A stretch of DNA of 64,000 nt, from NCBI RefSeq assembly GCF_026151205.1, contig NC_087081.1, positions 856,386 through 920,385 of the forward strand, in the 5' to 3' direction. Below are positions 1-64,000 of this stretch, one piece after another (within the stretch, counting starts at the first letter, position 1; each line of letters opens with the position of its first letter). Source of the DNA: Bolinopsis microptera. Taxonomy: Eukaryota; Ctenophora; Tentaculata; Lobata; Bolinopsidae. The notes beneath the pieces are model-generated. The model saw only the letters and a list, made by a program, of their open reading frames with translations, had not been told where the DNA came from and did not search any database. The translations under genes were made by a program, and so were the position numbers.

Positions 1-228
1 AACCTAAAGGAGATCATCAATGTCAATAACTAAAAATTGGGGTACTTTTTCGCCAGTTTTCTACTACGTCATTCTTACTTATCTATTTACATTATATTGT
101 GAATATCTCATACCCAAATCCGTTGGGTAGAATCTTTATATGAACCTGTTTGTTACATACCATCCTCAGATTATTAAGCTGTTTTCTATTAAGGTGTATC
201 CTCATAATAAAATAACCACGGTTTAGTT

Positions 229-557
229 ATTGACTAATAGTAGTAGTAGAAGTAAATCTTTCAAAGTACGAAATATCTCTTTAAAAGAGCATCCTAGGCA
301 CCTTATAGATATCAAAACGCATAAAAAAGAAAACAAAAACATCAACCATCTTCTAACTTCTTCCACTCTTCCCTATCTAAAGCTAAAAATCTAAGGTCTT
401 CGAAATCAGTCAAATTCTTAAGTCTAATATCAAGATTTCTACTAGTCAAGTCTTTTCTAATAACATCTAATAAGTTTAAACATGGTCTACCCCGTCTCCC
501 TTCCATAAAAATATCAGAATTTATAGCAAATAACAAATAACAAATTGACTAATAGTA
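229..557. repeat. 14-bp target-site duplication around LINE tail
   Basis: ATTGACTAATAGTA occurs at 229-242 and again at 544-557, directly bordering the inserted LINE fragment. Copy C has one related site (ttaatgactattagta) in the equivalent intron position. Confidence 0.7.
243..543 (-). mobile_element. 5'-truncated LINE tail (RTE-like) in copy A intron
   Basis: The minus-strand ORF at 342-536 encodes the C-terminal tail typical of many non-LTR reverse transcriptase proteins: a GRRGRP motif, then a charged helix ending in LALDREEWKKL. Only about 64 codons remain, so it is strongly 5'-truncated. On the minus strand the element ends in a short run of CTA triplets (241-250 on the plus strand), as RTE-type elements with microsatellite tails do. 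A 14-bp direct repeat flanks it. Copies B and C lack the insertion, so it arose after the copies separated. The clade is an inference. Confidence 0.7.
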
Positions 558-613
558 AAAATAATTAATTGTACCGTTGTGTAATGCCTTCTATCATGAA
601 ATAATTTTTCTAG

Positions 614-1705
614 GTGGAATACAGTATTATTCGTATAAACCGATTGGGTTGGGAGAGGAATTACTAGTTTTCTACGGAGAGGACTATTTCGAAGAGTTGG
701 GGTATTCGTTGCAGACTGATCTTGAAAATGGTAAGAATAACCTGTCGTTTTTGAAGGAGTCGGAAATGGTCACAGCAATCATTATCACGATTTTATCCCT
801 TGAAATGCAAAATTTTGTGTACACGAGACTATAAACTTATAAAATATTGCTTAGCTGGACAGGTCATCACTTTATTTCAGTAATCTTCCATTATTACAGG
901 TCAACAATATCATTGCACTGCAACTGGTTGTCTTAAGCTGTTTAAGACACAACAAGAACTGGAGACACACACATGTGGGAAGACTCGAGGAGTATCAGGA
1001 AAAGAGAAAGTACACAAGTGTGATGTGTGTGGGAAGATGTTTGCTCGAAGAGCCCATTTAACTGCACACATCAGAACAGTACACGATAAGGTAGCGAGAC
1101 TGAGCTGTCCTTACTGTAAATATAAAACTGATCACCAACACGCTCTTACATATCACATGTTAACACACACGGGGGACAAACAGTACAAGTGTACACAATG
1201 TGACTATACTGCTGTTCAGAAGCAGAGTCTTATTGCTCACATCTACAATAACCACACTAACAAGACATACAAGTGTCAATACAAGCAGTGTGGTGTTAAG
1301 AAACCTTCTGAACAGGAACTATATGATCATATCAGCACAGAGCATCCACTACAACAATACAGATGTGATGTGTGTCCAATGTCTTTTAACATAGCACAAC
1401 ATCTTAAATCACACAGGCGAACACATGGTGATTGTGAGCTAAAATCACAACACGAGTGTAAGTACTGTGGAAAACTGTTTTTACAATCAAGTACTCTGAA
1501 GAAACATGCTCTGACACACACTGGAGAGAAACCACACAAGTGTAGTGTGTGTGGTAAGGAGTTTACTCAGAACAGTCATTTAACTAGACACAAGAGGACA
1601 CACACAGGCGAGAAACCGTTCTCCTGTTCATACTGTGATAGGAGGTTTAGTGTAGCTTCTAACAAAAACAAACATGAAATTACTTGCAAGAATAGACCTT
1701 GTTGA
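614..1705 (+). CDS. PRDM9-like: PRDM9-like copy A, 3' part (end of SET plus finger array)
   Basis: Two exons are visible: 614-730 (end of the SET domain, with [14 protein letters not shown] holding the catalytic-tyrosine region) and 900-1705 (zinc fingers, stop at 1703-1705). Splice sites are tag|GT and g|GTAAG, then acag|GT, identical to copies B and C, and both exons have the same length as theirs (117 and 806 nt). The last exon begins with a degenerate C2HC finger, then eight C2H2-type fingers. The fourth has a C-x4-C spacing and the last ends in Cys. The family trimethylates histone H3 Lys4 (and Lys36) and places meiotic recombination sites. The 5' exons lie outside the window. It runs head-to-tail into copy B, 273 bp downstream. 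Confidence 0.85.
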
Positions 1706-1978
1706 AGAAATTGCTATTGGTAGTTTTCTTATAGTTTGACGAATTACTTTATCCCTATTGTTTATTGGACTATATATTTTTCTTCTATTAAAAGTTATTT
1801 TATAATTCTTGATCGTATTTGATTGTGTTATTTTCCAACTGATGTTCAAACTAATATTGTCAGAATAACTTTAGACCAACATTTGATTAATATTTAAATT
1901 GAAGTTATATTTATTATATCTCTGTTGTAAACTAACTGTTGCTTCCAACTAAATCTAATTTGTTACATTTAGAACATA
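1706..1978 (+). other. Intergenic spacer between tandem copies A and B
   Basis: A 273-bp AT-rich spacer. The same spacer separates C from D on the minus strand (33232-33492, 261 bp), so both gene pairs descend from one dimer. It should hold the polyadenylation site of A and the promoter of B, but I see no strong TATA or polyA hexamer. Confidence 0.6.
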
Positions 1979-4900
1979 ATGTCACTGTGGAAGTTGTTTG
2001 AAGGGGCCAGGTACTGTGGAGGTGTGTGTGAACACAGTCTCAAAAGATACAAGAGAATAAGAGATAACAGAGATAAGTTGGTGGAACTGGGTTTTATGAC
2101 ACTAGATGAACCACTGGAATGTTACCGGACTAAAGAATGGGAGGAACATACCTCAGCCTACTCACAGTGTAAGTTTAATCTTCACCCGTTAAACAAATAA
2201 TGAACTAACAATTAATGAACCTCTCAACCTCTGAACTTCTGCTCCAACTTTAAGTAGGCTACTGTGATAGATCAAATTATTGCCAAATTTTGTGAAATTT
2301 GTTTCTGATGACACAGTAGTCTCAAAACTCATTTTTCGTATATATTAACCATTATCTCATATCGCAGATGAAACATTGCTGAATCAGTATGAAGATGGGT
2401 TGATAAAACTTGAGGAGGTTGTTAATATTGATCCCAGAAACCCCGCTGAGAGGTACAGCTCAGACAGTGACAAAGACAGTCCTGTAGTCAACAAGAAGAA
2501 GAAATCTCCCAACAAAAAGAAGAAGTCCCACAAAGGGAAACATAAGAATGGAAGAGTTGAGACTAAAAAGATAAAAGAAGAACAGCTGGATTGTGTGGAA
2601 TGTGTAAGACAAGTTAATCAGCCTGAAGAAGCTGAAGCTCCTGAAGTAGAGGAACTAGAGATGTTCCTACACTCAGAACCTGAGTCTGTACTAGCATTAC
2701 AAGATCTACTTGTCAACAAGAATCTAGCTTCTCACCTCGGAGAAGGTCCTGTAGATGTGTGTAAACTGATTGCAGAAAACCCTGATTTTACACATGAAAT
2801 ATGTGAGGCTAACATAGACTCTCTTATGTCTGATGAGGAGTTCTATAAAATTACTTGTGAGACTTATCCTGGTGGCTGGGAGAAATTCCTGGAGGACATG
2901 TTAGTTACATTATATCTTCTTATTTAATTTGATTTAATAGCTTGAATCTTGATCATAATCGTGTTTTAGAACTTTTGCTCGAGTTTCTTTTTGCATAAAT
3001 ATTTGTCAGATTCTCAATGATGTTTTGTTTTTGAACTAAACAATGTTATGATATTATATATTTGAAGGGTACTACTTTACAGGGAGAATGAAGAGTCCTC
3101 AGATGAGGAGATAGATAGAATTGAGCTGCCTCCTGACCTCTATAATGAACTTATGTCAGACAAGAGTAATGATGTACCTGACGATGATGAGGAACAGTAT
3201 AAGTTTGGTAGAATAAACAAGGACCAGGCAGATACTTGTCTTGATCGAGCACTTGAGTTGTATGATAACTATCACAACATGACTCAGGACGAGTTAGTTT
3301 TTACTTTTGATACTTTGTTGTCTTGCACATAAATATACATTTAATGGCTTCTCTTAACAACTACATATAACATAATATATATTTTTTAATTGTAGTTGAT
3401 TGCATAGTGCTAGTGCATTTTAAATACGACTAACATGTTAATTGTTTATTTCGCAGGTATAACAAAAAAGTGAAGGAGGTGCTCAAAGATATGGATAGAA
3501 TTACTGTTCTAGATAATGATGGCGACCATACCAAAGCGAGTACTAACAAAAGTAACATACAACAAAGCAAAGAATATGCCAGAACAACACCTGAACCGAA
3601 TGACAACTTACCCTCTTGTAGCGGTACACACAACGATACTGATCGTAGTGACATGGTAACTCCAGATAAAAGTAGCAGTAGTTATCATAAGAGTATAACA
3701 GACAATGTGAGAATTGATAACACATCTGGTGTAACAACAGAGTCTGATACCAGCTCCAGCTCTGTAACACAAACAAAGAAACTCCCCACCATACTTAGTA
3801 ACAGAGAAGTGTACGAGAATATTGACAATATTCCCCGTCCTTCTTATTGGTTACCTGAGTCAGAACCTGACCCTGACCCTGAGAAGAAAGAAGAAGAGAT
3901 AGATGATTTTGAGTATCTAGGAATGTTGGATGATGGTTATCTACTAAGCTTGTTTGACGAAGATAAAGAATCAGAAGAGATGCCAAACACTGCACAGACA
4001 CACATTAGTGTTCCTACAGAAATGACTGCTGAGAGAGATAACATTCAGGAAGACTTCTCCAAGACAGAACTTGAAGCAGCTGCAGGAAAAGCTTCTAAAA
4101 ATAGACGTAGTAACCCTCCTAGAGTTGCTAAAGAGGGGGTTACATACCGTGATGATAACGATAATCTGGAGGAGGTGCTACAGTCTGAATATTGTAAGTT
4201 ACAATGTAGACGGGAGTTTACTTAAATTTGTTTATCAATACTATATGGTATTTTTTGTTATGTATCAGCAACTAAAATTCAAGTCTGAATTATAATAATC
4301 CGTTAGAATCAGATGTTCAAAAGAATCTTTGCTTAAATTAAATAGTAATGTTACTGTTTCTTTTACTGTAATAATTTGGTGGATACTTTTATAAATGACA
4401 TTTTCAATGGATTGCTTCTGTTTCCAGTTTGTTGGCAGTGTAAAGATTATGTGAGGGGAGAATGTGAACTACATGGTCCTTTACTCCCCTGTTTAGAAGA
4501 CATCACCCAACCGGGAACTAAGAAGACTGCAAACTTCCCAGTACCTAGTTGTATTGAAATCAAAGAATCCACAATTCCCAGGGCTGGAGATGGAGCTTTT
4601 GCGTCTCAGTTTATTGAACCAGGAAGTATATTGGGTAAGTCACGTGATTTGCTGGGATCAGCTTTTACTTCTTTTTTTGGTGTCCACTGTCCCTTTCTCC
4701 AGACAGCAAGTCTATAAATGTTTTGTACCCTAAAGTGGGTTGTTCTGATTTATCTATTTTATCAGGTAACTACAAGGGAAAAGTCATATCAGAAAAGGAG
4801 TACAAGAAGTTAGAGTCTTCAGATAAAGAGAGTGGATATGCGTGGAGAGCTGTTAGTCAGGACGGAGATGTTATCTATCTAGATGGGGCTAGTCACAGGG

Positions 4901-6215
4901 CTAGCAACTGGTTACGGTTTCTTAACTGTGCTCGGGGTCAATGTGAAGAGAACGTTCTTGTAAGAAATATCCCAGGTAAAATGGGGTGTTCTTATTCGCC
5001 AGTTTTCTACTGCTATGCGTCATTCTTAGTTCTTACTTATCTTACTTACTTACTCTTACTTACTTAGATTCGCTAACCTGCAACTTACCATCCTCGGATT
5101 ATTAAGCTCTATTGTATTACGATGTATTCTGGTGATAAAATACCCTTTTATCATGGAATAATTCTTCTAGGTGGAATACAGTATTATTCGTATAAACCTA
5201 TTGGGCTGGGAGAAGAATTACTAGTTTTCTACGGAGAGGACTATTTCGAAGAGTTGGGGTATTCGTTGCAGACTGATCTTGAAAATGGTAAGAAAAATTC
5301 TATAGTAACAAATAGTCGTAAATTAAATGGTCACATCGAAGATTATCTTTATTTCAAGATATTGCTGGACAATTCCTCACTTTATTTCAGTAATATTTCA
5401 TTATTACAGGTCAGCAATATCATTGCACTGCAACTGGTTGTCTTAAGCTGTTTAAGACACAACAAGAACTGGAGACACACACATGTGGGAAGACTCGAGG
5501 AGTATCAGGAAAAGAGAAAGTACACAAGTGTGATGTGTGTGGGAAGATGTTTGCTCGAAGAGCCAATTTAACTGCACACATCAGGACAGTACACGATAAG
5601 GTAGCGAGACTGAGCTGTCCTTACTGTAAATATAGGACTGATCACCAACACGCTCTCACACGTCACATGTTAACTCACAATGGGGACAAACAGTACAAGT
5701 GTACACACTGTGACTATGCTACTGTTCGAAAGGAGAGTCTCACTGCTCACATCTACAATAACCACACTAACAAGACATACAGGTGTCGGTACAAGCAGTG
5801 TGGTGTTAAGAAACCTTCTGAACAAGAACTATATGATCATATCAGTACAGAGCATCCACTACAACAATACCGATGTGATGTGTGTCCAATGTCTTTTAAC
5901 AGAGCAGATAAACTTGAGACACATAGGCGAACACATGGTGATCGTGAGCTAGAATCACAACACGAGTGTAATTACTGTGGAAAACTGTTTTTAGAATCAT
6001 GTAGTCTGAAGAGACATGCTCTGACACACACTGGAGAGAAACCACACAAGTGTAGTGTGTGTGGTAAGGAGTTTACTCAGAACTGTCATTTAACTAAACA
6101 CACGAGGACACACACAGGGGAGAAACCCTACTCCTGTTCTTACTGTGATAAGAGGTTCAATCAAAGTTGTAACAAAAACAAACATGAAATTACTTGCAAG
6201 AATAAACCCTGTTAA
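1979..6215 (+). CDS. PRDM9-like: PRDM9-like copy B, complete (SET methyltransferase, 8+ fingers)
   Basis: Exons: 1979-2168, 2368-2899, 3083-3292 (an in-frame alternative acceptor gives 3068), 3457-4193, 4428-4634, 4766-4975, 5171-5287, 5410-6215. Phases join without a break to give about 1,002 codons. Exons 1-4 encode about 556 residues with a Lys-rich patch and long acidic, Ser-rich stretches. I see no KRAB box. Exon 5 opens with a C-x2-C-x7-C-x2-HGP zinc knuckle as in PRDM9, then IPRAGDGAF. Exon 6 carries [10 protein letters not shown]. Exon 7 carries LLVFYGEDY. Exon 8 has a C2HC finger plus eight fingers with TGEKP-type linkers. Expected role: nuclear H3K4/K36 methyltransferase that binds DNA through the array, probably in meiosis. 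The start was chosen because all copies share it directly after the upstream spacer. Confidence 0.88.
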
Positions 6216-6790
6216 GGATATTGTTATTGGCAGTTTTGTTTTAGTTTGACGGATTACTTTATACTTATTGAGCTATTTCTTCTTAGTTATTATATAATTC
6301 TTGATCGTTTTTTGATTGAGTGATTTTGAAACTAATTGTCTGAAAACTTTGAACAAACATTTAACTGTAGAATAATCGTTTTATTGTCTCTTGACATCAA
6401 ACTTGACTTCCCTTCCCTCATTGATTTTGGCTAAGGTCAGGTTGTTTTCACTTGGAATTCTTCAGTCATTTCTCTATTCTCCGTACGCTATAAACGGTCC
6501 GTGTCGGCTGTCCTGAATTTATTGTTAGTTTACGTGACGCGCAATGTGATTACGCTGATCAAATAGTAAAATTTGACCAGCAACCTTGACATAAAAGCGC
6601 GGCTCAGTAAAACTTCATCTGCGCGTTCTTGATCTTCCTGCTTTTTCATTTAATTGTAGGTTTACAACCTACCAGGACGCGCGCCGAGTTGGACTCGTCG
6701 ACGGTCCTGGAATAGTATATGGAACAGATATTTTACGAGTATCACCCGTTAACTTTTTCAACGTGTGAATTTATAGGTTTATACTTTATA
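6216..6790. other. Downstream flank of copy B
   Basis: Homology to the 3' flank of the other copies fades by about 6360. The rest is non-coding, becoming richer in CpG and GCGC motifs towards the repeat block. I see no gene. Confidence 0.5.
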
Positions 6791-6794
6791 ACCG

Positions 6795-7500
6795 ATAACT
6801 TGTAGCGCGATGCGTTACTGTGCCGCGCCGAGCTGAGATGAATTGACATCGTCAATTAACCGATAACCTACCGTGTCGTTACCGGGTCTTACTACTGGAC
6901 AGATATATTCACGGGTATCACTCTTGAAAGGGAAACGAATAATAATTTCCGAAATTAACCTGGTATGGTGAGCAAATTTTTGACGGATGTTACTCGTCTA
7001 AATTTCTTCGAAGTGGCTCTATGGCAAGTGCTACAAAGTAGCGCGCGCCGGGCCAGATCATTAACAGTGGTCAAAGCAAATTTGTATTCATATATACGTG
7101 AGTTTAGAGAAGCGACCATCAGACGTCACATAGCTATGTGTCTACGCGTACTGCGTGACGCGCTTGTTTCACAAGGCAAGCGGCCTCCTTTGCCGCCTTC
7201 GGCGGTCGCGCGCTACTGCAAGCGAGAGGGCTCTGGTTAGAGCAACCATCAGACTACGCTGCATTAGGGTAATTCTACGGGTTGGCACTGGGCAATGAGT
7301 ATTTATAAACTTCTTTTTAAAAAAAAGAGAGGCTGGGCCTGGTCATGGTTGGCCCACGACAGGATAGCATATGGTTGTAGCCAGTAGCGCGATGCACTAC
7401 TGGGCCGCGCCGCGCATCAAATAATTCTTCTCGCAGATCGGCGAGATGCACCACTGGGCCTCGCCGAGCTGCGAAGGATTGACTTCGTGAATCAAAGCAT
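6795..7500. repeat. GC-rich dispersed repeat block
   Basis: Three related stretches (6805-6862, 7382-7422, 7436-7492) share a core like GCGATGC-ACTG-GCCGCGCCGAGCTG followed by an ATTGAC/GTCAAT hairpin. A further copy lies inverted at 49381-49440. Another segment, 6979-7075, recurs at 48606-48722 (direct) and its last part at 8132-8170 (inverted). This is a dispersed repeat family, probably non-autonomous; its class is not established. An ORF at 6965-7240 lies in this sequence and looks like chance. Confidence 0.6.
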
Positions 7501-7798
7501 ATGGATGCTTTGCCTACTTCTGGGGTATGGCAGTCCTATGGGAGGATGCCGGTGGAATCAAAATGTGTAATCAAGGATGATGGTAAGTGTTGTGGGGTGT
7601 GTCTAAGATGAACGCTTAAATGGTGGTTGAGTGTTGAAGAGAGAGGCGAACTAAGACGGCGTTTGAGTAGTCGCTATGTTACACCGGTCTAGTCCAACTC
7701 CTCTGGCACCATTATGAGTTTAGTGTGGTTTGCAAAGTTGACGATGGTGGAGATGTGTTAGTTGTCATTGACAGATAGGTAGTAGTCCCGGAAATATT
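7500..7798. other. No recognised feature
   Basis: Unique-looking non-coding sequence inside the GC-rich repeat region. I see nothing to annotate. Confidence 0.4.
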
Positions 7799-8085
7799 AC
7801 TGGGCCGCGCTCAGCCTGTCATTCCGCCTAATCTCTATTCGTTTATGAACATGATAGCCTGAGTCCCCAGGTTACGGAAATATTGACCTCTTATTTGGGC
7901 AATAGCCTGGCACTGTCCGAGAAAGTGTGAGACAATCTCCTCTTCGTCGCCGCATTTAGGACAAGCACTCATGTGTCTGATTTGCGAATGGTGTGAAGGT
8001 GTGTACTCGTTTAGTAGGTAGGAATTTGGATCATAAATTGCAGATGCGAAATGACTCAAATAGGTTTTTAAAGTGCTGGGAAAGG
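7799..8085 (-). mobile_element. LINE 3' end fragment with Cys/His knuckle
   Basis: The minus-strand ORF 7835-8059 ends in CPKCGDEEEIVSHFLGQC, the C-x2-C...H-x4-C knuckle found at the C-terminus of many LINE polyproteins after the reverse transcriptase (and RNase H where present). The stop is followed by a 3' tail, GGCGGAATGACAGGCTGAG in minus-strand sense, which recurs at 47650-47700 and 47905-47955. The element is strongly 5'-truncated. The clade cannot be told from this short piece. Confidence 0.6.
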
Positions 8086-8229
8086 ACTAATCTTTCATAT
8101 TTTAAAAAATGACTTTTTTGAATTGTTGTTGACCATTGTTAATGATCTGGCCCGGCGCGCGCTACTTCGTAGCTCTTGCCATCGGGCCAGACCATAGAAA
8201 AACGAGGAGTTTTACGGCAGATTTGTGCC

Positions 8230-8520
8230 GTAGAATGACATTGGCTACGAGATACGTCACGTGACGTGCGCGCGCAACCAATTACAAGGCCAGAATTTGA
8301 TCACGCTGAAAGTTAAGTGAGCGCTGTACTCCAAGCGTGACCAAGACACGCGGTTACGATTGGCCGAAAACTGTGTCACGTGATGCAGCGCGTGATATAT
8401 TTCAATCAATTGCGACGTCAGATTTGAATCATCTGACATTGTCACATGGTATATCTTAGCACGCGTTGGATCCGTTCTAGAAGAATGTGGATTATTCTAG
8501 AAGCTATTTCAACTTTGTAC
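8230..8520. promoter_or_regulatory. Promoter-like block: E-boxes, CCAAT boxes, heat-shock elements
   Basis: The block holds CACGTGAC at 8260, CACGTGAT at 8377, CCAAT-type sequences (accaatta at about 8277, gattggcc at about 8359), a GACGTC core near 8414, and two heat-shock element dimers at 8474-8503. It lies just downstream of a repeat block, and similar CACGTG/CCAAT sequence occurs at 48010-48080, so it may be part of a mobile element rather than a host promoter. No convincing gene starts immediately downstream. Confidence 0.35.
8474..8503. promoter_or_regulatory. Two heat-shock element dimers in phase
   Basis: Read in 5-bp units the sequence is gTTCt aGAAg aatgt ggatt aTTCt aGAAg. Two perfect TTCnnGAA pairs are separated by exactly two units, which puts them on the same helical face. 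This is the established HSF binding architecture; function here is inferred. Confidence 0.45.
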
Positions 8521-8589
8521 TTGTACTTGGTACGTGTTGTTGCCTCGTTATTTTTCCGACGCTACATGTTATTCGCTTGATGCTCATGT

Positions 8590-8710
8590 TGATGCATTCC
8601 TCGAATGACTTCTTATCTATACACTTCTAATCTATCATTCTTATCTATTACTTCTTATCTTTCCACTCTTATCCTATCTTTTTTATCTATGTAATATGAT
8701 CTATATTCAG
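8590..8710. repeat. Degenerate TTATCTA repeat
   Basis: Repeated cttctTATCTAt-like units across about 110 bp, imperfect in length and sequence. Simple-sequence DNA with no coding potential. Confidence 0.5.
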
Positions 8711-9960
8711 TATCACTCTCAGATCTTGGAGAGCTATGTATTATCAAGCAGCAGTTTATCTTAGTTTGTGTTATCTAATCAATTATTATAAATTAAATAA
8801 TCAAATAAATCCAATGCTTGAATCTAATGCATGTTATGTTGATGTTAGGTTTTTGTACCGTCTTGTCATTGTGGATAACTATTTTATGCTTCTCTGTGGT
8901 TCATGTGTTTCTTTTGCCCCTACCTGCTGTGTCATGACATTAATGCGATGTGATCAGTGTTCTCATATTGCAGGAGTATTTGTGGGAGTCTGTTAGTGGT
9001 ATTTACTTACATAAGTAAATACCGTAGTTTATCATATGAGCTTCTCTTTTTATTGAATTTGCTGTAAGAAGATAATTTACATGGTCTTTTGATATTTGTT
9101 GTTCGAGCTGGCTTGATAACGTTTTGATAATTGTATAACACAATTTGATATTGCTCTCAACTTTAAGCGTGAGATCTGAGGGTCCATGATTGGTAATTTG
9201 TTTTGCTGGTATCAGCTTGCAGAAACTGCAAGGCCTGTTGTCTTTTGGGTTTTAAAATCATCAAACTTTATTCTTGCCAATTATTTGCTGCATCAGAATG
9301 AATGGCAACCCAATTTAGATATGGTTTAACTAAAACAGTGGTTTCATATTTACCGCTTCGAAATTAGAACATTTTTCGTATAATCAGTGGAAAAAAAGTG
9401 CTTTGTGTGATGGTAACATTTGCTTTGAAGTAATACATTTGCATCGATCCGCGGGGCCTAATGTTTTAATGAAGCTGTCATAACAAGTTTGATTTCATTC
9501 TAAATCGAAATCACATAGATTCGAAGCGTGAGAAAACTTTAAAATCTGTGTTTAACTCGGTTCTTCGTTTAACATAATGGTTGGGGACTTTGGGTAATTA
9601 CTATTTGGATTGATTTAATTACGTTAAATAAGTGATATGTGGAGATTTGCTAACCTGGCGGGTCCGTGGAAGTTAGTATACTTACACAGACTTATTTTGA
9701 CGAGCTATTTTTGGAACATTATTAAGCTTTATATTTTTCTTAGTCTAGTCAAAGTTAATTTCGTCTGTTATCCATTAGCCCCTTACCTGCATGCGTGCGT
9801 AATACTAATCAGATACTGTTAACAAGTATTTTATGATAAGGTACCAAATGGTGAGTCAGAGAAAAGTTTATCAATGAATGTATGTGTTAATCTAAAATAT
9901 CGAGATTTTGTTCAGCGCTGATCAGCTTATTTATGGCAAATATATAATAGATTATTATTT
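8710..9960. other. No recognised gene
   Basis: AT-rich sequence with only short chance ORFs. I see nothing to support a gene or mobile element. Confidence 0.4.
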
Positions 9961-9963
9961 CAG

Positions 9964-10070
9964 GCAGTGGGAAGTAGTTCAAGATCTTGATGGTGTTATC
10001 AGTATTCGACCAGGCAACCTTTTGGACCAGAAATGTATTCTGGGGGACTTTGCTTACTCACGACCTCCCG
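9964..10070 (+). CDS. Weak candidate exon
   Basis: An open stretch with codon choice unlike the flanks (QWEVVQDLDGVISI, then LLDQKCILGDFAYSRPPG) sits after a TTATTTCAG acceptor and before a weak CCCG|GTTTGT donor. I recognise no family. It could be an exon of an unseen plus-strand gene or chance. Confidence 0.25.
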
Positions 10071-10099
10071 GTTTGTTTTTGTCAGAAACATAAATCAAA

Positions 10100-11350
10100 A
10101 TATCAAGTTGTCTATCATATTATTAATTTAACGATCTTGTCACTGATATAAAACAAATTAATATTCTACTTAATAGTAATTTTTATGCTGCAATTTATAA
10201 ATATATGGGTAGATTCTCTTATGGTTTCTGCATGATCAATAGTGTCAATATGGAATTTCATTAACAGAATCTGTAAAATTAAAATTTAGCAAACCAATAG
10301 TCCCTATTATAGGTATATAGTTGTTTCATGGTACTTCCACCAAGGCTTATGAGATAATAAAGAAGATTTATAAAATCAAAAAGGTCTTAACAATCGAGGA
10401 TTATATCCTTTACTACGATTTCACTTAAGCACGGCACTAATTGATGAATATCGTCTCTGCTGGCTATATTGTTGACATGTGCAACGAGCAAAGCAACGAT
10501 TACCGTCCGTTAAGCCAATATCAAATTCGAACGGCATCTCGTGGGGTAGATAGAACGTTTGTTGGTAATTCCAGAGCTTTTTTGATGTCTTCTTTGTCTT
10601 TATTGCTACCTCTTCTGCATAAAACCAACTCTGAAAAGTATGTTTTTGTCAAAGTGATGATGTTTTTAATAATTTTTGATCCCACTAAACAATTAATACA
10701 TCTTTATAACGCGAAGTTTTGTGAAATTAGGCCATTTTCAAAACGATATCCAACTGAATCTGTGCTATATCAAGATAAAAGCTTACACCAACAGTTGTTG
10801 AATTGGTGTAACTATTTCATGTTCTCCAAAATAGTTGATTAATAGTTATTCCTTTGGAAAATGAGGTGATGACCGGTTTGGCTTTTTGGACAAATTCGCC
10901 TAAGTAAGTTGTCACTCCCAACTGGGTCACAGGATATCGCAGCAGCCTTCGTTTTCCACATTGTCGTGTGGCTCAGCATTCCCCTAACAAGTGTCGTTGT
11001 CTAGTAAAAAAGGTGTGCGAATTTTCAGTTATTAATCGTCTAATATCTTTTATCTAGCAATCTAGACTGTATAATCTGTTCCCTCGATAAATTTCGAGTT
11101 TTTTTCTAAAGTTTTGTCTAAAGTTAAATCTTTTAGGTCTTAGTTAAGTTTAAACTAATTTTAAAACTACAAATATATTACCATTTTTTGAGTATTATGT
11201 AACAAGATGGAAATGTTTAAAGCGGGTAATATATATCTAATCCCAGTTACATAATTTTAATATGAAAGACTTAGGTTGTATCCCGTTTGTAAACTTTGTT
11301 TAAAAGCATTAATAAGTGTCACCCTGAATTTTTAATTCGTCCAACTCTGC
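10100..11350. other. No recognised gene
   Basis: AT-rich non-coding sequence. The ORF at 10441-10842 has no recognisable domain or codon bias and I do not call it. Confidence 0.4.
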
Positions 11351-11377
11351 AGGTGGAAAAAAGATACCATATGAGTC

Positions 11378-11439
11378 ATGAACGAATACTTAGAAGATGA
11401 CTCTGGGCAGCACGGCCATGCCAAAAGCGATGGATTTGG
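11378..11439 (+). CDS. Weak candidate first coding exon
   Basis: An ATG opens a short acidic peptide (MNEYLEDDSGQHGHAKSDGF) that ends at a good donor, G|GTAAGT at 11440. The piece starts after a CTCTGCAG acceptor at about 11352. I cannot link it by phase to a next exon. Low confidence. Confidence 0.25.
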
Positions 11440-11579
11440 TAAGTTTTTGAATTTGTATTTTAGTTTTAGTATGCTTGCTAATACCTATTCGCTGTACCCA
11501 CACGCCGTAAAACGCTTTAATTTACTCATTGCTACTAATATAATTATTGTCATAAGTACCATTCTACGTACAAAGGACT

Positions 11580-12500
11580 GAAACTTTCTTTCGACATTGA
11601 TCCATTGTTTGCGATACAGATCGCAGCACTTCTCCCTGTCACGTGTTGTGTCTTCTGTAAGAGAAGGCTGCACGCTTTTGAAAATGCTCTCATTCCGTCC
11701 TGCTCGGCCTGTACGGGAATCTGAATTTAAAACCTCAAAGATGTAATTGTAGCTTTTATATGTAAGCGGACATGGTTCCAAAAAAATATTCGAGGATCAT
11801 ATATTGCTATGTTTTGTGGTTAGCGTAGTTGGTTGGAAGCAATTTCGAAGGTCGTGTGTTTAATTCAAAATGCGTACGCAAGCAACAATGAATGATTTAA
11901 AAACGTCAAGCTTAGCTCTCCGGACATCTTGTTAGAAAATTCTTCGAGGGTTTTTGTCATTTGTACTTGACTGATGTTTCTTGAACTCCTGTGAGTTGAA
12001 CTTTTTATTTTAATCACTCTTTGCCGAGGTCATCTTATTAAATCATGCTAATTGTTTTGGCATAATTTGTTTCGATTTTTTTCTGTATCTTATTTCTATT
12101 TTTTGTTTTGTTTTTAGTCTTAAGTATAGTAACAATACTATTGCATCGAACCCATAGTAGGGCACTTGTAGCTGGATAACAATTCTCACCATCCCATTCT
12201 CTGTCATCAAGCATTGAGGCTCTATCTCGTTTTGTTTTATGTCGGGTATTTGGGAGTGAAATAACCTCTACGGTTTCCACCAGGTCGCGTTAGGTCTCTT
12301 CTCTCAGCTTCACTAGGGCCGGAAGTTTTTATTGTCACATTGTTCGGTTTTGAAATATTAAAGGTTATAATTTGTTATTGAAAATGAGTACTCAATTTAA
12401 TTTTAGTTCGGATGTATTGCTGACGGAGCCTCATGGTATATTTTTTAAACATAAATTATTAGAAAACCTCTTTCATTGCAAGATATCGTTACTCCGCACT
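11580..12500. other. No recognised gene
   Basis: Non-coding by eye. A stretch at about 11818-11870 (ttagcgtagttggttgg...gtgtttaattc) faintly recalls tRNA A and B boxes, but is too degenerate to call. Confidence 0.35.
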
Positions 12501-12506
12501 TCACAG

Positions 12507-12701
12507 CTACATTTCCACTATGTCACTCTTGGGCTGGTTCACCGACAAAGAAGTTCCGATCAGGGCTGTATAGTGAGGATCCCTTACTGTTTGATAATGA
12601 TGCGTCTGTTACTGGGTTCTTTACTATGTTGGTTACAGTTTTCGGTCCGATCTACCCTGGTTTTCATCGTCACTTTCTAAGAATTTCGCTCATCGTTGCA
12701 G
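12507..12701 (+). CDS. Weak candidate exon with hydrophobic segment
   Basis: An open frame between a CACTTCACAG acceptor and a GCAG|GTGAGG donor. It contains KKFRSGLYSEDPLLFDND followed by a hydrophobic run, TGFFTMLVTVFGPIYPG, that could be membrane-spanning. No family is recognised, and no flanking exon could be linked. Confidence 0.3.
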
Positions 12702-14870
12702 GTGAGGCAAAGAATAACTGGGTCTTTTCTGAAAAAATAACACAAAGTTAAGCTTACAAAGTACCAAACACTTTGATGCACTGTAAAGTGTCGGAATTTT
12801 TGAAGAGTTCAATGATCATCTATTTGCTTTTTTGATGATTAGCTTATCTTGTAATAGGAAAACGGTGTGGAGTGGGTGTCGGATCATAGATTGATTTGAA
12901 AACCTTAAGAAATGAATCAAGACTCAAACCAAAAATGTAAACAGGAATTTATTAGTTGCTGATTACTTGGGACCAACCGAATTTTGCTACAAAGTTGTGA
13001 TTCAAATTAGACTTACCTTTAATTTTGCGAATTGTCTGCGTGAGATCTTTTAAAAATTCTTTCTAATGGCCGTTCTCCTCCTCCCCAGTTTTTAAAACAG
13101 GAGCTTCATCTATCAATTCACAGCGTACACACTTTCTTTCCAAAACAGCGCTCTAATATCTGCAGTAAGTTAACGATACAAAAAAATTGTAGGTCATTTC
13201 AGAGCTAACGAAGGGGTTTTCAAGGTATTTTAATTCTATATAAAGTGTACAAGGTATTATCTACATTATGTCCTAAGATTCTGTCACTTCATCACTCTTA
13301 AATACATTTTGTTTCCAATCTGGCATAATTCAACGACTGTCACTCACTTATTTTCCGTTAGAGATTGGCAAGTAGCTCAGGCTGAACCCACCAACGCATT
13401 GTAATCATTTCCTTTGAATGCCTCATCATCCAATTGCGCATCAAGCATGGACCCTAAACTGCAATTGGTTTTGTAATTGTGTGAGTGCTGCCGACTTACG
13501 GAGAGATGAATACTGTTTTATTCATGGGTACCTGAGTTTAAAACGTCAATTGAACGATTGCTTATAAATTGAATAAAGGAAATTGTCGAACATGGCTTGA
13601 TAATAGGCTGTATTATAGCGGATAATAGCTGGTATTAGCTATAAAAATAGCACTGCTAAATTATGATATGTCCGGATAAAGATACTTCACCAACCTTGTC
13701 TTTGAATGTGGTAAACGTGAGTATATGATAATTGCTTTTAATGGTGTTATTATCAATGTTAGGCAGTTTAGTCCTTCGCTTGACCGAGGTAGGTAATACT
13801 TTGGAAGATAAGCCGACTTCCCGCACTGCAGTCGGCATTGCTGCACGAAATCCTTTCCGACAGAAACATTGCTACCCCAGTTTTTGCTCTTCTGTCATCG
13901 TTATTGCGAAATCTCCCCCAAAAGGTCAGACTGGACATCTGAAAAACACTTTTATTACTCTCGGACTTTGACTTTTCAAAACTTAACTTAAACCGCTGAT
14001 TGTGATTATATGTATGATATTATTAGTGGATTAAGTTATTATCATTCAAACTCTATTATGTGTCAGACTATTACATTAATTTGCAAGTCGTACTTTTTAT
14101 TTTTAGTTTTACAAGAAACAAGGATTAAAATGGTTTACTTGTCGATCAAATTTTAAATCTTGTATTACGTTTTTAAATATCAAATTATCACCAGTTAAGT
14201 TCCAGTTGGGCGAGGGAGCTTTCTATCTCAACATAAGCTGTACAATTTGTTAGATCAATTGTTGGTAAGTTTCCAACTTACTAATATTGATAATCAACGG
14301 TACGGATTTATATTTACCAGAATGATGGATTTCGGCGTTAAAATAGTTTCTTGTATTTCAATTGTAAATTAGTTCATTCTAGATTCTTAGCAGATTGAAT
14401 AAAACAGTCGTAATTAAGTTATGTTGTGGAAGTTGTTAAACATTGATGTATTTCAATGAGTCTGGATATGTACCAATTGCACCTGACATATAACAAAACC
14501 AAGAAGGTGTGTACATTTATATTATTGAGGGCACCCTGATATTCCACGAAAAGTAACAAAATGTTAAGCAAAAGTCAATTTCAAAACGCTACCAGTTTCT
14601 GGCAATCATCCACCATAAGTGCATGAGCGGGGACACAAATTGTCAACTCTCGAGGAGTTTTCCCACCTTTTGGTACAGCTATAATTCTATTCCAATTGGA
14701 TCATATTACTCAATTTCTAATTAAATACGATCCTTAATAAAAAATATTTTCTGGCTATTATTGGTCTTTTGTATGTTTGTAAAGGTTAACATAAGCTGGT
14801 GTTTAAGAAGGAGGTCGTCTTCTTCACACTCATCTGTCTTTCCTCTGCGAGCTCTTCACTCAGCTTCCTC
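12702..14870. other. No recognised gene
   Basis: AT-rich intergenic or intronic sequence with overlapping short chance ORFs. I see no domain, repeat or RNA gene. Confidence 0.4.
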
Positions 14871-14871
14871 C

Positions 14872-17800
14872 TCATCTTCCCATATCAAACATTGTACCGT
14901 CAGCCAGATCCTCAATTGTCACCATATTCTTTCTGGCGTGTCCTTTTATAGCGTTTTTTAACCTGTGAACACAAAATAATAAAATTAAACCAGTGCCAAG
15001 TCGTGTGATAGTTTGCAGTTTTTAAACTCTCCCACTTAATTTACTTCGGACTTTTTCCACAGCCACATTGTGATACAAGTGTAACTACCGATTACAGGAA
15101 GCCAAAGGATTCAATGATATAATAATGAGCTAACGGACTGGTAGCTCTGTTTAGTTTAATGGTCTCGATATGCACTGCCTGTCTGGCCTGTCTCTTTATT
15201 TGTAACCTTTTGTTGAGCCTTTTCTCGTAAGGATACAGCGTAGCTTGATTAGCTACGCCAGTTCATAAAGAACTTGCCACAATTGTCACCTTACTGATCA
15301 CAGGATAAGTGTTAATGTTATTGTATTGATAAAAGCTATGTAACTTATACTGTCCGCGAGATAGAGACATTGGAATGTCTTGGTGTGTCTGCTGTCCTTG
15401 TGCAGGATTCCTAGCAGTGTTGAGTCCAGGAAAAAGGCTTTCTTCCGCGGTATGTACCGGAAGAGGGTCTTTACCTTTATGACTGTCATAAGTGTCTGTG
15501 GACCTCACGTTCTTACTCTCGCCTTGCTCTTTTTTCTACTACTACCTGTATGTGGAATAAGTCTGAAATTTCGTTTAATTCATTTAGTTTAAATTATCTT
15601 AGAACGAGGATAAAGCCAAATTAAAGCACATGTTGAGCCAAGTTACTAAATTAGGTAATTATTATAAACAGAATAATACTATTAATTGATCTTTGAAATT
15701 GTTTACCTTTATTTCATTTTCGACTTCCTTTTTCAAACGGTCAAGATAGTTGATGGCTTTGTGGCAGACACACAATGCTGTCTTTGTGAAAGATTGGCCA
15801 TCAGCTGCCCGAGAGGTGAGGTTGGCTAACTCCATCACATAGTCCATGGACTTCCTCTTACGGGTCGATTCCCATACCTGGAGAATCCGGGAATTATTAC
15901 ACTGTTTCGTTCGGTTAAACTGTTTTGCAGCAACGGAAGACTGAAGAAAATCTATGACCTTTCATAGCTTTAAAAATGTTGATGGAAAAATCTTCCGATT
16001 GTTGTGTGTGAACGTACTCATAGGCCGCTAGCTTCTGGAGAATTGCTCTTGTGGGTATCTGCCTTTTCACCAATTCCAGGTTACGCATATTTGTTGTGCC
16101 CAGCGTACCGGAATGATGGAGGTTGTGAAATGGAGGCACATACGTTTCTCTTTCCCGTCCACCGTAGTTTGATGCCTTATCAAAATTGTGTTTGAGCAGA
16201 CCTAGATAGAGAAACCTGTCTTCCGTAGATAACCTGATAAGTTCAAGTTAAGTTATGGAGCCGTGTATTCTGAATATTTTAATTTAATCATCTGCTAATT
16301 AGGACCAGCCGAATAATAAAGATTCATTTACGATCCCTGTAAAGATTGGGCACAACTATGGTCCTTTTAATTGTAGATGTTTGATACGTTTTATGAACAC
16401 TCCCTCCGTCAAAGATAATCATAGTATCATCATTTGTGGAATTACAATTTGACGCTTAAATCAAACTTACAATGGGTCATCGGATTTCAAATGTCCGTAT
16501 CTGTCTCCACATTTCTCTCCGCGACCTCTGTTTCTTCTTGTGATCTTTCTCTAGGTGCGCACCAGAAGTGCCCGGTTAGTTTTCTCAGCCCTGCATAATT
16601 ATAATGGTCCTGGTCAGTATCAAATTTCTATAGATATATTTTTAGAGTTCATTGTAAATTGAGATTAGGATTGCTTTATTGCAATAAATCAGGACGAGAG
16701 TTTTTTCCTTTTTAAAAGCGCTTTGTCAGTCGTTAACATTTCAGCTGATTTTAAAACCTTGGATTTATAGATTGAGACAGTTTTCATTTAACACAAATAA
16801 TGATTCGAGGAATTTTACTTTAAAGGTCGGTACGACTGTCAGGTATCAAATGTCAATAGGGTGATAAATTTTACCTGGCAATCAATACAGGGACACTGAA
16901 ACACGGGAAAGTCGTTCTCCAGTCACTAACTTTAAACTGGAGTATCCTGTCTTTAACCTCGTAACACTGCTCCTGATAATAAATGTCGTCAGCTAAAATT
17001 TAAACGTGTTAACTAACTCATTACCAATACACCGCGTCTTTTATTCTCAAAAAGTTGTAACAGTTACTGTATGAGAAACTTAATAATAATTGGTTGTACT
17101 CGTGGCAGATATACTATTATAATATAGTCTGGATTATGATTATAACGATGTTGATGCAAACCTTAGCTCTGTCATAAATGCCTTCTTTTCCCTGTGATTG
17201 AGATAACAATTCCATCGTTCTCGGGTGGTCTTCCTTGCATTCATTATTATCCATGCCTGAGTAGCATTGCTTTCCAGTAAGAGTCCAGGGTTTTTTTTTA
17301 AACAACTTCTGGTACGCCTTTTTGACATTAGAGATGGCCGCCTTGGGATTACCTAATGCGTATTAGCAGCTTCCCTGTAAAAGTGGATTCTCTAGTTTGG
17401 ATTCTTCGAGTGGACCAGCTTCATTATTGCTGATATGGTGATATTTTTTTAAAAAAATGTATTGTTTACTCTTGTTACTCTTGTTACTCTTGTTACTCAT
17501 GCTAATCCACATACTAACTATTAGCTTTAAATAAATATTTTTAAAATGAACCCTTAAAGTTTTAGAAGGTCGAGAGTTAAAAATGTCAGGAATGTGTTAA
17601 TCTTTAGTTGTACTTGTAACTGTGAGGTTGGTTATCAGGCGCGTTTTATCGTGGAACAACTCCAAAGGAGGTTTTTATAACATCGAAACAATTCTGTGTG
17701 GTCTTACATTTAATAAACAACACGATCGAATAAGTTAATTTTTTCATTAGATCGCATTTACCGTGAGGAGTGTCATGAGGGTGTGAAAGTTCCCGTGTAC

Positions 17801-18198
17801 TCCGTGTGCTTGTGTACTGGGGTCGTTGACACTTGCCCATGGCGATCTTTGGCATTCTGCACTTTTCTCTTGTTGTCATTCCTGTCGCCAAATAAACCCA
17901 TGCTGTGATCTGAATATTTTATTCTTCGTCATAAACTTGTTGTTTAGTTAACTAAAGTTATTCACAACACACCTATTAAAGCCCAGAGTTAAGTTTACGA
18001 AAATCAGTCTCGAAACCGAAAGGAATGTTCAATGAAGTTTCACACACACAAATTCGTAAAGACTTACCCCATCAGATTGGCAATATTTTGCGCTGCGGTT
18101 TTCAGGATGTTTATGGTTCCCGGTTGACACCTGGTTTTCGTCATATTCCAGGTTGCGACGGGACAGAGGTCGAGATCCCATGTCTTCCTCAGTTTGTG
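14872..18198 (-). CDS. Unrecognised multi-exon host gene
   Basis: Several minus-strand blocks look like true exons. 18068-18198 (TWDLDLCPVATWNM; acceptor TCTTCAG, donor GTAAGT). 16875-16972 (CYEVKDRILQFKVSDW). 15915-16233 (EDRFLYLGLLKHNFDKAS; open to 15915, donor not fixed). 15707-15877 (57 codons exactly, MDYVMELANL, helix-rich). 15351-15495 (LFRYIPRKKAFFLDSTLLG). 14872-14962 (KNMVTIEDLADGTMFDMGR then stop). Phases agree from 16875 into 16233 (split AG|G codon) and from 15707 into 15495 (phase 0). There are CAG acceptors throughout and mostly GTAAGT/GTAAAA-like donors; the 15351 donor (GTATAA) is weaker. I recognise no family and invent none. Some exons are certainly missing from this model. 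Confidence 0.45.
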
Positions 18199-19094
18199 CT
18201 GAAGATGAGGATTTAAACCATTCCTTCGCGCAGGTTAGATCCGGATCTTTGTCCACTGATCTACAATCATAGCCTCCTCGACGAAATGGCTCTGGAGCAA
18301 CTCGCTCTTCGGCCGACAGGGTCTGGAGATCAGCTTCTGAATAGCTTAGTTTTAGTTTGTATAATTTTATCGTGAATAATTTTTTTTATTTAGATATGTA
18401 ATAATTAAATAAATATTAGCGCTCTTACGAGAAGTCGTAGTTGTGGATCTCATAGTTCATAATATAAGTTACTAATGTAGTATAGGAGCATTTTCATGGT
18501 ATTATAATACCCTACAATACCTGTGAGGTTCTTGATCGGTATCTCAGGTTTTGTCCCCGACATCGATATAGGAGCACGGCACACCCTGTATCACAATCAT
18601 GAGGTGAAATATTCTATCCGGGTCTCCTTGGCCCAGCTCTGCGTCTTTTATTACCCTGTTGAAATTGTCCCCACCAAGAACTCCACGCGGGAACAAGAAT
18701 ACGAGTAGGGGATTGGATAATCACATTAGCGTATCCTAGTTGATATTACCCCCTGACTCTGAAATAACAGTACAAGTGAATTAGTGGTTGCGATCGTTAA
18801 ATTTATCTCGGAAGATTTAATAGGAAATTTTAATATATGATATAGTTAGTGATTGGTCACATTCTTTGTACGTGATCCTACCTGGAGGGGGTTTATTTAA
18901 AAACATATAGTGATTCGAAAAGATTTTATTTTGCAAGAGCTTTCAAAATACGGTGTTGTATTAGTCTTCAAGGCTAATCTTTACCGTTTAGCACAACTTA
19001 TGAGGAAACCGGTTTCTTCAAAAGTAATAAAGGGACGGGGGCCTTCATAGCCGGTCCAGCAGGTATGCGAGCGAACTTTAAAGTGATTATCTGG

Positions 19095-19271
19095 TTAGAG
19101 TGATAGCTTTTCTTCTGGAATTTCCGGATTATCATTGCCATTTCGTAACATGATTTCCCGCAAAAGCTTAATAAGTCCCCTGGCCCAGTTTTGTGGAACA
19201 GTGATCCCATTGACCCCAACACTGTCAATAGATCTGTTCGACAAACCTAAAGAAGTTTGACTTATAACCAT
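19095..19271 (-). CDS. Unrecognised 58-codon ORF or exon
   Basis: An ATG-initiated minus-strand frame of 58 codons with the segment ITVPQNWARGLIKLLREIM, predicted to form an amphipathic helix. An overlapping frame (18998-19228) is longer but looks less protein-like. It could be an exon of the gene whose other exons lie at 14.87-18.2 kb. No family recognised. Confidence 0.3.
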   Translation of the reverse strand: MVISQTSLGLSNRSIDSVGVNGITVPQNWARGLIKLLREIMLRNGNDNPEIPEEKLSL

Positions 19272-19426
19272 TTAGAGCCTATTTTTTCTATGGAAGACAT
19301 TAAATACAAGGGTATAAAGATGCACAGATCAGGACGGGCGCGGGGGGCGGGCCGAGTGGTAAACATATACGATACGATAAGAAATTGAAAAATTGAAAAT
19401 TACAAGTATATTTATACTAGAAAGGT

Positions 19427-19783
19427 GGAATATTAAAGGTAGAATTCGGGGTTGCCAGGCAGGCACTCTTGCATAATGTTACTGGATATATACCATGGGT
19501 TACTGAAGCAACCAGTGTGACACCCAGCTTCGTAGCATACACACTCATTTTCTGGCTTCATTAAATTCTGATATCTCCGGTCGCGATTGCCATTCGCTTT
19601 TTGGAAAGCATTGTCTTTGTCGTCTAACTTTCCGGAGGAGTGTTGACATTATCTTGTATGTTACCGATGCTCGATCGGCATAACTCCTCAGCTTTCAGCT
19701 GAGATTCCCATCTCAAGAACATCTGTAGTCTGTTATCTCTGAAATAGTAGTCATGATTCCACATAGAACGAATCATTATTTCC
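19427..19783 (-). CDS. Unrecognised exon-like region, Cys-rich C-terminal part
   Basis: Two overlapping open frames on the minus strand. 19624-19783 reads as a charged, aromatic-rich segment (NHDYYFRDNRLQMFLRWESQ). The second, from about 19660 down to a stop near 19427, gives a Cys-rich end (ENECVCYEAGCHTGCFSNPW). Both have convincing composition. They may be separate exons, or one exon with a single-base assembly error between them, which would fit the indel-prone sequence nearby. No family recognised. Confidence 0.3.
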
Positions 19784-20267
19784 CTACCAGGTTTATTTTC
19801 AATTAGTCACCAGTTGTAGCAATCAGATTATCAGGCGAAAATAACCTTACACTTTTTGTCCCATCACTGTGCAATTATCTCCGTATTTTTCATTCGCAAA
19901 ATCGATGGATTTTCTATGCGAGTAGCTGCCGTCGTTCTTTTGTCAGCAAGCGTCTACTAGGTGTCAAGGAGGGCAGAACTCGACTGTTCCTGTACGGAGA
20001 AGGGAATTACAAATTAATATAGCAGTGGCTTTGGCTTTGGCATTTGAAGAGGTTTTTCAATATTAGATTTCATGGAAGTATAACAGTTGACCCAGGTTAA
20101 AAAATTGCGAAATTAAGTTATCTTAATTCGAAATCTGTTTTCTTTGAATGTGGGTAGATTAGTTTTTATAGTCAAAGTTTTATATAATAGACATACTATA
20201 AATTTTTTTTTAAACATGATTGTTGCTTTAAATGTTATTAAATTTGGCAAATTTCACTATTCCTTAC

Positions 20268-20367
20268 ATCTTGATCGAGATGAAATAACTGCTGTTTCGT
20301 TCGAGGACGCTTTGGGCTGTTCTGCTTGTCCCAATATGTTAATACGAAAAGAATGTCGACTTGGACC
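20268..20367 (-). CDS. Weak candidate exon
   Basis: A 100-nt open block bounded by a CGTTCAG acceptor and a GAT|GTAAGG donor, with a polar sequence (NILGQAEQPKASSNETA). No family recognised. It lies upstream, in transcription sense, of the other minus-strand exon candidates. Confidence 0.25.
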
Positions 20368-22582
20368 CTGAACGTCTTCAATCTGGCGAAAGAAAAGAAA
20401 ACAGTTATAAAGTTAAATTAGGTTAATTTCATGATTAACAAAAATATGTCTAGCCTAACTAACCATTTAATATTCAATAATCATATTATATGGTAAAGTT
20501 TTTGTCGACTTGTGACCACTCATTAAAGTGGCTGGCTTCAAAAAGTTTTCTTGATACAGGATAATTTTCATATTGCCCATTTTACTTGACTTTGTATACT
20601 TGGACTTGAAACCTGCACTAATATAATCGCTCACCAGAACTTGTATAGAACCGGTCCTTAAAAAATCCTTACTGATTTCTATCTATTGAACGATTTAACG
20701 GTATTAACAGTAATGGAATTTTTAACGGGTATTAACCAGTAATGCAATGTGGCCGATTTCAAGGAGACAAGTTTAGTTTCCGAGGGGAACTACATATTAC
20801 TCCAGCTCAGGTATTGAAACAAGACTTGATGCGTCACAATTACCTATTGTGACATTTTCAGAAAGTGTAACACTTTAATAATTTAAATTGGGGACTAGAA
20901 ATGTAACACTTTAAATATTGTTAATTTACACGGTTCGGTTAGTTATATATCGAATGTTCTTACTACACGAATGAGAATGTGAGCACGCGCTAAAGGCTAA
21001 TGTAATATGGTGAATAAATACAAAAACATACAACAATTCTGAATCACAATCTCACCAATTTTCCAGCCGTTACAATAAGAAAGCTTTAGGCTCTATCAGG
21101 TTATCCTAAAAGTCAGAAAGAGCCTCCGGCTAGCCACCTTATTGTAATAAGACTAGAAGTGTCAACGGTTCACTAATACATTGTAAACACATCTGGTGTT
21201 TTTCACACTTCACCAGGACCTATTTTACTTGACTTTGAAACCTGCTAGTACTAATATAATCGCCTCACATAGCGGTCCTTAAATCCTCTGTTTCTAAACT
21301 ATTGAAACGATTTAAACGGTATTGACAGTAATGTAATTTGTCTGTGGAAGTGGAGAGTTTTGGATTTTTAAGCTGAACTTTAGAACTGTATGATTACTGT
21401 ATCAGACAAACTTATCGCAGGATACTGTTGAACAGCAACAACATTTTGAAAAGAGACTGATTTTCAAGGAGACAAGTTTAGTTTGCGTGGGAACTACAAT
21501 TACGCCATTCAGTATTGAAATGGAACAAGACTTGATGCGTCACAATATCTATTGTGACATTCTTCAGGAAGTGTAACCTTGTTAATGTAACATGACTAGA
21601 AATGAAACACTTAAATATTGTAACAAGATTAGAAGTGGGACACTTACAATATTATGGATACGATTTAGAAGTGTAACACTTAAATATTGTGATTTGATTG
21701 ATGTAACATTAGTTCATGTAACCAATAGCTTGTTCAGTTAAGTCATGAATCTGACCGTACTCACAGGTTGTTAGGGTTTTCCTTTATATACACGGGTTAC
21801 AACGAGGTACACTGTGCAATTTTAATTTTAGTATAAGTAATGTGCCTGGTGTAATTACACCGGATCGGTTAGTATATCGTATGTTCTTACTACACGAATG
21901 GATTGGTGGCACACGCCACTGTAATTATGGTGAATAAAATACAAAACATTACAACAATTTTGAATTCCACAACTCACACTTTTCCAGCCTTTACAATAAC
22001 AAAGCTTAGCTCATATCATGTTCATCTAAACGTCAGAAGAGCCTCGGCTAGCACCTTATTGTTATAAGACTAGAAGTGTCACGCTTCACTGATATATTGT
22101 AAACACATCTGTGTTTTCACACTTCACAGGACCTATTTTACTTGACTTTGAAACCTGCTTGTACTAATATAATCGCTCACCATTAGATGTCCTTAATCTC
22201 CTATGTTTCTAAACTATTGTTGTAACGATTTAACGGTATTGACAGTAATGTTATTTGTCTGTAGAAGGAGGGTGTTTTTTGATTATTTATCCTGAACTTT
22301 AGAAAACTGTAATGATTACTGTATCAGTCAAACTTATCGCCTGGAATGATTCACACGCCACATACATTTTGAAAGAAGTAGGAACTGATTTCAAGGAGGA
22401 CAAGTTTAGTTTTGCGAAGGGAACAACAATTACTCCAGATCAGGTATTGAAAAACAAGGACTTGATGCGTCCACAATTATCTATTGTGACATTTCAGAAA
22501 GTGTACCACTTTGTAATTGTAACATGACTAGAAATGTAAACACTTAAAATATTGTAACAAGATTAGAAGTGGGCACTGCCCC

Positions 22583-22583
22583 C

Positions 22584-22618
<35 letters not shown>
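22583..22618. other. Poly-C run in satellite, probable artefact
   Basis: An almost pure run of C interrupts one satellite unit at the place where other units read gggacacttaaatattatgatacg. No other unit has it. It looks like a sequencing or consensus artefact. Confidence 0.6.
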
Positions 22619-22620
<2 letters not shown>

Positions 22621-23607
22621 ATGATTTTGATACGATTAGAAGGGTAAAACACTTAAATAATGTGATTTGATTAGAAGTAACATTAGTTCATGTTAACCAA
22701 TAGCTTGCTTCAGTTAAATACATGAATCTGGACCGTTACTCAGTATGTTTTGGGATATTCCTTTATAACACGGTTACCGAGGTACACCTGTGCAATTTTA
22801 ATTTCAGTATAAGTAATGTTGCCATGGTGTAATTTACAACGGATCGGTTAGTATATCGTATGTTCTTAACTTCACGAATGAGATATTGGTGGCACACGCC
22901 AATGTAATTGGTGAATAAAAGACTAAAAAATTACAACATTTTTGATTTCACAACTCAAATTTTCCAGCCTTTACGATAATCAAAGCTTTAGCTTCATATC
23001 ATGTTATCCTAAACGTCAGAAGAGCCTCCGGCCTAGCTCCTTATTGAATAAGACTAGAAGTGTCCACGCTTCCACAGATATATTGTAACACATCTGGTGT
23101 TCAACACTGCACAGGACCTATTTTACTTGACTTTGAATCCTGTAGTTACTAATTTAATCGCTCACATAGCTGTCCCCTTAAATTCTACTGTTTCTTACTA
23201 TTGTACGATTTAACGGTATGTCATTAATGTAATTGTCTGTAGAAGGAGGAGTTTTTTGATTTTAAAGCTGACTTTAGAACTGTAATGATTAATGTATCAG
23301 TCAACTTATCGCAGGAACTGGTTTCACAGCACAACATTTTGAAGAGCCTGATTTCAAGGAGCCAAGGTTAGTTTGCGATGGGACTACATTACTTCCAGAT
23401 CAGGTATTGAACAAGACTGATGCGTCACAATTATCTATTGTGACATTTTCAGAATGTGTAACACTTTGATGATGTAACATGACTAGAAATTGGTATACTT
23501 AAATATTGTAACAGATTAGAGTGGCACTTAATTTATTCTGATACGATTAGAAGTGTAACACTTAAATATTGTGATTTGATTAGAAGTAACATTTGTTCAT
23601 GTAACCA

Positions 23608-23702
23608 AAATTTAGGGCCCTTTTGTTTTTTTTTTTTTTTTTTTTCCAGTTTTTAAAAATTTTTTTAAAAATCCCCCCCCAAAAAATTGGGGGAAAATAA
23701 AA
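23608..23702. other. Homopolymer block in satellite, probable artefact
   Basis: Long T, A, C and G runs replace the expected unit sequence between 'gtaaccaa' and 'atctgaccgtactcacag'. The same position in the other units is ordinary sequence. Most likely a gap-filling error. Confidence 0.6.
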
Positions 23703-26700
23703 TCTGACCGTACTCACAGTTATGTTATGGATATTCCTTTATAACACGGTTCCACGAGGTAGACTGTTGATTTTAAATTTAGTATAAGTAATGCGCCATG
23801 GTGTAATTACACCGGAGCGGTTAGGATTATATATGTATGGATTCTTACTACTAACAAATGAGATTTGGTGGCACGCGCTATTGCAATTTGGTGAATAAAA
23901 TACTTAAACATCACAATTCTGAATTCACAACTCCCACTTTTTCCAGCCATTACCAATAAGAATGCTTTTAAGCTCATATTCATGTTATCCTAAACGTCAG
24001 AAGAGCCTCCGGCTAGACCTTATTGTAATTAATAGACTAGAAGTGTTCAAGCTTCACTAAGATAAATTGTAACACATCTGGTGTTTTCCACACTTCACGG
24101 ACCTATTTACTTGACTTTGAACCCTGCTTTACTAATATAATCGCTCACATTAGCGGTCCTTAAATTCCTACTGTTTCTAACTATTGGATCGATTTAACGG
24201 TATTGACAGTTAATGTAATTTGTATGTGGAAGGAGGAGTAGTTTGATTTTAAGCTGTGCTTTAGAACTGTAATGGATTACTGTATCAGTCAACTTATCGC
24301 AGGAAACTGATCACAGCACTAACATTTTGAAAGAGGACTGATTTCAAGGAGACAAGTTTAGTGTGCGAGGGAACTACACTTACTCTGATCAGGTATTGAA
24401 AACAAGATTGATGCGTCTCAATTATTATTGTGACATTTTCATAAGTGTAACACTTTGATAATGTAACATGACTAGAAATGTTACACTTAAATATTGTAAC
24501 AAGATTTAGTGTGGGACACGTAAATATTATGATACGAATTAGAAAGTGTAGCATTTAAAATATTGTGATTTGATTAGAAGTAACATTAGTTCATGTAACC
24601 AATCAGAATTGTTCAGTTAATTACATGAATCTGACCGTACTCACAGTTGTTATGGGATATTCCTTATAACACGGTTACACGAGGTACACTGTGCAATTTT
24701 TAATTTAGTTTAAGTATGTGCCAATGGTGTAATTTACACACCGGATCGGTTAAGTATTTCGTATGTTCTTACTACACGAATGAGATTGGTGGCACACGCC
24801 CAATGTAATTGGTGAATTAAATAACAAAAACATACAAACAATTTTTGAATTCACACTCACACTTTTTCCAGGCATTTACAATACAAAAGCTTTCAGCTCA
24901 TATCATGTTATCCTAAAACGTCAGAAGAGCCTCCGGCTAGCACTTATTGTAATATGACTAGAAGTGGTCACGCGTCACAATATATTGTAACACTTCTGGT
25001 GTTTCTACACTTCACAGGACCTATTTTACTTGACTCTGAAACCTGCTAGATTCTAATTAATCGCTCACATAGCTGTCCTTAATTCCTACTGTTTCTAACC
25101 TATTGAACGATTTACGTATTGACAGTAATGTAATTTGTCTGGGAAGGTGGAGTTTTTGATTTTAAGCTGAAAAAAAAAAACTTTCTAGAACTGTAATGAT
25201 TACTGTATCAGTCAACTTATCGCATGAACTGATTCACAGCACAACATTTTGAAGAGACAATGTGGACGATTTCTAGGAGACAAGTTTAGTTTGCGAGGGA
25301 ACCACAATTACTCCAGAATCTGGTATTGAAACAGGAACTTTGGTGCGTCACCATTTAATATTGTGATCATTTTCAGAAGGGTTAACACTTTGATAAATGT
25401 AACATGACTAGAAATGTAAAAAACTTAAATATTTAACAAGATTAGAAGTGGGACAATTAATTATGATGATACGATTGAAGTGTAACACTTAAATATTGTG
25501 ATTTTGATTAGAAGTAACCATGTTCATGTAACCAATAGCTTGTTCAGTTAATTACATGAATCTGACCGTACTCAACAGTTAAGTTATGGGATATTCCTTA
25601 TAACACGGTTACACGAGGTACACTGTGCAATTTTTATTTAGTTTAAGTAATGCGCCATGTGTAATTTACCCGGATCGGTTTGTTATTTATCGTTATGTTC
25701 TTACTACACAAATGAGATTTGGCTGGCACGCGCTAATGCAATATGGTGTATAAAAATTACAAAAAACATACAACAAATTCTGATTCACAACTTCACCAAT
25801 TTTCCAGCCTTTACAATCAGAAAGCTTTAGTCATATCATGTTATCCTAAACGTGTCAAAAGTGCCTCCGGCTAGCACCTATTGAATAGTCTAGAAGTGGT
25901 CACGCTGCACTAATATATTGTAACACATCTGGTGTTTTCACACTCACAGGACCTATTTTACTTTACTTTGAAACCTGCTAGTACTTATATAATCGCTCAC
26001 ATAGATGTCCTTAAATCTTCTGTTTCTAAACTAGATTGACGATTTATTTAAACGGTATTGACATTAAATGTAAGTTGTCTGTGGAAGGGAGGAGTTTGAT
26101 TTTAAGGCTGAACTTTTGAACTGTAATGATTACTGTATCTGTCAACTTATCGCACGGACTGATTCACAGCACAACTTTTTGAAGAGACAATGTGGCCGAT
26201 TCAAGGAGCAAGTTTAGTTTGCGAGAACTACAATTACTCCAGGTCAGGTTATTGAAACAAGACTTGATGCGTCACAATTATCTATTGTGACATTTTTCAG
26301 AAGTGGTAACACGTTTGATAATGTAACATGACTAGAACTGTATCCTTAAATATTGTAAAAGATTAGAAGTGGCCCACTTAAATATTTATGATTACGATTA
26401 GAAGTGTAACATTAAATATTGTGATTGATTAGAAGTAACATTTGTTCATGTAACAAATTGCTTGTTCAGTTAATTACATGGAATCTGACCGTATCACAGT
26501 TGTTATGGATATTCCTTTATAACTCGGTTCAACGAGGTACACTGTGCAATTTTAATTTAGTATTAGTAATGCGCCATGGTTGTAATGTAACCGGATCGGT
26601 TAGTTTTATATCGTATGTTCTTACTACACGAATGAGATTTGGTGGCACTCGCTAATGTAATATGGTGAATATAAATAAAATTACTAAAAAACATACAAAC

Positions 26701-27709
26701 ATTATGAATTCACAAACTTCACACTTTCCAGCCTTTTACAATAAGAAAGAGTTAGCTCCATATCATGTTTATCCTAAACGTCAGGAAGAGCCTCCGGCTG
26801 CACCTTATGTAATAAGACTAGAGTGTCACGCTTTCACTAATGAGATTGTTACACATTGGTGGTTTCTAACTTCACAGGACCTATTTTACTACTTTGTAAC
26901 TTGCTAGTACTAATATAATCTAGCTAAACTAATATAACACATAGCTGTCCTTAAATACTACTGTTTCGAACTTATTGAACCGATTTTAACGGTATTGACA
27001 GTTAAATGTAATTTGTCTGTGGAAGGAGGAGTTTGATTTTAAGCTGAACTTTAGAATGTAAGGATTACTGTATCAGTTCAAACTTTCGCAGGACACTGAT
27101 TCCAGCCAACATTTTGAAGAGACAATGTGGGCCGATTTCAAGGAGACAAGTTTAGTTTGCGAGGGAAATACAATACTCCAGATCAGGTATTGAAACAAGA
27201 CTTGATGGCGTCACAATTAATCTATTGTGACATGTTCAGAAGTGTAACACTTTGATAATGTAAAGACTAGAAATGTAAACACTTAAATATTGTACACAGA
27301 TTAGAAGTGGGGTCACTTTATACTATTATGATACGATTAGATGTGTAAACACTTAAATATTGTCATTTGATTAGAAGTAACATTTATGTTCATGTAACAA
27401 ATTGCTTGTGTTCGTTAATACATGAATCTGTCCGTTTCACAGTTGTTATGGGATATTCCTTTTTATAAACACGGCTTACACGAGGGTACACTGTGAAATT
27501 TTAATTTAGCATTTTGTCATGCGAATGGTGTAATTTACACCGGATCGGTTGGTCTATCGTATGTTCTTACTACTTTACTACACGAATGAGATTGGTAGGC
27601 ACGCGCCAAATGTTAATATGGGTGAAATTATTACAATATGTTGCGTATAAAAATACAACAATTCGAATTCTCAACTCGCACTTTTCCAGGCATTGTAAAG
27701 AGACTTATG

Positions 27710-30700
27710 CGTCAAAATTGTTGTAACGACTTCACTATTGTAACTAGGATTAGAACTAGAAGTTATAAAACGCCAGTCTAATAACTGAAATATTAGAATC
27801 AGTAACAATATGATTGCGATCGGATACTAGGGTAATATTAGGGCAGCACGGTTTAATGAAATGAAGGGCCACCTGATAAATATATTCAAATCTGAGTCAA
27901 AGTTTGTAGACGACTCAAAAAAAACAACTTTTAGTATCATCGACTAAACGTCTTATATTAGTTTATTATATTGAAACTCTAGAATATTGTATTAATGAAC
28001 GAACGGTAGGTTTCGAAAAGAAGGTGGAGAGGAGCGTACTTTTACTTTACTCTGATTGCAATAATTTGTAATGTTAAATTTATACATTGATTAAAGACGG
28101 GCCTGTTTTTTTACTTGTTACGTTGTTTATAACGAGATGCGCTATCAGAAAAACGAATGCTCGGACACGATCACTTTATTAATAAATCAAACTAACAATT
28201 CAAGTGGAGTATACTTTAAATAACCTTGTTCAGTTCCTTAGCTAAATTGAATACATTAAACGCCAAACAGTGTGATTCGACAGCACAGCTCTTTAAAAGG
28301 GGAAAACCCCGCCTAACCAAAGTAACGATGCTGGTGAATCGCTTGGCTAGCTGTTTACGAAGTTGCCATCCGGGGCAACCCGGGTGTGTTAACCTCGCTC
28401 CTGTTCCCACATAAATCACAAGCTGTAGATGCTACCTTAGGTTCCTTGGCATAACTTATTTAAAGGTTTAACTAAAAATGCGAGATTGGTCACTGATTGA
28501 TTTGATTCGGGCTTTTATATTCTTGGGCCCCTCCCATATGATCAACGTGTATCAGCCAAATTGTTAGCAGTCACATAGTTTTTTTTGTTTTAGTATTTAA
28601 TTTACAATTCGTATATCACTTATGTGTCGGCCTCCCTACGCCCTAATTGCCGATTGCAAAAATTGAAATATAATATATCGTTTTTATGCATAATGGGGTG
28701 TGGTGAAAGTCAACATGTGACGTACAGTTTGATAAAGTTTTTTATGGCCTGCCAGACTGGGGGAGCACTAAATTTCGCAAATTTTGTAGTCCACTTGTAT
28801 CCGAAATTTCCCCATGGCCCACGTGCACACGCGCACCAACGTCACAGTGACAAATTATCAACCTTCGTGATTCCTTGTAGCTTACACCATACGCCCTATT
28901 TTTGTAATGAGGAATGTTCTCGATCTGTGAAACATTGCAACGGCGAGGCCAACTTTCATACATTAGTTAACATATCATAAAACGGGTGATGAATAAAAAA
29001 TGGGACTACATGTTTTTGAGCCTCAGCTTCCACCTGAACACTTTTTCATTATTTTACACAACCACCAGTTACTCTGAACGATCTCGAAACAGTCTCCGCC
29101 CCCATTTGATCAATTGGTTGATCTTGTCCCGTACTGGTCTTCGAAAACTAGGGGAGGGGTTCTATTAAATTTTTTACAGTTAAGAGCCACTGTTCACAGA
29201 AGTCGCTCTCAAGGTAGTTCAAGCTTCTACCAAAAACTTTTTAGCAGAGAGTATGCCTAAACTTCCCATCTATCACATCCTAAAGCGATTTTAGCAGCAG
29301 AGGTCGGTAGCCAGAGCTACAGGAGACAAAAAATGCCATCCTGTATTATGGCACTTCGAAAAATTGACCCAGTAGAATGCTGGTGAGCCACATAACCGGC
29401 TCCCTGGTGATCCGTTTTGGCTGTACTCTCGGTTTTTTCCAGGGCTGTCACATGACTAAATGTTTGTTGTTTGAAAGATGTCAAAGCCTTTAGGATTAGA
29501 GGAAAAGACTTATATGAGAAGTCGTGAGCAAATTCAAACATATTAGGGTTTTATTTCGTCCAAAAAGTGACGGACAAAGTAAATTTTGTCAATATCAAAC
29601 CCATAGAGGCTTTTTTGGAGTCCTCGGGCAACACATTGTACATGCCCGAATATATGCTAGAGAAGCCTACATGAGCCCTAGGGGCACAAAAAAGATGAGA
29701 CTTGCGCCAACACGGTTTTAGGCCAAACTGTACAGACGGGGAAAAATAAATTTTCTGAGCTTGAAGAAAGAAGCCCTCCTGAAAACAATCAAACTGGGCT
29801 CATGGCGTCTTGTCATTGACCATACTGTTAAAAAATTGCCCGCTTTACAACGCTTGTTTCATTGGTTTGAACCAAATATAGTTTATCGACACTAAAAAGG
29901 ACCCTTGAAAAAAGTCCATTTTTTAGTCATCTCCCGTTAGCATACAATTTATTATTTATACACGCAGTAGGGACTGTGTAAAGTTAGCGATATTTTAACT
30001 GTTATCTTAAAACTATGTTAAAGAATTTAGGCTCAAATAAAATTTAATTGTACTAAAAATTTTTGGTTACTTCAAAATTAATCGCCGAAAAATTTAGTCC
30101 ACATTGAAATTGGTTAACAACAAATTATAGTCACATGGTCAAAAGTTTTGGACTAAATTTATGGTAGGACTAAATTTGTGTTCTTAAGGTACAGTGATAC
30201 TGACAGACTCAAATCAGAGAAAGGTTATGATACATGCAAGTTGACTTGGAATCTTAACTGACCCAACTCCTACGCAGTACTTCAGACGGGGCCCGTATCT
30301 CCGTACAAAACGTCGGTGATCAGTATTTGAAGGACAAGCTGGAGCCGGCGGAAAAGCCAACCATTCTGGACACCCCCTTCCTCAGTCGGCAAGTGAGATG
30401 ACTTTCAAGGGGGGAGAAATACATTGTAGGGATTATTCATAATGAGCTACGGCCGGAAACGTAAGCTAACCAGCTAAATGAATTTAATTATTAAGTAATA
30501 CAACGAGAAACAATCGAATTCAAATTATATTAGCTCCTAGTCCCAAATACTTGATGGTTATCTGGCCTCAAAAACAGGTTGAACAGAGAACTTTATTGGA
30601 TGACTACGCGAGCACTAAGGAGGTAGTTAGAACTTCGATTCACTGTATGGTTATTGTAACATGCGTTGAATTAATTAACTCTGACATTGCACCTTGGTAT

Positions 30701-32075
30701 CCTTTACCGATTTCTAGCACCTGCCTAGTTCCTACCTGCCTAGGGTCGATCCAGAAGAATCTGAAGGATTTTCTGTCTTCTAGTAGAAACGTACGTGAAG
30801 TCTTATGTGGTCTGCTAGTATCAAATACTATTATTCAGGTCACTGTTAATACGTGCCGTCTAGTTAGATTCAAATACAGGGATCACGGACTACCGTCTAG
30901 CTAGAACAAAAACTCCATTAGTAATCTATACGCAACGCGTAACGTACTGTATAGCTAGGGTCTAAGTTAGGGTTGCTTTGGATCATCCTTGTGAGTCTGC
31001 TTTGCCGCCAAATTGATGGTGCGGAATCTTTGCCGCTATCATCTTAGTCCTACCTTCCTCTCTTCCTTCCCTAGTCTTACACTTTGAAATATCTAATTAA
31101 ATAACATAATCTATTATTTCTAGATCGGTCGTAATGTTAGAAAGAGTATACACTTGTGAGTAGTGAGACTTTATGACACAATTCACGAGCCGCAGAGCCA
31201 ATAAAGGTAAATTTTGGACCTTGGGACATGAGAAATTGTGGAGAGGAAGGGCAACAATGTGGCCGTATTTCATGTATAGTTTCTTAACTTTCTGCAAGAT
31301 TTTAATATAACAGGTGATTTTAAATTCATTCTTTACAGGCTACCGAGATTTTCAGTGTCTCAAGTCAACTAAACCTGCTCCTTGCCCTTCATTCAGGACT
31401 GCGTTCTACTAAGACAAGTTCTGAAGTTTAGATCGAGATTTAACTATTGAAGTAGATAATCAATTGTATAATGTATAAATTGCATGTATTAAATTTAAAG
31501 AATTTCTGTTCTTGAATGACTTGAAAACATTTGAAATCCAATTGTGTTAGTGAGATACAAGAGGGTCTTACTACTATTAGTGCTGTCAATATAATATGCC
31601 GATTTTGTCGCAGGTCGACTGGCAAGCAACGACAGGCAACCGGAGTTCAGCAAATTCATCTGATCAGCCTTAAAGTATATGCTCATGATGAACAACGTAA
31701 GACATCAATCTTGGTTAAATGTTCTAACTAGATCAAACGATTTGGACATTCATTTACTTAAATGCTACATCAACATGTAATACTTGATAGACATTACCTT
31801 CAATTATTTTGTGACTGAACTGTTGAAATGTGAACACAATCCAACCCTTGAATTATGATCATAGGATTACTTCGACCAAGTTTACATACTATATAACATA
31901 TTATATATTTTAACTATGACAGTGGGTTGCATACGTTACGCTGTTTCAGAAGCCTGTGAACCCGGCTCTTTGTAATATGCAATTTTTTAGCATTATTGTG
32001 ATAGCTGCACTGAAAAGTATTTTGGGGGGTCTTGTAATTTCTACTTGTAAACTTAACTCAAACCTCAATCTTTTT
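27710..32075. other. No recognised gene
   Basis: About 4.4 kb between the satellite and the truncated copy D. ORFs at 28216-28419, 28624-28980, 29317-29541 and 30551-30904 show no domain I recognise. It may include decayed repeats. I see no tRNA, rRNA or CRISPR-like structure. Confidence 0.4.
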
Positions 32076-33231
32076 CTCCTCATCTGAGGACTCTTCATTC
32101 TCCCTGTAAAGTAGTACCCATTAAATATATAATATCATAACATTGTTTAGTTCAAAAACAAAACATCATTGAGAATCTGACAAATATTTATGCAAAAAAA
32201 AAACACGAGTAAAAGTTCTAAAACACGATTATGATCAAGATTCAAGCTATTAAATCAAATTAAATAATTAGATAGTGTAACTAACATGTCCTCCAGGAAT
32301 TTCTCCCAGCCCCCGGGATAAGTCTCACAAGTAATTTTATAGAACTCCTCATCAGACATAAGAGAGTCTATGTTAGCCTCACATATTTCATGTGTAAACT
32401 CAGGGTTTTCTGCAATCAGTTTACACACATCTACAGGACCTTCTCCGAGGTGAGAAGCTAGATTCTTGTTGACAAGTAGATCTTGTAATGCTGGTACAGA
32501 CTCAGGTTCTGAGTGTAGGAACATCTCTAGTTCATCTACTTCAGGAGCTTCAGCTTCTTCAGGCTGATTAACTTGTCTTACACATTCCACAAAATCCAGC
32601 TGTTCTACTTTTATCTTTTTAGTCTCAACTCTTCCATTCTTATGTTTACCTTTGTGGGACTTCTTCTTTTTGTTGGGAGATTTCTTCTTCTTATTGACTA
32701 CAGGACTGTCTTTGTCACTGTCTGAGCTGTACCTCTCAGCGGGGTTTCTGGGATCAATATTAACAACCTCCTCAAGTTTTATCAACCCATCTTCATACTG
32801 ATTCAGCAATGTTTCATCTGCGATATGAGATAATGGATAATATATACGAAAAATGAGTTTTGAGACTACTATACTGTGTCATCAAAAACAAATTTCACAA
32901 AATTTGGCAATAATTTGATCTATCACAGTAGCCTTTCTGAAGTGACTACTTAAAGTTGGAGCAGAAGTTCAGAGATTGAGACGAGAGGTTCATTAAAATT
33001 GTTAGTTCATTATTTGTTTAACGGATGAAGATTAAACTTACACTGTGAGTAGGCTGAGGTATGTTCCTCCCATTCTTTAGTCCGGTAACATTCCAGTGGT
33101 TCATCTAGTGTCATAAAACCCAGTTCCACCAACTTATCTCTGTTATCTCTTATTCTCTTGTATCTTTTGAGACTGTGTTCACACACACCTCCACAGTACC
33201 TGGCCCCTTCAAACAACTTCCACAGTGACAT
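32076..33231 (-). pseudogene. PRDM9-like copy D, 5' fragment only
   Basis: Minus strand. Exon 1 33231-33042, exon 2 32817-32286, and the first 27 or so bases of exon 3 from 32103. The match to B and C then stops abruptly at about 32076. Exon lengths (190 and 532 nt), splice sites and reading frames are intact up to that point. Its intron 1 keeps a segment (gctactgtgatagatcaaatt) present in copy B and absent from C. Without the SET domain and fingers it cannot encode the enzyme; it could at most give a short N-terminal protein. It lies 261 bp downstream of copy C, in the same orientation. Confidence 0.85.
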
Positions 33232-33492
33232 TATGTTCTAAATATAACAAACTAGATTTAGCTGGAAGCAACAGTTAGTTTACAACAGAGATATGATAAA
33301 TATAACTTAAATTTAAATATTAATCAAATGTTGGTTTAAAGTTATGCTGACAATATTAGTTTGAACATCAGTTGGAAAACTCCACCAGTTCAGAATTATA
33401 AAATAACTTTACATAGAAGAAAATATAGTCCAATAAGCAATAAGCATAAAGTTATTCGTCAAACTACAAGAAAACTACCAATAACAATTTCT

Positions 33493-36400
33493 TCAACAGG
33501 GTTTATTCTTGCAAGTAATTTCGTGTTTATTTCTGTCACCACTTTCACTAAACCTCCTATCACAGTAAGAACAGGAGTAGGGTTTCTCCCCTGTGTGTGT
33601 CCTCATGTGTCTAGTTAAAGTACTGTTCTCAGTAAACCCCTTACCACACACACTACACTTGTGTGGTCTCTCTCCAGTGTGTGTCAGAGCATGTCTCTTC
33701 AGATCACCAGATTGTAAAAACAGTTTTCCACAGTACTTACACTCGTGTTGTGATTCTAGCTCACGATCACCATGTGTTCGCTTGTGGTATTCAAGATTGT
33801 GTGCTATGTTATAAGACATTGGACACACATCACATCTGTATTGTTGTAGTGGATGCTCTGTGCTGATATGATCATATAGTTCCTGTTCAGAAGGTTTCTT
33901 AACACCACACTGCTTGTACCGACACTTGTATGTCTTGTGAGTGTGGTTATTGTAGATGTGAGCAGTGAGATGCTGCTTCTGAACAGCAGTATAGTCACAG
34001 TGTGTACACTTGTACTGTTTGTCCCCCGTGTGTGTTAACATGTGACAGGTAAGAACTTGTTGGTGATCAGTCCTATATTTACAGTAGGGACAGCTCAGTC
34101 TCGCTACCTTATCGTGTACTGTTCTGATGTGTCGTGTTAAGTTACGCCTCTGAGCAAACATCTTCCCACACTTGTCACACTTGTGTACTTTCTCTTTTCC
34201 TGATACTCCTCGAGTCTTCCCACATGTGTGTGTCTCCAGTTCTTGTTGTGTCTTAAACAGCTTAAGACAACCAGTTGCAGTGCAATGATATTGCTGACCT
34301 GTAATAATGAAATATTACTGAAATAAAGTGAATTGTTCAGCAATATCTTGAAATAAAGATAATCTTCGATGTGTAATTTACGACTATTTGTTACTATAGA
34401 ATTTTTCTTACCATTTTCAACATCAGTCTGCAACGAATACCCTAACTCTTCGAAATAGTCCTCTCCGTAGAAAACTAGTAATTCTTCTCCCAACCCAATA
34501 GGTTTATACGAATAATACTGTATTCCACCTAGAATAATTATTCCATGATAGAAGGCATTGCACAACGATACAAATATTTATTTATACTAATAGTCATTAA
34601 CTAAACCAATGTTATTTCATCGCCAGAATACACCTAAGTAAAATACAGCTTATTTAATCTGTGAATGGTAAGTTGCAGGTTTATAACGATTCTGCCCAAC
34701 ATACTTGGGTATGAAATATTCACAACTCATGTAAATAGATAAGTAAAAACGTAGAAAACTGGCGCATATGTCCACCCAATTTTACCTGGGATATTTCTAA
34801 CAAGGACGTTCTCTTCACATTGACCCCGAGCACAGTTAAGAAACCGTAACCAGTTGCTAGCCCTGTGACTAGCCCCATCTAGGTATATAACATCACCGTC
34901 CTGGCTAACAGCACGCCACGCATATCCACTCTCTTTATCTGAAGACTCTAACTTCTTGTACTCCTTTTCTGATATGACTTTTCCCTTGTAGTTACCTGAT
35001 AAAATAGATAAATCAGAACAACCCACTTTAGGGTACAAACATTTATAGACTTGCTGTCTGGAGAAAGGGACAGTGGACACAAAAAAAAAGAAGTAAAAGC
35101 TGATCCCAGCAAATCGCGTGACTTACCCAATATACTTCCTGGTTCAATAAACTGAGACGCAAAAGCTCCATCTCCAGCCCTGGGAATTGTGGATTCTTTG
35201 ATTTCAATACAACTAGGTACTGGAAAGTTTGCAGTCTTCTTAGTTCCCGGTTGGCTGATATCTTCTATACAGGGGAGTAAAGGACCATGTAATTCACATT
35301 CTCCCCTCACATAATATTTACACTGCCAGCAAACTGAAAAACAGAATTTCATTAAAAACATCATTCATAAAAGAATCCACCAAATTATTACAGTAAAAGT
35401 AACAGTAACATTACTATTTAATTTAAGCAAAGATTTAGTAAAATTCTGAGGGATCATTATAATTCCAATAGTTTCAACTTTAATTTCAGTTGTTGCTACC
35501 AAACAAAAAATACCATATAGTAAACAATAAGTAAACTCTACGTATTGTAACTTACAATATTCAGACTGTAACACCTCCTCCAGATTATCGTTATCATCAC
35601 GGTATGTAACCCCCTCTTTAGCAACTCTAGGAGGATTACTACGTCTATTTTTAGAACCTTTTCCTGCAGCTGCTTCAAGTTCTGTCTTGGAGAAGTCTTC
35701 CTGAATGTTATCTCTCTCAGCAGTCGTTTCTGTAGGAACACTAATGTGTGTCTGTGTAGTGTTTGGCATCTCTTCTGATTCTTTATCTTCATCAAACAAG
35801 CTTAGTAGATAACCATCATCCAACATTCCTAGATACTCAAAATCATCTATCTCTTCTTGTTTCTTCTCAGGGTCAGGTTCTGACTCAGGTAACCAATAAG
35901 AAGGACGGGGAATATTGTCAATATTCTCGTACACTTCTCTGTTACTGAGTATGGTGGGGAGTTTCTTTGTTTGTGTTACAGAGCTGGAGCTGGTATCAGA
36001 ATCTGGTTTGGTTTTTACACCAGATGTGCTATCAATTATCACATTGTCTGTTTCACTCTTATGATAACTGCTGCTTCTTTTATCTGGAGTTACCATGTCA
36101 CTACGTTCAGTATCGTTGTGTGTACCGCTACAAGAGGGTAAGTTGTCATTAGGTCCAGGTGTTGTTCTGATATATTCTTTGCTTTGTGGTATGTTACTTT
36201 TGTTAGTACTCGCTTTGGTATGGTCGCCATCATTATCTAGAACAGTAATTCTATCCATATCTTTGAGCACCTCTTTCACTTTTTTGTTATACCTGCGGGA
36301 TAAAGAATCAACATGTTAGCAATCTTTAATATGCACTAGCACTATGCAATCAACCTCAATTACAAAATATATATATTATGCAGTGGTTACGAGAAGCCAT

Positions 36401-37731
36401 AGAATTTTTATGTGTAAGACAACAAAGTATCAAAATTAAATACTAACTCGTCCTGAGTCATGTTGTGATAGTTATCATACAACTCAAGTGCTCGATCAAG
36501 ACAAGTATCTGCCTGGTCCTTGTTTATTCTACCAAACTTATACTGTTCCTCATCATCGTCAGGTACATCATTACTCTTGTCTGACATAAGTTCATTATAG
36601 AGGTCAGGAGGCAGCTCAATTCTATCTATCTCCTCATCTGAGGACTCTTCATTCTCCCTGTAAAGTAGTACCCATTAAATATATAATATCATAACATTGT
36701 TTAGCTCAAAAACAAAACATCATTGAGAATCTGACAAATATTTATGCAAAAAGAAACACGAGCAAAAGTTCTAAAACACGATTATGATCAAGATTCAAGC
36801 TATTAAATCAAATTAAATAAGAAGATATAATGTAACTAACATGTCCTCCAGGAATTTCTCCCAGCCACCAGGATAAGTCTCACAAGTAATTTTATAGAAC
36901 TCCTCATCAGACATAAGAGAGTCTATGTTAGCCTCACATATTTCATGTGTAAACTCAGGGTTTTCTGCAATCAGTTTACACACATCTACAGGACCTTCTC
37001 CGAGGTGAGAAGCTAGATTCTTGTTGACAAGTAGATCTTGTAATCTTAGTACAGACTCAGGTTCTGAGTGTAGGAACATCTCTAGTTCCTCTACTTCAGG
37101 AGCCTCAGCTTCTTCAGGCTGATTAACTTGTCTTACACATTCCACACAATCCAGCTGTTCTACTTTTATCTTTTTAGTCTCAACTCTTCCATTCTTATGT
37201 TTACCTTTCTGGGACTTCTTCTTTATGTTGGGAGATTTCTTCTTCTTATTGACTACAGGACTGTCTTTGTCACTGTCTGAGCTGTACCTCTCAGCGGGGT
37301 TTCTGGGATCAATATTAACAACCTCCTCAAGTTTTATCAACCCATCTTCATACTGATTCAGCAATGTTTCATCTGCGATATGAGATAATGGTTAATATAT
37401 ATAATACGGAAAATGAGTTTTGAGACTACTGTGTCATCAAAAACAAATTTGACTACTTAAAGTTGGAGCAGAAGTTCAGAGGTTGAGAGGTTCATTAATT
37501 GTTAGTTCATTATTTGTTTAACGGATGAAGATTAAACTTACAGTGTGAGTAGGCTGAGGTATGTTCCTCCCATTCTTTAGTCCGGTAACATTCCAGTGGT
37601 TCATCTAGTGTCATAAAACCCAGTTCCACCAACTTATCTCTGTTGTCTCTTATTCTCTTGTATCTTTTGAGACTGTGTTCACACACACCTCCACAGTACC
37701 TGGCCCCTTCAAACACCTTCCACAGTGACAT
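33493..37731 (-). CDS. PRDM9-like: PRDM9-like copy C, complete (SET methyltransferase, 8+ fingers)
   Basis: Exons on the minus strand: 37731-37542, 37372-36841, 36657-36448, 36292-35556, 35333-35127, 34995-34786, 34528-34412, 34298-33493. All eight have exactly the lengths of copy B's exons, all phases match, and the frame is open for about 1,002 codons. It has the CWQC zinc knuckle, [19 protein letters not shown] and LLVFYGEDY of a PRDM9-type SET domain, then a C2HC finger and eight C2H2-type fingers. The framework is near-identical to A and B, but residues at the DNA-contact positions differ widely. Expected role: nuclear H3K4/K36 methyltransferase with sequence-specific DNA binding. It transcribes towards B, about 27 kb away. 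Confidence 0.88.
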
Positions 37732-38555
37732 TATGTTCTAAATATTACAAACTAGATTTAGTTGGAAGCAACAGTTAGTTCATGATTTTATAACTCAACT
37801 TAGAGTTCATAATTTACAAAACAGATATACATATAACTTATATTTAAATTTTGACTTAAATTTAAATCGTTAATAAATCTGAGGAAGGAACAACACAGGG
37901 TGATACCAGTGCACTTGGATAGTATGCATTGAGCCTGATGCCTCTACTCAAAGCAGTCCAGGTAAAACCGACAGAACTAGAAAGAAACTTTATCTGAACT
38001 CAATGCTTACCCCAAACAGATTTTTTTTTTGTGCAACACTTACTGACTTGACTCTTACGAGATAGCGACCCATGAGAACGATGGGTCCTACTGAAGCCCA
38101 GCTTATTTGCATCGAGTCCATTATTCCAGGACGAACCTGCTGGTACCATTGCTGAGCAATGGCAGTTGAGTCGGTGGCGCCCCTCCTAAGAATGACTACT
38201 GTAGATCCCGGGGATTGCATACTTAAATTTGATATGCGTTTATACTCACTCCTTGCTAAATGCTAAGCCATTAATCTTACACACAACCACAAGTCGATGC
38301 CGAGGAGTTAATGTTTTGGTATATCTAGTGTAACTGGTATATATTGGTGACCTGCACAAGGCTTAGTAAGGTATTTGCTCGTCTTATCGGATGTAACAGC
38401 AATGTGTACACGTTATTATATATATTGTGTGTATTGTGTGTTTGTTGCAATTGGGGTACGTTAATTGGAAGCGTCGTCACGCTTTCTACTCACATACACC
38501 CGCCTCCAAGAGAAATATTCTCAGAACTAAGTGTAGTTTTCGATTTGTTGTAATT
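37732..38555. other. Upstream flank of copy C with one unassigned ORF
   Basis: Copy C's homologous 5' flank ends by about 37790. The minus ORF 37990-38220 reads like a protein (AIAQQWYQQVRPGIMDSM) but I recognise no domain and see no convincing splice context. It may be part of a repeat. Confidence 0.35.
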
Positions 38556-38559
38556 GGTG

Positions 38560-38768
38560 TGGTTTACTCTGCTGTTTCCACACAGCAGGGGGGGGGGGGT
38601 GGGATTAATGATGCAGTGCTGGGGCTCGAACCAGCGATCTAACGATTGCTGGCCGCGCTGCCCGACATTACACCACCAAGCCCAAGGCTAGTGGCAGAGT
38701 CGGGAATCGAACCTGGCACCTCAAGCAATGCCAGGCGGATTTACCAACTGAGCCACCAGCTCCCCCAA
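38560..38768 (-). mobile_element. SINE-like element with two tRNA-like heads
   Basis: On the minus strand, 38768-38692 has an A-box (TGGCTCAGTTGGTA) and a B-box (GGTTCGATTCC) at tRNA spacing. Directly after it, 38690-38615 has a second tRNA-like unit (TGGTGTAATGTCGGGCAGC ... GGTTCGAGCCC) with a perfect 5-bp T-stem, GCTGG/CCAGC. A C-rich run and a short unrelated tail follow. Cloverleaf stems are imperfect in the first unit, so these are tRNA-derived repeats rather than working tRNA genes. No flanking duplication was identified. Confidence 0.55.
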
Positions 38769-38769
38769 A

Positions 38770-39660
38770 CAGGTTTGATAGGATACAAGGATACAAGGAT
38801 TATCTTGGGTCATATATTAGTAAAAAGTATTTTTTTTTCTATCAGGGGTTTCAGAGGTATCAGAACTCTTTCACCCACGGCAATGTGTAAGGAAGTAAGG
38901 ATAGAACCTGCACTCCTGCCTGTCCAACCAACTTCGTTCTCCAGGAAGACCAACACCCAGGATGAAGCACGTTTTGTTGAAACAGCTATTGATCTGTATG
39001 CAACCTTCGAAAGAGCATTCTTTGACAACAGGGTCACTTATCCTAATTGCAACTCAAATATGTTTAAGCCACTAGATAAAATTACTTTACTTTAGAGAGT
39101 ACTTCAGTCAGAGAATTAGAAAGGGTCCTTTTTCCTACTAGTCTTTACAACATCTAGACGTATAGGACCCTTTTGCACTGTGTTCGTAGATCATAGCTAA
39201 GCACAAAAAGAAGGTAAGAGCCAGGTCAAAAATCACATCAGAACACGATTCAGGTTTGAGCTGCTTCGAGGCACACTTGTTAAATATTTTTCAAATTTTA
39301 CAGAGTACAGCAATAAATGAATAAGTAAAGTAAAGTAAAGTAAAAATTATGACATAACATCATCACACATGTCTACAAAGTATCAAATCACTATATGGAA
39401 AAATATAAATATCTTACCACCAAAATTAATAAATTATTAACTACAACTTTATTTAAAAATATTAAGTTGAAAATAAAATCGTTGAAAATAAAATCGTTGA
39501 AAATATCGTGATCGCCTCATTTGTAAAATATGACGGGTACCCAAACATGGTAAACACATAATAAACTATGTCCTCAATAACTTGGACCAAATACATTGAA
39601 TTAATCTAAATCCAAAAATTTATGAAAAAATATTAAATAACAAATAAGTCCATGTTGAAT
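38770..39660. other. No recognised gene
   Basis: Mixed sequence. A TAAAG simple repeat lies near 39334-39352 and a short AAAATCGTTGAAAAT duplication near 39474-39500. The plus-strand ORF 38646-39095 overlaps the SINE and is not convincing. Confidence 0.4.
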
Positions 39661-39692
39661 AACTGTTGATATCAATACTAATAAAGCCAAGA

Positions 39693-39724
39693 TGTGTGTG
39701 TGTGTGTGTGTGTGGGTGTGTGTC
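39693..39724. repeat. (GT)n microsatellite
   Basis: A GT dinucleotide run after CTAATAAAGCCAAGAT. It marks what looks like an element end just outside the foldback region. Confidence 0.7.
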
Positions 39725-39871
39725 TGATCGTCTGTGTGTTCGTGTGTAATTTCCGGTCGGTTATATTAAAAAACGGTAAAAGTTACAGGACTGGTTTTTT
39801 TCGGTATAGTGTCGACAAAACTCTGACAAAGCCCTTATGCAAATTTTTTTTAAATCGGCCAGCGGTAAGTG

Positions 39872-40262
39872 GCTTAAGGGGGCATACCCCAAAATAGTGG
39901 TTTGTGCCGTCCAGACCAAATGACCTCATAGGCAGTTCAGTGACCTTCTAGCGCACCGTTTCCACACAAAAAAAAATATTTTGAGAATTCCCATTTTTAT
40001 AATTGAGCATTTCCTGGTTAAGAGTGCAATTTTCGGAAAAAATTATTTTGTGGTCGAGACGCTATAAGTTAATAATTTCTTGCGGTATCGGGTTGAAATT
40101 TTGCTCGCCATTTATTCACATCTATGTCAAGGTGTGTGTAAAATCTTGACATCGTATCTAAAAAGGCTGGTGTGTTATGAATTTTTAAAGTCAAAAAGCT
40201 AAAATTGTCCTTTTCAGGCTTATTTTAACAAAAAGTCAGTCAGGGAAGATCGGATTATTTGA
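39872..40262. repeat. Outer foldback arm, left
   Basis: About 390 bp that returns as the reverse complement at 46764-47137, with only scattered differences (for example GGGGGCATACCCC at 39878 against GGGGTATGCCCC at 47122). It ends where a LINE's A-rich 3' tail begins. Confidence 0.85.
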
Positions 40263-43200
40263 TTTTTTTATTTTATTTGAAAATTCAATTAATCATTATA
40301 TATATAAATCAAGCGTTACATTTCAGCCATGCAAAATTACAGTGACATATTTTGATTACTAAATGATAAATGGTACTGCAATATAAGTTGCTTAATGTTT
40401 GGCCGGATGACAACTAACGAGAAAAATAAACTTGATTATATAATAATTAATTCGGCTGAACCAACACATAGCAAGAGCCACATTAACGTTGGGGCCGTCT
40501 ACCAAATTTGAATGACAAACATTAACAAGAAATCAAACATATCATAAATAATTATAAGGATTTTGTTCATTACAATTCCGTCACAACTGATAAAGAAAAA
40601 AGAAAGGACAAGCAGATAGGAAATTGGACGGACAGAATTGTAACCAACAAAAACAAATTTCTGAGACTCATAAGACTGATGAGCTAATCTGGCCAGACTG
40701 TATCGGCAGCCCAGAGGTACTTGATCAGTTTGGCCTTAAAAGTAGAAATCCGCTCTGACTGCCGGATACATACTGGTAGACTATTCCATTTCAGCATAGA
40801 TCTATGAAAAAAGCTATTTCGGAAGGCATCCGAGCAGGGCACAGTGGTACTCATGTAAGTTGAAGTATCCGACATATCAATTATTTGAGCATTGTGCCTA
40901 GTGTATCGGGTGCCCTCTGGACGGCATAGGACTATTATATATGTAGGGAGAGAAACTGGAATTATGCTATTCACTATTTTATAGAAGGTCATAAGATCGT
41001 TATAAATAAACTTCTGTTTAACAGGGAGAATATTTAGTTTCTTTTGCTCTGTAGCAAGTTTATCGTCATCATAACTGGAGTAAGGTTCACCATTGATCCA
41101 TTTAATAGCCCTCTTTTGGATAGCAACAAACTGTTGAAGATGAGTTGCAGATTGAGGGGACCATATGACAGAACAATGTTCAAATATAGACCTAATTAAC
41201 GCTAAATAGAACGATCTTTTCTGCCTTTTATCAGTAGTGAAATGACATGTTCTCTTAAGTAGTCCAAGTCTAGATGTAGCTTTGGAAACAAGCGCTTTAC
41301 ATTGTGCACCCCAATTAAACCTGGAGTTTATTGCGACTCCTAAATCTGACTGAGAGGGCACAAAGTCAATATCACTTCCAGAAAGTTTATAAAAGAAGGT
41401 ATTGAATGGCAAGTTATCCAGCACGTTTCTTTGCAGGGACACAGAGAGGGCTTTGCACTTTTGTGGGTGGAACTTCATTCGATTTCTCACTGACCAATCA
41501 TATAATCTATTGATGTCATTTTGGATTATGTGATGGTCAGGGTAACCAAGAATCTCCCTCCAAATTTTAGTGTCATCTGCATAAAGGGCGATATTGGTGC
41601 CTTCAGAGACACAGGAGAACATGTCATTTATAAATATTACAAACAATAAAGGGCCAAGTATAGAACCTTGAGGGACACCAGACTGAACTGGTAGAGAAGA
41701 AGACGTTTGGCCTCCTATCACTACTTGTTGTTGTCGCCCCTCAAGATAGGACTTAATAAATTTAAGCATTAGTCCATCGACATTAAAAATATTCTTTAAT
41801 TTACTTAAAATGAGGTCATGCGAAACGCTATCAAAGGCTTTCGCAAAATCAAAATATATTATATCAGTCCTGGACCTGTTATTCAATGCAAGTGCAAGAT
41901 TGTCCGTGAAAGGTATCATTTGGGTTGTGCATGAACGTTCATTAACAAAACCGTGTTGTCGGTCATCCAACAGATCAGAACACGCAGCGTATAATGCAGT
42001 CTTTATGCACCTTTCAAAGACTTTCATTACAAGAGATGTTAACGAGATAGGCCTGTAGTTCTCAACCGAAGACTTATCGCCCTTTTTGTGCACTGGTACT
42101 ACAAGTGCCAGCTTCCAATCAGGGGGTATGCATCCGCTCGAGAAAGACAGGTTAAATAAAACACTAAGTGGGTATGCAAGGCTTTGGGCACAGTTTTTGA
42201 GGACTCTCCCATGAATCCCATCAGGGCCAGGGGCCTTGTTAGGATTTAACTTTTTAAGAATCAACAGAACATCTTCTCTACTAAACACAAGACTTGAAAA
42301 ACAATCATCACGAAAATCTATGTCAATGCCATAATCGCTCTCTTGAGAAAACTGCTCATAAAAATATTCGTTAAAAAGGGCAGCTTGATCAGATGGATTG
42401 TTTCGAAAGCGATTATGATATTTGACAGTTTCAGGGATCCTGGTTGACTTTGATTTAGATTTAACGTAGGTCCAGAATTTCTTGGAGATAAGAGCATCAT
42501 CGGAGTCATCCTCAACACTGAGTCTCATTCTTTCGTCCATCAAATTTTTAAATTTTGTGCGAAATGCACGAAACTTTTGTTTATGAGACTCAGAGTTGCT
42601 CCCCTTATGCCTTATTCTCCATTTCTCCTTATTTCGTAGGAGACGATCACATTCGGAGTCATACCATGGGGGCTGGAACTGAGACTTAATGGTCTTTTTA
42701 GGGATCCATCGGTCACAGGCTGCACCGAGAACTCCTCTGAATCGACTCCAGGCAAGATAAGGATCATTACACTCAAATATACTATCCCAATCGATGCTAA
42801 ATAACTCAGAATTCAGGCCCCTAAAATTACCTTTACTATAATTAAAGATCTTTCTTTTAGGCTGCTTAATATACTTGGTCTTAATATCAATGTCAAATGT
42901 GATACAAAAGTGGTCGGACATACACATTTCGTTTTGATCTAAAACTTTAACATTCTTAATAAGGTTTTGAATGTTAGTGAACACAAGATCTAAGGTGTTG
43001 CCTGACTTGTGAGTAGGGGAGCTAATAAGTTGTGTATGTCCGAGGTCATCAGTGAGAAAATTTACAAAGCTAGAATGTAGCTGGCAAGATGACTGACCAT
43101 CTGGCCAGGAAATCGAAGCCAAATTAAAGTCACCTACCAGAATGTGCCTTTGCAATTTTCTGGCAGATGCTAAAGTAACAAAATGTTTCTTGAAAGATTC

Positions 43201-43634
43201 AAAATTATCTAAGCCAAGCGTTCCTACTCTATAAAATGTTGATATACAAAAGTTTCTTCCACACTGAGTCTTAATTATGATGGATAATAATTCAGCTTGA
43301 ACACTAACTTTAGAGAACTTTAGACTCGAGATATCAATGTCTGTTCTATGGGCAATCAGAACACCACCACCGTTTTTTCTGAATTTCTTGGGCTGGGTTG
43401 CATCCACTGGATGCGATCTTAAGGATCGGTCAAGCCTAAATACTTTGTATTTGTCAGGGAGCACCTCATTACTGAGAATGGAATTTTTCAGCCATGTCTC
43501 GTTTAGAATAATGATGTGAGGCTTATGTTTGTAGATATAACCATGGAATTCATGTATCTTGGTCATATTTAGTGGTGGTGTTCCTGATGCTAAATCGCGT
43601 GTATTTAGGAAACCATGGACATCTTACTATATAT
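40263..43634 (-). mobile_element. LINE (CR1/Jockey-type), nearly full-length ORF2
   Basis: The minus-strand ORF 43566-40684 (960 codons, open upstream to about 43625) encodes an APE-type endonuclease and a reverse transcriptase. Endonuclease motifs: NTRDL, NETWL, VGDFN, SDH. RT motifs: NKAPGPDGI, NYRPISLTS, FDFAKAFDSV, GVPQGSILGPLLF, YADDTK. A typical thumb and C-terminal region follow (KRAIKWINGE). There is no ORF1, so it is 5'-truncated just before the endonuclease. The 3' end is an A-rich tail at 40263-40278, abutting the foldback arm. The ORF is uninterrupted, so the insertion is probably young. The CR1/Jockey assignment is from motif style only. Confidence 0.85.
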
Positions 43635-44653
43635 AAAGCGAGACGATATATATATATCCGTACCATTTTACTGACACCACGACATCAACTTTAACACGAC
43701 TTTCCGCAAAAACCGTAAAAGATATACAACTTAAACTTTTTTGACTGGTTCAAATGCTCTAATGGTCTTCAAATCAGCATGAAAAAATAAAAAATTGACC
43801 AAGGAATAATAATTTTAGTGCCCAAAATGTGGACCCCCAAGTGGTGTCAAAAACGCGAATTAAATAGGTAATAATTATTTTAGTCTCTTGAGTCTTGACA
43901 CCACTTTAGACGGGTTCAGGGTTCAGTAAGGAACAATTACAAATTACTATCAGGGAAATATTAAGGAGAGATAGAAAAACCAGACCACACCTAGACATGA
44001 CCCCAAGCCAGCTGCTGGTTATACTGAAAAGTAACTTAACAGTCTGTTTCGGTGACATGGTAGGTGACATTTTGGTTTTTGTGGTAGATAGCAATTTTAC
44101 AGAAATTGCAGCTAAGGCTGTCCCAATGCCCCCTCCCCCCTATACACAAGTTTAAAGTGTCTGAGAAAAATGGTACAAAATATTACCATAAAGTAAAGAT
44201 TTATGGATGACCTCAAACATGGTACAGAGTGTATTTTAGGTTGTAGGGGAGCACCAGGGAGTATATTAGCATCGATAGTCAAAGAAAATATATACAAAAT
44301 AACATAAAAATAAAATATACCCAATAGAGCACATAACATATGACGAGACAGAAGACAGGACAACAAATTTTCCCCGTTACCTCTATTACTTTTACTGATG
44401 ATAACATACCTAGAAAACATACCAGTTGCAACACGGTGTTGTTGAGCCGATATTCCCATAGAACTTTAAAGTATATTATTAACAGAATTGTGTCTCGCCG
44501 TTGTGTTTTGTCAGGTATTGTGCTATAATATGAAGTAACATACATTATGCTATCACTTCGTTTGAATACATGTAAATAACATCCAAATGATCAGATCCAA
44601 TAGGATACTGATGCAGACAATGAAAAATTTAAATATTGAATTGAATTACCACA
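43635..44653. other. Non-coding element interior
   Basis: It begins with ATATATAAAGCG and an (AT)n stretch, then ccgtaaaagatatacaactt, a layout similar to 39660-39800 (CTAATAAAGCC, microsatellite, CGGTAAAAGTTACA). The two may be related element ends. ORFs at 43906-44545 have no recognisable domain. Confidence 0.35.
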
Positions 44654-45019
44654 TCAGTATCCCAATGGATTAAACCTCTTTGAGTGTATGATTCTGAGAT
44701 AGAACTTTGCCAACACTGGCATCCCAGCCTTGGGGCTGGGATGAATATCATAAAAGCCCCTATTGTCACATTTAGGAAATAATCTCTCGTTTCTGTTTCC
44801 ATAGCGGTCTAAGAAAGCCCAAAAAACATCAAGGTAAAACAGTTTATGCCTAGAGCAGCGATCAAAGATCAAATTATTCATAGCACAAACATTACCAGGG
44901 ATTTTATCTTGTCCGTTGGGGTGGACTGGTGGAATGGCTTGTACAAAAACACGTGCATTTGGATAAAGCTTGACATCAAATTGTTCTCTGAATTCTGGCG
45001 CAGTTTTTGATGCCCTCAA
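44654..45019 (-). CDS. SGNH-hydrolase-like ORF of a mobile element
   Basis: A minus-strand open frame of about 121 codons with IPPVHPNGQDKIPGN, LFYLDVFWAFLDRYG and, near the end, GFYDIHPSPKAGMPVLAKF, closing RFNPLGY. The D-x-H-P block near the C-terminus resembles block V of SGNH/GDSL hydrolases, a fold carried by some transposable elements. The N-terminal catalytic-serine block is not visible, so it is partial. It lies inside the foldback region, and 123 bp of it are copied inverted at 46636-46758. Confidence 0.4.
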   Translation of the reverse strand: MRASKTAPEFREQFDVKLYPNARVFVQAIPPVHPNGQDKIPGNVCAMNNLIFDRCSRHKLFYLDVFWAFLDRYGNRNERLFPKCDNRGFYDIHPSPKAGMPVLAKFYLRIIHSKRFNPLGY

Positions 45020-45091
45020 AAATGTTTTTACTCATTCACCTTCTGATCTATTGGACCTCAAAGCCAAACAACAAATTTAGGCACATTTTTT
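44968..45091. repeat. Second foldback arm, left
   Basis: About 123 bp, reverse-complemented almost exactly at 46636-46758. It overlaps the 5' part of the SGNH-like ORF. On the right side its mate directly adjoins the outer arm; on the left, 4.7 kb including the LINE separates them. Confidence 0.85.
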
Positions 45092-45320
45092 CCATCCACC
45101 ATTTTGAAAAAATTTAAGTGGAAGGGTACGAATGGAGGTTTTTGCAGAAAAACGTGGATTTTGGAGATAGCGGTAGTCGGGTCTGAATATGGTGTCGTTC
45201 CGTATGTTACCAAGCAACGGAAAAGCCGCGCGCGCGCAGAAATTAATCGCTGATGCATTGTACTTCCTACAGCCGATGGGTCTACTTGGACTCTGCCTCG
45301 CGTGACGTCACGTTAGGCTG

Positions 45321-45613
45321 TAGGACTATTGAGCGGAGGACTGTTGAGCGTAGGACTGTAGGTCGGTGAAGGTCGGCAGTAGGACTGTAGAGCGGTGTCA
45401 AATCGACAGGGTAGGACTCTAGAGCGGCCGCCCTTATAGATCTCACAACATGAAGACTTTAGAGGGGTACGATTCTAAAATGAGGACTTGTGAGATCTAT
45501 AAGGGTGGCCGCTCTAGAGTCCTACCCTGTCGATTTGACACCGCTCTACAGTCCTACTTCCGACCTTCACCGACCTACAGTCCTACGCTCAACAGTCCAC
45601 CGCTCAATAGTCC
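45321..45613. repeat. Hairpin of 127-bp arms built on a 16-bp tandem motif
   Basis: Arms at 45321-45448 and 45488-45613 are about 97% reverse-complementary around a 39-bp loop. Within each arm the motif TAGGACTGTAGAGCGG is repeated with variation. The arms include GCGGCCGC on one side and GTGGCCGC on the other. Confidence 0.85.
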
Positions 45614-45639
45614 TGCTCCCGTCACGTTAATGTAAATCG

Positions 45640-46285
45640 ATCAACGCGCACCAAATACAGTCTTTCCGAAATTTATACGCTAAGTTAGGTTTGATTTGTT
45701 GTTCTCAATATAAGTTTGCAAACCTATCACTTTGATGAGGTACAAGTTGTTAATAATTTTATTTGTACTAGGATGTTCAACCGACTTGGCACCAGATAAG
45801 TTAATAAAATACGACATATGTTTTGACGAGGTTTATGTTGCCGTGACAGGGTTTTTATTGGAATCAGGAATGTTTTAATATGTTTTGTATGGTATTGTGT
45901 TACTTTGGAAACCAAGTACTATTGCCTACAATAGATTTTACCTCGAGGAGTTTGGTTAATATTGTGCAATATTACGTTTGTCATAATGTTCACATTTGGT
46001 TATTATTCAATCGACTGACGTTCGTTTATTACAATTATATTAAGCTGGTCCGGCCAACTCTAATTGCATTGGCTGACCTTCTCAGCTAAGGTACAACGAT
46101 CAACTTTTATTTTGATTTAATGTCACTATTCAGTATTCACAATTAATTCAGCTAGTCAATTAAGCCAATTCACGTGACACAAGAAACGAAAAATCAATTT
46201 AAGGCCAAATTATGATAAAATTTGGACATTTGGTGCAAGTGGATGGAAATCTAGCGTCCGCCGACAGTCGAACAAACGGGCGCAA
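45640..46285. other. No recognised feature
   Basis: AT-rich sequence between two hairpins. I see no gene or repeat. Confidence 0.4.
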
Positions 46286-46290
46286 TTCTT

Positions 46291-46636
46291 GTTCGTTTTT
46301 AATATTTACTGATCTTTCTAAAATTTTGATAGGAATGTGCTAGTGACTTTTTGAAGGGTGCAAAATAACCGCAACTAGCACATTTATATATGAGTTATGA
46401 ACAACAAAACACCCTAGAATGCTTCCCTTTGAAGTTATCGGAGAAAATGTGATTTTTTATCTGCAAAGCCAAAAAATCACATTTTGTCCCATAACTTCAA
46501 AGGGAAGCATTTTAGGGTGTTTTGTTGTTCATAACTCATATATAAATGTGCTAGTTGCGGTTATTTTTCACCCTTCAAAAAGTCACTAGCACATTCCTAT
46601 CAAAATTTTAGAAAGATCAGTAAATATTAAAAACGA
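46291..46636. repeat. Hairpin of 166-bp arms
   Basis: Arms 46291-46458 and 46471-46636 are near-perfect reverse complements with a loop of only 12 bases (46459-46470). The right arm is followed at once by the second foldback arm. Confidence 0.9.
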
Positions 46637-46758
46637 AAAATGTGCCTAAATTTGTTGTTTGGCTTTGAGGTCCAATAGATCAGAAGGTGAATGAGTAAAA
46701 ACATTTTTGAGGGCATCAAAAACTGCGCCAGAATTCAGAGAACAATTTGATGTCAAGC
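46636..46758. repeat. Second foldback arm, right
   Basis: Reverse complement of 44968-45091. It ends directly beside the outer right arm. Confidence 0.85.
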
Positions 46759-46763
46759 ATCAA

Positions 46764-47137
46764 ATAATCCGATCTTCCCTGACTGACTTTTTGTTAAAAT
46801 AAGCCTGAAAAGGACAATTTCAGCTTTTTGACTTTAAAAATTCTTAACACACCAGCCTTTTTAGATACGATATTAAGATTTTACACACACCTTGACATAG
46901 ATGTGAATAAACGGCGAGCAAAATTTCAACCCGATACCGCAAGAAATTATTAACTTATAGCGTCTCAACCACAAAATAATTTTTTCCGAAAATTGCACTC
47001 TTAACCAGAAAATGCTCGATTACAAAAATGGGAATCCTCAAAATATTTTTTTTTGTGTGTGGAAACGGTGCGCTAGAAGGTCCCTGAACTGCCTATGAGG
47101 TCATTAGGTCTGAACAGATTTGGGGTATGCCCCTTAA
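46764..47137. repeat. Outer foldback arm, right
   Basis: Reverse complement of 39872-40262. It marks the right edge of the nested inverted-repeat region. Confidence 0.85.
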
Positions 47138-47640
47138 TTGATGGTTTTGTACTATTAATGCAACATTATGGAGTGAGCGACTAAAATGGCTCACTTTCTC
47201 TTCCTATTCGCTCTCTTTTCCATTACTGCACTGTAGATTGTAGCTTTGGTAATAGGTTATGGGTTAGCTCCGCAAGTGATATAATTTGGGTCAGTTCGTT
47301 TTATGACGTGTCGACTACGTTTACTTAAGTTTCAGTATACTTTATCCCTACCGTTTTATTACATTTTTGACTTTATTTACCTATCACTATACATATTTAA
47401 TCTTAAATTATCATTTTAGTGGAACTATGTAAAAGGGGATCGTTGCTAGCGTTGAAACTGTTTTAACCCTGCCTTGGTCAGTTGAAAGTCTGATGGCATA
47501 TGTTCCGTTTGATTTGACCAAACTAATGCCTTTCATTGCTTTATAATGAGTATAGGGCACTGATTGCGGTCTGTTTAAACTGTAGAGACAGTTCATACTT
47601 TCATACGTCAATGTTTATGCATGTAATACTATCAGTTTAT
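47138..47640. other. No recognised feature
   Basis: AT-rich single-copy-looking sequence. The minus ORF 47411-47611 is not convincing. Confidence 0.4.
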
Positions 47641-47644
47641 TAGG

Positions 47645-47960
47645 GGGGAGTTACTGGGCTGCGCTCAGCCTGTCATTCCGCCAAATCTTTATGTTAATGA
47701 ACATAATAGCCTGGGGTCCTCAGGTAAGGGGGGAGCCACTCATTGCGGTTTGTTTGTTTACTTTCATACGACAATGTAATGCATGTTTTCAAATATAAGG
47801 CGGGTGTGGTGCGGAGTTAATAAGGGTTAATTTCTAAAACGATTTAAATCGGTTTAAGACGGGAGTGATGAGGTGCAATAGTCGTGGTACAGATACTATT
47901 GGATGCTTACTGAGCGGCGCTCAGCCTGTCATTCCGCCGAATCTTTATTGGGGCTGAGTG
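47645..47960 (-). mobile_element. Two LINE 3'-tail copies
   Basis: Minus-strand tail sequences GGCGGAATGACAGGCTGAG, then GCGC-GC-CAGTAA, at 47650-47720 and 47905-47955. The same tail lies after the LINE fragment ending at 7799. Both are very short, so they are either extreme 5' truncations or a SINE sharing the LINE tail. Confidence 0.5.
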
Positions 47961-48106
47961 AATTACGAGTACCTCCATCGCCCTGAAAAAAAGTGCGGAT
48001 GCTCATTGGATGTTAGAGCGCACGTGACTCGCATTCACGTGATCGTTCAGAACCAATTACAGCCGCGCAAAAGATCACGTGCACGCCAACTACCAATAAA
48101 AAAGGG

Positions 48107-48835
48107 ACGTATGCGCTACAAGAGCCGCGCGCTGAGTTAGATCGTAAAATCTGATGATTCGATTGTAAAATCGCATAAACGCGCGTTTTAGCGGGTTTAA
48201 TTACGCCAGGCTATGTTTATGAACATAATAGCCGGGGGTCCCCAGGTAATTGGATACGTGAGGGAACTCCAAATAGAATTGCTCGCCTAATGCCGGTTTT
48301 GACTCAGCGTGTAATTACTCTTACCCTTCTTAACTGCGGCAGTGAAATCCCGGCCGAAGGCCGGATTACACTAGTAATAATATAAAGTCAAAATTGATAT
48401 TTCAATACGTCAAATTCCAGATACATTAGATATTGCTCTATCCAGAGCCCTAGTGCGTTTGCTGTGGCGCACGCTCGCCTTCCGGCGGTAAAAACTTATG
48501 AAACAAGTGCGCCAGCAGCGGCGCGAAAGCACATGGTTAGGTTAATATTTAACGGGTGATACTCGTAAAATATTTGTTCCAATTATTAGCACCGTCGTAT
48601 TGCATGTTGACGGATGTTACTCGTCTAAGTTTCTTCGAAGTAGCGCGCGCCGCTTTCTTCTCGAAACGTTGGCAAGAGCTACGAAGTAGCGCGCGCCGGG
48701 CCAGATCATTAACAATGGTCAAATGACGTATTGAACCCTATAAAACGCGAAAGTAAGCGCGTTTATGCGATTTTAAAATCAAATAATCAGATTTTACAAT
48801 CTAACTCAGCGCGCGGCTTTTGTAGCGTATACGTT
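48107..48835. repeat. Foldback element with about 100-bp inverted ends
   Basis: 48107-48205 (from CGTATGCGCTACAAGAGCC) returns inverted at 48731-48835. The interior (about 525 bp) contains a palindrome, GGCTATGTTTATGAACATAATAGCC (in two parts, near 48209 and 48221), and repeat segments shared with 6979-7075. Confidence 0.65.
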
Positions 48836-48959
48836 AGGCTGTGCGCAATCGACCGTAAGACGCGCGCGCTGATTATTGAATGGTTTTTAGCTCTTATTTC
48901 GGCCAGCACATTATTTCGAAAACACTCAATAAGTTATAGTTCTTCTGGATGATGATTAA

Positions 48960-49380
48960 TCACTCTACAAGCTCGACTGTCACGTAACTTTTTCAACCCG
49001 TTCTCTAGCTGGCCCTGAACGACTATTCGAAACCCTAACCCTTTAGTTTGATTCTAACCCAATTCTTAACAAAAGCATATGCTGAAACCCTTACCATAAC
49101 AAGAAATTAGACTAACTTCTTTATGTGGTCATATCACGTGATTGAGACAGTTTTTCACCAATATCTCGTCAGGGGAGTATTTTAACCGGCCCTATTTCAT
49201 GGGGGGTGATTCGGAATCAGTGTCCGAAAATTCATCGATCAAAGTTGGTTTTAACTGTCGGGGGCCATTTTAGAACAATCTCGAAGATCGACTGTAAAGT
49301 GATTTAGCACGCTTGAATTTTTATCTTTTCTTATATCTTCCCATAAAACATGAAACAATTTTGTTGAGATTTAGTTTAAT
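48960..49380. other. No recognised feature
   Basis: Non-coding sequence with no repeat that I can match elsewhere in the window. Confidence 0.4.
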
Positions 49381-49440
49381 TGACGATGTCAATTCATCGC
49401 AGCTCGGCGCGGCACAGTAGCGCATCTCGCCGATCTAGAT
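49381..49440 (-). repeat. Dispersed GC-rich repeat, inverted copy
   Basis: Reverse complement of the 6805-6862 and 7436-7492 repeats: GTCAAT hairpin, then GCAGCTCGGCGCGGC and GCGCATCTCGCCGATCTAG. Confidence 0.6.
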
Positions 49441-49471
49441 TAGAGATCTCTTTTAATCTTTTATCTCCTGT

Positions 49472-49846
49472 ACACGTCACGCTTTCAGTTAATTTTCAGA
49501 TGAGCTCTATTTGATAAATTTTGTCAGTTTTTTGTTCATATTTGCTCTGATTTCGTTAAAAACTATTTTACAGTAGTTAACTAAAATTGCCAAATCCTTA
49601 AAGTCCAGACCATCTGGCATTTCCTTCTCAACCTCAACAGAAGACTAAATTTGACGAAGACTAAAACACGTCACGCTTTCAGTTAATTTTCAGATGAGCT
49701 CTATTTGATAAATTTTGTCAGTTTTTTGTTCATATTTGCTCTGATTTCGTTAAAAACTATTTTACAGTAGTTAACTAAAATTGCCAAATCCTTAAAGTCC
49801 AGACCATCTGGCATTTCCTTCTCAACCTCAACAGAAGACTAAATTT
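49472..49846. repeat. Perfect 181-bp tandem duplication
   Basis: 49472-49652 and 49666-49846 appear identical, with period 194. The 13-bp spacer (gacgaagactaaa) resembles the unit's own end (agaagactaaa). Either a very recent duplication or an assembly duplication. Confidence 0.85.
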
Positions 49847-50226
49847 TTATTGACATTGTACTGTAATTTTCACTTTCCCACCCACACCTCCCCCACCCTC
49901 CATCCCTGACACCACTCAATCACATATAAGCATTGTCCACCCCATCACATTCAGCTGACGACGATTAACACATGTTTATTGAAAGCTTCTACAAGTTAAA
50001 TCATCGTATCTCTTATATGTTTCTAACCCAACTCCACTCAGTAGTTAACTATTTTACAGTTATATTTTGTTTGAAATAAATTTCGTCGTCAAATTTTTAA
50101 TGTACATATTGATCGTTATAATAGAACTTATATAAAATTATTCAAACAATATACACATAATATAGCAATGACCCTATATAAAATCTACCCTTTAAGAATT
50201 AAAAAAGTTTCCTAAAAAATCAAAAA

Positions 50227-50469
50227 TTACCCTTGGCCTTGTGGCTCCAAGTTAAGATCTAGACTGTTTATATCAACAATGTTTTTTCTCGCACCTCTGT
50301 CTCCACGGAGAGAAATCACTGTTGTTCTTAGGATTTCAAAGCGAAGGCGCTTTCTAATGTATCCTACAGCATCCGAGTACCTCTGACCAGTGTGGTACTC
50401 CATCTTACTGGCCAGCTTCTTAACCAGTCTTTCAGCTTCACCACCCATTCCACCAGAAGTCGAATTCAA
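50227..50469 (-). mobile_element. Mobile-element protein fragment (GGMG...SLRG type)
   Basis: An ORF of about 80 codons with SGGMGGEAERLVKKLASKM and then YIRKRLRFEILRTTVISLRG. This style of C-terminal segment recurs in multi-copy invertebrate transposon proteins. I cannot fix the element class. It is truncated upstream. Confidence 0.4.
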
Positions 50470-50552
50470 TTATTTCAGAATATGAGTATGACGTAGAAAT
50501 GTCGATACGTTATTCAGCTATTTATTTCCATTAGAATTTGTCTTCACTGAGT

Positions 50553-50975
50553 CTATTCAGAAACAATCAGAAATTTGAACAAAAGATCTAATATGTCAAG
50601 TATGCTGTCAAAAGTTTCTAAAAGATTTGATAAACTAGATTTACCCTTAACAAATCCGTGTTGATGCTTGGAAATCCGATCTTCCAGAAAATCCAGAACA
50701 TGTGCTCGCACTAGCTTCTCATAAACTTTACATAGAATACAAGTTAATGAAACTGGTCTATAATTTAAGGGGTCAGATTTCATACCCTTTTTAAACAATG
50801 CTACTACAGATGCAGACTTCCACACTGTGGGTAAACAACCTGTTTCTGAACACTTCTGAAATAACTTAGTTACTGCTTCAACAAAATTGTCGTCATAAGC
50901 CAAAGATTTTAGCAACTTTGGATGGACTCCATCCGGACCTGAACTCTTAAAATGACCCTTTCTCCAATTGTGCAC
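50553..50975 (-). mobile_element. LINE reverse transcriptase fragment
   Basis: A minus-strand ORF of 140 codons with SSGPDGVHPKLLK, LPTVWKSASVVALFKKG, LNYRPVSLTCILCKVYEKL and KHQHGFVKGKSS: the N-terminal fingers of a non-LTR reverse transcriptase. It ends before the catalytic palm. It is a different family from the LINE at 40-43.6 kb. Confidence 0.75.
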
Positions 50976-53420
50976 TGGTTCTTTTTCTCATTCTCGTGCA
51001 GATTACCATTCTGTGCCCCAACAATATACATCTAATGCGGTAATCTTGTATGGGCTGCTATATTTCTTGTATTAATCAATTCCAACCATAATAAGAATGT
51101 TGATGTGAACGAAAAATTATCAGACTTAAAAAAAAACTTACATGACGAAATTAACATTGCTTGCCCTATTTTGAAGTTCACCACATCTCTATTAGAATTC
51201 AATATAAATTTATCATCATACAAATTTCAATAAACTAGTTATCTTCCAGCAAGGAGCAAACAAAGTTATAATATTTTTTGTGACAAAATTAACCTATTTT
51301 TCACCATGTTGCGATGTTTCAATTGTGACACTGTAAACATATTACTACAACATAATAATTTATGTGACTGGTGCGTGGTTGTAATAGTGTTGATTGATCC
51401 AGTACATAATATAGCCCCCATATAGGGTGTTTAAGCTGGTATATCAATATTTGCTTAATTTCACACATGTTCAGATATCATCAAGAGTATGTCAGTTAAA
51501 CAAAAATTCAGTTAAACAAAAATTCAATTTTATGCCATTTATTACAGAGTAAACAAGTTTACAATAAATCAATTTGATATTTAAAGGAATCCTAATTCAA
51601 TGTGTAGTATGGTTGTCACTCTTTAAATAGATTAGATATAGGTTGACGGGGCAAAGGAGTGTGCGTGCTGTTCGCTATTGCTCACACCAAACGGCAACCT
51701 AGTAAATGTTTTGTATGGACACCGGTCTCCATCACGATACAAAATTAGGATTGTAGAATTTATTGTATAACTTTTAGTGCAGTGGAGGAAGCGGTGTGGT
51801 GCATTAATAGAGTGACAGCCTACTGATTTAGAGTTGTTTTTAAGTGAGCATAATGGGTATATTTTTGGGCCTAAAGGCTTTACTATGGCAACTTTAAAAT
51901 TGGTTCTTTTAATCATTTATTAAATATCACTTAAAAAATATATAAATCTGGAATCTGTTCACACTGTGAACCAGTCCTATAAAAAAAACCTCTTAAATCA
52001 AATATTTAAAACGTCTCAATAATGGAAATAGTCATACAATTAAGAAATTTACCAAATTCTTAATACCTACCTAAGTCCATGTCTACCTGTAATACACTAA
52101 ATATTAGGTTAAATACATAGGTGGTGGAGTCAGCACACATTTACCAAAATCAAAAATTTTTTAATAGGAGGAACCTGTGGGCTTAGAACACTGGATTAAA
52201 TTTGTTGAAGGGGATTGTTTTCAAATGACAGCTGCATTATGTCATAATCGCTTGAAGTCCATGCTGAATCATTATAAGCATGTTGCAGCTTTAGAAGTGC
52301 CTTTTTCAGGCGACTTTTAGCAAGGCTAATCTTGTGACAAAATAAACTTATTTGAGCCTGCTGTGTGTTCTTTGCTTGCAACTATATGATATTATAACAA
52401 TTCTCATCACTTCCATGTCATCAAGTAATCCTACACTACTCAACATTCCTTGTCAGGGTGTCCTAAACATTCCTCATATATTTTCTTAAATATGTGACGG
52501 AGTAAACCTGGGCGCACCATTTAACGAAAAAAGTCGTCAAATATGTAGGTAATAGTCATATGTACCCATCCTATCATCTGGACACTTGAAAATTTGGTCA
52601 AACACAGCAGCAAGGGGTCCATATTTATTCCGTCACAGGACATCGTTATGTGACAAAGTTTGCCTAGGGGATGAGACGATTATCCTAACCATCAAGGGTT
52701 TAAATAATTTCATGGTGTGACAAAGTCAACTACGCTGTGTCTTTTAATAGGGCCACTAATATTGACCAATATCCTCAAACTCAAATGAACATTATGTCCA
52801 TATATCAGTATTGACCACACCAATTAGTCTTTGGTCAAAAATACAGTCAAAATGCCTTTTGGTCAAAGAAATTACGACAGAAAAGCTCCTCTTCACAAAT
52901 CGTCCAAAAATATCTTTTTATATTCTGATGATTTTCCGTTTATCCAAGCTTTCTTTGGGAATAGAACTTTGAGTACCTCAATCGTGTCTTGTGCCGTCCT
53001 CAGTTACCTTGTAAGATGGTCATTCAAGAAAAATTGAGTCAAAACATTGAAATTTGGGTCGCGGAAAGCTGAAATTCGAATATGTCCTACCGGTAGGACA
53101 TATTCAAAAAACATTTTTGCATCAAAGTTTTCTCCTGATATACTGCTTCCAGCTCCTTGATGGCGACTAGTGTCACTCTCACTGACCTCACTGATTGGTA
53201 ACTGGTAAAAATTTCAGTCAAAACCGCAAAATTTCGGTCAAGGGGACGGCAAAAAAGCTTTATTTTTCTTATACTTTAGAGATAAATGATTTTCCCAATT
53301 TTATTTTGCACTGCTCATGCTGCTGGTTGAAAAGGAAATAGAAAGGAACTTTGCTTTGTAAATTTTAGCTTTAAAAATCCTTTTTAATGTGCCAATTTGA
53401 CTTGTTAACTCTCTAACTTT
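50976..53420. other. No recognised gene
   Basis: About 2.4 kb of AT-rich sequence with short, unconvincing ORFs. It contains the short perfect palindrome at 53078-53105. Confidence 0.4.
53078..53105. repeat. Perfect 28-bp palindrome
   Basis: The half-site GAATATGTCCTACC is followed directly by its exact reverse complement, with no loop. It lies about 330 bp upstream of the SLC37-like start codon. Confidence 0.8.
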
Positions 53421-53426
53421 GATTAG

Positions 53427-53435
53427 GCCCCGCCC
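53427..53435 (+). promoter_or_regulatory. GC-box beside the SLC37-like start
   Basis: CCCCGCCCC lies just before the ATG in otherwise AT-rich sequence. It matches an Sp1/KLF-type site. It may instead belong to the 5' leader. Confidence 0.3.
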
Positions 53436-53437
53436 CC

Positions 53438-56400
53438 ATGGGTTCCGGAATGCGATATGACCCGGTACCTTTGGGAATCAAATGCTTCAAGCATGCTACT
53501 GGTCCTTCCCCTCCTCGCAACATTGTGTAAGTGTTTCGTTTAAGATGATTTTAAAACTAATGGAGCTTTTCAAACGTTTCAGAACAGCAATTTCAATGAA
53601 ATTTTGTTTTTTAGGATTTCATCCAATTTAGAAATTTAATTGAGTTATAAAACACTCTCCATAACTTTCAAATGTTGATATCATATGTTAAATGAATTGA
53701 ATTGAATGTGTCATGTATCAACATTTTAAGTCGTAAATATATAACTTTTTTTTCAGGTACAAATGCTGGATTTTGGCACTAACTTTCTTTGTCTATATGT
53801 CCTATCACATGAACAGAAAGAGTCTAGGAGTTGGTAAATAACGTTTTCTTTTTGGTTATATTTTCGAGGCTATGATTTGAAGTTTCTGTTTAGTAATATA
53901 ACGTTTAAACACATTTGCTCACATCACTCACAGTCAGATTCTTTGAGGTTTACAACTTGGATAAAAACTGTTTTTAAATTGTTTGTCTAACTTTGAGTAA
54001 ATAAACAAATATCAGCGAATAATTTTGATATTAAAAACTAATAGAAACAATATATCTCTATCTGGATGGGGATTTGTTTAAAACATAAAAGTGATACGAT
54101 AAGTTGTTTTAGCAGTCCGAGCTTTCAAAATGCATGTGTAAATCGTGATCAGCTATATTTATATGTTGTGAAATTCAACCTAGACAGTCAACCTCCTTAT
54201 CACGTTTTCAGTATCTTATCTATTGAACACACATTATGTACAATGTATGAAATTCGATCTGAATCGTAAAATTCCAACTCAAATTACTTTACTTGTCTCG
54301 TGATTTCCCGTATTAATTCTGTCTTACAAAATAATTCTCATGTTTCACCACGTACCGCTATCAAGTTTGCTGGTACCGGACAGATGTGTGAGAAGAAATA
54401 GAATGTAAAATGGCATTTTGATTGCGCTTATTATATCAGTAATGAAAATTGAAATTAAGATTACTGATCTTGATTTTCAGGGCGACTGGACTACGTATTA
54501 AAATAGTACACAAAATAAATACTCAACACACAAATTCATATGGTTAGCGTGGACTGGACTACGTATTAAAATAGTACACAAAATAAATACTCAACACACT
54601 AATTCATATGGTTAGCGGGGACTGGACTACGTATTAAAATAGTACACAAAATAAATACTCAACACACAGATTCATATGGTTAGCGGGGACTGGAGTTCAT
54701 TTAAAGAAACAATGTCTTAAGAAAGTAGCCATACATGAAATGTCCTGCTAGGCTTAGATTCAGACGTTTACCAGTAAAATATTCGAAACCGGTGTGCCAA
54801 GTCATCTGCTGATGATGTTCACATAACATTATTTCCTCTCTCCTTTATTCCTTCCGTCTTTTCTTAAACTTACAGTTCAGTTACTTTATTTCACCAGGTC
54901 TACCTAAGGATCAATTATTCTTTGGTGGGGTTTCACTTCTGGTATTGGCTTCATTCCCGTTCCTTTTCCTTATTCTTTATACTTATTTTTTTTATATAGT
55001 TTAATGAGATTGAAGAGTATGTATATAGACTCGAAGTACTTCATTTACTATGGACTATGGAGGCCTTAATGTGCGAGGGATATGACCACAAATAATTTTA
55101 AAATGTATACAACTTTCCATTATCAATCCTTCAATCATTTCGTGACTGTAATTGAATCATGACTAGAATTCTCCAACTACTACACTGATGACACTCTACA
55201 ATTGGCTTGTTCCAGCCAGTTTCCAACCTCAAATTACCCTCTCACAGTTACATTATAAATGTAACAGAACTTTATAGATTTAATCTAGGGTTTAAAACCT
55301 TTACTCTCTTTGTGTATTGGTCGTGTAAATTGAAATTAAATTATTGTTCTAATTCTAATATTAGGACGCAATGAAACTACCGGACCACGATATATGGGGA
55401 CTTGCCACCCCATGGCAACATTAAAATACATCGACTCTGTTACATCGTTTCCTCAAATTATTTGTTATATAGTAGTGTTGAAAGTATTAATATATCATCC
55501 ACATTCCACACTAAATCTACCCCGCAGTGAAGTCAACGTTACACGGCGGGAACTGCAGTGATAACACGACTTCAGAAGGCTGGGCCCCATTTAACGGTAC
55601 AGATGGTACAGAGTTGCTTGGTTACTTAGATACTGCATTCCTGCTCAGTTACGCTATCTTCATATTCGCGTGGTAAGTTTTAGGAAACTTCAAACACAAG
55701 GAAACATTACATTTTCCTCCGTTCTTCATATAATACATTGAATTTATGTCCTTTTTCGCCAGAAGTAATTTACAGTTTAGAGAATCAAGATCGGTATTAA
55801 GTTTACAGTTTAGAAAATTTCAGTCTAGAAAATTTACACAAATACTAGGATTCCGATGTTCGTGGTGATTTTTATGGGCCCAAATGTATAGAGCAATACT
55901 ACTCACGAAATACGAGACTGTGTAATGTACATACTTTAATAAAGTACTGGGTGTACCACAGAAAGTGTGACTTTTTTGAGAAATGATACAAAATACTATG
56001 AAGGAGCAGTTGCTCAAAACTCTTCAGATCACATTGTGTCAATATATATCGAATTTATGCATACCAAGTTTCAAGTCCCTATCAATTGTTTTTTCTCACA
56101 AACTGTTATACTGTTATGGTGCTACCTCAGGAACTTAAGCTTGCTGTTATTAAGTTGCTTTTGGTCCTATCAAAATATTTTGTTCCTAGCCAAAGTTATC
56201 GCTTGTCAAAGGTCAGCGGTCATGAGTAATTTTATTGCGCAAACGATTTTCTATCACGCGTAGTAACTTTCAAAATAAATTTTAGGGATCATTTAGAAGA
56301 GATTGTCCGGGCAGAATTTTGAGGAAGGTCTTAAAAACGTTTTTATTAGATTTTTAAAATCTTGGACCTCAGCCATAAATAATGTCAATTTCAGTCTATA

Positions 56401-57805
56401 ATATTTATTTTTGGGAAGGGTGGCATTTTTTGAAAATATGCTTAACTACTAACCATATTTTTTAGTATTTTTATCAATTCAACTATATTTGAACAAAATT
56501 TAGTTAAAAATACCCGAGAAGTTTAATTTTGTCAAAAACTATTAAATTGGAAGAAAGTCACACTTTATGCGGTACACCGCATACACCCTGTATATAATAT
56601 ACAATCTATATATACATAGTTGTTCTTGATTATTTATTGTTTAATTGTTTCAGTGGTTCTATTGCCGATACTATCAGTCTACGATACTTCCTGACTGTTG
56701 GAATGATAGGTATGTAATGTAAAATCCGGATTGAAATATTGTTTATGAGTCTCATGGTTGCAATGTATTCTTACTAGGATAGTTCAGTAATGTTTACAGT
56801 TATTTACTTCCGATATCAGTAAATTGAATGCCCAAACATCACCAAGTGGCCACTGGTTAATGGTAATAATTTGACAATTCAAACCTGGACTAATTCTTGA
56901 ATGTTGTCATGTTATTCATGTTTAATAAATGATATTCCAAATTAAGTACAAATATTTGGGTACTCCGTGACTAGTTACTATATTAAGTTATGGAAATTAT
57001 ATCTTATTGTTTTTAAATTACACATTACTCAGCATTATACCCTACATTCCAGGTACCAGTATCTTCATGACGCTAATGGGAATGGCACGGTATTTCGAGA
57101 TACACTCTCTAGCATACTTTGTTATTATGCAGGTAAAAACCATTTTCAATATTCCTTATTTCACTGAGTAAATATGAGTGATTGTTGGGGGCTAGCTGTT
57201 CAACTGGCACTGAATCTTTATTCTGAAAGTTAAGTTTCTCTTTAATGACACGTAACCAATGAGGTTGCAGTGAAATCACCACTGTCATGAAGTGTTCTAC
57301 CTATTTGAACCTATTGAGAAGTTTAGAAGTAGGCATCTTCACCACCCACTACAAGCTTGCACTTCATTTCAGAGCATGACCGTGGCAACTGTTTTGTATA
57401 ACTTTCTCTGAATTTGAACCATGCAAACAGGAATGCTCTCCATAATATGGTGTTACTTATAGTTTGGTTTTACTGTGAAATATATCACAATAGATTGTGA
57501 AATATAGCAGAATAGATTGTAAAATATAGCAGAATAGATTGTGAAATATAGCAGAATAGTAATTGAGTTTCGAGTGTGTGACCTCATTATAGAGTTGGTG
57601 ATTGCTAGCGAGTCATTAGTGTATCACTACATACTTTGGTATGAAATGACCAACTTATTGTAGGTATGAAGTTATTGTATTAAACCAATCGTGGATTATT
57701 AATCATAAAAACCGTTTTACTTTTTCAGATAATAATTGGAGCGTTTCAAGCGACTGGTTGGCCAGCAGTTGTTGCAGTTATTGGTAACTGGGTCGGCAAA
57801 GGAAG
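53438..57805 (+). CDS. SLC37-like: SLC37-family sugar-phosphate/phosphate exchanger, first six exons
   Basis: Exons 53438-53526, 53757-53833, 55528-55672, 56654-56709, 57053-57132, 57729-57805, with consistent phases, encode about 174 residues. The protein matches the SLC37 N-terminal half: TFFVYMSYHMNRKSLGV (TM1), GWAPFNGTDGTELLGYLDTA (loop and start of TM2), SLRYFLTVGMI, ARYFEIHSLAYFVIMQ and QATGWPAVVAVIGNWVGKG. SLC37 proteins are major-facilitator antiporters of sugar phosphates against phosphate, in the endoplasmic reticulum for the known ones, with about 500 residues. The start ATG sits in CCCCCATGG. The last donor, AG|GTGAG, is good, but the remaining 320 or so residues are not found in the window. 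Introns contain a 68-bp tandem repeat, a MITE-like element and a 26-bp repeat. Confidence 0.88.
54485..54694. repeat. 68-bp tandem repeat, three copies
   Basis: Units start at 54485, 54553 and 54621, with the first bases of a fourth at 54689. Copies differ at only one to three positions. It lies in intron 2 of the SLC37-like gene. Confidence 0.9.
55945..56592. mobile_element. MITE-like element in SLC37-like intron 3
   Basis: Left end TACTGGGTGTACCACAGAAA then GTGTGACTTT. Right end (reverse complement) TACAGGGTGTATGCGGTGTA then CCGCATAAAGTGTGACTTT. The inverted ends enclose about 650 bp without a transposase. A non-autonomous DNA transposon is the simplest reading. The ORF 55967-56263 inside is chance. 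Confidence 0.5.
57475..57560. repeat. 26-bp tandem repeat
   Basis: About three and a half copies of GAAATATAGCAGAATAGATTGT-like units. In intron 5 of the SLC37-like gene. Confidence 0.75.
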
Positions 57806-58731
57806 GTGAGATATCGGTTTTGTTGTGCAATGAGAGATCACTTATCAATGGTGCAACTTGTGACCTCATTGCAACTTGCAGGAGTCATGGGGCTACCAGC
57901 CTACGCTCCATTTTTCTGCACTCGTGGCTAAATTTTAACGTCGCGCGCTATCGCCAAACGTATTTTATGTAATATACACTGCGCGCACGGACGTTTTTCG
58001 AAGCGCGCGCGAAAACTTTACTCCGCTTCTGCGAATCGACTGGACCAAACAACAACCCTGACTTCCTAAATTAACCGTGAATTAGTGATATTCCTACACT
58101 CACCCTCCCAAAAATTGAACAAATAAGATGAGTGACTCACCATGACCCACGAAGCAAATGTGAGCGGTCCTTAACTTGTACTGGAAGGAGATTGTGATGA
58201 TTTTGTATCATGTCGTAACCTTACCATTAGTCGGATAAGGGGACAGATAACTTTTTAGATTACACCTGACAAGTCAACCAGCTTCTAATCAACAGTCTTG
58301 GAAAAATATCATGCTTCATGTTTACATTCTAGTTTGTGACATTTCCCTCCTCTGATTTTATATCAATGAGAGCAACCAATTTGAGATTTAATTGTTTCCC
58401 GACGACAAATGAGAGATCATTTACATGTCAGAAAGTGAATACAACATAAATTAAATAGCAAACCAGTGACTTTTCAATAAGACGTTAGCCCACGTGTTCA
58501 AGGTGTAAAAGTCTTCAATATTTAGGATAAAGTTATATCTCTTAAATTGTTCATTTCATCTCCATCTTGTCATAACATCTTGTTTTCAAATCAAAATTTG
58601 TCTTTTCTTCAAACGAACCCATGTCTTGATCCTCATCTCAAAAAGAAACAATTTAACATCATCTTGGCCATCTCAATAAAGCACGATGTCAAGCTCCGAA
58701 GTTCGAACTTTTATCGTTTGTTTACCTTCAT
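57806..58731. other. No recognised gene; GC-rich patch
   Basis: After the SLC37-like exon 6. A patch at 57935-58010 is rich in GCGCGC motifs, unlike the flanks. No continuation of SLC37 was found here on the plus strand. Confidence 0.4.
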
Positions 58732-60186
58732 TCACCACGCCCCCAGAAATCGCAAAACCATCCCAACAACTAACACAAGACTCCCCTGCAATCGGCTCAC
58801 TCCACTCATTGTATTAGGTCGATACAAGGCCTCAGCACTCCTAGGAAATTGGTCGCACCTGAGTCCTTCGGTGGCGCGGGGATCGCTGGTCAGTCCCTGA
58901 ACTTGTGGTAGCACTTCGTCACAACCAAACTCGTATGGAAAACAGTCCCAGTAGTTCACCTCTGAAGAGAACGATTTTAAGTATTATACTGCCAATACTA
59001 CAATTTCTAATAATGAGACGAATAATCTGAACGTATAAATGTCCCAAAAAAGAGCAGTTTCCTTTGGTCGCATAAACGGAATTATCAGACATTTTGGCAA
59101 CTAGAACGAGCACCGATGCAACATTAAGACAACAATAAGACAAAAATAAGAGAACATTGGTGTTTGTTGCGTTAATGTTGTCTTAATGTTGTCTTATTGT
59201 TGTCTTATTGTTGTTTTAATGTTGTATTAATGTTGTCTTAATGTTGCATTGGTGTTCGTTCTAGTTCCCGCCATTTTAAACTCTAAGTATCACAACATTT
59301 TGAAGTTTGAACTCTAAACATCACAACAATGCAACTTATCCGGATATTACACGTTAAAGTTACTTACTGACAAAAGGGTCGTGGTAGGAGTAGAGGCCGA
59401 CCTGGCTAACGTTCTCTGTCAGCGTAAAGTTGAAGATAAACTGATAGCAGCGGTGGGTCATCCTGTCACATGGTAACCTCTTGTACAACTCACACTGCGA
59501 TATCTGAGGGGTCCAGGTTACTACTATGAAATTTTTAGAGTCCAAATTTTGGGGCCAATTTCCAAACTAGTTCTGGCAGAAACATTCTTCACAGTTATCA
59601 CTCAGGATGTTGCAGCACAATATTTTAAATTTTGAGAATTGTGTGACATTTTTGATATCTGGACTGGTTGTAACATAAATTTAATCGATTAGCAAAGGAA
59701 ATGAGTGGAAAATATAGTGGAGTGCTCTTTCATAAATGTTTTTATAGACATTTAAAACCGTTTCAATGTATCGTGAACACCCTGTAAGTTACCTGCCAAG
59801 TAACCAGGTTATTTGGAAAAGTCATGAATCTGGGAAATTCCCAATACTCAAGAATGTGACAGGAATGTCTGATATGAACAATCTATGTCACGTGTGGAAG
59901 TGATATATGAGTTTAAAAAAAAAAGGTTGCTGAGTTGAGTTTGATTCTTCCCGACCGGCGGTTGTCACTGGCCACGATTGTTTACCGCAAAAGAGTGATT
60001 TCAGTCAAATGTGTTTTATTTTTTTGGAAAATCTGGTTGAAACTTGATAGACCCTACCTCTGGTACAGTTACATTCTCCTTGTCCACAACTAAGTCGATA
60101 CACCTATAGCATTCCATGTCAGACCAGACAATCATTGTTATTGTAGCAAGAAGTAACGCTAGCCTGGGACTCGTGAAGCCTCTCAT
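58732..60186 (-). CDS. Ly6/uPAR-like GPI-anchored surface protein (candidate)
   Basis: Three minus-strand exons: 60186-60058, 59503-59368, 58961-58732. Phases agree (0, then 1) and splice sites are canonical, giving about 165 residues. Residues 1-24 form a signal peptide (LALLLATITMIVW core). The mature protein begins with ECYRC, the usual opening of a Ly6 three-finger domain. Further cysteines follow in LPCDRMTHRCY, WDCFPYEFGCDE and LRCDQF. There is an NVT and an NFT glycosylation site. The C-terminus is hydrophobic (LVLVVGMVLRFLGAW) after a small-residue stretch, as for a GPI-anchor signal. It lies opposite to and downstream of the SLC37-like exons. The Ly6 assignment rests on cysteine pattern and ends only. 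Confidence 0.55.
59098..59265. repeat. 11-bp minisatellite with inverted flank
   Basis: Repeats of AATGTTGTCTT (59165-59240) are faced by the reverse complement (gcaacattaagacaacaataag) at 59117-59140. The outermost sequences, CTAGAACGA and TCGTTCTAG-like, also pair. It lies in intron 2 of the Ly6-like gene. Confidence 0.75.
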
Positions 60187-60779
60187 CTTGCTTATATTTG
60201 AGGGAAACCTTGATGATATTAGTTGGGTGATTGTTGGGGATAAGACGGTAATGATATAGCCCCAGTGGTGTTAGGCAGGGTATAAATCAAGTGTAGAGAT
60301 GATAATTAGGTAAAATTTGGAATGGAAACTGAAGTTCAGACTCCAGTGCACGCAGAAAAGTTCGAAGTGTAAAATAAAGAGTTCGAACTGTTATGAAAAA
60401 TATGGAAAGTATGTGACTCGGTACTGAAGAAGACTGCGATGTGTGTCCTCGGAAAGTGAACAAAACTAAAAAGAACAATAAGGAATGTGGTGACTGGTGG
60501 TGTTCTAAACCGTAACATTGTGTTGGACGCCACGGAGCCACAACAATATGAACACGCTAATTATATTTCATATTACCCTCCAGAATTCAAAGCACGCCTA
60601 ATATTAGTGTGCAGGAATTTAAAAAAGTAAAAACCAAATAAATTAACTACGATAAATAAGACTATAAAAGTGTTGGAACGAACATTGCATCATGTCAAAC
60701 AATACTAGTATCTTGTGATATTTAAAAAGTTTGTATTTTTGTCTGATTTTTAATATAGACTTGCAGTTTGATTATTAAT
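60187..60779. other. No recognised gene
   Basis: Upstream region of the Ly6-like gene, presumably holding its promoter. I see no clear TATA box. ORFs at 60287-60541 overlap each other and look like chance. Confidence 0.4.
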
Positions 60780-61368
60780 CTCTACTATAATTCAAAGAAT
60801 TGTTTCTGTCTGTATGTCTGTACGACCGCCCACGTGCAAATTAGACGAGAAATAGGAATTTAGGTAACAACCAAAAGGTTCCATAGCAACGGTGTTTTAA
60901 TGCACACATGCACGTGCAAAGATTGTTTTAACGTCATTTGATCGGTTTTGTGGTAATAACGTTGTGTTCAGTGCGAGCTACATTTTAATCGGCTGTATCT
61001 TCGGTGGGGATGAATACTTTTTGAAACGATTTGAACTTACTTCGAAAGAATACTATTAGGTTCCTCCCTGTTACCACGGGCTTTCTAGTACTATATAATA
61101 CTAGAAAGCCCGTGGTCACAGGGAGGGAAGTTCCAGTTTTATTGCATCAAAAATATCCATCACAACCGAAGACACAGCCGATTAAAATGTATCTCGCACT
61201 GAATGAGTGAACACAACGGAATTACCACAAAATGACGTTAAAACAATCATTGTACGTGCACTTGCACGTTTCAACACCGTTACTATGGTTACTACGCAAC
61301 TTCCTATTCCTCGTATGATTTACACGTGGGCGGTCGTGCAGACAAAGATAATTCTTTGAGTTATAAGT
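60780..61368. repeat. Large inverted repeat (about 290-bp arms)
   Basis: The left arm 60780-61090 and right arm 61097-61368 are roughly 75% reverse-complementary by eye, meeting at GGGCTTTCTAGTA / TACTAGAAAGCCC. The CTAGAAAGCCCG motif appears again at 61373-61390, immediately before the assembly gap. Confidence 0.7.
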
Positions 61369-61400
61369 AAGACTAGAAAGCCCGGAAAGCCCGTGATCAC

Positions 61401-61500
61401 NNNNNNNNNNNNNNNNNNNNNNNNNNNNNNNNNNNNNNNNNNNNNNNNNNNNNNNNNNNNNNNNNNNNNNNNNNNNNNNNNNNNNNNNNNNNNNNNNNNN
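61401..61500. other. Assembly gap (100 N)
   Basis: Exactly 100 N, the usual placeholder for unknown length. It directly follows an inverted repeat. Confidence 0.98.
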
Positions 61501-62045
61501 TGCAAAAAAAATAAAAGGATGTTAGGAAAGGACTTTGGCCTGAAAATTTGTTGTTAATAGTTACCAGTTCGAGATCATATACTCGACCTGAAAGTTAAAA
61601 AGTTTCCGTTCATGAAGATAGGGATCTGTAATTCGGGGTTAAAATTATAGGAAAATACGTAAATGAGGTTAACTTTACACAGTGAATGTATCCAATTTTC
61701 TTAGTTTTAAAATACCACAACTTTCTAAAATTTTAAGAATTCTAACTGTTAGGGAAACACTGCCACACTGCAGTTAACAAACATCATAACAGGTGATGTT
61801 TGAAATATTACAAATTTCCCTGTCAAAACACTCGCTGTTAAACAGGTTACAAATTGAAAATATACATGAATATTAAAATAAGCTTGTTAAATATGCACGT
61901 AAAAAGTATATAAAATTCCCGTTAAAAGTTGTAGTTTTGAACTACAATACAAAACTATAAATAATTCTTGTAATAAAACAAATCTGTTAAAGTAATTATT
62001 AATAAAATGACACAAATTGGTAAATTACATTACACGTGTTGGTAA
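61501..62045. other. Non-coding flank of the copia remnant
   Basis: AT-rich sequence downstream, in element sense, of the copia pol remnant. It may contain the 3' LTR, but I could not delimit one. Confidence 0.35.
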
Positions 62046-63998
62046 TTAAAATGACATGAATGGTGCTTTGACACTCCTGAGTATAAGCTCAGGTCTTTGG
62101 TTCTTTGACACTCCTGAGTATAAGCTCAGGTCTTTGGTTAAAACTGAGAGTTCTGGAACAGGTCCGGTCTCTATAACTCTACAAAGATCCTCAGAGTTGG
62201 CACCTTTTTTAGTAAGGCAATCTGCTAGCATTTTCTGTGTGGGTACCCAGGTAATAGATTCATATCCCCACGCTCGACACATTCCTGAATTTCCGACACA
62301 TCCAATCGGAGCCTTTTCTCTTCACACTGCTTGGTAAGACTGTATGCTTTGTAATAGTTGGTTGAGTCTATAAAACCATGGATAGGAATGACCCTTAGCT
62401 TGGGGTCTCCATACAAAATCTCAGAGAGAATTTGTCTCACATAGATGGCTGCTCCCATACCCGTCGTTACAGGCTAGTGTCTCTGCAGCAAAGCTGAATG
62501 TACCACTCTTTTAATCTTCCTGCTTGACCAGTCCACAAGATTTGCTGTCTTGCCATTAGAGACAAACACCAAGTATCCACGTCCACTATCTGCCTGATTA
62601 CCTGACTCTGTAAACAGGTTACCAACACTTGCATCTGAGTAGAAAATTATATGTATTTTTTCTTTGTCTAGATCCATAGCTCTGTACGATAAGCACTGCG
62701 GTCCTCCAGGTATCTTCTTTACAACTTTGTTAAGGACTTTAACGTGTTTTATACACGGCTTGTTGGCATATGTGGATAGCTCTAAAGTGTCGAAGCTCAG
62801 ATCTGGTCTTGATTGACCGCTGAGCCATAAGAGTTTCCCTAGCTGTCCTTGGTAATTCTTTTTTTCTTCTTCATTAAGAATACTATCCACTTCTTTGATC
62901 CTCGTAGGCGAGATTTCTATAGGTTGAATCGTGTCGCCGTAGTTTCTCTGGTCTATCTTTATAGTTTCCAGTTCTTGGTGCACATTCCATCCCAGATAGG
63001 TGAAAATACCAGCGTTCATTCTGGATATCTTGAACTTTTTCCGAATACCTGCTATTATCTCTTTTTGGAATTTTGCTGTTCCGGCATACAAAAGATCATC
63101 CACATGGGTCACCACTACTCCTTGTAGTTTACCGTTCTCCCATCTGCTTGAAGACACATTTGTCTAATTTTGACATAATGCAACGTTCTTTCAGGTATTC
63201 ACTGAGAGTAAGATACCATTTTCTTGCTGAATCCCCGAGTCCATATACCGGTTTCCTCAGTTTCCAAATGATACCTTTTTTCTGATGTCTGCAGGTGGTT
63301 TGAGATAGACATCTCTGGATATCTCTTCCGATTGCAGGAATGCGGCTGTAATGTCCAGCGATTCTAACTGCCATCTCTTGCTAGTTGCGATAGTAAATAG
63401 CAAACGCAAACTGGTCTTGTTAATGGTAGGGGCATCAGATCTTGGGTAATTCTCTTCAAATCCACGTGCTACCAAACGTGCTTTAACTTTGCTATCCTTT
63501 TCTGTTATTATCCACCTGGACGACACCACACTTTGACCAGTGTCCTTGACTTCTTTGTAGACTTCAAACTCTCCAAATTTCTTTATCTCTAGTTCTTTTG
63601 CCTCTCGGATCTTTGTGTTACTTTCCTTTGACATTTCTACATTAAATGTTAGGTTGTCTTCTTCTATACAAAGTAACCTTTCTACCTCTTTATCAGTAAA
63701 ATCGATAACTTGGGCTTCATCTTCTCCATCAATTTGCACATTATAGCTGTTTTTTAGTGTGCCTGTAGCCTTTCCTGCTCGACTATCTATTAGTCCATTT
63801 GTCCATTCTGCATTGTCACCGTCTTTGTATCTTATTACGTCGCTCTTTTTTAGTATTACTACATTTTTCTTTCTTTTAAGTTGTTCAAAATTAGTCAAAT
63901 TCTGTTGATTCTCTTCATCTTCGACTGATGGAGTGTATGGTGGCTCATGCCCGCCATCGTTTTTTTTTCGATTCGAAAAACATTGAATCGAAAAAAAA
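62046..63998 (-). mobile_element. Ty1/copia LTR retrotransposon, broken pol remnant
   Basis: A fossil of the second half of a copia pol gene, running off the right edge of the window. Recognisable parts in element order: the reverse transcriptase (copia RVT_2 type, with SSRWIITEKD, KARLVARGFEENYP, SLDITAAFLQSE and the catalytic VVTHVDDLLYAG), then the RNase H region (IIFYSDASVGN, ADCLTKKGA). It is broken, with about three or four interruptions to the reading frame. Gag, protease and integrase are not in view, and no LTR pair could be delimited. It looks moderately old. Confidence 0.85.
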
Positions 63999-64000
63999 AC
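63959..64000. repeat. Perfect 16-bp hairpin at window edge
   Basis: GTTTTTTTTTCGATTC (63959-63974) is followed, after 10 bases, by its exact reverse complement (63985-64000). It may continue beyond the window. Confidence 0.7.

What the first reader, a model, noticed from the sequence alone, without database searches (positions are those of the whole stretch)
900..34298. Three PRDM9-like finger arrays differ mainly at the DNA-contact residues
Contact residues (positions -1, 2, 3, 6 of the helix) in copies A/B/C: F1 RAHA/RANA/QRNR; F2 HHAY/HHAR/HQVC; F3 QQSA/RESA/QQHA; F4 identical; F5 IQHS/RDKT/IHNY; F6 QSTK/ECSR/QGDR; F7 QSHR/QCHK/ESTR; F8 VSNK/QCNK/EGDK. By my hand count A and C differ at 19 of 32 contact positions but only about 18 of the other 195 or so array positions, although all exon lengths are identical. 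Concentration of change at contact sites is the established signature of positive selection on PRDM9 in several animal lineages. Here it occurs among adjacent paralogues, so one genome may specify several recombination maps or targets at once.
Basis: partly seen in the sequence, partly recalled or inferred. Interest (0 to 1): 0.9.

Follow-up and report, generated by a model that had tools for sequence, protein, structure and literature searches.

The report
PRDM9-like paralogues differing at DNA contacts
One unidentified animal genome carries neighbouring, closely similar copies of a gene resembling PRDM9, the protein that places meiotic recombination in mammals, and their zinc fingers differ mostly at the amino acids that read DNA.

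Summary
Three intact eight-finger exons (A, B, C) match every contact string listed. Contact residues (-1, 2, 3, 6) differ at 16, 19 and 23 of 32 (A/B, A/C, B/C), other array residues at 18, 18 and 15 of 196; the contact columns are the four most variable of 21. B and C model as complete eight-exon, 1002-residue genes whose knuckle and PR/SET best match PRDM9 in the PDB (2.8e-19) with three catalytic tyrosines and dN/dS 0.11. Qualifications: contact dN/dS is 3.1 (above 1, p 6e-5) under uniform silent rates but 1.4 (p 0.34) if helices have their own, about threefold higher, rate; the copies are mosaics (B/C introns 0.9-17%, doubtful intron 6 aside), so exchange between copies confounds dN/dS; fingers are on average only 33-35% alike, no minisatellite; KRAB is only hinted and SSXRD not detected. 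Most likely: a PRDM9-type cluster whose copies are held or driven apart in DNA target. Several recombination maps in one genome is untested. Species unknown.

The parts
614..730 (+). copy A, exon 7 (end of PR/SET domain, with the residues aligned to Y341 and Y357)
   Evidence: splice-bounded homologue of B and C exon 7, 117 nt; the rest of A lies left of the window
900..1705 (+). copy A, exon 8: degenerate C2HC finger plus eight-finger array
   Evidence: open frame; C2H2 Pfam hits
1979..6215 (+). copy B, complete gene model, 8 exons: 1979-2168, 2368-2899, 3083-3292, 3457-4193, 4428-4634, 4766-4975, 5171-5287, 5410-6215; 1002 aa
   Evidence: spliced model with GT/AG introns and open frame; no transcript
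4428..5287 (+). copy B knuckle and PR/SET exons 5-7
   Evidence: PDB best hit PRDM9, E 2.8e-19; Pfam PRDM2_PR 5.6e-25 and SET 1.4e-10
5410..6215 (+). copy B, exon 8: eight-finger array
33493..37731 (-). copy C, complete gene model, 8 exons with the same lengths as B: 37731-37542, 37372-36841, 36657-36448, 36292-35556, 35333-35127, 34995-34786, 34528-34412, 34298-33493; 1002 aa
   Evidence: no transcript
33493..34298 (-). copy C, exon 8: eight-finger array
32075..33231 (-). copy D, truncated 5' fragment: exon 1 (33231-33042), exon 2 (32817-32286), first ~28 nt of exon 3, after which homology to the other copies ends
   Evidence: self-blastn, gene model and tblastn

Best explanation
This is a small tandem and inverted cluster of PRDM9-type genes (knuckle, catalytic PR/SET, eight-finger array in the last exon) in an unidentified animal. 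Each copy binds its own DNA target through its array and methylates nearby histones through the SET domain. The frameworks stay alike through purifying selection and exchange (gene conversion) between copies, while selection keeps or drives the DNA-reading residues apart, so the copies address different sites. The most likely setting is the start of meiotic recombination, as for PRDM9. Shown: open gene models, a PRDM9-closest SET with the catalytic tyrosines, contact-focused divergence, mosaic history. Inferred: methylation, different binding, selection for difference, germline role.
For: Contact v other array residues 16/32 v 18/196, 19/32 v 18/196, 23/32 v 15/196; top four of 21 columns. Contact v non-contact helix residues at the same local rate: LRT 20.6, p 6e-6. 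SET best hit PRDM9 (2.8e-19), above PRDM12 (1.2e-15) and PRDM11 (1.9e-14), with tyrosines at the Y276, Y341 and Y357 places (residue names from PMC5519329 passages). Exons 5-7 B/C dN/dS 0.11. SET in three exons and array in one, as in canonical Prdm9 (PMC11703093 passages; exons here). B/C introns heterogeneous, chi2 68, p 3e-13 (test on counts, intron 6 left out). Zinc ligands present in all eight fingers of all three arrays.
Against: With a separate helix rate contact omega is 1.4 (about 0.7-3), not shown above 1. Fingers are not near-identical repeats, the structure that shapes known PRDM9 evolution (PMC6116924 passages). Constraint outside the SET exons is weaker (B/C dN/dS about 0.5 in exons 1, 2 and 4). 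No expression, binding or recombination data; one genome, no outgroup.
Confidence: 0.55

Rival explanations
1. The copies are PR/SET zinc-finger transcription factors or transposon repressors that split target sites after duplication, like KRAB zinc-finger clusters, with no role in placing recombination.
For: [quoted passage not shown] Non-minisatellite fingers. KRAB and SSXRD not established; in vertebrates PRDM9 orthologues lacking them show, with one possible exception in a bat, no rapid finger evolution, and swordtail fish with such a gene behave like knock-outs (PMC5519329 passages).
Against: The SET domain is closest to PRDM9 and keeps its catalytic tyrosines; KRAB zinc-finger proteins have no such domain (recalled).
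Confidence: 0.3
2. No diversifying selection: contact residues evolve at about the neutral rate of old paralogues, while constraint and gene conversion keep frameworks alike. (Not exclusive of the other readings.)
For: With a free helix rate contact omega is 1.4, compatible with 1. Helix silent divergence is raised in A/C (10/37 v 9/109) and B/C (14/37 v 10/111); among residue-invariant codons 8/27 v 13/150 vary silently, p 0.005. A/B intron 7 differs by 31.6% (raw), similar to contact dN 0.32.
Against: Exchange would have to spare seven helices per copy without selection. Frames and zinc ligands are intact in all three. The silent excess is not significant when degeneracy is matched (p 0.07 and 0.16) and is absent in A/B (5/37 v 12/109). 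A uniform-rate model gives omega 3.1, above 1 with p 6e-5.
Confidence: 0.2
3. Assembly artefact: the copies are alleles misplaced side by side.
For: The scaffold has a 100-N gap at 61401-61500, so it is not gapless; nothing else points this way.
Against: That gap holds all 100 N of the window, so A, B, D and C lie in one gapless stretch. B and C are in opposite orientation, and about 26 kb between B and D held no piece of the gene by blastn or tblastn. Local divergence reaches 17% in B/C introns (35% in doubtful intron 6) and 32% in A/B intron 7.
Confidence: 0.05

Closest known systems
PRDM9 of vertebrates (KRAB-SSXRD-PR/SET-ZF)
   Same: zinc knuckle plus PR/SET best match, three catalytic tyrosines, SET in three exons and array in one last exon, contact-focused divergence
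   Different: fingers on average 33-35% alike, not near-perfect 84-bp repeats; eight fingers in each of the three copies; KRAB uncertain, SSXRD not detected; neighbouring copies in tandem and inverted order
Invertebrate Prdm9 of Oliver et al. 2009 (PMC2779102, passages)
   Same: Prdm9 outside vertebrates; selection at -1, 3, 6 in Nematostella and at one codon in Capitella, whose three sequences were taken as possible alleles or rapidly diverging paralogues
   Different: the Nematostella, Lottia and Capitella arrays show concerted evolution among fingers; here fingers are individual and the copies are compared finger by finger within one contig
Ruminant and salmonid PRDM9 duplicates (PMC5351255 abstract; PMC11703093 passages)
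   Same: several PRDM9 copies per genome, some in tandem; in ruminants positive selection at -1, 3, 6 in two copies
   Different: tandemly repeated arrays in ruminants, on chromosomes 1 and X, one copy without array; in salmonids many alpha duplicates truncated or pseudogenised
Duplicated KRAB zinc-finger genes (PMC3126818, passages)
   Same: paralogues diverging at contact residues
   Different: no PR/SET methyltransferase domain (recalled)

Membership tests
PRDM9 | PR/SET domain of PRDM9 type with preceding knuckle | tested here: met
   best PDB hit 4c1q PRDM9, E 2.8e-19, aligned from residue 1 of the knuckle; PRDM12 1.2e-15 without the knuckle; PRDM11 1.9e-14 with it. No tree with other PRDM families was built
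PRDM9 | catalytic tyrosines Y276, Y341, Y357 | tested here: met
   Y at all three aligned places in B; C has the same residues in exon 6 and differs in exon 7 only by Leu/Val elsewhere
PRDM9 | N-terminal KRAB-related domain | tested here: inconclusive
PRDM9 | SSXRD domain | tested here: inconclusive
   not detected: no Pfam SSXRD up to E 10 and the 70 residues before the knuckle score below shuffles. A segment that also takes in the knuckle scores z 5.7, 0/2000, but the knuckle alone may explain that. Short domain, low sensitivity
PRDM9 | array in one terminal exon | tested here: met
PRDM9 | near-identical 84-bp finger repeats (minisatellite) | tested here: not met
   finger to finger mean 33-35% aa (max 57%), 46-48% nt (max 67%), seven fingers per copy compared, F4 left out
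PRDM9 | contact-residue-focused rapid change | tested here: met
   whether omega exceeds 1 depends on the silent baseline
PRDM9 | germline expression and recombination placement | not testable with these tools
   no transcriptome or maps held

The most novel reading that the evidence does not exclude
One invertebrate genome runs several PRDM9-type recombination specifiers at once, whose DNA-reading helices are kept apart by selection, possibly by exchange of helix-sized tracts with unseen paralogues, while gene conversion homogenises the rest: a Red Queen answered by copy number in place of minisatellite turnover.
Probability: 0.25. Interest if true: 0.85.

Novelty: new variant of a known kind. 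Interest (0 to 1): 0.62.

Why it matters
[quoted passage not shown] Copies with non-repetitive fingers can be aligned finger by finger, so they offer a cleaner test of contact-site selection than minisatellite arrays, although exchange between copies must be modelled. If meiotic, they would show several targeting proteins in one genome and let one test whether hotspot erosion can be met by duplication.

Tried and rejected
Own genome: none held. Relatives: a viral-contig scan with array B gave 2 pattern hits, none confirmed; a genome-contig scan with the SET query gave 76, none confirmed. Both collections are viral or prokaryotic, so this says little. Rfam at gathering thresholds: 0 matches. 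Helix donors inside the window: of 24 helices none matches another finger at more than 14 of 21 nt; only C F1 matches another finger (A F7, 14) better than its own (11), so no donor is identified. Fold of exon 1: pLDDT 53, not used. The first SET query was hand-joined with a wrong junction that kept intron residues; repeated with the right junction. Intron 6 (35%) was left out of the heterogeneity test because homology there is doubtful. The degeneracy-matched silent test was not significant. In one search the 45 'pre-array' codons include five that lie in intron 7. Species: not determined.

Literature: keyword searches; in the listings and passages that I saw there was no report of an invertebrate PRDM9 cluster of this kind. 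One search listed 15 of 1,996 papers. Only the held open-licence library was searched. Papers: passages of PMC2779102, PMC11577847 (nothing used), PMC5519329, PMC11703093, PMC6116924, PMC8835667, PMC3126818; outline and abstract of PMC5351255; none read whole.

Full report
Setting. The 64-kb window is eukaryotic (intron-bearing PR/SET zinc-finger genes, LINE and copia-type reverse transcriptases); no genome is held for it and the species is unknown. It contains a PRDM9-like cluster: the 3' end of copy A (+), complete copy B (+), then about 26 kb away on the minus strand a truncated 5' fragment D and complete copy C. Self-alignment shows 90% identity B/C over 4.5 kb, 90.6% for A-end-plus-B-start against C-end-plus-D-start, and 86% for the A and B ends, so the A-B tandem is mirrored by C-D as an inverted duplication, with D broken off in exon 3.

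Gene model. By homology and splice signals, without transcripts, B and C each have eight exons of identical lengths (190, 532, 210, 737, 207, 210, 117, 806 nt) with GT/AG introns and a 1002-residue product. Exons 5-7 encode a knuckle and PR/SET domain; exon 8 encodes a degenerate finger and eight C2H2/C2HC fingers. With the right junctions the knuckle-SET region matches PRDM9 best in the PDB (2.8e-19), then PRDM12 (1.2e-15) and PRDM11 (1.9e-14), with tyrosines at the three catalytic places named for human PRDM9 in PMC5519329. Pfam finds no KRAB or SSXRD. KRAB is thus suggestive only and SSXRD undetected.

Observation. Contact differences are 16/32, 19/32 and 23/32 against 18/196, 18/196 and 15/196 for the rest of the array (A/B, A/C, B/C). 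The contact columns are the four most variable of 21. All seven fingers other than F4 differ in contacts in all three pairs; F4, with an odd C-x4-C, is invariant at its contacts.

Selection. A three-sequence codon model on 227 array codons (the last, invariant codon left out) gives contact omega 3.14 against 0.32 elsewhere (LRT 72, p 2e-17), and above 1 with p 6e-5, if silent rates are uniform (interval about 1.8-5.6). Allowing helices their own rate improves the fit (rate 3.2, p 0.004) and lowers contact omega to 1.40, interval about 0.7-3, not different from 1. Under that same rate contact residues still differ sharply from non-contact helix residues (omega 0.22; p 6e-6). Silent excess in helices is seen in A/C (10/37 v 9/109, p 0.008) and B/C (14/37 v 10/111, p 1e-4), not in A/B (5/37 v 12/109, p 0.77); among residue-invariant codons 8/27 v 13/150 vary silently (p 0.005), but split by degeneracy p is 0.07 and 0.16. 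So much weaker constraint, or diversification, at contacts is firm; positive selection in the strict sense is likely but depends on the baseline.

Mosaic history. B/C introns 1 to 7 differ by 2.4, 2.2, 14.8, 16.9, 1.5, 35 and 0.9 per cent; leaving out doubtful intron 6, heterogeneity is chi2 68, p 3e-13. Intron 7, next to the array, is 0.9% diverged B/C but 31-32% against A, while the stretch just before the array (45 codons, the first five in intron 7) has 0 or 1 silent change in each pair. Gene conversion or an equivalent exchange has therefore probably acted, and dN/dS must be read with care; PMC5519329 gives a similar caution for fingers within an array. The reading I prefer is that exchange homogenises frameworks while helices are kept different. 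Of seven silent changes private to one copy at helix positions 1, 4 and 5, five are C's, as if helices of C had been replaced in short tracts, but no donor lies among the 24 helices of the window. Exons 5-7 have dN/dS 0.11 between B and C, so the methyltransferase region has been constrained; exons 1, 2 and 4 are near 0.5.

Comparison. Contact-site selection at -1, 3 and 6 in Nematostella, and possible alleles or rapidly diverging paralogues in Capitella, were reported in 2009 (PMC2779102 passages); ruminants and salmonids have multiple PRDM9 copies. What differs is the array: fingers here share on average 33-35% of residues, so minisatellite-type turnover is unlikely. That, and the uncertain KRAB and SSXRD, keep me from filing it as bona fide PRDM9; it resembles one at the SET and contact level. 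Duplicated zinc-finger transcription factors remain the main rival.

Verdict. Observation confirmed; positive-selection reading partly supported; recombination-map reading open.

Noticed in passing
33231-32075 (minus): Fourth copy D: open exons 1-2 and a stub of exon 3, after which homology ends; tblastn found no SET or finger piece belonging to it in the window.
   Followed up: partly
20745-27694: Direct repeat of about 930 bp, several copies at about 80% identity, between the two gene pairs.
   Followed up: no
fingers 6-8 of A, B, C: Helix position 2 tends to be shared along one copy: S,S,S in A; C,C,C in B; G,S,G in C, as if changed together.
   Followed up: partly
43623-40684 (minus): 979-aa open frame with endonuclease and reverse transcriptase domains (LINE-like); an inverted 357-bp repeat 39909-40263/47115-46759 at 95.8% lies around it.
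   Followed up: no
62474-64000 (minus): Copia-type reverse transcriptase pieces (RVT_2), about 1 kb from the 100-N gap at 61401-61500.
   Followed up: no
49472-49846 and 54484-54694: Short tandem repeats of 194 bp (1.9 copies, 100% matches) and 68 bp (3.1 copies, 97%).
   Followed up: no
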